A stretch of 64,000 nt of DNA from positions 10,979,001 to 11,043,000 of the forward strand of contig OY727095.1 of NCBI GenBank assembly GCA_963402885.1. The letters are read 5' to 3'. Under the pieces are notes generated by a model, which saw only the letters and a list, made by a program, of their open reading frames with translations, ran no database searches and was not told the origin of the DNA. Shown piece by piece: positions 1 to 64,000 of this stretch (positions are counted from its first letter, which is position 1; each line of letters begins with the position of its first letter). Origin of the DNA: Antedon bifida (taxonomy: Eukaryota > Echinodermata > Crinoidea > Comatulida > Antedonidae). The position numbers and the translations under genes are program-made.

Positions 1-2095
1 AGTAATTTTAGTAAAACTTGCCGCAAAGTGAATAACTCATGTTTTCCGTATTTGTACATGCATATTATATGTATGATTATTATTTTTAGTTATTCATATT
101 TTGCAGAGAACAACCTATGCCCACTTTTCCAGAATTTGTTAATGTATCGGTTTAGATGAACTTTTGAATCAGTGTGACTATGGAAAGTGCCGCCGTGCAA
201 TACAATACATAGTCTACACTCTACAGTATACCAAACTGACATTTCTTTTTCAAATCTTGGCTAATTGTCATACTAATTGAGCTTAAGTGAAAGTAATCTT
301 TTCTGTGGATGGTCATGTGACATGTTGTTTTATATGGACATACATGGAGTGTCTATCGCCCTCTTAGCTCATAGTTTCTTTAGTTCAAAATTGGTACTAC
401 AGAAGTCCCTTTTACTTTGGTCTAAAGTTATCTTATTAAATCGATTCCTTTCCTTGACTTTCTTAAACCTAATAATCCTTTTTAATTTTCCTGTTGTAGT
501 CTAATTGGGTTTAGTTTATTATTATTTGAAAAGAACAATGTATGCATATTTTTAAAAGCAGAAAAACATTACGTCAGCTGAAATCCAATACCATTTTTTA
601 ATAACTCCAGATGAATCATAGTTTGGAGAAACAAATGTTGCGGAATTTAAATATAACATAAACAATATTTTAAACCAAAGGAAAACCTCAATTAAATGTT
701 GACTGGTTAGCTATGTTGAATGATATGTATGTTGTATGTTACTTTGAATGTTTTAACTTAGAAGTGAAGTGGTCTGCCCGGTGTAGCTAGGCTCTAAGAG
801 TGAAGTGTGGCTTCTGCTACAGGCTTCAGTCGCATTTCAGCGGTGATGGTAAACATTTTCTCATTGGGCTAAAAGTTTATTTCATCAATATAAATCTAAA
901 TGCTATAGCACGCATTCAATTTTGAGAAAATAAACCGTAGACATTTTAACAGAACATAACCGTGTCAAACAAGTAGTACGCATGCGCGCAGAAATTCACA
1001 CTATTGAACATATTCATAATTAATTTAATAATTTTATGTAAACACGTACCATTAAATTCCTTGGGGATGTTTATCTGTTTCAAGGTCAGTATACAACAGT
1101 TCTCTGATAAACTTTGTTCACCGTCATCACGTGACCCAGCTGCCAAATATTAATAATTTCTGGCCAAATATTACGGCTATGTTGAAAGATCATATTTCTA
1201 AACACACATGTTTTGTGTACGATTATATTTACATGTATAATTTAGTGAAACCACTTAAGTGTGACAGAATGATACGATTCGTGAACTAAGTGCTCGGTAA
1301 TTACTTAGTAAACAAATTTATTAGAGAGAAAAAAAATCATTCGATAACAACAAATAACAAATATTATAACTATTACAGTATAACTAAATTAAATATAACA
1401 TGATTTTGCCTATTTACTGTACTAATTTGTACGTCGTTTCATCAATCTTCTTCCTTATCGCCTGCCTTTTGTCTGTCATTATTATTAGCCATATTACGAA
1501 AGCAATTGTTGTAAAGAAGTGATTATTAATTTCAATTTTAAATTCTGTGCCTAATTGAAGTTTTTTTCTGATTCTTTTTTTTCTTCTGCATTATTCTTGA
1601 AAATTAAATATTGTATCTTTTTTTAAATATATGTTAGAAACTTTCTCAAGACACTCGTACATGTATAGGAAATTAAAAGCGAGTATCTGTGAGCGAGCCA
1701 TATCATTGATTTAAGCCTTGTTTTCCTTCCTAATAATGTTTTAAGCCGAGTGTATCGAAGCGTACATTCAAATATTAATTTTTACAAGTAAAGAAACTAA
1801 ACCAGTTTTTTTTTATATCAAATTTGCATAGAAGTTGTCTTACTAGTCCGATACCACGGATAAGGAGCGAAATGGAGACACCTCTGACACAAAAGTGAGG
1901 CCTAGAGAGTGACTAAATAAGTGTTGATAATGTCTTATAAACTGTAGAAAACTTCTTTTTACTTTTTTTAAATTTTATTTTTTTCTCTTACAATTTTTAG
2001 TTTTTGGTCGGTATATGGCCTTGTTATTTGCAAAGTTAGTCTATTTGTTTGAGTCTAGGTTATAGACCGTGTTTTGAATTAATATTAGTGAAAAG
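1..2095. other. Intergenic, nothing recognised
   Basis: AT-rich, with homopolymer runs and short chance frames of 66-75 codons. No domain, splice-bounded exon or repeat was recognised. A GCATGCGCGC stretch near 980 resembles an NRF-1 site. Confidence 0.5.
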
Positions 2096-4278
2096 ATAAA
2101 TATTTTGGCACATATGGCGTTTCAAACGTATAATGCTCACAAGCAAAAATTAATGGACTACCATAATATTGTATATAATATAATGTAACGAAATATCGAT
2201 CAAATGTATATATGTAATGATTCATTTCACAATTCTTGTTATTTTTAATATTAACACTACAACCACCACCACATGCCCAATCATCCTATACACATTATCT
2301 AAATCCATTTCTGTTTTTTTAAAAGGTCATGAATCATGCTTAAGGATACGCGTTTATAAATATAAATTTATTGGAAGATTGTGGGTAACCTACATGATGA
2401 TCAATAACTACTCCATTTAACTATTACGTTACCAAGAGTGCAATTTCGTTATATGCGCGTTCATTCTTGTTACTGAATGAGCAACTACGTGCGACACGAG
2501 GCTGTTGACGGATGGCGTTATTATTTACCCACAAACTCACTCGCAAAAGGAAAGATTTATCGTGCCTTAATGTACAGCATTTCGCCAGGTCTGTCTGAGA
2601 GTACTTATTGAGCTTCTGACTTATTATTTTATGATCTCCAAAGAGTTACCTGAAAATGTGATTGAAAAGAAAAACTACATTTCTATGTTATTTGAAAGTA
2701 TTATTCCCGTTGTTTGTCTCCAGCCTATTAGGCTAATAAATGGTACACGTTACAGTCCATCAACTTGAGAATAACAATTATGGATTTAATATTGTAGATT
2801 ATTTCAAGGGGCCTATTTCCTTGCTGGCTAGGCCAGTTTTACAAATGAGCTATTAAACTTTCTGCCTCTGTGGTTTCCACCATGTGCATTATTATGAGTG
2901 AGAATTTATTAACTATTTTAGACAGAGCGGAAAGTTAACTTAATTATTCTGCATGTACATATCCCGTACGCGTTTTGTGAACGAATCATTCTGTCTACCT
3001 TTGTTCAAACTGAATCCTTCACCTTTTTTTTGTGACAAATAACATAATGGAAAGTACAACGTAATACTGTATATACTCTTTAAAATGTTGTAAAGTGTTG
3101 TAAAATGTCATAGAAAATACACTCTATGATCACCTAACTCGCCCGGTGACGAGTTAGTTTGGAAACTATAAATTGGTAAAATTATAAAACGATGAAATTC
3201 TCGCTAAAAATGTTTTATCCATCAGCATGAGTGCACTGTGACTACACACAAGACAGATCGCTATCAGAAGTTTTTAAAAAAAAGGGAAAATCATGTCATA
3301 TATTTTACAATGTATTTACTTTACTTTTAAATACCATAATTATTGTTTGACCTTATAAATAAAATTATTTTATAAAATTAAGATTACCTGTTTTTTTCAA
3401 AAATAAAACTTGTTAAATGCAAACATAAAGGTAATATTTAGTTCAACTTGCACTAAAGACAGTGAAAGTAAAATACTTATTGTATTATAATAATATCTAG
3501 AGAAACGATATAATAAGTTATAATTCCTCTTGGGAAATATTACAAATTTAATCACTGGTATGAATTATGAATTTGCAAGAATTCAATGCGTCCCCTTGCA
3601 TAAGCACTGGATATATCCCTTGAGTTGTAGTATTCAGTCACTATCCCAAACTACACAAAAACTCGCTTTTTCCCTACAAAATAAAATATTTTTATCACGT
3701 ATTTCTGGCATTAGCCCTTATTTCCGTAACTATAAAATACATTGTCCCTCTGATTTTTTTTCTATAAAAGTGTTGTAGAATATGCTGTTATTTTTAATGT
3801 CGCATAGGCCTAATAGTTATTGAGTTTGCCAAAAAAAAAATCGATCGAAAAACAATTATTTACTTGAAAAAAAAACTGTTAAAAAAACGGAAGCCTGTCA
3901 GACAATGGGTTTGTTTGTTACATTTAACCGTTTTTTGTGTGTTTTTTTAGTGAAGTGATTGTTTTCTTTCTTTCTTTTCTTCCGAATTTATTAAAACTAC
4001 AAAATGGTATGTTCTAAATGTTATGCATCTTTATTTTTCATGTTTTGGAGGACAATACATATTTAAGAACAAAATGGAGTTTAATTGATCCAAATTCACA
4101 CTGCCATACAATACTGACATGATCTTACTCCACCTTCTTTGTATTTATTGTCTTTTTTATGTTAGTCCACCTGTCAACGTTTCGATTTTTGTCTGAAAAT
4201 ACATACGTAACGTAATACTATACATAATTGTGAGTATTATATATTTGTATGAAACGCCATATGTGCCAAAATATTTAT
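2096..4278. mobile_element. Possible element bounded by 29-bp inverted repeats
   Basis: Positions 2096-2124 and 4250-4278 are exact reverse complements over 29 bp. The core is TTTTGGCACATATGGCGTTT on the left and its complement on the right, pointing inward. A perfect 29-bp inverted pair about 2.1 kb apart is not expected by chance, and similar GGCGTTTC/GGCGTTCC ends recur elsewhere in the window (27811-27870). The interior shows no transposase: its longest frames are 67 and 82 codons and unrecognised. It could be one non-autonomous element with terminal repeats, or two separate small elements of one family in opposite orientation. I see no convincing target-site duplication. Confidence 0.45.
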
Positions 4279-7200
4279 TTTTGCTAATTACGGACTAGAA
4301 CCTCGTCTATCCACCTTTATGAACACTTGCCACTTTTTAAACGTCTTTAAAGTGTCTTCAATTATTAGCGTATAACTCATGGGATGGAAACTTGGCGCGA
4401 ATTATTGAAACTAAAAAAAAAGACTGATTACTGATTGCCAATGTCCCTACCCTCATAATTCGTGCGTAATGTTAAGAATGTGTGTTATTTTGAAAGTGTT
4501 TTCGTTTAAGAGATTAAGATCCTAGTCCTGATCGCTTGACAGCCTTAGTGGTTGGCAAAGTGCTACTATAGTACTTTTCTACACAAACAATAGAAAAACT
4601 CTGCTGTAGTAGTAGACAGAAGTAATGTAGGCTGAAGTTAAAATAATTCCAGTGGCTTCAATGTTACTGGAGTAGGCGTAAAGCATCATGTCAATGGCTG
4701 CAGAAAAGTACATTGCCTCAGTTTACCAGCCAATAATTTGGCCTACCGAATGATTAAATTGTTTTTTTGTACCCCCTCAACGAATATGTCCAGATTAGTA
4801 TTTTAGAGGAAATCAACAGTCAATTTGAATCGCAAAAGTTCATCTCTATAGGCCTATCATTTGGTAAATGATAACACAACAAGCTCGTTATCGGACCATC
4901 TTACTTTTAATACGATACAGTCATAAGGAAATGTCATAAGAAATTAGAGTTATAATTAAAACGCTTCTCGCTTTAAGATTATTGGTTTAAACTTTAAATT
5001 AGATTTCGAACATTTTTATGACCAAAAGTCTTAATAGAAAAAAGTTGTCATCAAAATTCGTATGGTAATCATTGAGTAGGCCTACTGACATATTAAGAAT
5101 AAATAATATGAGGGAAGAGTGAAATCCCTGATGTATTTTATAATGTGTACATTATTAGATTTGCTCAAAAGCTAACAAATTTAGCAAAGAGACCATCATA
5201 ATGAGTGAGAGCCTCAATAGTATTTTCATATAGGCCAAACTAAATTCTTTAAAAAAATATATACAACGTCAATTAATATCAAAAGCGTTGACCGAATTGT
5301 TGTTGTTGTTGTTTTCAAGTCAACTTAGTGTAATATCTTAATACTTGGTTCCAACCAACGCCACAAACATCACATTTTTTTCTTTTTTTAAAACTTGGCA
5401 ACGCCAACAACTAGTAACATAAGCCATTAAGGTAAAAAGTTGTCATAACATGGTACGGGGCTTTTATATAATACTTTGTTTTGTAAAACTATACCAAAAT
5501 ATCATAACAAACAATTTAAGTACATTTGAACTGTTACTGAATGTTTGTTTCATTTCCTTCGTCTGGTACACAATCGCCATAATTAAATAAACCATATTTA
5601 TGCAAGTCTTCGTCTGAAATAAGTTATCTAGCAATACAACTATTAAGAAATAAATAAGAATTTTTAATTTCGAAATCGAAAGCTGTCTGCCCCAGGCGTA
5701 GTAAACACTGTAAAACACTTGTCTACTGTTGATTCTCAGGTACACCGAAACTGGTTCAGTTTCAACGTAAACTATATTGATAATTTGAACTTTGTGAGTC
5801 AATACACTCATGAATAAAATTCCACATTTGTAAACATAGATTTCCTTTTGTTGGTTTGTTTTATCCTACTACTGCAAAAAAAACTGAAAGTTGCGGAGTC
5901 TTGATAAAAAAACACACATTTTATTTTTATTATTGACTAAGTATAGTATCTGATGATTAATTTAAATTTCTCATTCAGTTTCTATTGTAAAACAATTATA
6001 AGCTAGACATGATCTAGATAGTGTAGTTGGCCTCATCGTAGAACGTTGTCCAGCTATTAAAGTATTAGGGTTATAATCGCAATCTAGACTAGAACTATAA
6101 AACGACTTTTATTTCTGTAATGATTCATTTCTTTCGTACCTTACTTATGAATTCAGAAGCCTGATTTATTTTAATGCGATAGAGAAGCCCACGGGACCTG
6201 TATTACAAGTCACATCATATTTCTCTATGCTTAGCTCTCTTCATCGAAGTTAATTTCCTCTGTTTCTTCGTTTCATATATCTGTCAAATTGATGGCTAAA
6301 TCCATTTTGTTTGTATGATGTTTTCTCGCCGGCCCTGTTACTTTTCAAATATAGCTTTTCTTTTCATAGAATGAAGTTCAAAGTAAACAGCTTATATTGT
6401 GTTATCTTGAAATGCCAGAAGATATCAAATGTAAGGGCATGAATCATGAAGAAGGCCGGGGCGTTTTGCTCCGTATTTGTATTCAGTAATCTGCACATTA
6501 ACACATTCCACGTAGAAAATGGCACGTAATGATCACACCAACGTAGGCCTATATGACTTAATACTATATTTAACCAGGTCCCTGATTTAACACTCTTTAA
6601 CCACATGTTTGTAACCCGACCTTAAAGTTGAAATACTTATACGATATAGATTCATTCAAGATGATTTACAAATTCAATTAGATACACATAGAACAACTCT
6701 ATGTTTATACTAACAAAAATAAGAAAAGAAAAACTATAGAATTTATACTCGAGCATAAAGTGGAAGTGCGCCACCTATGATAATTATTTCCAAATTTACC
6801 AAAGTAAAATAATTATGATTATTATGTTTATGTCTTTAGTATGCTATGATTGCTAATCTAAGTATTTCAGTTTTGATTTCTTTTATCTACATTTCTTTTC
6901 TTTTTTTAGTTACTAATCCTGAACTGTACAGTAATGGCTATGGCGATCTGAACAATCTCACGAAAATGGTCTATAAAAAAACTACAGAATAATCCGTGAG
7001 GATGCAGTTGTGTTATTTTGTGCATTATAACTCAGTACAAGTTATTTCTGCAGGAATAGGGAATTGTGCTGGAATTAGCAGAAGTTAAGGTTTCGGTTCA
7101 GTACCGTACAATACTGCATGATGAACTATATTAGGTTAGTACGTTTTTGTTAATAAATGTCTTCCTTTCAGAGCACCTTTTGTAGAAACTATATATTGAG

Positions 7201-7750
7201 GTTGATGATGAAAGTAGGGCAGGAAAGTTCAGGAGCATGCGCAACGCGTACTTGATGCTGATTGTCTACAGGTGTGACAATAATATTATGTTTCTGTCTT
7301 ATTTATGCTTTAATGAATCGGGCAAAAAAGTGGACAACGAAAAGTAGATATACGGTTTTTCTTTTAATATGACTTTGCCAAAGATTTTATATAGCTTATT
7401 TACACCTCTCTGGACTTTGCTGTTGTCTTGCAATTTCGTTATTTAGTCGTAGCCGGTCGTATAAATGGGTCTTATGTTAGAAGGTAATAATTAAGGTCTG
7501 TTGATAAGGACGACACGACACAAAAACAGAATTTTACATTACACTCGATTCATTATATTTGTTTTGAAATTTATCTTATTTTAGTTACATACATTGTAAT
7601 GATCTAGTCAGACTTTTTTCTGCAGACGATCAGTTGTATTTAAATCAGTGTTTGCCAACGTTGCCCTTAGTAACAACGATACTCTATGTAATTGGACGAC
7701 TGCCGAGCTACTGTTTCTTGATTCATAGATTTTTAAAATTGATTTCAGAA
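4279..7750. other. Intergenic, nothing recognised
   Basis: AT-rich DNA with a (GTT)n run at about 5298-5314 and three TAGGCCTA palindromes. The 115-codon minus-strand frame at 5464-5811 has a low-complexity, hydrophobic translation with no motif. A GCATGCGCAACGCGTACT string near 7235 recurs, with one base inserted, near 18318. Confidence 0.5.
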
Positions 7751-8185
7751 AATTCTTGGCAAATGAGTGTCTTCATTGTATCTTTCAATGCGTCACCTCA
7801 AAACACAATGCAACATATCATACGACGTCACAGAATTTATAAACCTGTAGAACAAACCAATAATTCAATATGCCTAAGTTCATGCTTGTTATAGTTAGGC
7901 CTACAACAACATGATATTATTTTCATTTAACATATAGAAAGCTGAAAGTTTAACAACAAATTAATACGGAAGAATTCTTGTCAAATGAGTGTCTTCATTG
8001 TATCTTTAAATGCGTCACCTCAAAACACAATTCAAAATTTTCATACGACGTCACAGAATTGTATAAACATGTAGAACAAACCAATATTTCAATAGGCCTA
8101 AGTGCATGCTTGTTATACTTGATATTATTTTCATTTAGAATATAGAAAGCTGAAAGTTTAATCAAAAAAATATACGGAAGAGATA
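7751..8185. repeat. Tandem duplication, about 222-bp unit (2 copies)
   Basis: The segment starting AATTCTTGGCAAATGAGTGT at 7751 is repeated from 7973 with scattered substitutions and a deletion. Shared landmarks include AATGCGTCACCTCAAAACAC, CATACGACGTCACAGAATT and a TAGAAAGCTGAAAGTTTAA end. Each copy carries GACGTCA, a CRE-like core. The copies are diverged, so the duplication is not recent. A 86-codon frame in copy 1 is not kept in copy 2, so it is not coding. Confidence 0.85.
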
Positions 8186-10029
8186 AAGGTATAAGGAAAA
8201 AGTCTGAGAAATGTTTATTGTCAATACATTAAAAAAACAAAGACAAGTGGACAACAACAGTAACAAAGAAGCTGTAATAGGATCGGATCTTAACTTCTGC
8301 TAGCTTGTTGTTTTTTTAATCTACACCAACATATAATAGTAAATACATTGCTTATAATAAATAAGAAATATGCTTAATTACATGAGTTGATAGTATTTAT
8401 TGTTACAGTTTCAAATAAGTTTTCATCTAAACATTTTTAACAGAAAAGAACTGCCATAACAAATAATAACATCGTATTTTGTATTTCAAGTAGCAACATA
8501 ATAATTATTTACTGTTTTCATAAAGTAAAACAGAAAAAAAAAGTTGTGTTATGACTGTATTTGTTTATATTCGCAGTGTGAATAACGTTGATAATAACAA
8601 ATATTACTACACACATGACTATGTGTCAAGGGAAGCAATTTATCTGTATGTGTAATGTTAACACATAATAATTCTTAGTGCTAAATGATTGCTCGTACAT
8701 TTTGTTATGGTTTGTGGCGTCGAAGAATGACATAGTAGTACAAATGATCACGTAGAATGCATTCGGATGCTGGCCTCGTGTCCGATAAGCCATTTGAATT
8801 CCCCCATTTATCGGCGCGTGTGACGTTCGTCCTTTACGCGTACGCATGACCATTCGTCCGTATCAACAAGTCGCATTCATTAATGTATTAACCTTTCTTC
8901 AGTTTGCAGTAGTCACTCTGTTTAGCAATTTGCATAATTTAACTAAACTGATATTGTATATATTAAATGGTGGGTTGACCATAATAAGAGCAAAGCTTTG
9001 TTGTCTAGAGAGGTGTAATACGTTGGGCAGAGACCTGTAACAAGAGTGTGCTATCCGTTGTGCGGGCTCAAAAGCAGGTATAAAACCAACATCCGCAGCT
9101 ATGTGTTCCCGAGAGTAAATCGTATAATTGACGAATGACTACATGTATTCGAAAACTCGTCCCCTGTGCTTGAGTTGTCAGACATCCGTGTAAGTCTCTA
9201 ACACACACGGCAGAAGTAATTATTCAAGCGTATGACCGCCCGAAAGAAAATAAAAAATCATTAGCCTGGGGCTTCAGACACACCATCATTGGCCTTCCCC
9301 CACCACACCACGTTATCTCCCAGATTGTCGCGTCTAACGCTTTCCTACAGACAAGTATTAATATTGTTGAATATGATTTCCTTTTTATTTTTACTTGACA
9401 TATTTTTGTATTTAAAGAACAGGGTTGTTAATCATAAGCACAGCCTATGATAAATGTGCTTAATTATGTACATACGGTTCTTGAATCCTCAAAGGCTAGG
9501 CTGCTAACTTCTATGTGAAAATGTATTCCCGGTTGATTTTGTTCATGTAGTTTTCAATTGGTACAGAACTATGTACATCCACCTACTTTTGACATTCCCA
9601 AGAAAATTAAATTAGAGCCTTTTTTCGTTATTAATACGATGTACTTTGATAACCATATAATATAATTAAGGTAGGCCTATAACATTTAGCTATAAGTAAA
9701 ATACTGAATTAAGTGATTAAAAGTTTATTATTAGCCTACTATTATATTTAACAACATTTTTATCCAGCAATTGATTGCCTTATTGTCTTACGGTTACTTA
9801 ATATGTAGGCCTATAGGCCTAAGACACTTTCATTCTTTATGTAGGGAAATGATCTGTATGAGAGCCACGCCTCATTATCTCCTCTTTCTCTGTCAGTTTG
9901 GTATTACTTGCTTTGTATGCAAGATAACGTCCACAATGTTTAGTTATCCGTCCTGAATTTGTTATTAGAAATATACATAACACAATATTAATCATTAAGC
10001 TGGGCTCTTGGAAGGACGTAAGTGCAACA
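8186..10029. other. Intergenic, nothing recognised
   Basis: No gene seen. The part at about 8760-9340 is visibly richer in G and C than its surroundings, but no splice-bounded or conserved frame could be made out. Confidence 0.45.
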
Positions 10030-10110
10030 TAAAGCTAGGTTCCCACTAAGACCCTTGTCTTGCGCGTACGAATGTGTTGTGCGTTGTGTCCTAGTCTGAA
10101 CCAAGCTTTA
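10030..10110. mobile_element. Small MITE-like foldback element
   Basis: The left end TAAAGCTAGGTTCCCACTAA (10030 on) is the imperfect reverse complement of the right end GTCCTAGTCTGAACCAAGCT (10088-10110), about 19 of 23 positions paired. The interior includes TTGCGCGTACG and TGCGTTGTGTC. A related end, TGCGTCCTAGTGTGAACCAG, preceded by a CTTGCGCGTAAC string, is found at 57412-57456. This indicates a dispersed non-autonomous family. Confidence 0.55.
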
Positions 10111-11930
10111 ACACTTTAATAATATAAGGATTAAACTTATCAATAAATATGTACTTTTTACTGAGTAATACTGTAAATGGAATAGACCGATTTAATCTGC
10201 TAATACAGGGTTTGCTACGGATTTCCGTCGGCTTAAATAATATTCTGACCTAGCGTTTGAGAAGATTATTAAATAACTTTTTAAAGCTTTCACACTAAGC
10301 ATCGCTTGTTAGTACCCATCAAAAATACAACAATAATATCTATTATTGATATCTATTTATACCCCAATATTATTGATCAAGGACACTGTGTCAGTTTTGA
10401 CCATTGCTGTATTAGACAGGATTAATATTGTCTGATTTTAAGGTATGCTCTTGTCTATATTTGCTCAATCAAAAGTTATATAGAATTATAGACTGATTAA
10501 AATTGTAATTTTGTATAATCCTTGTCCTTGATTTTGTATCTTGAACTTGAAAATAAACTATCAATGTCTTGACCTTGTAGCTATCAGTGACAACAGGACA
10601 GAACAAATTAAAAATGTATCTATGAATTTCATTAGTCACAGTAATTGGTTAAGTTGTATGTGTATTCATGTTTGTTTTGCCTTTAAATACTACAATTAGT
10701 AGTTGGTAGTAGGCCTACATACACGTGATAGAGGAGTATTAAAACGATGAAAAAGCAGTCATGGGTCCTTTTCCAACGAATCGGAACGTAAAGCAACTCT
10801 TGCTGGTTTCCATAACAAAGTGACTCAACTGGTAGAGTTGTTAGCCCAACGTAGTGGTAAACACCAATGGACAGACAAGACCAGAACCCCCTTTTGAGAA
10901 AGCAAAAGTAGTATCTAGGCTAGTATTGAAACACATTTTCTTTTCCGTGTATATTTGTACAAATTCTCAGCAAAATGTTAGGCTTACAGATGTTTTCATA
11001 TTCGTAGATTCGTAAGTCTTGGTTTACTAGTTTATTAGCCCTTACAAAATCCACCAGAACTCTCTTCGCTTCCATGACCGTGGATACTCCATGACATGAA
11101 CAAGACACTGAGACTTTTACGCAGATTTATAAACTTACTAGCGCCCTCATCATATCCTGAACTTCTAACTTTATAAAAGTATCGCCGAATCCAGAAGGTA
11201 CCCTAAACTTTCTAGGAATACCGAATTTCAATGGCATTTCTACCTGTTAATTTTGTTTTGTCTGTTGCCATTTTATCTACGTTTTTAAGCTGCTCTGTAT
11301 CGGTGATATGTTAATGTACATCATCTTTGCTATCTAAAAGTAGGCCTACTCAACCAGTGAAGGAGGATTCCTACAGGTACTCTTCGTTACTTCCAACAAA
11401 AAATGCCTTATGAGTCAATTATTTTTATCTCAAAGTTATATTTGACTACGTGTGTCTAATTATATGTGTCTGTAGTATCCAGTGGCAGCTGATCATCTTT
11501 CTGATTCAACTTTCCTTTTCCGTTGCCAAAACCACATACGGACTGAAACCAAATTAGATGATCCGACTTTGTTTGATAAATAGCATGTTTGCAGATATGT
11601 AGAACCTTCGTTGTAAATTAAATAACAGTTATACTAATATCAATAAGATCCTAAAATTATACCGTAAATGAACATTATATTCAATAATATTTTCTAATCT
11701 GCTAAATCCAAAGAGTAGGAGGTAGTTTAAGAATCTTTCCCATGGTCATTTATTGTTAGTGAACCTCCCCAGACACGAATGAATTTCCTGCGTTCTCGCC
11801 CCGATCCATTGATCTCTCATGTGCTTTGCATCATGCCTTCTTTCTCAACAAATCTTCAATATACAAAATATAGGCCTTGGTGTTTCCTCTAATACTGTTT
11901 CGTTTTTGCTTTCTTTATTCCCTGTGCATT
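10111..11930. other. Intergenic, nothing recognised
   Basis: No gene seen. The text around 10833-10860 resembles a tRNA A-box but has no matching B-box or cloverleaf, and 10500-10560 faintly resembles a LINE 3' end. Neither is strong enough to annotate. Confidence 0.45.
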
Positions 11931-12168
11931 ACGCCAAATCTACTATTTAACCTATTTTAATACACTATAGTTGGGTGGTACGAACGATATGTCGCAGTCA
12001 TAACCCAATTTATGCATACCAACTATCTTGTCAATATTGAGGTATGGTAGACGCCAAATCTACTATTTCACCTATTTTAATACACTGTAGTTGGGTGGTA
12101 AAAATGATATGTCGCAGTCATAATCCAATTTATGCACCAACTATCTTGTAAATGTTGAGCCATGGTAG
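11931..12168. repeat. Tandem duplication, 120-bp unit (2 copies)
   Basis: ACGCCAAATCTACTATTT at 11931 recurs at 12051 with about 10% substitutions along the unit. Both copies contain TACACTxTAGTTGGGTGGTA, ATATGTCGCAGTCATAA and CCAACTATCTTGTxAAT. It has no coding character. Confidence 0.85.
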
Positions 12169-13247
12169 CGTGAAATGTGTACTAATTTCAAGCAGGGTCG
12201 TGAGCCACCTGTCGCTGATATCCGCCTACTACTTACTATTAATACTATTATTCCACTGTTTAACACAAACTGCATTTGACGTTTCAGTGAGTTTGTAAGA
12301 ATTTGTTACGTTAATTCACATATCGAAATATTAGGTTGAACTGATCGGTCCACCAAATTAATTTATATATATATATATTATAACTTAAAATTGCGATACA
12401 ATGCGCTGTGGAAATAACATTGTACATTGCTGTTATATTAATAGACAGATTAGCTAATTTTGTGTAGGCGAATGTTTAGGAACAGTTCATGGTCACTATT
12501 TATATACACATAGTTAGCTAATAAATTCACAGTTGTACGAGTAAAATAAAATAATTGTGAGTCTTAATCACCATATGATGTTGCAGAAGAATTAGGCCTC
12601 GCTTAGTTCTCTAATAAAAAAAAAACACCCGGTTTTTAGTCATTAGCCAAACCACTGTAATTGTCAATATCATCAAATTTATAGTAGGCCTAAGGAACCT
12701 TTAAAACGGTAGAGCCTATATAAAGAAATATGTAAAAATATGGTGTATTGTAATCCAATTATTCTAAATGATGAAATAAGTTTAAATTGTATACTAAAAA
12801 AGTAATCGTTACCAAAGTTAAAAGTAATTTACAAAGAACGTGTTTCCAAATAGGCCTAATTTGAATTATATACATTATCATTCAATATAGGTTTCGTGGT
12901 GACAAATTCAGGCTTTAAAATGACAGAATATTTCTGATAGGAGTATCCATGGGACCCAATTTTTTCCAGATCAGTCCCTCCCCCCATCCATTTCAAAATC
13001 CATTGATGCGTACTGTGGCAGTTTAATCGTCGCTAGGTGTGGCTAAGTTCAGCAACGTATCAACAACGAATTATATGGGCTTGTTGGCGACCTTACTCCA
13101 ATACCCTTGCTCTTGCCAGCGTTTCCTGTTTTCATTGAAGCATTAAATGATGGGATACAACAATGAATGGCTGGCAAGGCAAACTACAACTCATCATGAT
13201 TCACTTTTTGTAATCAAGGTTGATTATTATGGATGTTATTATCAATG

Positions 13248-13690
13248 CCCCAGTACATTTACTTGCCAATAAATACAAGTGGGGGTGACCACTTCAATCA
13301 GTTAATCCCCCCGTATGTGTAGGCCTAGTTGTCAATGCCACAGAGGGTAAATACAAAATCACCCGACCTCCAAAGTGGAGGTAACCACTGCAAGTCCCAG
13401 CACATTTATTTAGTTACCAATACAACCGAGGATATAAATTCAACATCACAAGCTGACCTCCGAAGTGGGGGAAACCATTACAATTAATGACCTAGTACAG
13501 AGGGTATAAATAATAAGTTAACCACTAAAGTAGGTAACCCTTCTAATCAATTAATTCCCCAGTACGTATTAATTTATAGTTCGAATGAGTATAATATAAT
13601 GAGAAGGTTTAGGCCTAATACAAAGTTAATTTCTAAAGTTGGGTAACCATTTCAATCATATTTCTCCATTACATTCGAGTTAATTATTAA
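13248..13690. repeat. Degenerate tandem array (about 5 units, 70-110 bp)
   Basis: A recurring pattern of CCCAGTAC-ATTTA, then an A/T-rich part with GAGGGTATAAAT, then ACCTCCxAAGTGGxGGTAACC and CAATCAATTAATCC. Units begin near 13248, 13309, 13396, 13490 and 13558, and further matches end near 13690. Divergence is high, so unit borders are approximate. Confidence 0.6.
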
Positions 13691-14140
13691 TTTAATGATT
13701 TATAGTCTGTAAAAGCTATGATGAAAAATTGGATTGGTGATGCCTCGATTTTTTGTTTATATACTAAATATCAAGGTGCATATTTTCAACGTATAGTCCT
13801 TTACCCGAAATAAAACATCCATAATCTATCTATATATTGCATCATGTACGTTTTATATGACGGCATCTTTTTAGACCAAATAGAACATTCTAGAATGATT
13901 TGTAGGTATAGCCTACAGTACAATGTGGCGTATGCACCTTATTAATATATTATTGCCAAGGCCCAAAATAGTAAATATAGTAGTATAGGGAGTGAAGATT
14001 ACCAAAATTATCTTTAATTATTTAATTACCTAAATCACTTTAGTCAAATTAAAGGTCCTTGGTTAAAGGATCATACTTCCTATGTTGTAAAAACGCACTG
14101 TTTATTGCTAATTGTCAGTAGGCCTTTACTTTCTGTCGTT

Positions 14141-14279
14141 CGTAAAACACTTTATTCCAATAAACCTCGGTTTGAAGGAACTCCTCCTCGGATAAAGTTC
14201 CCCCTTAGAACATTTTTTGGAAATAATGTTCTAAGGGGGAACTTTATCCGAGGAGTTTATTGGAATAAAGTGTTTTACG
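14141..14279. repeat. Near-perfect long hairpin with 18-nt bulge
   Basis: The left arm 14141-14165 pairs with 14255-14279, and 14184-14214 pairs with 14225-14255, without a mismatch. The left arm carries an 18-nt insertion (14166-14183) and the loop is 10 nt. The insertion contains a second copy of part of its flank (CTCGG...AACTC), so it probably arose by a small slippage or repair event. It could be a tiny foldback transposon. Confidence 0.85.
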
Positions 14280-14670
14280 AATAACATGCACACAATATTG
14301 AAATTATAACACATTTCTATTTGTAGTAATATAATTCATTGGCTTACATAATGTAACATTTACAAAGCATTTCGATATAATTATTACTGTATTTTATCAC
14401 TTCTTGATATTAATTGTGTTATATTTTCATATCTATTTAAAAATCAAATTAGAATAAACTCATTCCCTTATTCACGTGAGAATACCACCTTTTTTCGGTA
14501 TCTTAATGTGATTGACTATATTCTTTGAAATTGATCTTCTTAGCCTAATTATTGTCTGGATGCGTTATCTTTGACAATATGGTGAGGACATGCGATGTGC
14601 CATTCTGCCACCTTTCTTTTCTAATTTTTCTTAATAAGTAGCTGTTATGCATGTGTTAGGATGTAAACCA

Positions 14671-14848
14671 GAAGACTGGAGAGGTTTCCAACACCCCTGG
14701 ACAAAATGGGAGCGAAGACTGGAGAGATTTCCCACACCCCTGGACAAAATGGGAGCGAAGACTGGAGAGGTTTTCCACACCCCTGGACAAAATGGAAGCG
14801 AAGACTGGAGAGGTTTCCAACACCCCTGGACAAAGGGAGCGAAGACTA
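14671..14848. repeat. 43-bp minisatellite, 4 full units plus a partial
   Basis: Units begin GAAGACTGGAGAGGTTTCCA at 14671, 14714, 14757 and 14800, exactly 43 bp apart, then a shortened unit at 14841. They differ at only a few bases, so the array is young. The flanking reading frames (62-86 codons on both strands) come from the repeat and are not genes. Confidence 0.93.
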
Positions 14849-16740
14849 ATTGTAATCACTGCAATACGTTTCCTTTGGGTTGTTGTCAAAATAGTGGAAA
14901 AGATTGACTAACTGTGTACATCTTAAGAGCAAAATACAATTCTGCAATCAGCATGGCATTTAAAAGAAATTGATTTGTAAGATTCAACATTTCTACCTAT
15001 CTATTGGAATATTATTCTTCTACCGAACTAACCCAACTTTAGAACACGTCCTTAAAATTAAAAAAAATGTTCGCACCAGTTCATGCAAAAGTGCAATAGA
15101 ATCAACTAACATTCATGTTTTGACACTATTCCGAAATATGTTTTTCAGATGATATATTATACAATTCAGCCTCACCGATTTCAAGTTCATGTCCTCACAG
15201 GAAATTACTCGCAGATTTAATATCATGAGTATGGAATAGATTTTGCCGGTAAAAAGCAAATATTTCATTTTCAGTCTATTGAAAATGTACTTGTTGATTT
15301 CTTGTTCTACTTCTTAATGTTCAGGAACTTTGTTAAGGTTACGAAGATATACTCCATGTGTCGGGTGATGATATTCAGTAATAGGCCTATACTGACATGT
15401 CTATACGTATATAGCATGCTGCCTACCTTGTGCTAAGTATTCTTTCTCCCATTTTGGAGGGCCGTAAAGCCTGAATTGATTATTTGTCAAAGGTCTAAAC
15501 AAGTAAATATTTAAAAGATTTCAGCATGAACTAAAGATCCTATAATATAATGGAGCAAGACAAAAATTGTGTTTATGTTATCCTCTTATGGTAATGTGCA
15601 CCGTAGTCGGTCTCAACAAAGATAAGCAATAATAGCGAAAATTTAGAGGAGAGCCAACAAAAGTGGCATGAGTAAATTCTAAAATGACTACTAACTGAGG
15701 AGATACTTTTTTGTTTTGTTTTTTGATCTTCGAGATCCCTCGTAACAACAGAACCCGTAGCCTGAAGTTTTAGTCTCAAATTTACATAATAAGTCGATAC
15801 TGGATATGAAGCTAAAAGGCATCAGCCTTAACTTATTCTATCAAACATTAAGTTTAGATGCAACCTTTGTCAATATAACCCTGTTTATTTTCTATAATGT
15901 ACACCGAATAGATTGTAAGTACGAGTGTCTGACATTCTGCACCACAAAGTTAACCCTAGTTTACACGCAACGAAGGTTAGCGAAATAGCTCAGTGCAGCT
16001 GTTACTTCGTTAAAAATTACAACTTACGTCCTACATTCTATGGTATATCTGATATAATCAAATTAGTATTATAAACATTAAAGAGCAATTTCTAAATATT
16101 ATAATACATAAATTTGCTGTCTTTTACAATCTTCCTTAGCTCCTGCTTAGTAAACTGTGGAAGAGTAAAACAGACTCAGGCAGACATAAAGTCTCCTGAA
16201 CGGACATCCGTAACAGGCAGACTCATATTAACTGGCTGTTTAAATTAAAACTTTGGTAGTAAGCAAAATATATTTCCAAATAATCTTTAATACTATATAA
16301 AACCAGCTTCGTGGCAAACTAATTTTGCTAAAAACCACAGAAACTATTAAAACCATGTCAGAGAATAATGAAGGGCGTTTCGATATTCGTGTAAGTTGAA
16401 TTAGCAGATCATTTAATTGAGATTCTGGTGAAATTACGGTACAAACAAAAGTAAAAATTGTATAACGAAATACATGATATCTCATTTTGTGAATTTTCCA
16501 ATAATTGTTCGCATCAGTTTTTTTGCTAATAAGTCAGCATTATTTTCCTAGGCATGTACGCTAATATACATATTCCGTTCACACTATGGTACACTTGGCA
16601 AAATAACTATAAATTAATTGACCATGCTGCTCGTACATGACCGTTATGATGACTGTTATTACTTAATAGCGATTTTAGCTCGGTAATATTTAGTAAAAGA
16701 CTGAGCAGCTAACCTCATCGATTGTACGGGAATGGTCTGG
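14849..16740. other. Intergenic, nothing recognised
   Basis: AT-rich, with only chance-length open frames (60-81 codons) on both strands. No repeat or exon recognised. Confidence 0.45.
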
Positions 16741-17775
16741 ATTTAAGATGGTGGCTGACGAATGTTATATACACTGGTCTGTGATTAAGGTGGTGGTGGT
16801 GGTGGCTGGAGGATGTTTGACACACTGGTATGGGATGAATGTGGTGGCTGGAGGATGTTTGACACACTGGTGTGGGATGAAGTTGGTGGCTGGAGGATGT
16901 TTGACACACTGGTATGGGATGAAGGCGGTGGCTGGAGGATGTTTGACACACTGGTATGGGATGAAGGTGGAGGCTGGAGGATGTTTGACACACTGGTATG
17001 GGATGATGGCGGTGGCTAGAGGATGTTTGACACACTGGTATGGGATGAAGGCGGTGGCTAGAGGATGTTTGACACACTGGTATGGGATGAAGGTGGTGGC
17101 TGGAGGATGTTTGACACACTGGTATGGGATGAAGGTGGTGGCTGGAGGATGTTTGACACACTGGTATGGGGTGAAGGTGGTGGCTGGAGCAGCATGGTAG
17201 ACACACTGGTATGGGATGAAAGTGGTGGCTGGAGGATGTTTGACACACTGGTATGGGATGAAGGTGGTGGCTGAAGGATGTTCCACACACTGGTATGGGA
17301 TGAAGGTGGCTGGAGGATGTTTCACACACTGGTCTGGGATGAAGGTGGTGGCTGAAGCATGGTAGACACACTAGTCTGGGATTAAGGTGGTGACTGGAGC
17401 ATGTTAGACACACTGTTCTGGGATGAAGGGTGTGGCTGGAGCATGTTAGACATACTCGTCTGGGATTAAGGTAGTAGTGGCTGGAGCATGAGACACACTG
17501 GTCTGGGATGAAGGTGGTGGCTGGAGCTGGTCTGGGATTAAGGTGGTGGCTGGAGGATGTTAGACACACTGGTCTGGGATTAAGAAGGTGGCTGTAGCAT
17601 GTTAGACACACTGGTCTGGGATTAAGGTCATTGTGGTTGGAGCATGAGACACAATGGTCTGGGACTAAGATGGTGGCTGGAGCAGGTTATAGATACACTG
17701 AACTGGGACTAATATGGTGGCTGGAGTGTGTTAGACACACTGGTCTGGAATTAGGGTGGTGGTTGAATCCTGCGC
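16741..17775. repeat. 42-bp minisatellite, about 24 units
   Basis: Units of the type CTGGAGGATGTTTGACACAC followed by TGGTATGGGATGAAGGTGGTGG repeat every 42 bp (for example 16806 and 16848). They are most uniform from 16800 to 17280 and degenerate towards both edges. Because 42 is a multiple of 3, any frame without a stop in one unit stays open. This explains the 298-codon minus-strand frame (16715-17611, a 14-residue Ser/His/Pro/Cys repeat) and the overlapping 150- and 186-codon frames. No start context, signal or splice site supports translation. The two strands are strongly asymmetric, G-rich on + and C-rich on -. Confidence 0.93.
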
Positions 17776-19285
17776 CTTAGCACACTGGTCATGTAACGAA
17801 TTCAGTAAATTGTTTTAAGGCCTACAGTACATCCATGAAGAAAACTAATTCATCAATGGTCCAACAATACAAATTTACATGACAGCGAATGGGTGTTTAA
17901 TAAATTACTTTTAATACATTAAATGCTCAAGTTCCGGTACAAGCCACATGGGAAGGGGTGATGGTGACGGGGTCATGCATGGGTGACATGTGGTTTCCTA
18001 CGTAATTTGGTAGATAAATGACTAACATATAATTTAAAGATGGGTTGCATTTAAACGTTTCGAATAGTGTTTCCTAAAACGAGGAAATTGATTTCGACGT
18101 TAATTGATTTTGAACGTCGTTTGTATTATATAGTACATTGGTTTAAAAAAAACTGGTTCAGCTAATGATTGCACGGTAGTCTATTAAACATGGTTTGCTA
18201 TAGTTAAATGTTAGTTTTAATATCAGTAATTGAATGTTTAATATCTGTATCAATTTCATACACATTGAGTGTATTGGGAATTGTATGTTCTGACCTAGTA
18301 GTTAACGTTTGTCCAGGCGCATGCGCAAACGCGTACTGGGGTTACGAACAGGTCTTCAGCTGTTCGGACCTCAAAATTGATGTTTCCCTTAACGTTAATG
18401 TATTTATTGAAGAAATGTATTTTTCTAAGATGAATAAACTGCTGAGGTGTGTTTCAAATTTAGTGTAAGTCTAGAATGTGTTGATTAATAAGCAAATTCT
18501 ATAAATCTAATTTTAAAGTCTAGAGAATCTTTCAATGTATTACAAGAAAACACGATGATCAGATTATTTCTGAATTTTAGCAAGAAATCATTAGTCAGCA
18601 TATTATAGTACATAATTATATAATAATGTTTACGTTTGTGAAAAGCTGTTAATTGTGAAAAAAAGAATTGAATGCTGAGGATTTGGTCATGTTTATGAAA
18701 CAGCTATTGATACGAGCCTTTTCCTTCCTTATTTAATCATGTAATTGGATTATTTTTAAAACATTACTATGAGAAAATGTCAAAGTAAGGTTTATTTCGT
18801 ATAAATATTTTTATTATAATTATGAAAGAACTAGAGGTACATGGAAGGTGATTACTAAACAATTTAAATTTGCTGGAAAAATGTATATGCTTGTTTAGAT
18901 TTAATGTCCAAGAACATACATATTTGTGTCCATTACATTTTAGAAAATTTGCCAATTCTTTTTTCACAAACTTGTTGAAACTGACACATAAACTTTAAAA
19001 ACTGATAAGGATGTTAAAGTAATTAATTAAAACATTATATTTAGAAATGCAATTAGTTATCCAAATATCACTTTGTAATAATAATTGCCATGTTTTTGTA
19101 GTTCCCTGTACTTCTCATATTAATAATATCTGTCACTTCTTTCTAGATAGTGATTATCATTAATGTCACTAACTCAATGTTAACATAGAAATGTTTAAAT
19201 TATTAATATAATTTCAAAGAAGCTCACTCCCTCTTGAGAGCGAAGAGTACCCGATTTCGAAATAAATACTATAAGAATATTTCTT
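17776..19285. other. Intergenic, nothing recognised
   Basis: No gene seen. A perfect NRF-1-like palindrome GCGCATGCGC is at 18317-18326. The surrounding 86-codon frame (18208-18468) has a hydrophobic start but no recognisable domain. Confidence 0.45.
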
Positions 19286-19414
19286 TAGAACAACCGTATT
19301 CAGGGGACACTTTCGCGTGAAACAAACGAGAAGTCACTACAAACCACCGTATCACATTAAAAGGGATACTTTATTGGGTCGTATAGGTGTCCCCTTAATA
19401 GGTGTTCTACTGTG
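19286..19414. mobile_element. MITE, 'TACAGTAGAA...AAGGGGACAC' family, degenerate
   Basis: The left side reads TTTAGAACAACCGTATTCAG and GGGACACTTTCGCGTGAAAC. The right side reads GGTGTCCCCTTAATAGGTGT then TCTACTGTGA, the reverse complement of the family end. Related copies lie at 21672, 34101 and 45608. There is no coding capacity, so it would be moved by another element's transposase. Confidence 0.65.
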
Positions 19415-21305
19415 AATAGAGTAAGTACACTCTTGTTACAAAAAAATGATAAAAATAAGGTACGGTAGTAACTGTTACCGGACGCACTGTCGTATTAGTC
19501 ACGTCCACAGATAGGTCAGACCCTTGTCCCTAATAGCACTAATATACTTCTGTTAGGATATCCTACAATCACAATTCAACAACTTTAAATAATCACTTTC
19601 AACCTGACAGATCATATTCGTATGTTTCCTGTTGCAGAAATTATCGGATTAGAATAAAATATCAGGCTATCTGTATTTGATAATTAAACGTACTCTTCAT
19701 ATTCAGGCACCAATATTATTGAATTAACCTGCTCTATTTGCTGACCTTTGACATCTACAATTACCCTAAAATAGGAATAATTGGCTTAATGCCATGAATT
19801 TGCTAAATTGGAGTAAAATAATTTTTTTTTATTTGAAGAACCAAAACTTATTTTTTTATTTCCGTATTCAATTTTTGCCACTTTAGCGTTCCATACTTTC
19901 TTATTGCATTCTGTCCGTTCTTCTTTGAACATCATTTTCTATAGACTTGTGGAAGAATTAAATGCTCGAATCGAATGAAAGTAAAACATATATTGATAAC
20001 TTGTGAAGTGTAAATATATGGAAATAATATAATGTTTATACATTGATTTATTTAGGTCTTTATATATTTATAAACTACTGTAACTTAAACTTAAAGGTAA
20101 TAAACTGAGAGCGCCCTCATTTTTGCATGAAAGTTTTGTGACAAAGAAAGAATGAAAATGATAACTTTGTTTTAGATGATTTAGGCCTACATGTTGTTGT
20201 CCAACAGAAATTACAAAAAGTACATACAAAATAACTTACTATCCATTATATATAATGGTGGTTGTTGTTTTTATATGTATAATTCATTACATTATCTATT
20301 TGACTTTAGTTACGATTTCATTGTTTAGGTATACATTTAATACAATCAATTTTCATGGGGGTTTCCTCATAATTGAGGCCACTGTCTTCGTTATAAGCAA
20401 TTTAAATGTGTTTTTATTTTTCACTCTCTCATAAACTTGTTACCTTATCTATACCCAGACTTAGATCTTGTTAATTAAATTCTATTTAATAATCTATTTG
20501 CCTTTAATTATCCACTGATTTACTCTGATATATATCCACACGCAATTTAAATTATCCATACAAGGCAGGGATTATTTTTATCACAAAAATATGCCACTTA
20601 AATCCATAATTAGTTTAGGCCTACTGTCATCCTTAATTTGCAATTACTAGGCCTACTGATAGTAATCCTCGATTCATAAGCTACATCTGTATAACTATCT
20701 TATCTCCCTCAATATTTTTCTGTATGCATCATCACTGATTTTTCTTTCAGCTATATATTATGTTGTCAAAATACACTTTATACTCCTACTCCATCAATCT
20801 AAATTGAAAGGTTTTCTATTGCGTCTCAATGTCATACCAAACCTTGAAATGATAGATCAAACGTTTGATGGAGCCTTCACGTCAATTGAAAATATATAAA
20901 CGGATACAACAAACGGGTTAACATTCGGCTTGTATGATATTTGTGTATTTAAAAATAATGTACGTAATAGGATATAACTGTAGATACTTCTGGTCAAAGA
21001 AAGAGAAATTAATCTCGCTGACCACTCACTGATTCCAAAATCTGATAATGAAGGGGATTTCCCATTCAACTGTAAATCGTAACTATACAAAACCGTACGC
21101 CCTTAATAAGTTCTTCCGACTGTGATATCTCTGACATATAAAACTGCAAATAAATACTACAATTTCATGCTTAATTTCTACTTCTAGTATTGGTTTCACT
21201 TATTTGTATCTATACCATACCTAGTATTTTTTTTAATTTTAAGCTTCGGTTTCGAAGATTAGCCTATAATATTTCATTAGTATAAAGGTTCATCTGGATC
21301 TCTGT

Positions 21306-21485
21306 ATAGTATTCATATAATTTTTTCTTTTGGATAATCCAAAGTTAACAATTCTAAGTTACATGGACGTACTCACTCATGATTAGGCTGTTTCGATAAA
21401 CCAGCGAAAGCTAGAGTAAAAACGTAAGTTTTACGGTTGTATTCCCTTTGGATCATCCAAAAGAAAACATTATAATGAATACTAT
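21306..21485. mobile_element. MITE with about 40-bp terminal inverted repeats
   Basis: The left end 21306-21344 (ATAGTATTCATATAATTTTT then TCTTTTGGATAATCCAAAG) is the reverse complement, with about five differences, of the right end 21446-21485. The 100-bp middle has no frame. Each arm itself holds a small palindrome, TTGGATxATCCAA. No clear target duplication is seen. Confidence 0.75.
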
Positions 21486-21671
21486 AATATTTCGTTTAAA
21501 GTACAGATTCCCACTATTTTGATACGGTTCTGAATACCAAATACGATTGGGATATCTCCTTTTTTCAATAATGTTTATTATCAATTATCAATAACAATAA
21601 GCATTCTCTGCTATTAAATTTAAATTTAATTTTATATTCACCAAATTCCAATCCGAAATATCATTTTAGTA

Positions 21672-21770
21672 TACAGTAGAATCTCTATTAAGGGGACACA
21701 TTCAGGACCCCACAGCGCTTTCATTAATGGATGGCGTGCCCTGAATAGTGTCCTAAATGAGAAGTATATT
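21672..21770. mobile_element. MITE fragment, 'TACAGTAGAA...AAGGGGACAC' family
   Basis: Begins TACAGTAGAATCTCTATTAA then GGGGACAC, the best-preserved left end in the window. It continues GAATAGTGTCCTAAATGAGA on the far side. The outer right terminus is not recognisable. Confidence 0.65.
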
Positions 21771-22024
21771 AATAAAATAACATGTTAATACACGCCATCC
21801 AGGTATGATTAAACATTTTACATACATTATAGGCCTATCATCCAATGTGGTCGTCCGCTGTTATTAATCATATTTACTACACGAAATCAAACGTATAATT
21901 GAAAACCTAAATTGATCCTGTAGTCATGCTTTACCCAGCTATTTTAGTGGTTAGGATACAACTTGATTGGTTAATTTCGTATTTTCGTTAAGGTAAAAGT
22001 TCTGGTTACAATTCAAGTTTGTTT

Positions 22025-22086
22025 AGGCCTACAAATCTAAATGGAAGTGAACTGTTCACACCGCTTCCATCTAGATTTGTAGGCCT
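22025..22086. repeat. Hairpin carrying AGGCCT at both ends
   Basis: 22025-22049 (AGGCCTACAAATCTAAATGG then AAGTG) pairs with 22062-22086 with two mismatches, leaving a 12-nt loop. The stem ends are the TAGGCCTA-type palindrome that is over-abundant in the window. Confidence 0.8.
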
Positions 22087-25000
22087 GGGTATGTTATAAA
22101 ACAAATACTGAATGTTTATAAGTTATAAGCATTCATTAATATAATAATTTATCTGGAAGCTACACCATTTGAAACAGTGGCACACTTCTTGAATGAAGGT
22201 ACGTCCAGAGTACTAAGTAAAATAAAAGTTTTTTGATTTAACAATAGGCCTATTTACAGTACATGGATACAAATTGATTTTTAAATTATAAATTCGGAAC
22301 TCATGTAATAGCAGGGCCTACTATTACAGCTGAAGAACGCTAAAAGCAATATCCATGTGCAACCTCACTCAATGTCATCATTCCTACATTCATTTGTTTG
22401 TCCAATAATACAAGCATCGCTTCCAGCATTGTTGTAATCAAACTTCCCATTTCAACCCACCCGACCCCTGTGGATAAATTCATAGATCTGCACTCAAGTA
22501 ATTACAGACTTTATAGCGCAAAATACCACCAATTAATTCTGTCATTATTTAAACGTTTTCTCAGCCATTTCGGAGACGTTTTCCTTACAAGCGTAAGTGC
22601 CAATTGATTATCTGTCCCCGTTGGTTTTTTTTATTATTGTTGAGTATGTAGGCCTAATCGTTAGAAAAACATTTAGTAACTTAAAACTTAACATTAGCAC
22701 ATTTTCGTCCTTGTTCTTTCAATTTTTCATGTAATCGACGTGGATTTAGCAATAGTGCACATTCAAGTAAAGTGGACAGCACTCCTATCTGTATACTTTT
22801 ACTTTCGAACTGGAGTATCAGTAGGCTTATTCAAAATGAACTGTTTTGTGAATGCGCGCCTATATAATATAAAAGATAAATTTCCGGTTACTTCCAATAC
22901 GCCCGCCTCCTGATTTGATTTGAATCAATTCAGTTACCTAGATCTACAGAAGGTAGGCCTACCTCAAGTCAATGTTATTTCAAAATAAAGTTTCTTTTTA
23001 AAGCATAATACATACTTGTGCACATAATGCTGTTCTACATAATGTAATATTATTATTATCCCTCGAAAAGCCAAAAAAGGATATTGGAATTGTTCCCCGG
23101 GGTTCCATGGAAGCCGCAGAACATGAGTTCCACTCGAAAAGTAACTTTCACTCTACCCTATACAAGGCAAGTTGTTTCCTGGCCAAAGTCACATTCGAGT
23201 TAGTGAGTGGATTGTTTTGATCGTCAAAAGTTCGAAACAGGATCTGATAATGAAGACACCATCCACGAATTGAAAAGCACATTAATATTAAAGTATAGGA
23301 GAAGGAAAGTCAACGTAGGCCTAGTAGTATTCGACTATTTAGCATATTTTAGCATGTGGTACTGATTAAACCACATGTTTTACTGACCCGTTATTACGTG
23401 TGGCGTTGTTCTGGACTACTGTTAATAAAACAACCTCACATCAGACTCTGATTTAGTGATTGGTGATTTAACAGAGGTTTTTGTAGCGTACTCGAATTTA
23501 AATTGCCATTATGTCCACAAATTAACTGGTGTTACATTTGCCCTGGAGGGTAACACAGTTGGGTACCTTACTATCATTCAGTGGTCATCTTCATTCTTCA
23601 CTGGTGGACGTGAGACCGGTTTTGATAAAGGAAGACAAGCGCAGTGTCTGTGACTCTGGTAAAACAAAGAAAAGCGACGTGCGTGGCTTCTAGTATATAT
23701 ACTTTTATGTATGTACTTTTAACCAATGATATTCCTCATAGCCCCATAGCCCGATGACTCACACCCTTCAAATGTGCACTTAAATCTGTGACAGTAGAAA
23801 ATCGAATAGACGGAACATTAATAAACAAACAGTATATTCAAGCCGACATTATGACGAAATCTAGTGGAGACTTGTATATTCAGGATCGATGCTTTTTGGT
23901 AAAGTGCAACTCGAAAGGTGTGATTAGCTTGCCTTCTTTATCAATTGACAGTTTTGACTCATAATTAGACCAAAAATGACTGACTATACTACTATTACGT
24001 AAAATGTCTGTTGGAACTCTGGTGACTAGGTCAATGTCTGTCCTCGTCTGTTTCATGACGTCATAATAATATTTCCACAAATGATAACATTCATGGTGTG
24101 TAGTTCTCTAGAGCTTAATAATACCCTCTCATTTTATATTAACTGTATTATTTAGTATAGCCTAATTATTTCAAGGTTTATAGTCTAGTCCGCATTATAT
24201 GACGTCAGTATTATCAGATGGTAACATCAAAAACACTATTCTCCGATCTTCAATCCAAATGTCAAAACTTCGCCACATCGATGTTATATAAAGCAAAAGC
24301 CTATAGAACAGGTATACCGACAGACGACAGACCATGGGTAGCCTGTCTAGATTATTTCCCTCAAATATATGTCGTTTGGAGTTAGCCTATCGTCAAAAGA
24401 CCTGATCTGTAGACGATAATATACTTTCTTAACCTGTAAATAATTATATTTCGTCTGCCTAATTATATTATGGTTAGAGATAAACTGGTAAATAAATAAT
24501 ACAACTTGTTAGATATTTTTTACTTTATAAATACATTTTAAATTATTTTTCTAAAATTTAAAACACTTGTTGCTGACATCAACAATTGTAACATTGCCGT
24601 TGGGTACAGCTCATGTGTGTCTCTAACCCTTTCCTTTTATACATGATGGATAAAATGTATCGGCATACATACTAAATTTAATTAACTAAAAGGTCGATTT
24701 TATCTGATATGTACTACGGCAAAATATCAAGCAGACAGATATTTTTAGCAGAGAATATGTTTCTTTTGGCATCCAAACTATTTACTGAGTATAGTTACTA
24801 AATAAATTATATTCTTAATAAATAATTAATTATTTTGATTCAATAAAACTTTGTTTATCTATGGATTGTTTTCCGTGGGCCGTGCAAATTTAAGCAGAAA
24901 ACTACATTCAATGACAAATATTTGGGGAAGAAATGGAAAATATATTTTACATAATACATTATTTGCAATAAAAAAAACACGTGTGCTCAAGTTAGTGTTT

Positions 25001-25289
25001 ACCGACTAACCGACCGACCGACCAACATAGTGAGCTGTAGAGTCGCGTTGCACACGAATAATAACATACAATAGTTATATGTTCTATTCTCTTAGACTAG
25101 AGAGAGTATCGGAACAATGTATTGTTCAGTGGCGCATCTTGTGCTTTTTACAGATCACTCAAATTTGAGCACGCGACTGCAGCCATGTACTATATGGCCT
25201 TGTTAAATAGCGAAACGGGGCAAGAATTGCAGAATACATTCATTCGCATTGTAATTTTGAAATTTGGCGGGATTCTATAATGTTTCTGT
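22087..25289. other. Intergenic, nothing recognised
   Basis: Contains four TAGGCCTA copies and a short (ACCG)n run at 25006-25023. Small frames (65-69 codons) at 22398, 23456 and 23880 show no domain. Confidence 0.45.
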
Positions 25290-25545
25290 TTGCAACACCA
25301 ATTTTTTCTTCAAACAAAGCCTATTATTAACCTAATAGATAGAACGGCTATCATTACTTTAAAATGCAATCTTCCTGATCCTATTAAAAATGCATCCTCT
25401 ATCATAGTTTTCAAAACACTCTTAAAACCATGCCCCCCCCCCCCCTTTTTTTTTTTTGTAATTTCTTTATGTTTTCTCTCTCATCGCTTTGGGACAATCT
25501 TTGATTGTATAACCGCTATATAAATCGAACAACATTAACATTAAC
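25290..25545 (+). pseudogene. 5'-truncated LINE 3' end (ORF2 C-terminal remnant)
   Basis: The + frame includes LPDPIKNASSIIVFKTLLK. This matches the W-N-x-L-P-x-x-I-R-x-[AS]-x-S-x-x-x-F-K-x-x-L-K signature found at the C-terminus of many non-LTR retrotransposon reverse transcriptases, though the W is gone. It is followed by a C8-plus run and a T run (25434-25458) that break the family sequence. Then come ATCGCTTTGGGACAATC and CCGCTATATAAATCGAA, which resemble the common GCGCTATATAAAT 3' ends of CR1/L2-like elements. The tail is (CATTAA)n at 25531-25550. A dead, 5'-truncated insertion. The family name is uncertain. Confidence 0.65.
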
Positions 25546-25933
25546 ATTAAATGAAACAAGTTTTGTTAAACGCAAATTAAAACATAATATAACCACATGT
25601 ACTGCTACATTATTCGAATTTTAATCTAATATAAACATGATCTGAAGTAGGGTTTTCCCTAACTATTCAAGCATGAATTTAGTTGGCAGTAATTAAGCAA
25701 TTGACTTTTTTTTAATTAATTGCCTGTGTTCAAACGTGTGAAATATAATTCATATTTGCGGATGACTGCAAATTGCGGTTATTTGCGCCAGTTTGTTTTA
25801 CATTTTTCACAGCCGGTTTTCATACATAGGCTGTAACCTTCAACATTGAAAGTGAACAGTTAAAATAACATTGGCAAAAATTATAAATAGGCCTACATAC
25901 CACCGGGTATAGTGATTGAATACATTTCTAAAT

Positions 25934-26230
25934 ACCGCATTCGTAAGCGTGAACTAGATCGAATAACTTATCGAAGTGGTGCGAAGGAATAAGTGCCCTT
26001 TTATTGAATAAGTGATATGTTAATATTGGTCGAATAAGCGGTGCACTTGGTCGAATAGCATTTGAATATAAGCACCACCGCGACATTTGAAAAGGCATTG
26101 AGCATCGCGGATCATTCTCAAATATATTGATGACCAACCAACCAACCTTAACTTTAGTTCAATAACTTCACCGCATAACGCATTCTGAAATTTGAAAATA
26201 ATGCGCCCCTTTAAACGATATAAATTGATG
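25934..26230. repeat. Unclassified interspersed repeat rich in CGAATAAG
   Basis: Short motifs recur: CGAATAACTTATCGAAG, GGAATAAGTGCCCTTTTATT, GAATAAGTGATATG, CGAATAAGCGGTGCACTTGG and CGAATAGCA. They are followed by AAGCACCACCGCGACATTTG and a (CCAA)n stretch. It looks like an internally repetitive non-coding element. The 69-codon minus-strand frame is incidental. I know of similar GAATAAGCGCCC repeats in marine invertebrates but cannot name this one. Confidence 0.4.
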
Positions 26231-26740
26231 ATTTGTTTCTAAAACGCTATTATTATTATTATTTGGACCATATCCAGATGAAAAGACCACAACAGGTCAC
26301 TCTCTGCGCACGCTCATATGAGCGCATGCGCATAATGTCGTTCTTACAGGACCTTTTCAGTTGTTGAAATTATTTGTGTTTATCTATTGTCTGTCTATAC
26401 GGTACTCTAAAGGAACACTAGGAGTTATTTATGCAACTCAATCAACCTTATTTTTTTTATACATTTCTTTTTGGCTGAAACACATCATTTTATCGGTTTT
26501 CATCTACGTTTGACGGGTCTCCTACTGTTAAATCAATAATCTAATAAAGAAATATTTATATTGTAATGAGTGTGTAATTGTTCAAGGGACTGAACCGGAA
26601 GTTTGTATAATAAGTCTGTTTAAAGGCCTACAGATGTAGGCCTACACCAATCGAAAACGTGAATTTCTAATTTATAGAATTTGTTGTTTTTTTAATAGTT
26701 TAATTAATTTAATTATTATTAATATGTAATCGAATCTTTT

Positions 26741-26824
26741 AATGCATTTTTATTTATATTATTTTTGTATAATTGTTTGTTTCTCTTGATATGGACTTGT
26801 TCCAAAACAAAATTGAATTGAATT
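26741..26824 (+). mobile_element. CR1/L2-like LINE 3' tail (+)
   Basis: Ends ATATGGACTTGTTCCAAAAC then AAAATTGAATTGAATT. This is the form of 3' end, with an ATTGA microsatellite tail, typical of CR1/L2-type non-LTR elements. No coding part is preserved. Confidence 0.5.
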
Positions 26825-26910
26825 ATGTATAATTAATATAATTATCACAACAATCAAGGCAAAGAGGAGATGAGTAAGCACGTAATGAGATTGAAGACGG
26901 AATACCACTC

Positions 26911-27064
26911 TTCAATTCAATTCAAGAAACATTTATTGACCAAAAATATTATATCATAACATTAACAATGGTTGGCATATAATATATATAGTCGAGAGAC
27001 TACAAAAGGCCCGATAGGCCTGTCGCTGTAGTCCCTCTTTACATTATACAAATAAAAATAATAC
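26911..27064 (-). mobile_element. CR1/L2-like LINE 3' tail (-)
   Basis: On the minus strand it ends GGTCAATAAATGTTTCTTGA then ATTGAATTGAA, a polyadenylation-like signal plus ATTGA tail. Upstream it reads GGGACTACAGCGACAGGCCT. It points towards the + tail at 26741, so the two 3' ends face each other about 90 bp apart. Confidence 0.55.
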
Positions 27065-27810
27065 AACACTCTCATTTATCCATTTAATAACTGGATAGGA
27101 GAGGATTAATTTTGTTAAACCTCCCCATCGAACATAAGTTCTTTTTTGCATTGAGATACCTCCATGATTATTGTAATGTCTTCTGGAAATGCTTGATTAT
27201 GAACGTACGTTTCCTTCGTGCGCATAATAAAAGAAATTATTATATAAATTATAATAAGTTATTTCTCTGAAGCACACGGCCTTGCACCAGACCCCGAGTC
27301 TGGAGAAGAAGAATTAAAAAAGGCTGTTTTTTAAAAGATGGAAGGATGAAGGTTGATATTTTTTTACGACGATGACGTAGATTTGTCTGCAAATTCTCAA
27401 ACTGCGGAAACACTTGAAACAAAGTATTTTGTCTGTGAATTATACACTTTAAAACTACAGTACCTTTGGGTATCAAGTTTTAGGCAAACTTCAAAACAAT
27501 TTTATATGAGTATCGGTGCATATTAATTTTCATCAATAAATAAAGTTTTGCTGTATAGTGTTTAGAAACGGTAATTATAGTAAGAAATTAGAAGGAAATT
27601 AGTTTCAGTGATGATTCAACCTCATTATATATGCCTTTTATTGAAGCGATACTTATATAATTACAACATATTTTAACACGTGTATGCGCATTAAGACAAT
27701 GTACACAACCAATTAACATGGTTAATGATCCCTAAACAGCATCTATGGCATCCACTGATCGAACACATCGCTCATATCACTTCCTTTGATTTCACCATTG
27801 CTTCATTGTT

Positions 27811-27870
27811 GAAACGCCAAAAGGGCTATTAATCGGTCGTAGTGATATATTATTTCCCCTTTGGCGTTCC
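27811..27870. repeat. Small hairpin with GGCGTT ends
   Basis: GAAACGCCAAAAGGG (27811-27825) pairs with CCCCTTTGGCGTTCC (27856-27870) with two mismatches. It overlaps the start of the repeat at 27833. Confidence 0.6.
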
Positions 27871-28022
27871 ATATCAGGCTTGCAAACATCAAATTTGGTG
27901 GGCGTTTCATTTTTTTATTAACAAGCAAACACGTTGCGCAAAAGTATGGTGCGCAAAACTCAACGCGTGCAATTAGAATGCATGCACAAGACGTTCGTTA
28001 CTGTTAGCTTTAGTATGCTATA
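27833..28022 (+). repeat. Dispersed repeat, copy A (see 28705)
   Basis: Matches 28705-28875 in the same orientation with about 10-15% difference and several indels. Shared landmarks are GGCGTTCCATATCAGGCTTG, GCAAACACGTTGCGCAAAAG and GACGTTCGTTACTGTTAGCT. Confidence 0.8.
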
Positions 28023-28650
28023 CATCTTCGTTGGCATTTCTTCTCTGTTCCCCGTTGACAGAACAAACACAACAATTTGCTTTGCTCAAGGGAAATAAAA
28101 ATTACAACAAAGAAACACACAATATAGCACGAACGAATAATTTATCAAAATATAGATAGTATCTTGTACGCCTAGGCCTATTTATCAAGCTAACTAATAA
28201 TTGCATGTAGGCCTATACTAAGACATGGTAGCCTACAAGCTGTCTCACTTCAAAATCCTAGACCTATTGAAAACAGCTTATAGACACATGGTTAGGCGTT
28301 TTTGACGCATGCGCATTCTTCACAATGATTTTATGCAACACTAGAATAGAATTTTGATAATATTCATCAAACTTCAACCATAGCCCCACCCAGGATCTCG
28401 GTTAGGGCCATATAATTACCGCCATATTCTCTTCCGATTAGGAACTATACACTCACTACAATGACGTATTTTTTGTGAAGAGTCGAACTGCAAACTTCGA
28501 CTACTTTTTTTAATCGAATTTGAAGTAATAGTTCGAACTAGAAAGACTAAAGTTCGGTTTAATAATACTGGCGCAAGGGTCTCTTTCTACTGCATAAGGC
28601 CTGAAAATACGGTAACAGTTTATTTAAGTAACAATAAGCAAACGTTTACA

Positions 28651-28932
28651 AACAAACCAATATCTATTTTCTATAAATGTTTGGTGAAACCAATGTTTCT
28701 AGACCGGTCGAAGTGATACATTATTTCCCCGTTGGCGTTCCATATCAGGCTTGCAAATATATCAAATTTGGTGGACGTTCATAAAAGCAAACACGTTGCG
28801 CAAAAGCATGATGCACGCAAACTCAACGCTTGCAATTAGAATGCAGACGTTCGTTACTGTTAGCTTTAGGATGCTAAACAAACCAATATCTATTTTCTAT
28901 AAATGTTTGGTGAAACCAATGTTTCTAGATCG
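28651..28932 (+). repeat. 226-bp-spaced duplication enclosing dispersed repeat copy B
   Basis: The 55-bp sequence AACAAACCAATATCTATTTT then CTATAAATGTTTGGTGAAAC at 28651-28706 recurs almost unchanged at 28877-28932. The 170 bp between is the second copy of the 27833 repeat. The near-identical flanks and more diverged inner copy suggest a recent local duplication that used the older repeat. Confidence 0.85.
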
Positions 28933-31900
28933 AAGATAAATAGGTAATCATTTGTTGGAGTTTAAACTTTTATTGGTTCAATTCTTACGCCTACTTTTGA
29001 AAAATTAAAACTTGTTAGTGATACCTAATGTACTTGAAGACAAGTTGTCGACCATTCACCGTTTTAATCATTTCTTATCGACTATTGGTTACTTGCTGAT
29101 TGATCTTCCGATTGCTGAAGGTTGAACAGCTGCATCTTCCGTTTCAAAACTGGACACAGTGAAGGGTCAAACGAAATTTCGGACTGGGTCATACCTTTGA
29201 GATTATTATCTCTAGGGTCATATACAGTGCGATATTATTAGATTATTATAGGATATTACAATAAAGGGTAAGAAATACAGTGTAGGTTCTAAACAAAGTA
29301 ACATTGGTGCAACAACACTCTTTTGAGCTTCTTTCTTTATGTATAATTCATTGTATCCATTATCATAGTAGACCGGAAAATGTTTTGTTGTCTAGATTTG
29401 TACCATCACAAGTGGGTGGACTGCGGTGTTCTGTCTATATTTTGTGTTCAGCCTTTCAAAAAATGTGTTTTACCGCACGGGGGTGGAAACGTATACTTTC
29501 TAGAAATAGCAAGATAGTTGTGATATAACTTGCTATTAGTTCACACCACTGTGACTGTTTTAGCAACTATTACTGCTATAATAAGGGATCATGTCAAAAT
29601 TGTTTTGCTACTGCAATTACTGCAGTATTGTTTACTGCAATAACGTATAATTTAGTTTCAGAGCTTGCTATACTGTATTTGCATAAGCAGGTTAAAGAGT
29701 GCATTGTACAAATCAGTAGAATACATTTTAAATGCTCTCAAATTCAACATCCAATTTGAAAATTGTTATTAAAGATATCAGCATTTCATTGATGTTTATA
29801 AAAGCCATGAATATTTATTGTTCGCGAGACACGGAATAACCTTCTTTACGTTTAATCATTGAAATTCCATTTTTACTTTCCAATGAATGGCTTGTTCACA
29901 ATTGTTACAACAATAACACTCTTGTATTCTTTATTTTTATTAATAATATCATTTGTATGCAGTGAGATAATAAATACAAATACTGTTCTTGTTATTTTTA
30001 TTTAGTGTTAATACTAGAATATTAACGTTAATTTATGAATTTACAAAGTACAATCTAGGCAAAAGATAGAGACGTGCAAGCAAATCATAATTAAACGCCT
30101 CTGGCATAGCGATTGACCCACAACAAGGTCAATTCCCACCGAGAAGACCTACTACAAAAACTTCAATGGTTATGAATATGAATTGAAAAGACAGATACAG
30201 AAAATCACCTTCCCTCGACACGTTGCTACTGCTGCAAGTGTGCTCGGTTCTTTGCACTATTCATTCCAGATATAAATTCTCAATGAATCAAGACAGGTAG
30301 GCCTACCGTATGTAAACAATCCCATTCAATATATAAAAACACTGTTGGATACTTACAAACTTAATATCAAAATTAAATTGAAGAAAATGAATATAATATC
30401 ACCATTTATGTAAAACATTCCTGTAGGTAAAGTTTAAAATTGGCTAATATTCTGTGCAATTTTATACTATTTTAATCGCTGTCACACCTGCTGGTCAATT
30501 GACCAATAACAGTTATTTAGAAATATAAAAAATCCACGAAACACTTTAGTAATTTACACTACTTATAAGTTATAATAAGGTCATATTTTTGACAAACATC
30601 TGGCCCGCAAGTGCTGTGTATTAAGTTTGGGCTTCTGACGGCGACTCCGCACTCCCTCATTGTGTATCTACCGACATGCTGTAATGCACGGATGCCTAAC
30701 CTTGTAGGGGGTTTGGGTTCAATTGCGACTTACTTGAAAATGTACGTCTGTGACATTTTATACAGATAGATAAAATGTGTGAGCTTATACAACCGAAACC
30801 TTTGTTTTGCTTTTAGCAGACCTTTGAATTGGCCTAAATAAAAATATACAAAAAATAAAGGAAAAGACAAGAGTACAATACATACAATACATTAATGAGA
30901 TTTATTATGGTATAAAACTTAATTAAAATCAGGAAAACACTGCACTACTTATAAATTATGTCTCATTATGAATATTAGGGAGTGGAGTAGAATCAGTCGT
31001 GATTTACTATTTCAGGATTGAATCATGAAACCATTGGATTGGAAGACAAGCACCAAGCTAGCTCCACCATACATGAATAATCAAGTCCATAAACAAATAT
31101 CAATAGTATCAACACACAATTATATAATATTAACAATATAAAATAATGAGTATTTTAGTTATTTATTTTATACTGGGGGAACTCTTTAGACTGTTCTTCC
31201 CGGTGCCCACGGCACTTGAGACCGTGAGGTGTTTACTAGTACACCGGGGTAACCCCTACCTCAAAAGATTCACAAGTTCTTTTGTGCTACGCTTTGTTGC
31301 CCTTTACTCAAGAAGATTGGTTCTTCACCAGAACCATTATTGGTGACCCTTGCCGATATGGCTATGTATATTCTATCTGTCTTTTCGCGTTTTTATTAAT
31401 TTTTTTTACAAATCTTGACATGCCTAATAATAGATTCTTAGAAGCAAGCCCTACTCGAAAAAAGAAGAAAAATAACAAATGTTTCTGTTTTTAGCATCTC
31501 TGTTAATTTAGTGAGATTCAACGGTCCTCTTGTCTGTCTGTGGCAAGAGAGGAAATCCCTAAACATCTCAGACTTTTATTATTGTAGAATTCATTTCCTG
31601 TGGAATCATGGCAAAACATTGCGGTCCTGAACCAAAAGTAAAGGCCTACAACAAGGCATTAAACATAATTTGGGTCTATATTGTAGACGATCGTCGGTAC
31701 TGTACCGGTAATGTGTCCAGGTTCATACGCAAATGCCGTGTGAAACATAATACCTGTATTACTGTACCCTCCTAATCTACCCCTTACTTAACCTTACATA
31801 GATGCAGATATGGTGGCACTCAATCAATGACAATTGGTGCGTTCGTAAGTAAAAATTACAAATTCACAAACTTGACTAAACAACTAGAATTTAATTCGTC

Positions 31901-32005
31901 ACTTTGACGAATTATAGGTGAATATGAAAAAAAAAACATTAACTAAAGTCTTCAAAAAAATAACAATTTAAAACTTAAATTAGCTGATGTTCAGTAATAC
32001 AGATC
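28933..32005. other. Intergenic, nothing recognised
   Basis: No gene seen. The segment 31190-31360 is richer in G/C and opens a 66-codon and a 70-codon frame, but without a known domain or splice-site pattern. Confidence 0.4.
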
Positions 32006-32400
32006 CTAATCTAATATAAAGATTGAACTTTTTTTCCAAGCTCTCTTGGCATAAAGTTTACAAAATCTATCAAAAATCTGCTCTACTTCATTAGGTAGAG
32101 GAATAGCTGTTGATCCTAAAACATAATACAGTTTATTATCGATAGTTGAGTTTGAAAATTCATTCTAGATATTATTATAATTAATTAATGCATGTTCAAG
32201 CTTATCCAACTCTTCCAATCTTATGTTTGTAAGAGCAGGACAGATAAACAGAAAGTGTCTTATAGTTTCCTCTTGATTAATGTTACAAAGTGTACAAAAA
32301 ACTGGACACATTTATACCACTACTACCGTAGATACACCCAAAATGCCATATTGGAGACATGAGCAATCCTATCTTCTATACTAAAATATAGACAAAATTA
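32006..32400 (-). pseudogene. LINE ORF2 C-terminal relic (zinc-knuckle end)
   Basis: The minus strand encodes CPVFCTLCNINQEETIRHFL then FICPAL. This is the C-x2-C ... H-x4-C ending of non-LTR retrotransposon ORF2 proteins, which follows the reverse transcriptase and helps bind nucleic acid. It continues about 85 codons and includes LPNEVEQIFDRFCKLYAKRA then WKKSS before the TAG at 32006-32008. A premature TAG splits it at about 32167 (NI-stop-NEF). Upstream another stop and a frame change separate it from a piece reading IEDRIAHVSNMAFW. The reverse-transcriptase core is absent. An old, dead, 5'-truncated copy whose clade I cannot fix. Confidence 0.75.
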
Positions 32401-33142
32401 GGGGAAACAACTTTTAGTTTTTTTTAATTTTAATATGAGATTCTTTTTATATAACGAACACTGTCAGTAATTAGCCTGTGGTAAAATGTATCCGAATTGG
32501 GATACCCTACAAACATGTATATAATATTATTAACAAATTACACGAAGGTTAAAAACCCAGTGTAGTAGGCCTACTATGTATATGCAAATTATGAAATAAT
32601 GTTGGGCTGTCTTCAGATGTTCCTGGTAATTACATGCAAATGGTCTGGCTGGTCGATTGTCCTTAACTTGCCCTTCGGGACGGGGAGCCATTATTATTAC
32701 ATGTTAGTTGTGTTAATAATTGAATAATTTGAGCATAGTTCAAACTTGTAAGAGATTAAGATCTCGGTATACACACATTTGGCAGGGCTACTGCATTGAG
32801 ATGCATATTTATTGCTTAATGTGCTTTCGAGCACATGACATCGTTAGTTGATTTTAATGATACGTGGGGAAAAAACGCCCACATGTATAAGAAGGTGTTA
32901 GTAACTTTTTGGCTACGTATCAATGAAAAAAACTACAGTAAGACCCTTAGTTGGTCCTAGTTTCACGGGAACATTTTCCTCTGAATAGTCGTGTCTTCAT
33001 TGTATTCTCTGTAAGTGTAATGAATAATAACATATCATGTTGGGTCGTTGTCCCACCAAATGAATCTGTTCTGCTCTCGAGTACCGTATACATGATGTTA
33101 CTAAAATTGAACAAAATGATCTCCTTCCAACAATATCATTTG

Positions 33143-33250
33143 AAATCAGATTTTCGGTTATAGTGAAGGAAACGGTTACGTTGAACTTACCCAACGCGTT
33201 GGGTAAGTTCAGCGTAACCTGTTCCTTCACTATAAACGAAAATCTGATTT
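33143..33250. repeat. 108-bp near-perfect palindrome centred on ACGCGT
   Basis: The arms 33143-33196 and 33197-33250 are reverse complements with only about four to six differences and no loop. The centre reads CCCAACGCGTTGGG. It is the most symmetrical long structure in the window and would form a cruciform. A minimal foldback element or a DNA-repair product are both possible. The 70- and 77-codon frames over it are artefacts. Confidence 0.88.
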
Positions 33251-34100
33251 AAAATAGATGTTACTAATGTGACTATTTCTACAATTCATAAAGTATAGCC
33301 TACTGTATACCGATGACATTGGCCTTTAAGGTAATATATCCGTATTAATTTACCTTGCATACTATGTGCAAAACAGGAAACGGGATAAAATAATTATTTA
33401 TGAAACCTATAAACTTCAACCAATAATAAATTTGGCTAGAAGCCACTTTTCATGTTTTCGGGCATAGGAAAAATGATTTCCTTATTTCAACCTGTTTGAA
33501 ATTTTCACTATTATTTTGTCCCGTTAAAATCTGTTATCATTTTTCATCATATAGGCCTATCGATTATAAAATACACTGTCGCCAACTGAAAGGCGGGTCA
33601 AAGTTGACGGTTTAATTAAATTATTTATTGCATATGTAATTTTATTTACAACAAATAGAGCACCAAAATTATGAGTGTTTTTGGTCTGAATTTGTTGATT
33701 CATTAAAATTTAATTATCGACACAATTACGCCTATTAAACTTTCTAAAGTAAAGTAACAGAATTGTACCGTAACCTTGCCTGAACTGAAGGACAAGTTAC
33801 AAGTGTCCAAAATTTCGAATTAGGCCTACTACTCTACTGGTAACTGTACAGAGTAGTCCAATCCAAAGAGTAGAGAAATTTCTATTAATTCACGCTTCCG
33901 TTCAAGACATTGCCTTGATTATCATATCAGCTTTAGCCATACACCATCCAGGGTTGTGACGTCATTGCAACGGTGTATATTGTACAAAAATTATAATTCT
34001 CTTTGGTTGTGGCTATTATTAATTATGTATTTCAATTTTATACCATTTATATACTTTCTGATGGTGCTTTCATTACATAAAAAATGTTTTGCTATTAAAT

Positions 34101-34175
34101 TACAGTAGAAAATAGAAACTCTATAAGGGGACACCTTCGCGACCGGCAGAGAATTGTCCTCTCTGAATTTAGATT
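34101..34175. mobile_element. MITE fragment, 'TACAGTAGAA...AAGGGGACAC' family
   Basis: TACAGTAGAA, then after a short insertion ACTCTATAAGGGGACACCTT and TCGCGACC, followed by ATTGTCCTCTCTGAATTTAG. The right terminus is missing. See 19286, 21672 and 45608. Confidence 0.6.
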
Positions 34176-34589
34176 GTGCTTTTAACGGGAAAATGATATG
34201 CTGTTTCCCATCAGGAGTGGTTCAATTAAGAAAGTCTGTGAAATATAATAATTTTATTGTTTCACTCTTTCTCTCAAAAAGACAGAAAGTCAGTTGTTCA
34301 TTGATTATCGATAAGCGTACATCCACAACTGTTATTGGTGTCATGTTAAGCCTGGTATGATGATGATGAGAGAGCCTGTAATTGTTGATTGGTAGGGCTT
34401 GTCTGAATCATAACTCGTGGTACTTACTATTAGGCAGGATTTGTTATGGTTGCTACTGGGTAGAGATGGGATGGGTTTGTCCCCATCACCAAGATTGCCA
34501 TTTGGGAGAGGGTATAATCATGATTGTTGCCGAGTAGGTTATTGCTGGTTATAGGGCTTTTCAAGATTTCTACCATTGCTGCTGGGTAG

Positions 34590-34731
34590 ATTATCCCGCT
34601 ATGGGTGGACATTCCCCAAGCCCCCACTCACCAATAGCACCGACATGGTACGGTATAGGCCTATACAGTGTCTCTGCTAATGCGCAAATTATCCTGCTAT
34701 AGGTGGACATTCCCCGGACCCCCACTCACCA
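34590..34731 (+). repeat. Direct repeat, 98-bp period (2 copies of about 44 bp)
   Basis: ATTATCCCGCTATGGGTGGA followed by CATTCCCC and CCCCCACTCACCA (34590) recurs at 34688 with four differences. The stretch between holds a TAGGCCTA copy. Preceding GCTGGGTAGA motifs (about 34450 and 34580) suggest a longer, degenerate array. Confidence 0.75.
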
Positions 34732-35199
34732 GATACGGTATCTCGTCTCTTTTTTAATGTGCAATTTGTTTAGCGATGTGTGAAAAGTTCCCCCAGTCAC
34801 CCATGTGATGGGCCCTGCCAAGATTTCTTCCTGTCACGATTTATTGCCATGTACAGTAATACATCCTGGTGGGGTTTTTTTCGGTAATAGTGACAAAACT
34901 GGTACATTAATAATTGAAATAATGTAGAAGGCCAGTAATAAATTATTTCTAATAAGATCTGAAGGACACGGGGATTTTAAAAGTACAGTAATTTGAGTTT
35001 TGCTTTCAGTTTTTGTGACAGTTTTAAGCATCCATACGGAATTTCCTGTATTTTGCTATAATTTTTTTCTGGCACATTTGAGAAAACAAGTTTATATATT
35101 TTATGGCTGTTTATGACATGACATATATTATAATAATATTTGTATAAATTAAATAGCAAAATGTTATAACGTCATACGTTTATAGTTTTAATACCATAA

Positions 35200-35634
35200 T
35201 TTAAATGGGTTATATCCGATAAATAATCGATATCGATCGAATCGATTCATATATCGATTGCGTTTATCTGCACCGCCTGAGTCCAATATCTCGATTTACA
35301 TCTTGTATCTTATATCTTTATTTTTATTTATAGCTATCACCAGCATACTACGTCATACCTTGATATAAATTAAAATGGTTCATCTCCAAAAAACTGTCAA
35401 TAATCGATATTCATCTATCGATTACAATTATCTTCGTCTGCACCACCTAATGTCCAATATCTTGACATTTTGATTTTATAAACCAACATATTACGTTATA
35501 CATAAAATTAAATCGTTCATCTTCGATAAAAACTGTCAATAATCATGATTCGTCTGTCTATTAATCTTCGTCTCAACCACCTGATGTCCAATGTCTCGAC
35601 ATTTTGGTTTATAATACCAAAATATTACGTCATT
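35200..35634 (+). repeat. Three degenerate 135-150-bp tandem units
   Basis: Each unit runs ...GTTCATCTxCxAAA, AACTGTCAATAATC, a TCGAT-containing part, TCTGCACCACCTGATGTCCA, ATATCTCGACATTTTG and ends ATATTACGTCAT (about 35356, 35497 and 35632). Unit 1 holds the densest cluster of ATCGAT palindromes (35226-35262). Confidence 0.7.
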
Positions 35635-36440
35635 TTTGTCTTGAAAGGAAGTACCTATGTGTGTCACACAAAGCTTTATAAGAGAACAACACTTAAAGAT
35701 GCGTTGAATTGTCCTTGTCGCTAGTCTGGATGTTGTCTCCCGTAGGAGAGATCAAAACTGTGTCACAAGAAGTTCAGGTCATCATTGATCCTATCTCGAG
35801 AGATTGTCTCTTGTTTACATTTCATATTATCTTTGATCAAAATCACGGGTCGTGTGCAAAGCTTTTTAAGTTCATAACACTGTTGACATTTTAAATTTTC
35901 AGATTGAAGCATAATGATATGTACTGTTAGTTGTTAATGTTATGATTCAGCAACAAAAACCTAATGTCGCTGTCATTTATTGAATTCCTAAAATGCAATC
36001 AAGCAGTCCGGATAAATTTGTAGGCTATTCACTAAATTAAATAACTTAATTAATCTATAATATTTTCTATATTGATAGCATCAACAGACTTATAATTATC
36101 ATCATTATATATAGAACGATCATGTTATTTATTTTAAGGTGAAACCGTTGTTTAATCACATGTAGCCATAAGTCCCCATTAGGCCTAATTCAATATTTCT
36201 CTATACTTTTCTAGGCTGTTAAGGTTAGTGGCCTGAAGAAGAAATGAGGTCGAGTGATAGCCGGAAAATGACAACGTGACGAGGTCAGTAAATGTTCAGT
36301 AATTTCTAAACGCTGATTAATTAAACAGTTTTTTGTTTTTGTATTTGGTATATCAATTTGATATACTGTAGGAACAACGTGTATCATTTTGTAATAATAC
36401 TTTTAATTGAGAACAACACATAAGTCATCCAGAAATGTGT

Positions 36441-36912
36441 ACTTAAAAACGTTGATTTGACTAAAGACGTTAATGTAACTAAACACGTTGATATGTGACT
36501 TAAACACGTTGATATGGGACTTAAACACGTTGATATCCGACTTAAACACGTTGATGTGTGACTAAACACGTTGATATTGGACTAAACACGTTAATATGGG
36601 ACTAAACACGTTGATATGGGCTAAACACGTTGATATGGGCTAAACACGTTGATATGAGACTAAACACGTTGATGTGTGACTAAACACGTTGATGTGTGAC
36701 TAAACACGTTGATGTGTGACTAAACACGTTGATGTGTGACTAAACACGTTGATGTGTGACTAAACACGTTGATGTGTGATTAAACACGTTGATATGTGAT
36801 TAACACGTTGATATGGGACTAAACACGTTGAGATGACGTCACTAAACACGTTGAGATGACGTCACTAAACACGTTGAGATGACGTCACTAAACACGTGTT
36901 AGACATGTTGAT
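36441..36912 (+). repeat. About 20-23-bp satellite, roughly 23 units, with CRE-bearing last units
   Basis: Core unit TAAACACGTTGATGTGTGAC. Early units are degenerate, the middle units (36660-36790) are nearly identical at 20 bp, and the last three are 23 bp with GAGATGACGTCAC. They place perfect TGACGTCA octamers at 36834-36841, 36857-36864 and 36880-36887. The array ends in AACACGTGTT. It lies about 3.7 kb upstream of the collagen ATG. It is not a CRISPR array, because there are no unique spacers. Confidence 0.92.
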
Positions 36913-38536
36913 ATCCTAGCATGCCTACAGTAAACATGTCTCTAAACATGTAGTCGATACTCATATTATATTAGTTATTAGTTATTTATTATAATAAATG
37001 TTTAATTTACTCATGGTGACTTTGTTACATCACAGTTGTGATTTATTTCAATTTGCTACGTAATGTAAGTACAAGCGTTTGCCTTGGAGCCAGCCGTGGG
37101 CTTTAAGACAGACCCTTGTCGAGAGCCCGAATCAAACTATGATCAATTCCACATTACGATATGACATTCGTAATCGACAAACTATTTAATACCCAGCGGA
37201 CCCACCCGTCCTTGCTAGGTATGTAATGAGACGGAGCGCAGCTTCACGTGAGCCTAGTGAAAGTTTAGTGTGAATGAAAAGTTTTTTTCTCACATTAATC
37301 AGCTGGCTTTTGTTGAATATAATGAATGTTTTATTGATGTTTCCGACGTGTACATGACGACGGCAATGAGTAGGGAATATGTCATTTTTAATGTAAGCCG
37401 AAGCTTGTCGACGAAACTTTCTGCCGATGTTGAAATTTAATGGGTTGATTCTCGGAAGTTTTTTTAAAGATATGTTCTCCTCCCGAGAAAAACGAATCTA
37501 GTGATTACAGTCTAGGCCTGTTAAATGTTTTTATGGTGGAGAACCAATGAAATTTAGCTTAAATGTAGATTTTTCTCTAATTTATTACAATAACGCAATT
37601 ATGTTTGTTTTTAAATTTCTTATAAAATTGTTGGTAATATTTAGAGTATTTAGAACCAGTGACCTAACCAAGTGTTCCTTTAATCGGAGTGTTCCCTGAA
37701 TAAAGATTGGCTGCAGTCTAGTTCGTTTCACATAATTGTCCCATCAAACCGGTTACACGAGTGTTTCTTCGTCTTACAAAAACATTGTAGGAGGCCATAG
37801 GTAAGAATAATCTCGAGCCCTGGAATCATTATGGAACCTTTTTCATTTAATCTGTTATGCAAGAGCACATATGCTATTCTTTAGTGACTAAAGAAATACA
37901 TTGCTGTGCTGAACATGTGTGCGTCCCTTCAGGTTGAATATCGGAAGTACGACTTTGACGTTATTCACTTTCTTTTATACTCCATAATGCGATCTAAGAT
38001 CAAGATATACATCCAATCATTTACTACAGCTAAAAAAATCGTTCCAATTTATATCCGGTTCATTTAAAAAACCTGTCAATATTGAAATGTTCTTATTGTT
38101 CATAAAGTAATTCCAATTAGTACCGGAAGTTATTAAACATTAGACCCCGGATTGTGTTTCTTGGTATTGTTCCTTGAAGACAGATATGAGTAATATTATT
38201 TGAATTTGTTTGCTTCTCAAATAAATCGAAATTATAGAAATAACAAGTTTATTAATTAGAATATTTAAAGATCGATTAATCATACAAGAGATAACGGAAA
38301 ATCCATACATTAGGTACATTATAAAAAGTTCAATCTTCAGAAACAAAATTTAAATAAAAAACAAGAGCCAAGTTTTGTCGTGTCGTGAAGAAGTTACTGC
38401 ATTTATTAATAGAAATGGGCCTATACAATATAAGCAAATATTCACAGATAACGATTTATAAAAGTATTAAGTATTATTGTAGGTTGTTGTTTATTTTTTG
38501 CTTATGTTAATTTCCTGGTGAAATGTTTTTTTTTTT

Positions 38537-38600
38537 GTATGATGTGTATATGGATTTACTATCCGAAATAAGAAGGAAATGAATGAATTAATAAATTAAT
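38537..38600 (+). mobile_element. Possible LINE 3' tail
   Basis: ATATGGATTTACTATCCGAA then ATAAGAAGGAAATGAATGAA resembles CR1/L2 3' ends that finish in a GAAT microsatellite. Short and unsupported by coding sequence. Confidence 0.3.
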
Positions 38601-39124
38601 GGTATGTTATGTTCTATGTATTATTCCAATACTCGGCAAAAACACCAGCCATACCTACAACAGTTGTAGGAAACTTGATCACAAACCGTATTGTTCAATT
38701 TAATTGAACCTACCAGCAGGGTACTGGGTGGTAGTGGTTACTTAATGGAGAGGTTCAATCGCAGGCCAAGAAACTGGAGATTTAATCGTAAGTTACCTAC
38801 TTATAATCTGCTCAAATTTGGAGAAACATTAATTAAAGTATTTTTGGTTTTTTTTGCACAAATTAATTTGTATTATGCTACATGTGTCATTAAAATGAAT
38901 TAGCATGTTTGTGATTTATTCTTTGTTTAGTGTTTAGTAAAGTATGTTTTAAGCAATCAAGCATATTACCGAAATTCTTATTAGTTTTGTTTATAAGGTG
39001 GGTATGTCGATGAAATACAGGGTCGATAATACATATTACCACCACAAATGTATGTCTATTGTTTCTGGACCGTGGTTTTGATGCTAGAACAAGTCTTCTC
39101 GGATACTTGATTGAAACTGGAGGA

Positions 39125-39495
39125 GATCCAGTGTACGCATATGGCAATTGTGGATCGACTTTAACGAACGTTCGGAAGAGTAGGGGGTTACCCCGCTATA
39201 CTTCTTCATCTCTCTACCCCTGTCGCTGTCTGGACATTTGATGACAGCTGTCCGAAACGAAGGGATCCCGGGATAGGCTGCGAGATGCCCACATCTACAT
39301 TTATTAAATTTAGATCCAGTGTACGCATATGGCAATTGTGGACTTTAACAAACGTTGGAAGAGTATGGGGTTACCCCGCTATACTTCTCCATCTCTATAC
39401 CCCTGTCGCTGTGGACATTTGGTGACAGCTGTCCGACACGAAGGGATCCTGGGATAGACTGCGAGATGCATGTTATTCCCTAAATTTACTTTTAT
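39125..39495 (+). repeat. 188-bp tandem duplication (2 copies)
   Basis: GATCCAGTGTACGCATATGG at 39125 recurs at 39313. Both copies share CAATTGTGGA, GGGGTTACCCCGCTATACTT, CCCCTGTCGCTGT, GACAGCTGTCCGA and ACGAAGGGATCC, with small indels. The 8-bp indel early in copy 2 shifts frame, so the overlapping 83- and 85-codon frames are not conserved between copies and are unlikely to be coding. Confidence 0.9.
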
Positions 39496-40281
39496 TAAAT
39501 TTAAGTAAAATTAATGACGACAAAAAGCGTAACATTCTGAACACACTGTACAAGGGAGGAAGTTCGAATCAATATGACCATACATCGTACTATTTCAATA
39601 CAAGGTCCAGCAGAACACATACTAATTTGGTATAGTTCAACATCAAGGATTCAACAATACAGGATCACAAATTACGATTTTTGTTAAAAGGCCTGAGGAA
39701 TATTGAGAGTGAGATGTTACGCTACACCTTTCGTGTTACCTGAACCGTAAAATAATCTTTTGAAAATAAACCAACGGTAGAAACAGTTTACTACAATCAA
39801 TGTTTCCCTTCGAAACGGTACAACTCCGGTATTTGATTCAAACAAACGTGTAAACTAAAAACAAACAACGAATATCTCGTTGTGGTACATTATACAATGC
39901 ATGATCTATATTCTAGTTGTTAATGAACATTAAATTAATCATTGTGATTTATGATTGTTACTTTAATAAATTATAGGTTAACAAAAAGATAAACTGAATG
40001 TAGACTAGACCTACTTGAAAACTTTCGACGTGTTTATATCCCGTTTATATTCATTCAAATCTTAGGATGTTTAAATTAGTCAATATTGTTCTAATTTTAT
40101 TAATTCATTATTAATCAAGTTGTTAAAATGTTTTTAAAAAAATCTTTAGATAAAAAGTAATAACCATGGCGGAATTACCTAATTCATCCATGGTATAACT
40201 AGTTTAATTTTTGTGGACTAAAGTTGTATAATTTTATATGAAATATCCTCCCTATTTTGAAAATGGTATCGTCGCATTTCG

Positions 40282-40605
40282 ATTGGTTCAATTTAGTTTC
40301 AACTCTCTGGGTTGTCTGCAAGATGACATTGAAACACGCCAAACATTTAGTAAGTTTCTGCAGTCAGTTGTGTAGACTCAGTCACTGAATAGGGAACTTC
40401 GTCTGTCAGTGGAGAGGCTTAGAGAGTGGGGATACAGCTAAATAGTAGAATTCCTTCTCAGCAGTCGCCACCGAAGTTTCGGAGTTACTCTTATGGCATA
40501 TTAAACAACACGCCTGTGAATTGAATACGTTGTTGGAAAAGAGACTGAAGCGAGTTTGATCGTTTGGAAAGTTTCCAACGAAAACTTGTGCGAGAAAAGT
40601 AGCAA
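40282..40605 (+). promoter_or_regulatory. Candidate core promoter and 5' UTR of the collagen gene
   Basis: Directly upstream of the signal-peptide exon there is an inverted CCAAT box (ATTGG, 40282-40286) and, 78 bp further on, TCAGTT at 40364-40369, which fits the TCA-K-T-Y initiator pattern (A+1 would be 40366). No TATA box lies at the usual distance from it. If transcription starts there, the 5' UTR would be about 240 nt and would contain one tiny upstream frame, ATG-GCA-TAT-TAA at 40493-40504. All three elements are short and could occur by chance. The true start could also be in an upstream non-coding exon. Confidence 0.3.
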
Positions 40606-40723
40606 ATGGAACGGACTTTTTTGGGGGGACGGTCTTGGGCCGTCCGCTGGTTAGCATCCGTGGTCATAACTTTATTTATCGCCTACGATATTTCTAATGC
40701 AACAGTTGTACCCTTGCCTGCAG
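40606..40723 (+). CDS. Fibrillar collagen (V/XI-like, clade B) exon 1: signal peptide
   Basis: First coding exon of a secreted fibrillar collagen, 39 codons plus one base (phase 1). The ATG is fixed by an in-frame TAG at 40600-40602, only one codon (CAA) upstream. The peptide has a basic n-region (R3, R9, R14), a hydrophobic core WLASVVITLFIAY (residues 15-27) and a likely signal-peptidase site after S-N-A (residue 32). It therefore directs the procollagen chain into the ER. It ends at a perfect donor, CAG|GTAAGT. The single G left over joins the GG that opens the exon at 59824 to make a glycine codon, so the frame is preserved. Assignment to the collagen gene rests on this phase match, on the strand, and on the known layout of clade B collagen genes, where exon 1 encodes the signal peptide and intron 1 is long. 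I cannot exclude an intervening exon hidden in the 19-kb intron. Confidence 0.82.
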
Positions 40724-43700
40724 GTAAGTTTATTCCATATATAGATTATACATTTTTGTTTTTCTCGTTTTGATGTCATGAGTGTAATTCTAGCCTCGTG
40801 TTAATGAGGTTTGTATAACATAACATCACGTCTTATTTTAACATCTGAAGTAACCTACTGTCCGATAACATTAACCTTTAAAGTCTTCCTCATAAATCGT
40901 CTAAATTAGCTCACATAAAAAACCGTCATAAATGAAATGCATTCCACTTGTTTATTTTAATGAATTAAATCTAGTACTGCATTTAGCTATTCACATACGC
41001 GTTTGAATTATCTATCGTACTGAAGCTGGATGTTTTCTTCTTGTAACTCGGGAACATGTTATTGTATCACGATGGATTTTGTATACGTCACCAACTTTCA
41101 TTTGAACTTTGATTTTGAAAATAAATTGATGACACAGATGTGAATGCAGGTTTTTACTTTGACATCGAGATTGTGACCAAAAGCATAAATTGGGACTTAC
41201 TTATTAGGACCTCTGATGACGACTAAATAAAATGGTTATGCAGTTGTTGCAGATTTGCCATGGACGCTTCTCTTGTATTCTGTCAGACCATCTTCTTTAT
41301 TACCGTACCGCCAGTAGTCATCAAGTGGACTATAATATTTTTACAGGAATTCTTCCACACAGTCGATTGCAGATTGTTCAATACCCTATTCCAACCCCTT
41401 CACACCCATGACGTCATGACAGGAAGTTATACAGAGCATTTAAAGAGCAACATGAACCTTACCCCGAGTAGGCCTTCAGAGAACACAGCAAGGATTTAGA
41501 GGTCTTACAATATTAAGCTAACGTTGATGAATTTAATTAATACTAATAGTGTTTAATAACATTTGGGCTGTTTTCTAAACGTTATTGCGCACTTGATACT
41601 TTTCGCACGTTTGCGACGTGTCAATTCTAAACATTTGTACGCTTGCCGCCAAGCAACACATCATCATTGTCAATGCTCACAGGTGTTTAGACGCCGAATA
41701 CATAATTTTAATAAATTACTAACATTATCACCCGTTTTAACGGTAAGGTGATTAACGCTTGGCCGCCAATGGTATGAGTAATTAATTGCAACTTTCATAT
41801 CAATCTAAACACTGGTTATGCAGTTCCGCTACGCTGTCATTTAGGTTAGTGTCATGGTTAGAGCCTTAAGTTACGGTTTCCTCTTCAAAGTTTTAAATCA
41901 TAGTGAGAAAAATTCTGAAACTAATATTTTACGTTAAAAAAAAACAATATATATTTGGATTTCGTTGAATGAATACAGCATGAATCTTAGTATATGTCAA
42001 TAAACATTAGAAATAAATTATTAAAATTTACAAAAATTGACCTTTCATGCTAAACTTTGAACTTTGACATGTAAATGACAGAGAAACAAAATGACTGGAA
42101 TTCGATGGATGTGAATTCGGTAAAATCGATTGGTAATTCAATTTCAAATAAATCATCGATGCAATGTGAATCTTTTTAGGAAAAAGTAGCCAATATTTAA
42201 ATCCAGTTTACATACAGCATGATATTTTCGGTCTGAATTACACATGAACCTATGTTGATATATCAGTTTTAACCGTTATGTATTTTGAACGTTCCGTAAC
42301 AAAAATCAACATGAGACAAGTAGGATTATTAACACAGAATCTACCTATTTTATTTTCATTAATATTATTATTTTTATACTGTTTTGTCAGTTATGTAAAT
42401 TAAACTGCTGTCGTGATCAAAAGAAATGTGAAATGTGAACATTATTGTAATTGGGTGCATATGTATATAATGTGATCTCAAATTGAGCCCTGGAAAAATT
42501 CGATTACCGCGGCGCAACTAGAACATAATCCGCAAACAAACTTCCGCAATTCTATCAGATTTGTTTGTGTATTGATAGGTAATAATAAATTATGTTAATT
42601 TAGTATCCTATTTACATATTATAATAATGTACAAATATATCATAATTTAAACAAATCAGCTGTTATTTGTATGGACACATCGTCGCCGATTCGTTCTGAT
42701 TTTTAATGAACTTTTATCCTATTATATAGATTCTTTTAGAGGAGCGGATCAATATCGACTATAATATATTACTCTGGGGTTATTCAATTTACTTTTTAGA
42801 TGATCCCGACTGTTTACATACAAATAATAAATGAAATCTGTCAGAAATGTTCTTATGTCTCGCCGAAAGTACTCTCCATGAAGGAACTTCCATAGATGAA
42901 AGGAAATTCCAATTAATATTGTCACTGCCTAAATGTATTTCGTTATGGATTTACGAGTTTGTTACCCTTTATAGTTTATCGTAATTGGGACTTTTTATGA
43001 AAAAAAATATAATTATGTGATGATTTATGTCAAATACTAAAGAAAATACAGGTGTAACGTAATTAATAATTGGTAATTAATTGTAATGATAACTGTTCTT
43101 TTTGAAGATACAATAAGTATAATCGTTTTTACTCGATCTTTCACTGGGTGAGTCCATGTAGCTTGGAAAAAGAAAATGTTGAAGTCATATTTTCTGCATG
43201 AATGTTTTTGTAGTGGTAAATATCATTCGTATCTGGTAAAAATAGTAGTGTTGAAAATATCTGTATTCAAAATGTATTAGGTTGAATTAGAGAGTAATTT
43301 TATTGGAAAGTAGTATTAAAAAAATATAGTACATTAGTCGTTTGGTTTCAATCGTTTCTGAGGGACACGCCCCAATAATGAGTTGTAACCTCTCGCTGGC
43401 TTCAATTCGACACCTGGGGTGTACCGACGCAAGGTCAGACATTCCTTGCTGAAACTCAATTTCATATCTCTTGGCGTTTCCCATACTTATTAATGATATG
43501 TCACTGTGTTCATTCTTGGTCCACCCAGTATTTGTAGTAGGAGTACAAATATCAACAGCACTTTCTCCGAATTTGACTATACGATTTATATGCCTATTCA
43601 ATGGCTGATTGTTTTGTTCCATTTTACCAGATTACGTCCACGTTATCAATAAAAATACACTCGACATCTTTTCAGGGTGGTAGAAACGATATTATCTGAA

Positions 43701-45607
43701 TAAATACGGTATTTTCCAAATGTATTTACTAACTGTAGGTTGTGTACATATTGGTTGTACTGTCAATGTTATTTGAAAGAGTGTTGATAAACAGCGACCC
43801 TCGTTATTTGGTACGCCTACATAAGGTATGTCTGAGGTTGATCAGTTCCTTCTTTTATTATTTTGTTAAACAACCGTTATAGTGAGACATTGTCTAGACG
43901 ACAAACACCAGCAATTCGATCCGCTACCAGGGCCTCGTCCAAAATCCCACATCCACGACGGGGGTTTCTTGTGGTTTCCGCAAAACATTGTTATGCTCTG
44001 CTGTCATTCGTGCTCTCTTCAGGGACGCCCTATTAAATCTATACTTGTAGAAAGTGAATGTATATGTATAAATAAAGTCGTTAATGAACAGACAGGGCTA
44101 CCATCATTCCCGAAGAGTGGGTTTGACCTTTGTATGGTTAAAGGCGAAACAATCAATCCTCCAAAAAATCTCTCTCTTTTTTGCTATCGTTCATACCAGC
44201 TTGAAATCATCAACCTTAGAATGGATTTCCCTTTCTTTGGCAGTCTTCAATTGTTTTTTTAATACTGTATATTAATATTAATAACAGACCTTGAAGAATT
44301 TGTTAAGACGTCTATAATATAAGTTCAGTCAATCGTCATCCAATTGGTGGCGCCTCCGATTCGATGTCTCTGATAATAAACGCGTGCAACGAAAATGGAA
44401 ACAGCAAGTGGATTTTCAATATCAAATCAAACGGAAATGTTTCATTAAGCCAATATGAGGAGGCAGAATCCAGATTCCCGTTTTCATTAAAAACTATGAA
44501 ATTAAATGATATTTATTATCACCAACCTATTCTTGTGCAAAGTACGCGTCTTTTATACAGTATTGCCATTTTTGTAGGCCTAATTCATAATCATGATGTA
44601 TTTTCTTCTCGATGTTGACCTGATCTTATTATTAAGATGACATTTTACCTGTCAGCAGTCTACTTGGGCTACAATAAATAGTATTCTTTTAGCTACCAAT
44701 TTTTCATTCCTACTCCTAGATGTTTTTGTCAGCGTGAACGCATTCTTGGTATCAGGTTTTGTTTTCTTTATCGTTAATAGTTGCAATTATGCATATTATT
44801 ACATTTTTGGTAGTGTTTGTCATGGACATTATTATTAATTCACCAAGTTTAACCTCCGACCTTCTTCAGTATTCATCAATTAGCAGGGCAACCTTTCATA
44901 AACTGGTTTATTTTCCATTCGTAGATATTTAAAGGAATATTATGTACAGCTTCAACTTCTGTCAAACTGCGACCTTTCCACGTCACTAAAAAGCGTCATA
45001 TAACCAGTCTTGCCTTCAAATAAATATTATTTAATGCCTTTATAGATTGTTGAGTGATGTTTTTCCTCCAGGTGCTACACTTGTAGAAGGCAACCATTAA
45101 CCACATTGCCGTCCTGAAGAACTCTGATTAGGTATCCATACTTTATTTCACGGTTAATCCACTTTTAAGGTGGTTTCACGTTCGGTGTTTTGCCAGCTAG
45201 AGAATTCGTAAATTTAAAGTATTTAGATTGGATCAAGGTTACATAAGTAATCACAAAAGGTTTGTCACTGTTTTAGGTGAACAGCTGTTAAAATTGATGA
45301 CAAAGATGATGCATTTCATTTTCCTCATGCATGTCACTTTGGTAAATGTATCAAAACATTTATCAAACGCAATACGCTGTATCGTCGTATTGTTTCTACC
45401 ATTATGTAATGTAAAAGATCTTTTCAAATTGTAAATATACCTAATAGATTAATGTAATGTTAGCATAATCTCTCCAGGGAGCATTATAATAATCACCGGA
45501 ATATTGCCAATCAATTGTATGTCTGCCTTAAAAATAAATGTAATGAACATGTATACATGTATTCAACCAAGCAGGTGAATTGCTATGATAGAGATTTACA
45601 CATATAA

Positions 45608-45777
45608 AGTACATAACCCCTATCAAGGGGACAATAAAGTGTCCTCAGCCTTGAGGTGTTCCTTAAAAAAGCCTAACGATTTGACGATTTGTTTAAAGCA
45701 TTAACTGTCCCTCGTTTGTTTTACGGGAAAGTGTCCCCTTAATAAGGTGTCCACTGAATATAAGGGTTTTACTGTAG
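45608..45777. mobile_element. MITE, 'TACAGTAGAA...AAGGGGACAC' family, full-length but diverged
   Basis: Left end AAGTACATAACCCCTATCAA then GGGGAC. Right end AAGTGTCCCCTTAATAAGGT, GTCCACTGAATATAAGGGTT, TTACTGTAG, which is the inverted terminus. About 170 bp, no frame. Inserted in intron 1 of the collagen gene. Confidence 0.7.
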
Positions 45778-48463
45778 AAGTTGTGTTAGTATAAATGTAG
45801 AGAAAAAACACCCCATACAGATGGAATCGAAGGCAATGTTTGACTTACTTAAAAACTGTCAAGTGCCAACTCCTAATTGTATTTCCCCCTCCAGGAGGAA
45901 GGAAGGAGAGACTAACTGGAAACGTAGAGTGTAATAAAAATGTTCACTAATTTGATTACGATGCCAGGCGCAATAAGCAAGGTCTTCGATAGGAAACGAA
46001 CTATTCAGTATAACCGTATTTTGTAAAGGATACTGTTGGTGATTACCGGTTAAATGATAGCCAAGGTTTAATTAGGATTAAGTATAAATATTTGGCAGTT
46101 AAAATGAATTTAAGTTCCTACGAAGTTACTTTTAGCAAACAAGTGATATAGGCCTACGATTTCATTCGTTGTACTTTTCAGTTTATATCATTATTTCAAA
46201 AGGAAAATAGTTTATTTGATATAAGTGATCGAATATAACAGTTTTTATAGTTTTGAGTGAAGATCGAATACTTTTTTTTGTTCAGGTAAAACATGGGTAG
46301 AATAAACCATTTCCGCGGTCTCATCGTTGCGTTTGGGCAAATCGCCCAACGCGTCATAACAAGTGGCACATCTTGCAGTTTTCATAGCACTGGTTAGTTT
46401 TGTTTTGGTATAGAACAGTAAGTCACAAGCAAAATAAAAGATTATCTTCACCTAAGGTGGGCTATTTATTTACATCACTTATCAAGGTTGTCATACGCTT
46501 CGTGTCATTGATTGGTAAACATCATTCTTAGCACGCGCAATTGTATCACTGTTGAACACCAACAGTTTGTACATGCTTTTACTTTGGCACTCCATAGCTC
46601 TGTGTTCTTTTATCGCTTCATGTGTGATCATAGTTGTGAATATGCAATTATTGTTAGATTTTACCAAAAGAACTTTTATCTACCACATTGCATACTACTA
46701 GACATTGTTTGAAATCTAACCGTATAATTGCCTAAAGTGTGAAGCATTTAGCTTTCAATTAGCCGTCCATTTGGTGGAACATTGTCCTTTGAAAACTTAA
46801 CGCACTTGGCATATGGCAAAAGCGATTACAGAATAAGTTGCAGAGGATATACATAGTTTCCTGTGTCTTAGCAACTACTGTTACGTACTTCTGTGTGAGA
46901 ACAAACAAAAGTACATAACATTGTGAGGGCGCTTGAACTTGTTATTATTGACAATCCCTTTTTTAAAATGTTCTTTTTAAAATTAGGACTACAGTATATA
47001 ACGTATTATTCAGGCAGTGCTTGTTTACACAGTATTTTCAATTGCATATGTTTTACTTGATTTGACACAATTGCCGTCTAGAACCCAGAATAGTGGTTTA
47101 CGTGAAATAAACCAAACTCTCGTTTCTGTCTACATTGATCGATATGGCGTTTCATATATTTTTTTCTCACGTACAGGCAGATTCCCATCTCTATACTTTA
47201 TAATTTATTACGAGATGACATTTATATCTAAATGTACTGTGTCACACATTTGTTATTTTTATCGGTATTATAACTGTTTTTATTTCCATCACTCCGTCAT
47301 CACGATAGTTTGGTACTGCTATGTCAACTCTATTTCTCGGATAAACAAATAATGTACTGTACCATGAAAGATCGAGAAGCAAAACCGTAATGTGACCTCA
47401 GAAATGTACATCTGTATCTGCAGCCTGAAAGCAATTCGAACAAGTCGAATGCCACCGGAGGATTTTTACACTTATTCCCAACTTCCTACTGCATTTAAAG
47501 AAATCATACGGGAATGAAATATTGAAGACTTTTGAAATATCGCTAACCAAGTGATCGAAATCGGCGCCAGCTGACAGGAAAGTGATGTAGGGGTGAAGTA
47601 GGTAATATCTAGGCTGAATTCAACTGTAATTGACACTTCTGTCACAGAAAGGTTTATTTATGTTCTGGGGATTTAGAAATACTTTTTATTGATATAGTTA
47701 CCAGGTAATGTACACACCCACGCTGTTTCGTGGGTCAAACAGGTTTATTTCTGAAAAGTTCGAAGGCTCAAGTGCCCATGCAAGGCTCAACATGTTTTTG
47801 AAAGTAAGAAGGTGAAAAGTTTGACAAGATTCATATTATTTTCATCCACGGATGCCGAGATCTGTAGACAATGTACAACCATGCAAGATATAATATTTTT
47901 AATCCAGTGCCAGAAGCGTTTGAAGAAGTAATAATTACTCAAACAGTTACTGAAAACAAAAGAGGTTAATAAATTGCTGTGGAAGTGGCGAATGAGGAAA
48001 TCCTTGGCTAATCCTTGCAAGGCGAAGGGCTTTTTATCAGCTCTCCGAGGACACCGCGAAGTTGATTATGGGCCTGTTTCTGCTGCATAAAAATAACCGG
48101 TTAAAATCGGTGTGAATAAATTAAAATCGGTGTGAATAAATTAACTCCATTTTCTTGCCAGCAGAAACAGGACACATTTTTGGTAACCGGTTAAAAGGCA
48201 GCGCAAAATAACCGGTTAAAAACACCAATTTAAATCGGTGTTAGAACGCCGTTTAACCGGTTATCGCTGAGCAATTCTTAGCTGCAACACGAAATAACGG
48301 TTATTTGATTGACAGTTGTGACCCCGGGTCAGATACCGTCGCGAACCATGTGTGTTTTCCTCGTGGTTTTGACAGTCGAACGAAGAAGTGAACATGTATG
48401 TGGATGAATGAAATCACAAGATATGTTATTCAGTTGTGGGGGGAAGAGAAAGTACGGTGAAGG

Positions 48464-48676
48464 ATGGCAGGCAATAGAAAAGATTCACAGATATATAAGA
48501 GCATTTTTGCGAAAGTAAAAGAGGAATTCGGGGTGGAGTTCCGGACTACCCAAGCTAAACAATTTGAGGCGTTAATACACGCTCGCGAAGGATATGGTCC
48601 TATAAATACCAAAACGAAAACAAAAGGGACTCAGAATGTTGCAAATACCTACCAAACGAGAATAGATAATGGTTAA
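48464..48676 (+). pseudogene. Truncated Myb/SANT-like frame of the transposon
   Basis: 70 codons from an ATG. Roughly the first 48 (to about 48608) lie in the outer transposon and read QIYKSIFAKVKEEFGVEFRT and TQAKQFEALIHA. A helix of charged residues followed by a T-x-x-Q-x-K-x-F-x-A-L segment is compatible with the third helix of Myb/SANT-like DNA-binding domains. These accompany Harbinger-type transposases. The rest of the frame belongs to the inserted foldback arm and is foreign. Beyond that insertion, at 49229-49252, DNRLFEELG-stop could be the displaced C-terminus. The domain call is a weak pattern match. Confidence 0.35.
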
Positions 48677-49200
48677 TTAATTATGAAAACCCAAATTTTA
48701 TAGCAAAAATCGTCCGAATTTATGTTAAAAAACGATGAATTTAGCAACAAAAACTGAAACCAAACGAGCGTATTTATGGCACGCCCCTAGTGCCTTTAAT
48801 AGGAGAACAATGAACAATCTTATTTTGATCGTTTTACATCATCATTTTTTATAAAAACATCACATCGACCGAAAACAAAGGTTGTTATCAGAGCCTTTGT
48901 TAATATATTAAATATGATTTTATTAAGCATAGAAATGTGCTATTATTTATGTTAGTATATAAATATACGAAATAATGTTCAACACTCATTATTCTATTAA
49001 AGGCACTATATGCGTGCGATATTCTATGACTTGGATACTCTCGTTTGATTTAAGTTTTTGCGGCTAAACTTATCGTTTTTAACATAAATTCGGACGATTT
49101 TTGCTATAAAATTTGGGTTTTCATAATTAATTAACAATTATATACTCTCGTTTGGTAGGTATTGCAACATTCTGAGTCTCGTTTTTGTTTCCGTTTGGTG
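48608..49200. repeat. Long inverted repeat (foldback) inside the transposon
   Basis: The left arm (from ACCAAAACGAAAACAAAAGG) and right arm (ending TTTTTGTTTCCGTTTGGT) pair over about 150 bp with few differences, including ATTTATGTTAAAAAACGATG against its complement. They pair more loosely inwards through AGTGCCTTTAATAG. A small stem AACAAAGG...CCTTTGTT sits near the centre (48874-48901). Confidence 0.85.
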
Positions 49201-50953
49201 TTTAGTAGGACTGCGCTCGCGAAAGACAATCGCCTTTTTGAGGAATTAGGCTAGATAATAATTATCCTAGGCGATCGGGCGCTGCACGACCCTCCCCATG
49301 TTTATTGAAGGCGGCATGAGAATTAATTTTATTAGTGATGGTAAGTAGGCTTTACAAAAAACAAAACTTCTAGACCTGGAGACAACATTTTATTATGTTA
49401 AGATGTTTGAGATGTTCGGCGATATCACACACGTGTGTACTGACGTACGTACGTCGATGTAAACAAACAGCCAACTTACTACTTCCGTCTGAGTGTATTG
49501 CATTTTGGGTAATGATGACGTTTTGCTCGACGACCACCCATAGATTTAACCGGTTATTTCGGAGCACAAATTGAGCAGAAACGCGGTCTTGTTATTGTTA
49601 TCTATTTTTAATCTATTTTAAAATAACCGGTTAAATTGCGTTATGCAGCAGAAACAGACCCCCAGTAGCAAGTGGCATCTTGTTATTGTTAATAAAGCCC
49701 TCTATAATAATATATTCATAAAAATGTATTTCATATACCGTAAAACATATAGCCCATTTTCACGAACTTAAATGTTCTCGTTTTTACAATTCCAATTTAT
49801 TTTCTTCAGTTTCTATACAAAGTGAATTGTGAACCAATTTGACGAAAAAATTCCGTTTCTGTCCTCACGTAAGCGAGTGCATAACTGTCTGTATATCATA
49901 CCAACGAGCCTGCGTTGACAGAACATAATTCATAGTTTATCGCACGCAAAGTTTGGCTTTGTTATGCTTTACCTTTCCATACCCACAGGGGTTTTTTTTT
50001 ACTGTTTGGATGTCATATTTTTGGGGTCAAGACTGTAACAATACAAAGAGGAAGATACTAATTTCAACTTCCTCCATTCTATGATAACCAGAGAGACTTT
50101 AAAGTTAACACGAACTTCAGAGGAAATAATGCAAATGATATGCGAGTCACTGCCTCGTTGCACCAAAAAAAACTTAGAAGTTGTCATTGGTGAATTGCTA
50201 CACTGTCACAGTTCGGTTATGTTTTCACATATTATTATGTATGTTAATATTTAACATGGTGATAGAGTGTACGAAGGCATGTTTTTTTCTGTTCTGTCTA
50301 AACCCGAGAGACATGCCAATACCATCTGTCCAATTTAATATTTTCCAGGATGATTTTCATTTCCTGGTCCTCTGTATCATATAATGATAATAACAAGTAC
50401 AGCAAGGTTAACTTTTAAAGATCAAATCAGAAGAGATATTGCAAGAAACACCCGTATGTCGAACACGTGGAATTAATAAAACCGTTGTACGTACGATATA
50501 TCCTGAATAAATCATAATTTCATTTGGTTCAATGTTTTTTCACTGTCATTCTCTCTAGTTTGCCCACAATGTATTATTTTCTAAAATTTTAAATTGAGGA
50601 TTTGAACTGCTAATAATGGGGCTGGTATTCCGTATCATACACGTCGAAAGTATTAATTATACACCTGACTGAATTAAACCTAGTAAGTTATGTACCGTAA
50701 TATATTTAGGGATCAATCATGTATAAATTACTGCAGGTGGGCCTAACTACTTTTGCTTACCGCAATAAAGAATAATCTTTAGCTTCAATATAAAAGTAAT
50801 TCAGTGAAATAAACAGGACAAACAAGATAATTGTATTAAAATAGGTTAACGACTAAACAAATATAGTTATTGCCGTAGCTATACAGTAGAATAATTCTGT
50901 CATAATTCTTTGCTTACTGTTTGTAACTAATATTAATAATGGTTCAATCATAC

Positions 50954-50995
50954 CATGGAGAAATAAGTTAGCTTAACTTAACTTATTTCTCCATG
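50954..50995. repeat. Perfect 17-bp-stem hairpin
   Basis: CATGGAGAAATAAGTTA (50954-50970) and its exact complement (50979-50995) flank the 8-nt loop GCTTAACT. In collagen intron 1. Confidence 0.9.
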
Positions 50996-53900
50996 ATCAT
51001 ACATACAATGATTGTTTTGCTTTAATTATCAATAGGAGTGACCCATAAATACATTTAACACTATTATTAATATTATACTCCAAAGAGACGTTCTGTTTCA
51101 ACTCAACTTAAATATAATTACGTAATAGTAATACTGCAGTATTCAACGTTATATTTATAAATATTACATTAGTGTTTGTGTTGCCTTGTAATTTCTTGTT
51201 TTTGTATGGAATAAACCAGGGGTGAATAAGATAAAATAAACGGCAGGATATCCGATACTTATTATATAGTTACTATAACTTAATTGATACGATATAGTCC
51301 TCCTATTAGGTTTTAAAAACAAAGTGTAACTAACAAGTTAGGTACACGGGATACGTCATGGACTGAGCTAGAATGATGAATTTACGGATAAATACTTATT
51401 TGCAAATATTTCATTATCTGTCGAGTATTAAGTTATATTAATCATACAGGCGTCACATGTGATACATATGACACTGTATTACAGAAATTGATGAATTATA
51501 GATACAGTACTGATAATTGGCTAAATTATATTGCAATTGTTAGTGCAATTTCACTGCATTTATATCGATAGTCTATAATACTGTAGTGAAGTTGTTACTA
51601 AGATATGATTAATAATGTATTGTAGTTACTCATGTAGTAAACTTGAATTAATAGCTGTTGATATATAATGCTTTAATGACTATGCTAATTGTTTTAGTTT
51701 TTTTTTCTCGAGTAGCAGAAATGAATGAGTAATGTTATTAGTATTACTATTAAACTTCATGACAGACTTTCCTTGAAACTATAGAAATAGGCATATAATA
51801 TATATTGAATATTTTTAACCTGAACTAAATTTCTCTCTGTTACTACTGACTGTTCAAATCACATATCACATCTCTAGTTGGCCACAGTTACTTTTTTTGT
51901 TAATTATTATTTGGATTTATATATTAATACATAACTGTATATTAGGCCAAATAAAAAAAATAGTTAGTATGGAATTTGAAATATTGTTCTGACGAGGAGT
52001 TTACTATATTAGGAATGATTTACACACCTCATCATGCAATTTTGGTGGAATATCGAATTATTTTCTTCAATTTTATTTTTAAAGTTGAAAAAAATATTAT
52101 AAAATAATCATATCATACAAAGAAGTTTTTAGTGTAAATGTTGACCTTCATTCAAATCTTTCGCTTTCTAATTATAATTGGGTAAATCAACAGTGGCTTA
52201 TACTAAGTAGGTTAAATCTAAGAAAAAGTAAGTTCTTAATTACGGTACCCCAGATTTGTCGGTTCGTCGATTGGTATGCCTTTGAGCTAATGTCAGGTGA
52301 ACACGTTCGGCTATCCTGTTCTGACAACATGACAAAACAACAAACTGTCGATGTGATGTTTCAGGCGATAGGTCACATTTAATGTGGTATGTGAGTTGTA
52401 CAAATTGGTGTTGCCATGCACATTGGGTAATTGTGACATGTTATGTTCCTTACACATAGTTGGAAAATTATTATTTATCAGCTTGTAAATACGCCCTCTG
52501 TGTTAAGCGTTTAGACTGTACAGTATGTACTGAACCGTAGACCTACTTGATTTACTTGATTTTATGAGAACATAAAGTAAAGAAGGAAGTGCAATAAATC
52601 GCGGGAAATAACTCCTGTATTATTAATCTAAAGTAGTAAAAGTCTGGCTTAGTAAGTAGTAATTTAGTATGTGCAAATTTCTCGTTAAACGAGAAATGTG
52701 TTAGTTTTTGGAAAATTGGCCTTATATGTGCAGAAAGAATGTTGCCTAATTAACTGCTTTGAGGCTGACTGAAAATTCTTACTTATAATACAATAATATG
52801 TTGAATTTGTAAATTATCTACTGAACTTGTTTTATCTAGTGTTCGCAGAACTTAACTCATCTACTTTGTCCTGGAACTGCATCGACTCGCGCCTAAATTA
52901 TACTCTTCCAAATCGGACTATTTCATAAAATAAATGACAACTATTACACTTTTTTACGGTAGACTTTTTCAGATAAGTAGGCCAAACATTTCTTAAATAG
53001 CTTATGTGCATACACACGTTATGTTATGCAAATTCGCATTACCAACATAGTGCAATTCAGTTAATAGTAAATCATGTATGTAAAATGCTGCAAGGTTGCG
53101 TGTGGTCCCAACTTTATTTATAAAAGCGAATATCGGGTCAACAAACACCTGTTTAATCATTGAGGAAAGTACATCAGGCGTGGTAACAGTTTAATCATAG
53201 TCAAAAAACTGTTCGAAGTAGGCCTACAGATAAATTATAATATTGATTGTATTAATAATCTGTTGAATATCTGAATGTACAAGGTAGTCCATATATTCAA
53301 GTTCAAGTTTAGTGTTTCGATTCAATTTCTTTTTTATTGGGAAGTTATGCCTACAAGTCCATTAGAGAACAGTTAGGAATAACCTACAGTAAGTCTTATG
53401 CATAGTCTATTAAGGCTTTTCCATCGAGTTCAATGACATAGAAAAACACAAGAAATAAAACGAGAACATTAATATGTGGTGAACACGTTTAATATCTGTA
53501 AAATTGTCACATACTACCCTCATAAAAAAGATGGGACGCCATAGTCGACAAACATCATGCTCTACACTGTAGCACCAGTGGTTTGTATAAATATGTATGA
53601 ATAGGTTGTTATTAATATAAATAGAGTATATTATTTAATAATTAAAGATTTCTTCATCGTATTCAATTATATCGATGATTTAAGCCAAACTATGTTAGAT
53701 CAAATCTACACAATTATATTCATTAAAAAATATAATTATTTGGTGACACAAGTATTCTATACTGCCATTTCATCGATCAACCTGCTCACCTAATTCAGCA
53801 TCTTGATATAAAAATAGTTCCTCGGATATCCTGCTTTTACCAAAACACTGTGTTTCTCTTCAGATATTGCCAGAGCACATCCTATGCATTTGTCAACTAT

Positions 53901-56241
53901 TGTGGATAACATTCGTAATGTGTATTCTCACTGTATCAAGTTAAATGAGAGATAGATAAAATTAATTCAAATTAATTTATACAGTATTGCCAACTCACCG
54001 TTTACTAGACTAAATTAGGTTTTAATATTTTATTGAGGGTGGTTCATGGACTAAATGTTGATACAAATTACTGCAGTTATTCCATTTTTTTTCCATATTA
54101 TAATATTAGATCTATAACAAAAAATTCCAATTGTCGAGCCAGTTATGTTAAACCTTAGCAAGAATATTAGTTATGTTTTCATAGACTTTAAAAACGCTTA
54201 CCATGTATGGGTTTAAATTAGTTGGCCTTTAGAATATTTTATTTTTCTATAGCAAGATTAATTAATTAACCATGATTAAAATAGTTAGTATTGATAGGAG
54301 ATTAAAATAAAAAGAAGTAACAACATAAAAAATAAACATTAATAAAAAAAAAAATTAATTCACTTACAAAAATGCAAAACAAATGGTGTCCAATTAAAAA
54401 ACACATTGTCTGGCCACTTGCTTGTTTTGCTTTAAATTACAGTTTTTTCAGGTAAATAATTTTGAATTATAATTTTATTTGAATGGAATTTATTTTCACA
54501 GATAGATATAATCTATATATATATATATATAATTATAAGTAATAATTGATAATGCTTACATTAATGTTTCATGATTATGTGATATTTTGATTTTAACATT
54601 TAGAAGTTTTTCAAACAAACCGTGATTCAACCAATTAATGTACTGATTTCAGTTATATTAGCAAAATACAACCACAATATCATTATTGCTATTGTATTTT
54701 TGGTCGTACAATAATTATTTTGAAATTTTGAAACTTTGTATTTAATTATTTTGTCTAGTTCTAGCTTTCCTTATCGGTTAAAACAGTCGTCATTTTTATA
54801 TAACGGTCTTCCTTACTATGATTCATGTTTTGTACCTTTGCAGTCGATAAAAAAACTATTTAGTTGTACTGTGTAGACCTACTCCTAAACGGTTTGGTTA
54901 TTGAGACATACTCGTCTCTCCTCGTCCTAATACTATTTAATTATTCTTCGCAAAATTGGTCGTTATTTTTAAAAATTAATATAGGATATTTAGAATGTTG
55001 CAATTAATTAGAAAAATACGCTAAATTATTGATATCAATAGCCGTTGTTTTTTTAGGTCACATGAGATTTTGTTTTTATATGTAAAACTTTTTGTTTACA
55101 CCAGCATTCCTCGGTAAACCTGGGTAAACTACGTTTTTTATTGAGGGCGCAATTCAACTTATGAATATTCAAAATCCCAGTCCTTGTTAGCGTTAAAAAA
55201 AGTTTAAGAGAGTTTAATGCCCTCGAATCGAAAATAATCTCTAAAGAGAAGTTTACTGTTGCCAGAAAAAAAATATTCATGTATTTTTTTGTAAATAATT
55301 ATTTTTCCATATTTTCGCAGTCTTTTGATGATTTAGTTCGTTAAATTTACATTTCTTTGTGAATTAAACGTATACAATACAAATAGTCCTTGGAATAAGA
55401 AAAAAAATTAAATATTTGGTTTTGATAATCTTCTGGGGTATCATTGATCGATGGTTAAAACTTGAGGTCAACAAATCAAATAGCGTGAGAATTGGTGAAC
55501 GTCTGCAATGATCATCAACGGTTTAGATGGCCTGTATCCGCTCATGTCTAGACCCATAACTGTATTATTGGTTTCATTGGTAGGTAGACCCTTTTCTGAA
55601 GTTTAAAGTTCAGTATAGGAATATTGAACAACCGTCAGATAACAGATCAGATTTATATATCGTATTTTAAATACTTGAACAACAAACAACAAGTAACCAT
55701 ACTTTATTGACCGGATCACATAAAGTTCTCCCACGCATCTTCACATTAAATTTATGGTTTATTTTGGATGCTAATTGAGCGTAGTAAAAACCGAAGAGTG
55801 ATTTTGAGGATCCTACATACTTATTTTTCATTTTTATATATAACCATATTAATGGAATAACTTTGGAACCCAATAGTCTCCTCTTAAAAGGGGTGTCTAT
55901 TTAAGGGATTGGCCGTAGTGTAGATATATTTCTCCATGTTATTGTTATGTTAGTTTCACGAGAAGTTTTACAACATACAAGTTGTTCCCAGCATGGGGGT
56001 TTTACTGCATTCAACTTTAAACGAATGAGCTCTTTACAAGATTTAATCTACAAGAAGATTCTGTTTTTACAAATTACTTTTGCACTATTAGCATTATATG
56101 TACAGTAGTTCAAGATGCCAACAATTATTTGACATACTTGGCAGACGTTTGCTCTGCTTGTGATGTTATTATCATAGGAGGTATTGTCTGGTTAAAACAA
56201 CCGCAAACCACTCGTGTTAAATATAACGTTTGTTTTTTAAA

Positions 56242-56305
56242 TAAAAGTTAATACCTTCTGAATTATTGTATTATAAAAGTTAATACCTTCTAAATTATTA
56301 TGTTC
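56242..56305 (+). repeat. 32-bp direct repeat, 2 copies
   Basis: TAAAAGTTAATACCTTCTGA then ATTATTGTATTA is repeated 32 bp later with two substitutions. Confidence 0.85.
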
Positions 56306-56535
56306 AGTAAAGTACAGTGCGTTGATAAATATCCTCAAAAGGCTTTCGTACGCACTTAAGTTCGATTTTGTTAAAATAACAAATAAGCTTACTTCCCACC
56401 ACACACTCAATAATTCTCCAGCCAAGATCAGTTCTTCATAACTTTATGAAGTGATAATTGCAGCAATAGTATAAACAATTACAAAGTAATGTAAACATTA
56501 TAAGTTCTGTTTTTTTTTTTACAAAAACGATACAA

Positions 56536-56672
56536 AATTCAAATTCAAATCAACATTTATTTCCGAAATGGTGGCGTCGCAAAAAAAAGCAAAAGCTTGT
56601 GTCAGGGACGCCAAAACAAAACATTCAAAATCAAACAAAACATATATAAAACACAGAAATAAAAATAACACG
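56536..56672 (-). mobile_element. LINE 3' tail (-), CR1-like
   Basis: On the minus strand: GTTTTGGCGTCCCTGACACA, an A/T stretch, GCGACGCCACCATTTCGGAA and ATAAATGTTGATTTGAATTT. The AATAAA-plus-TTGAATT ending is typical of CR1/L2-like elements. The GGCGTCCC...GCGACGCC pair could form a small stem. No coding part is left. Confidence 0.5.
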
Positions 56673-57093
56673 TAAAGCGGTACATTTCAATTGCAGTATA
56701 TATCAAATTAAAACATTTTCAATTGCTAGAGGTAAATATATTAACAAAAAACAAACCAACGACTGAAAAGTCTCATTGGATTTCTGCAAAAAGGAACCCA
56801 TAGTCAACTGCTATGTTTACATGTAAATTATTTCATTCACTGGAAACGAGTTGTATTTTAGATTACCTCAGTTCAAATCGAAATAAGTAGGTTATGTTGA
56901 GACAAAGTATCCCCCGTGCTGTTTGTCTAGCCACTGCTATAAATAAAAGTACAACTTTTATTATGTACAGTGAAGTCTATTCGGTATCTTAGTTTGACAT
57001 AATTAGCCTGGCAATAATTGAATTTGTAATATTTTGGAGTAAGTCAATATTGTTAACTCATTGCCGCTTTAAACAATGTATTTCGTTTTACTG

Positions 57094-57287
57094 TACTGAA
57101 ATGAGGCCATCTTGTCTTTCCATGGTGCATAATTATATATATATATTTAAAGTTTAGTTTATGGAATGTGAACTGTATTTGTAGTCATTTTACTGAAAGG
57201 TGGCCAACTTGTCATTCCATGGTGCATAATTATATAAATGTTTTTAAAGTTTTGTTTATGAAATGTGAACTACTGTAGTGTTGATGT
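57094..57287 (+). repeat. 97-bp direct repeat, 2 copies
   Basis: ACTGAAATGAGGCCATCTTG then TCTTTCCATGGTGCATAATT recurs 97 bp on as ACTGAAAGGTGGCCAACTTG then TCATTCCATGGTGCATAATT. Both copies end TTTATGxAATGTGAACT. Confidence 0.85.
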
Positions 57288-57411
57288 TTTAAGTTTATTT
57301 GTTCTTCGAAGTTAATCAAATGACAAAAGTGAGAATGCTTGATTCTCGCAAAAATGTAACCAATGATAAGCGACTGTTCATCCGAACTTTCCCCAACGAT
57401 TGGTCGAAATA

Positions 57412-57456
57412 CTTGCGCGTAACTCTTACGTTGCGTCCTAGTGTGAACCAGGTTTA
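57412..57456. mobile_element. Partial copy of the 10030-10110 MITE family
   Basis: CTTGCGCGTAAC followed by GCGTCCTAGTGTGAACCAGG and TTTAA resembles the right half of the element at 10030-10110. The other end is not recognised. It lies in intron 1 of the collagen gene. Confidence 0.4.
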
Positions 57457-58932
57457 ACGAGGATACCTTCACGCAAACCTTCAATGGAAAAATTATGTTT
57501 GAATCAAATAATAAAAAGTAAATTGTACGGGGAGCCAATCAGGGCATTGCTATTTATGTCACCATAAAAAAGCTAGACACAAATACACTTTCTTGCATAC
57601 ATACCGTAGTTTGTATACTATGCCTGGTACCTACAAATTATTATAATTGGATGCGTAATTCAATAAAATGTATGAAAAAATGTGGACTATAGATAGTTTT
57701 CAGGATTCCATAATTCTCATTAAAATGCGGATAAAATCCAGACGAGTAGACGACCCTGGTACATAAGGGCTCTTATGTTGAATTATTTTTTCAGTGTTTA
57801 TTAATTGAGGAGATATTTTACAGATGCACACCGTACAGCAGGATATAAAGTGAATGACAATTACCATTTACAACGCTTTGGAAATTTGTTCAGTTTATTA
57901 TTTGACAGAATATCGCGTGGTTGACGAAATATGCTGCTTACCTAGCCATAATATATTCTTCATTTGCAAACACTTTGCAAATGCGAGAAAGTTTCTCAAC
58001 AGTTTTCTGTGTAGACAAGTTGACAAACTTCTCCACATTTCAGAGACAAGTTTGCAGAAGTTTCCACTAGAAACATTTTCAAACTCTAGCAAACCCCAAA
58101 TTTACAAACAAAATTGTGGTAGTTTGCTACTTCTAGTCCCGCTTTCCAGTGTAGACCAAGATTTTAGCAATGCTTATGTACGGTACCTTAATAAAGGAGA
58201 AAATGTGTTATAACTTGTAGGAGCTGTCTCCTTTCTAAATGTTTGTTTATTTTCGTAGTTACTAAAGTTGTTTTGCAAAAGTGTTGATAGTACTGAGAAT
58301 TACATTGTTTGTTTAGTAGTACCCTACAATTCGAGAATTAAAAATAAATCATCGAAGAGTAATGTTAACCGTTATACCTTTCTTCCGTATTCCGAGTGGT
58401 TAACCTAACATTGTCTAGGCCTGCATCTGATGTCATGAGGGTGAAACATTAGGTTGGGTGTTCTTTCTCAATTCATTCAAGAACACTTATGATGTCATCA
58501 CGTAATGTCTGCAAGTCCAAGTTGAGGAAGCTACTATATCACTTTGGTTTTAGACAGTGGTATACTATGAAATATATTTTAGTTCGAAATATCTCACGCT
58601 TTTCCATCGGAATGACATGCTATCCCATTACGTTCGAGCGTAATCCCAATATCACATTTCACCAGCCTACCTTCTATTGATATAAAATTAATATTTAATT
58701 TTAAAAGTGTTTGAATCTCTGTGCAATTCATGCTGCGTGAATCTCATGATAAAGACGCTTTTACAGTATTTCTCAGTTTGAAGTTGTGTAATTCAATTTG
58801 TATTCTTGTATTCAGAGCACAAAAATAGCTTTTGTTAAAGTTTAGTGACGACATTGATTTGGAATTTCATGAAAATCACTATAATATAATAACGACCGAA
58901 ACAGATTGTTTCTCAGTGTGCGTATAGAGTGA

Positions 58933-59394
58933 GTGGATTTAGGTATGTATGTAATGTATTCAAGAACAAACTCCATTGACAATGTCAGATATCATAAGAC
59001 ACTGCTGTTTGATGTATTATTAAGTACTCCAGCTAGTGTAGAGATGTTTTTGTCCCGTTGCTGTAACCTTATTTGCCATCACTTTAGAAAAAACTTTATT
59101 CCATGTAATTTTCAGAAAATTTACAAAACCCTACGCACGTATGTCCACGCGAGCGAGTCTCGTTGCGCACATTACATGACTTACCTAGCATTCGTCAATG
59201 ACGAATACAGAACCAGATTTAAGCTAGTAAGAGACCACGGTGTAGCGTATGCAATGGTTGGCAAATCAGTGACAAATCCGATAGTTCATTCTTTCGTAGT
59301 GCAGTTATCGTCTTTCCTTTTCTTTAGCAATTATTTTCTAAACTTTTTGATGAAATATAAAGATCACCTTGTGGTAAGGGAAGTAGACGGTTGA
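58933..59394 (+). other. Unexplained 153-codon open frame in collagen intron 1
   Basis: Open from 58933 (first ATG at 58945) to a TGA at 59392-59394. It is the longest frame in the window outside the minisatellite. The product is rich in Cys, His, Phe and Arg, with a hydrophobic stretch near the end (SFVVQLSSFLFFSNYFLNFL). No family was recognised, no splice sites are evident, and it ends about 430 bp before exon 2. At about 33% GC I estimate a 5-10% chance of one such frame arising by accident in 64 kb. It may be a transposon fragment, a nested gene or chance. Confidence 0.2.
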
Positions 59395-59823
59395 GTTTAT
59401 TACGGTATCGTTACCACTCGATTGATTTACTGGAAGAATATTGTACGATCGTAAACAATAACAAAAATATTAATGACGTGTTTGATGTACATAAAGGAAG
59501 GAAATAGTACATTCATTCAAGCAATATATGACAGCTTTTAAGAAGTACATATTTGTTAACATTATAGACACTTCAACTACCCTAGTTATGTGTATAACCT
59601 TAGTCTTTGTTAGTTTTTGGAAGAAACATATTTTATTCTACTATAAATTGTACAGTACTTTAAAGAATGCATGGATGAGGATTCTATCCATGCAAGTAAC
59701 AATTATGGTCTAAAATCTAAATCCTTGCATCTTAACACTTACATCACATAAAGCTGAAAGGGTTTTTAAAATTTGTTCAATACTCTTTTCCAACACTATA
59801 TATAATTATTTTCTAATTTATAG

Positions 59824-59997
59824 GGTCAGTCGATTTACTACAAAAATTAGGCATACCTAATCTGCCAAATCATGTAAGTGAAGATGTTGGTATCTGCGAG
59901 CGACGGCCGAAGTCAGATGGTACTTCAACTCAAGATACAGCTTTTACAGTTGCTAAAAAGGCCAGCTTGAGTGAACCATCAAATCAGGTTTTTCAAG
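59824..59997 (+). CDS. Fibrillar collagen exon 2: start of TSPN/laminin-G domain
   Basis: 174-bp exon entered after TTTATAG and left at CAAG|GTAAC, phase 1 to phase 1. It encodes residues 40-98 of the chain. It opens GSVDLLQKLGIPNLP, continues through GICERR, and ends AFTVAKKASLSEPSNQVF. This follows the start of the thrombospondin N-terminal-like domain of vertebrate alpha-1(V)/alpha-1(XI) collagen: a D-[VL]-L-x-x-L opening, a G-[IF]-C motif (C64 here), an acidic and basic stretch, and an A-[FY]-x-V-x-K-x-A-x-L-[ST]-x-P-[ST] segment. In the family this N-propeptide domain is the globular head that limits fibril diameter. C64 would be the first disulphide cysteine, with its partner in a downstream exon outside the window. 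The fit to V/XI rather than to collagens IX, XII or XXVII is from recalled family features, not an alignment. Confidence 0.9.
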
Positions 59998-60447
59998 GTA
60001 ACAACCTTTTCTTCTGTTAAACTATCCTCGTATCAAAAATCAAGCGAACTATATATACTAAATACATGGTGAAACTAAAATGTTGTATGTATTCAGTATT
60101 TGCAAGTCCTTTAAATTGTGTTATCAATATGTATAAATACAAACAATCTGAACTACACTATTTAGGAGTTCTTATCTGCTCATTTATCCGAATTGTATAG
60201 AGCTCCTTACAGAATACGTAGATGGCAACCAATGCAAGTCCGCTGGCTACAATCCCCACCTTATGGATTGGACTGAAAAGATATTAGCATTATTACATAA
60301 CAAACTAGAGCAACTCTACTTAAAGTAACTGATGTTTTGCACCGTAATTTACGCACAACTGATGTGGACGACACAAAACATTTTTCTATCCATAACTCTG
60401 AGTCTAATAATAATAATTGAAATGATATTTTATTGCATTTCTTTTAG
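59998..60447 (+). other. Intron 2 of the collagen gene (450 bp)
   Basis: Starts GTAACA and ends in a pyrimidine run followed by TTTTAG. It is AT-rich and contains no other recognisable element. Confidence 0.85.
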
Positions 60448-60661
60448 GTGAATATGTACCTGAAGAGTTCTCTTTAATCATGACATTAAAAGCAGATCCT
60501 GTAAAACGTAAAGCATTCCTTTTTACTCTATACGGTGGAAATGGCCGGCCGAGGTTTGGTATTGAAATAGGAAAATCATCAACAAAATTCCACTATGTCG
60601 ACTCTATAGGCGATCTAGGAGACAGTTCACCCGTATTTCCATTTACTCTTGCTGATAATAA
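60448..60661 (+). CDS. Fibrillar collagen exon 3: TSPN/laminin-G domain, middle
   Basis: 214-bp exon after the pyrimidine-rich acceptor TTTCTTTTAG, ending at the donor AA|GTAAGT in phase 2. The last full codon is N168 and the next would be Lys or Asn. It encodes a GEYVPEEFSLIMTLKADP start, then KAFLFTLY, a GRPRFGIEIG strand, and ends PVFPFTLADN. These match successive beta strands of the V/XI TSPN domain: [FY]-P-E-[DE]-F-S-[IL] opening, F-L-x-[ST]-[IL]-Y, G-[IV]-E-[VI]-G, and the L-[SA]-D-x-K end that precedes a W-H-R exon in vertebrates. That W-H-R exon was not seen before 64000, so intron 3 continues past the edge. The 450-bp intron 2 separates it from the previous exon, and the G|GT junction restores a glycine. 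The first ATG in this exon (60480) is internal, not a start. Confidence 0.92.
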
Positions 60662-63600
60662 GTAAGTTTTTGTTCATTATATTTGTAAATGTATATTGGT
60701 GTGTTAAGATACCGTATACAATGTACGGTATACATTATTAGAAAAGTAGACAACTAATGGTGTAGGCCTACAGGTACAGTAATCAAACGTTTGGAAGTTA
60801 ATTTGTACGTACGTTTAATTTCTGATTTTGAATAACTTTAATTAATGCCAGTATTCAGTACACACTAATTTAAATTCAATAATCATACACTGATCCCAAT
60901 AACACCGTATCATTTACATAACCCTTTCTATACATTAACGAATAATTACACAGCGCCATCACACTTCCATCGAGGTTACACTTTTTATTTCACCTTTTAT
61001 TGAAAGAGTAAATGAAACATGATGAAGAATTATTCAACTATAGACGAGGATAACCGAATTACATGCTATCCTGAGGGATATAACATGATTCAATATTTTT
61101 TTCTACACTTGATTGTTCTTTAAATTTAGTGGCAATATAAAGGGCGACGAGGTGTCGACCGGTGTTTAATATAATCACTAAGGTTAACCCAGTGCTGGAG
61201 GCAACATGTGCATCTACCCGACTATCATATTCCTCGTTTTAGGCAAAATCAGTTTATGAACGCCTCATTTATCCATTATTTTAGTAAATCATCAGTAAAA
61301 TTATCACTTTTGTGACACATTTTGCTGCTGCGCGTTTGAAAAACACAACAAGGGACTTTGCTACTCGACTGGGGACTTGAGTTAATAATAATTTATAGAG
61401 CGGCATATATGACGTCGACAAGAGTTCATTAAAGGGTTGCTGACAGTTTTTTTTTTGGAAATATAGTAAAGTGATTGATAGAATGATAAATTTAGTCATT
61501 TGACAGAAATCGATTAATAAATAAACTACCAAGACATCACGTGAAAGCATTCGACACATTCCACAACGAAACAGGTTTTCCTGACGATTTTGTCTCAACT
61601 GTTGATTGGTAAAGACCATTTAAATTCTCATTCAGGTTTTTATGCAAAGGTTATGCTACCTCATGACCTACTATACGACATGGGATTAACTGACCTAATT
61701 GTTGGGTATATACAGATTATCGAATTGAAATACACGTACAGACACTGATGATTAACACTTACAGAAAACGAATCTTATTTTTAAATACTATAGTATTGTT
61801 TGTGATTTAAAATACAAAATTCTTCCAACCAAAGTTAGGACATGAGAAAATAATCGTCCCCTTCATCTACCTATTAAAATGGGTCAAATCTTTTCCCCCA
61901 TAGTGATTATTTTAATTAAAATTGGTTGTGCATGCATATTTTACAATAGTGAAGTCCAGTGTATTGGTTTGGTTGACATAATTATACTATTATAAGCCTA
62001 TAGAGGAATTTGAGAGTAACCCAATGAATGATATAAATCTCTGTCTTTCAGTTTAAGTAGCTTAGTCTTACCGACAATTTTTAGAGAATTGGACAATACA
62101 TAATGCATTTGTACAGGGCCTCAGATTGTAGTATAGTATAGTATTTGTAATATGAAAAGAATTGTTTGTTCAGAGCAGTGTGGTTTTAAAAATGTGATTA
62201 ATATCCGACAGTATAGTTGGTTCTCGTGTCGCTGAGTTTTCTTTAATAGACCAACATGCTATTGTTGATCTACCCCTGGAGTACACTTAAGCTAATTGTA
62301 ATCTCATACCGATTATGGTTAATATTACCTCGAGATTGTCTGCCACGAGAAGTGTTGGCCCTTTGCCACCATGTCCTGTACTAAGATCATAAGCTGTATG
62401 ACAATTTCAGTAGTCTGATATGATTTAAGAAAATCGGGTCAAGACTTATATAATAACTTAGTAAAACTTTGTAAAGTTTTAACCAAAACATAAATATTGG
62501 CGATTGCCAATTTTTTCTGTGGGAGCGGAAGGTGTAATCCAGTTAGTGAATTGGATTAACCTCATGTAAACAGGTTGATAATTGCTAAGCTGATATGAAA
62601 GACCAGTCGTGTACAGCAACCATGACGTTCAGAAATAAAATCGAATTACCGTATACCGTCATTTTTAATTTAAATTAAAAATTGGTGACTATAGTATCGC
62701 GCGCTAAACTTCAATGAAGTTTAAGAAAAGACATTTAAAATGAAATATAACCAGTTATTATATTAATAATATATTTACCATGCAGTTCAGCTCCTACTCG
62801 ATCCTACAAATGTATATTTTGGCGTCCCATAGCAGTAATTTCATTTCAATGATTTTGTTATAGTTACGGTATTATAAATTGTGTAGGCCTACATTTTCAA
62901 ATTGTAAACTTATTGTATACTTTATACAAACAACTTTGATATTCATAGGAATGTCTTCATGTGCTGATTCATTTGAACTAGTCGTATGCATTTCATTAGT
63001 AATTATTCAATTAAATAATTATACATAGGCCTACAGCATCAATTATCATTATCAATATTTACTAATAAATAGTAATTATGAGACCTTACTTTCGTAATAT
63101 TGACAATTTTCAACACCGCAGACAAAAATCTGGAAATTTATGCAATTAACTAAATTAAATATGGATAGTAAACAGATATATTTATTGAAATATGACAGAC
63201 TTTACAAGGTAAATGGGTTGTTGATTGACATAATTCAGTCAGTATTCGCTTTCACATCTGAATAATCTTTCTGGCACGAGGTGTCTCTGGACTTTAGGAT
63301 GTTTTGCTTTTTTTATATAATTAGTGATAGGTTCCATAGCGTGTCATTTGGAAGGAAACAACATTTTTAACCTTTGGTTGTTGCCTAGTTTTAGTGAAAA
63401 TGTCTAGATGTTTAAAAAGTTGTTTGAATGTCACGTAGACCTATATTAGCAACATTTGTTCTGCCACCAACTGTTTATTAAGACGGGCCTCAATTAGTAG
63501 TATAGTAGGCCTAAGTATTGTACAGTATAAAAAGAATTTTTATTTTTGTGTAAACATTTATTTTGTTTTCGTTTGTGCTACTTGTTATTTGTTTTCTATG

Positions 63601-64000
63601 TGTTATATGACAATACTGTAACGTACGGTGACATTCAATAAAGAAATACCTGTAACCAGTTCATTCATCAATTTTTTACAATTATGATCATTTTAAAATT
63701 AATATTTTACACACCGACTCATGATTCTTTCACTGGTTTTAACCTTCAGTAAAGGAACCAGTATGTTTGCCACGTCATCAGTCCCTGGGATTGTAGTATC
63801 AGTACAGGTGTCGTGTCACTGGTTGTAAGGACTTGTGGGATAGCATTATCATTAGGTGGCCCGAGTCACCTAACCGATTATTTGAATACAAATGTCTATG
63901 CAATTATTCAAACATTATTTAAAATGCATTTCCAATTATTAAGTACTGTATATTATTATCAATTTCCGCTGCTATTTGTACATGCTAATTTCTCTGTTTA
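60662..64000 (+). other. Intron 3 of the collagen gene, 5' part (open at window edge)
   Basis: Begins with a GTAAGT donor. I searched for the expected next TSPN exon (a W-H-R/K start followed by hydrophobic strands and the second cysteine) and did not see it, so the intron is at least 3.3 kb. It holds a perfect 22-bp A/T palindrome at 62661-62682, four TAGGCCTA copies (about 60763, 62884, 63027, 63506) and a fragment like a LINE polyadenylation end near 63635-63650. A 112-codon minus-strand frame at 61281-61619 has no recognisable features. Confidence 0.7.

What the first reader, a model, noticed from the sequence alone, without database searches (positions are those of the whole stretch)
1..64000. 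TAGGCCTA palindrome is enriched more than 50-fold and unevenly spread
I counted about 42 exact TAGGCCTA by eye (for example 4852, 9807, 9814, 15383, 22954, 33553, 60763), often extended to GTAGGCCTAC or ATAGGCCTAT. At this base composition under one is expected. About 35 fall in the first 37 kb, only about 3 in the 19-kb collagen intron 1, and 4 in the last 3.3 kb. Such an excess of a self-complementary octamer could reflect a targeting site of a mobile element, a factor-binding or chromatin motif, or a mutational bias.
Basis: seen in the sequence. Interest (0 to 1): 0.7.

Follow-up and report, generated by a model that had tools for sequence, protein, structure and literature searches.

The report
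Iterated TAGGCCTA palindrome, origin unknown
One exact eight-letter self-complementary word turns up about eighty times more often than chance in this stretch of gene-poor DNA, nearly always at unrelated spots, which points to a process that keeps making or keeping that word rather than to a copied repeat.

Summary
Confirmed. TAGGCCTA occurs exactly 42 times in 64 kb against about 0.5 expected, the highest z-score of any 8-mer. The other 15 palindromes with a GGCC core total 0 against 4.4 expected, so this is not a general GC-core effect. The copies share no flank except a G/C preference one base outside the core (39 of 84 sides), so they are not copies of a dispersed repeat. One-mismatch words are mildly enriched (38 against 13.6), two-mismatch words not (144 against 164). 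The spread is uneven: 35 before 36.4 kb, 3 in 36.4-60.7 kb, 4 after. The poor stretch has 16 one-mismatch words against 4.7 expected, as if sites had decayed there. In a simple model, ordinary mutation with weak selection cannot build 42 sites; moderate selection needs about 1-6 substitutions per site. I therefore favour an active, sequence-directed process, comparable to the cyanobacterial highly iterated palindrome HIP1. A strongly selected binding site and, less likely, transposon excision footprints remain open. Genome-wide count, species and the collagen gene could not be established: the genome server did not complete (13 requests).

The parts
3805..3812 (.). TAGGCCTA
4849..4856 (.). TAGGCCTA
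5077..5084 (.). TAGGCCTA
6544..6551 (.). TAGGCCTA
7896..7903 (.). TAGGCCTA; lies in a 16-bp indel absent from the neighbouring duplicate copy
8093..8100 (.). TAGGCCTA; the duplicate copy at 7869 reads TATGCCTA (one substitution)
9672..9679 (.). TAGGCCTA
9806..9813 (.). TAGGCCTA, abutting the next site
9814..9821 (.). TAGGCCTA
10710..10717 (.). TAGGCCTA
11341..11348 (.). TAGGCCTA
12685..12692 (.). TAGGCCTA
12851..12858 (.). TAGGCCTA
13320..13327 (.). TAGGCCTA
13610..13617 (.). TAGGCCTA
15382..15389 (.). TAGGCCTA
20182..20189 (.). TAGGCCTA
20616..20623 (.). TAGGCCTA
20648..20655 (.). TAGGCCTA
21830..21837 (.). TAGGCCTA
22024..22031 (.). TAGGCCTA
22245..22252 (.). TAGGCCTA
22649..22656 (.). TAGGCCTA
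22954..22961 (.). TAGGCCTA
23316..23323 (.). TAGGCCTA
25888..25895 (.). TAGGCCTA
26637..26644 (.). TAGGCCTA
28173..28180 (.). TAGGCCTA
28208..28215 (.). TAGGCCTA
30298..30305 (.). TAGGCCTA
32566..32573 (.). TAGGCCTA
33552..33559 (.). TAGGCCTA
33821..33828 (.). TAGGCCTA
34656..34663 (.). TAGGCCTA
36180..36187 (.). TAGGCCTA
44575..44582 (.). TAGGCCTA
46149..46156 (.). TAGGCCTA
53219..53226 (.). TAGGCCTA
60763..60770 (.). TAGGCCTA
62884..62891 (.). TAGGCCTA
63026..63033 (.). TAGGCCTA
63506..63513 (.). TAGGCCTA
1..36400 (.). motif-rich stretch: 35 exact sites (0.32 expected), 20 one-mismatch words (8.2 expected)
36401..60700 (.). motif-poor stretch: 3 exact sites (0.17 expected), but 16 one-mismatch words (4.7 expected, p = 4e-5)
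7736..8181 (.). local two-copy duplication, 85% identical; the only aligned repeat found that covers any site

Best explanation
TAGGCCTA is an iterated palindrome: a sharply defined self-complementary word, with a mild outward preference (mostly G before and C after), that has been created independently at many unrelated places and is young or kept. Shown: the excess, its specificity for this one word, the random flanks, the independence of the two outer bases, and the thin cloud of near-misses. Inferred: a dimeric protein that reads the palindrome (symmetry and half-site independence suggest a dimer) acts on DNA during repair, recombination or modification so that near-miss sequences are resolved toward TAGGCCTA and existing sites are restored. 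This is the kind of process proposed for the cyanobacterial HIP1 (methylation-guided mismatch repair, PMC4390886). Inferred further: between 36.4 and 60.7 kb the process is weaker or has ceased, so sites there have mostly decayed to one-mismatch forms.
For: 42 against 0.51 expected, Poisson about 10^-64; largest of 100 shuffles 2. Other GGCC-core palindromes 0 against 4.4. Flank positions 2-5 and 7-10 at background, and of 26 self-alignment rows kept only two, one pair read both ways, cover any site, so copies are independent. Outer bases act independently on the two sides: 13/19/10 sites with 0/1/2 G-C sides, 12.1/20.9/9.1 expected. The near-miss excess is 24 at one mismatch and none at two for 41.5 excess exact sites; prolonged neutral creation and decay would give ratios of 1.20 and 1.40 after one substitution per site. 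In the supply model the window cannot reach 42 sites at scaled selection 0 or 2 (equilibria 0.6 and 4.2), and needs 5.6, 1.7 and 0.9 substitutions per site at 4.4, 6 and 10, so production must be boosted or selection strong. One duplicated pair shows a one-base difference between TATGCCTA and TAGGCCTA.
Against: No protein, methylation or recombination evidence; nothing is known here about the genome outside 64 kb. The second site in the duplicated pair differs by a 16-bp indel, not a substitution. A one-mismatch ratio up to about 0.9 per exact site is not excluded, so moderately prolonged neutral creation also fits that class; the two-mismatch expectation depends on the Markov model. The boundaries of the poor stretch were chosen after seeing the data, and the longest gap alone is not significant (p = 0.11). 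Scaled selection of 20-30 would need only 0.5-0.3 substitutions per site, so a strongly selected binding site predicts much of the same.
Confidence: 0.38

Rival explanations
1. TAGGCCTA is the binding site of an abundant chromatin or architectural DNA-binding protein; sites arise by ordinary mutation and are kept by natural selection at hundreds of places per megabase.
For: Sharp symmetric motif with an outer G...C preference; fewer near-misses per exact site where exact sites are dense. Scaled selection of 20-30 could build the excess in 0.5-0.3 substitutions per site.
Against: A density of 0.66 per kb is very high for individually selected sites; at scaled selection 10 it still needs 0.9 substitutions per site. 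The near-miss excess is not confined to tolerated positions (12/2.5, 7/2.7, 13/4.7, 6/3.7 for positions 1-4), unlike a degenerate factor motif.
Confidence: 0.25
2. The words are footprints of excised TA-targeting (Tc1/mariner-like) DNA transposons: TA plus GG and CC from the two element ends plus TA.
For: The word has the form TA-N4-TA; two TA-N3-TA words are also above second-order expectation, TACAGTA 43 against 17.1 and TACCGTA 25 against 6.0. One site lies in a 16-bp indel between duplicate copies.
Against: The partial footprint TAGGTA/TACCTA is not enriched (33 against 37.7) and TAGGCTA/TAGCCTA only twofold (12 against 5.9). Against the maximal-order model TACAGTA and TACCGTA are only 43 against 30.0 and 25 against 18.4. 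TACNGTA does not follow TAGGCCTA along the window: 34/26/8 against 35/3/4 in the three stretches. No element with GG...CC ends was identified, and no transposase domain in the frames scanned.
Confidence: 0.13
3. An old, lineage-wide compositional quirk or remnant of an extinct short repeat, now inert.
For: The near-miss excess in 36.4-60.7 kb looks like decay.
Against: Over the window the near-miss cloud is thin and two-mismatch words show no excess, which argues against age; flanks carry no remnant sequence.
Confidence: 0.14
4. A local peculiarity of this window or an assembly artefact.
For: Only 64 kb seen; uneven distribution.
Against: Sites are spread over most of the window in unique sequence, with ordinary base composition around them (31.5% GC in flanks); no shared vector- or adaptor-like flank.
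Confidence: 0.1

Closest known systems
HIP1 and alternate HIPs of cyanobacteria (GCGATCGC and others; PMC4390886: abstract, section list and 12 passages seen)
   Same: One palindromic word in great excess, spaced at around one per kilobase (the paper's model saturates near one per 1000 nucleotides; here 0.66 per kb, 0.96 in the first 36.4 kb).
   Different: HIP1 sits in cyanobacterial genomes and goes with cognate DNA methyltransferases; this window is AT-rich, gene-poor DNA with minisatellites, and no methyltransferase link could be tested.
Tc1/mariner excision footprints (recalled; no call)
   Same: TA-flanked short insert.
   Different: The expected partial footprint is not enriched.
DRE/DREF palindrome TATCGATA of Drosophila (recalled; no call)
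   Same: An 8-bp palindromic chromatin-factor site.
   Different: Different sequence; I recall a far lower density, concentrated at promoters.
ZFX/ZNF711 motif AGGCCTAG (recalled; no call)
   Same: Shares the core AGGCCTA.
   Different: As I recall it, ZFX has G after AGGCCTA; here that base is G on only 4 of 84 sides.

Membership tests
Cyanobacterial HIP | A single palindromic word far above expectation | tested here: met
   42 against 0.51; next palindromes by z-score CGCATGCG 4 against 0.12 and AACCGGTT 7 against 0.64
Cyanobacterial HIP | Genome-wide dispersal near one per kb | tested here: inconclusive
   0.66 per kb in this window; genome server not answering (13 requests, last is)
Cyanobacterial HIP | One-base deviations biased to the outer positions | tested here: inconclusive
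   Observed/expected by position 1-4: 12/2.5, 7/2.7, 13/4.7, 6/3.7
Cyanobacterial HIP | Cognate DNA methyltransferase in the genome | not testable with these tools
   No genome available; no Pfam family found in the frames scanned of this window
Dispersed repeat or MITE | Copies share sequence beyond the core | tested here: not met
   Flanks at background beyond the first base, except position 6 p = 0.014 uncorrected; one duplicated pair only
Tc1/mariner excision footprint | Partial footprints (TA plus one overhang plus TA) also in excess | tested here: not met
   TAGGTA/TACCTA 33 against 37.7; the defining feature is recalled
Arthropod telomere head-to-head junction (TTAGG/CCTAA; recalled) | T directly outside the core | tested here: not met
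   T on 17 of 84 sides, G on 39
ZFX site AGGCCTAG (recalled) | G directly after AGGCCTA | tested here: not met
   4 of 84 sides

The most novel reading that the evidence does not exclude
A eukaryotic (probably animal) genome contains an active, sequence-directed mutation or repair drive that writes one 8-bp palindrome roughly every kilobase, a eukaryotic counterpart of HIP1, and that is switched off or weakened over some tens-of-kilobase domains, where the sites decay.
Probability: 0.27. Interest if true: 0.87.

Novelty: new variant of a known kind. Interest (0 to 1): 0.58.

Why it matters
If the excess holds genome-wide, some molecular process in this lineage reads and multiplies one palindrome without any visible mobile element. 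That would be a new source of sequence structure in eukaryotic genomes, would make the unresolved question of how HIP-type words arise testable in an organism with recombination and population data, and would mislead motif-discovery and repeat-annotation tools that assume such words are bound or copied.

Tried and rejected
Dispersed repeat: rejected by random flanks and self-alignment (E 1e-3, at least 35 columns, rows starting in the three tandem arrays dropped; 26 rows kept, 2 of them, one pair read both ways, cover a site; recount). General GC-core palindrome excess: rejected. Palindromic extension beyond the core: 18 of 42 complementary at position 1 and 18 at position 2, against 14.2 and 13.6 from independent columns, not convincing. 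Tandem arrays: the three arrays masked in the counts hold no site (42 remain after masking). Short-range clustering beyond local density: not significant (18 gaps under 500 bases against 13.9, p = 0.065). Co-occurring 6-mers near sites: best z 4.0, uncorrected. Structured RNA or tRNA: none. Solved-structure search: one frame of 51-64 kb, nothing.

Site triplets gave 11 viral and 27 prokaryote stretches. Of the 39 loci tabulated many are short tandem repeats and most others one tight cluster; none shows varied, dispersed sites like this window. They were judged by site count, spacing and flanks, not by similarity to the window.

Papers: ten searches, with capped lists (182 papers hold TAGGCCTA; 20 were listed, 40 of 67, 40 of 115). 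In what was listed I saw no report of TAGGCCTA as an over-represented genomic word in animals; most listings were judged by title and start of abstract only. Passages were seen in PMC12431861 (guide oligonucleotides). In PMC1838430 one section was read: AGGCCTAC, GGCCTACA and TGTAGGCC are among the octamers more exceptional in 'loops' than 'backbone' in a study that names E. coli; that is a bacterial, non-palindromic case. PMC2275977 (rainbow trout RAG region) counts the word once, but its held text is 203 characters and could not be read. I recall that TAGGCCTA is frequent in some fish or echinoderm sequences; no call supports this.

Corrections: one search timed out and was rewritten. The second-order expectation (0.74) was inflated by the sites themselves; one search masks them. 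TGACGTCA counts 7 and 4 after masking of the arrays. An earlier count said that TACNGTA has the opposite distribution to TAGGCCTA; the recount (0.93, 1.07 and 2.42 per kb) shows only that it does not follow it.
Full report
OBSERVATION. TAGGCCTA occurs 42 times in the 64,000 bases. Expected numbers are 0.46 (first-order Markov), 0.74 (second-order, sites not masked), 0.51 (second-order, strands pooled, sites and three tandem arrays masked) and 0.52 (100 dinucleotide-preserving shuffles, largest 2). It has the highest z-score of all 8-mers present. A 37-kb scan statistic gives p = 0.007, while the longest gap alone gives p = 0.11.

SPECIFICITY. The other 15 palindromic 8-mers with a GGCC core total 0 against 4.4 expected; the next palindromes by z-score are CGCATGCG (4 against 0.12) and AACCGGTT (7 against 0.64). 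One-mismatch words total 38 against 13.6, by position 12/2.5, 7/2.7, 13/4.7, 6/3.7; two-mismatch words total 144 against 164. The base one step outside the core prefers G (left) or C (right): 39 of 84 sides, with 24 A, 17 T and 4 C, against 18% G, 34% A, 34% T and 14% C next to TA elsewhere in the window (p = 2e-10). The two sides are independent (13/19/10 sites with 0/1/2 such bases; 12.1/20.9/9.1 expected). Positions 2-5 and 7-10 are at background; position 6 has p = 0.014 uncorrected.

NOT A COPIED REPEAT. Self-alignment of the window finds only one duplicated pair that covers any site, a local duplication of 85% identity at 7736-8181. In it, the site at 8093 faces TATGCCTA in the other copy (one substitution), and the site at 7896 lies in a 16-bp indel absent from the other copy. 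Direction cannot be told without an outgroup.

DECAY AND DOMAINS. If sites were created neutrally and decayed for one substitution per site, one- and two-mismatch forms would stand at 1.20 and 1.40 per exact site. The observed excesses are 24 and about -20 for 41.5 exact sites. A one-mismatch ratio of 1.0 is rejected at P = 0.01, but ratios up to about 0.9 are not, and the two-mismatch baseline rests on the Markov model. The sites are therefore young or maintained. The stretch 36,401-60,700, poor in exact sites (3), has 16 one-mismatch words against 4.7 expected from its own composition (p = 4e-5), while 1-36,400 has 35 exact and 20 one-mismatch words against 8.2. Exact against one-mismatch differs between this stretch and the rest (3/16 against 39/22, p = 0.0004). 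The stretch was delimited by its lack of exact sites, so that p-value is optimistic; the one-mismatch excess itself was not used to choose it. The simplest reading is that sites existed there and decayed.

SUPPLY. About 13.6 background one-mismatch words are the pool from which a site can arise by one substitution. A simple gain-and-loss model gives an equilibrium of 0.6 sites at no selection and 4.2 at scaled selection 2; reaching 42 takes 5.6 substitutions per site at 4.4, 1.7 at 6, 0.9 at 10, 0.5 at 20 and 0.3 at 30. Weak selection on ordinary mutations is thus unlikely; either production is boosted or selection is strong. The model ignores linkage, demography and turnover of non-coding DNA.

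MECHANISM. I favour a directed process (repair, conversion or modification guided by a protein that reads the palindrome), at 0.38. A strongly selected chromatin-factor site is next (0.25). Transposon footprints were attractive because the word is TA-N4-TA and because TACAGTA (43 against 17.1) and TACCGTA (25 against 6.0) are also above second-order expectation. But these two are much less striking against the maximal-order model (30.0 and 18.4), the partial footprint TAGGTA/TACCTA is not enriched (33 against 37.7), and TACNGTA does not follow TAGGCCTA along the window: 34/26/8 against 35/3/4 in the three stretches (before against after 36.4 kb p = 0.0005).

CONTEXT. The window has 33% GC, CpG observed/expected 0.87, three minisatellite arrays, no tRNA or Rfam match and no Pfam family at E 0.1 in the frames scanned: both strands of 1-10 kb and 24-64 kb and the plus strand of 10-24 kb. 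The minus strand of 10-24 kb was not scanned. The same stop-as-X method found HTH and Peptidase_S24 domains in a prokaryote control locus. That the organism is a eukaryote, probably an animal, is an inference from this texture.

COMPARISON. The closest known phenomenon is HIP1, GCGATCGC, in cyanobacteria. Elhai (PMC4390886; abstract, section list and 12 passages seen) links it to methyltransferases and proposes that methylation-guided mismatch repair creates and maintains such words up to about one site per 1000 nucleotides; he notes that gross over-representation need not imply selection for function, yet regards selection as the simplest explanation for the persistence of HIP1 itself. What is seen here is like that in count, sharpness and spacing, but membership cannot be claimed: no methyltransferase link was testable, and the outer-position bias of deviations is inconclusive. 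In ten paper searches with capped lists I saw no report of this word as over-represented in an animal genome; the library holds only open-licence papers, and one rainbow-trout paper that contains the word could not be read.

LIMITS. Everything rests on 64 kb and 42 sites.

Noticed in passing
whole window, 68 places (list): The odd palindrome TACNGTA is 3.4-fold over shuffles (68 against 19.95; 0 of 100 shuffles reach it) and does not follow TAGGCCTA: 0.93, 1.07 and 2.42 per kb in 1-36.4, 36.4-60.7 and 60.7-64 kb.
   Followed up: partly
48095-49632: Six of seven AACCGGTT words cluster within 1.6 kb around an 88-bp, 97% inverted repeat (48644-48731 and 49076-49163); possibly a fold-back element with repeated TAACCGGTTA.
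   Followed up: no
979, 18318, 26323, 28306: CGCATGCG, which I recall as the core of the NRF1 site, occurs 4 times against 0.12 expected.
   Followed up: no
16690-17810: A 42-bp minisatellite of about 17 copies, open as a 323-residue stop-to-stop frame on the minus strand.
   Followed up: no
L141, 555-2148: Oceanobacter sp. contig with six TAGGCCTA sites within 1.6 kb; a frame about 3.6 kb further on in the same locus reads HTH_3 and Peptidase_S24 domains, as in phage repressors. Whether the word is an operator there was not tested.
   Followed up: partly
33138-33255: A 118-bp imperfect palindrome: two 59-bp arms, 92% complementary, with no spacer.
   Followed up: no
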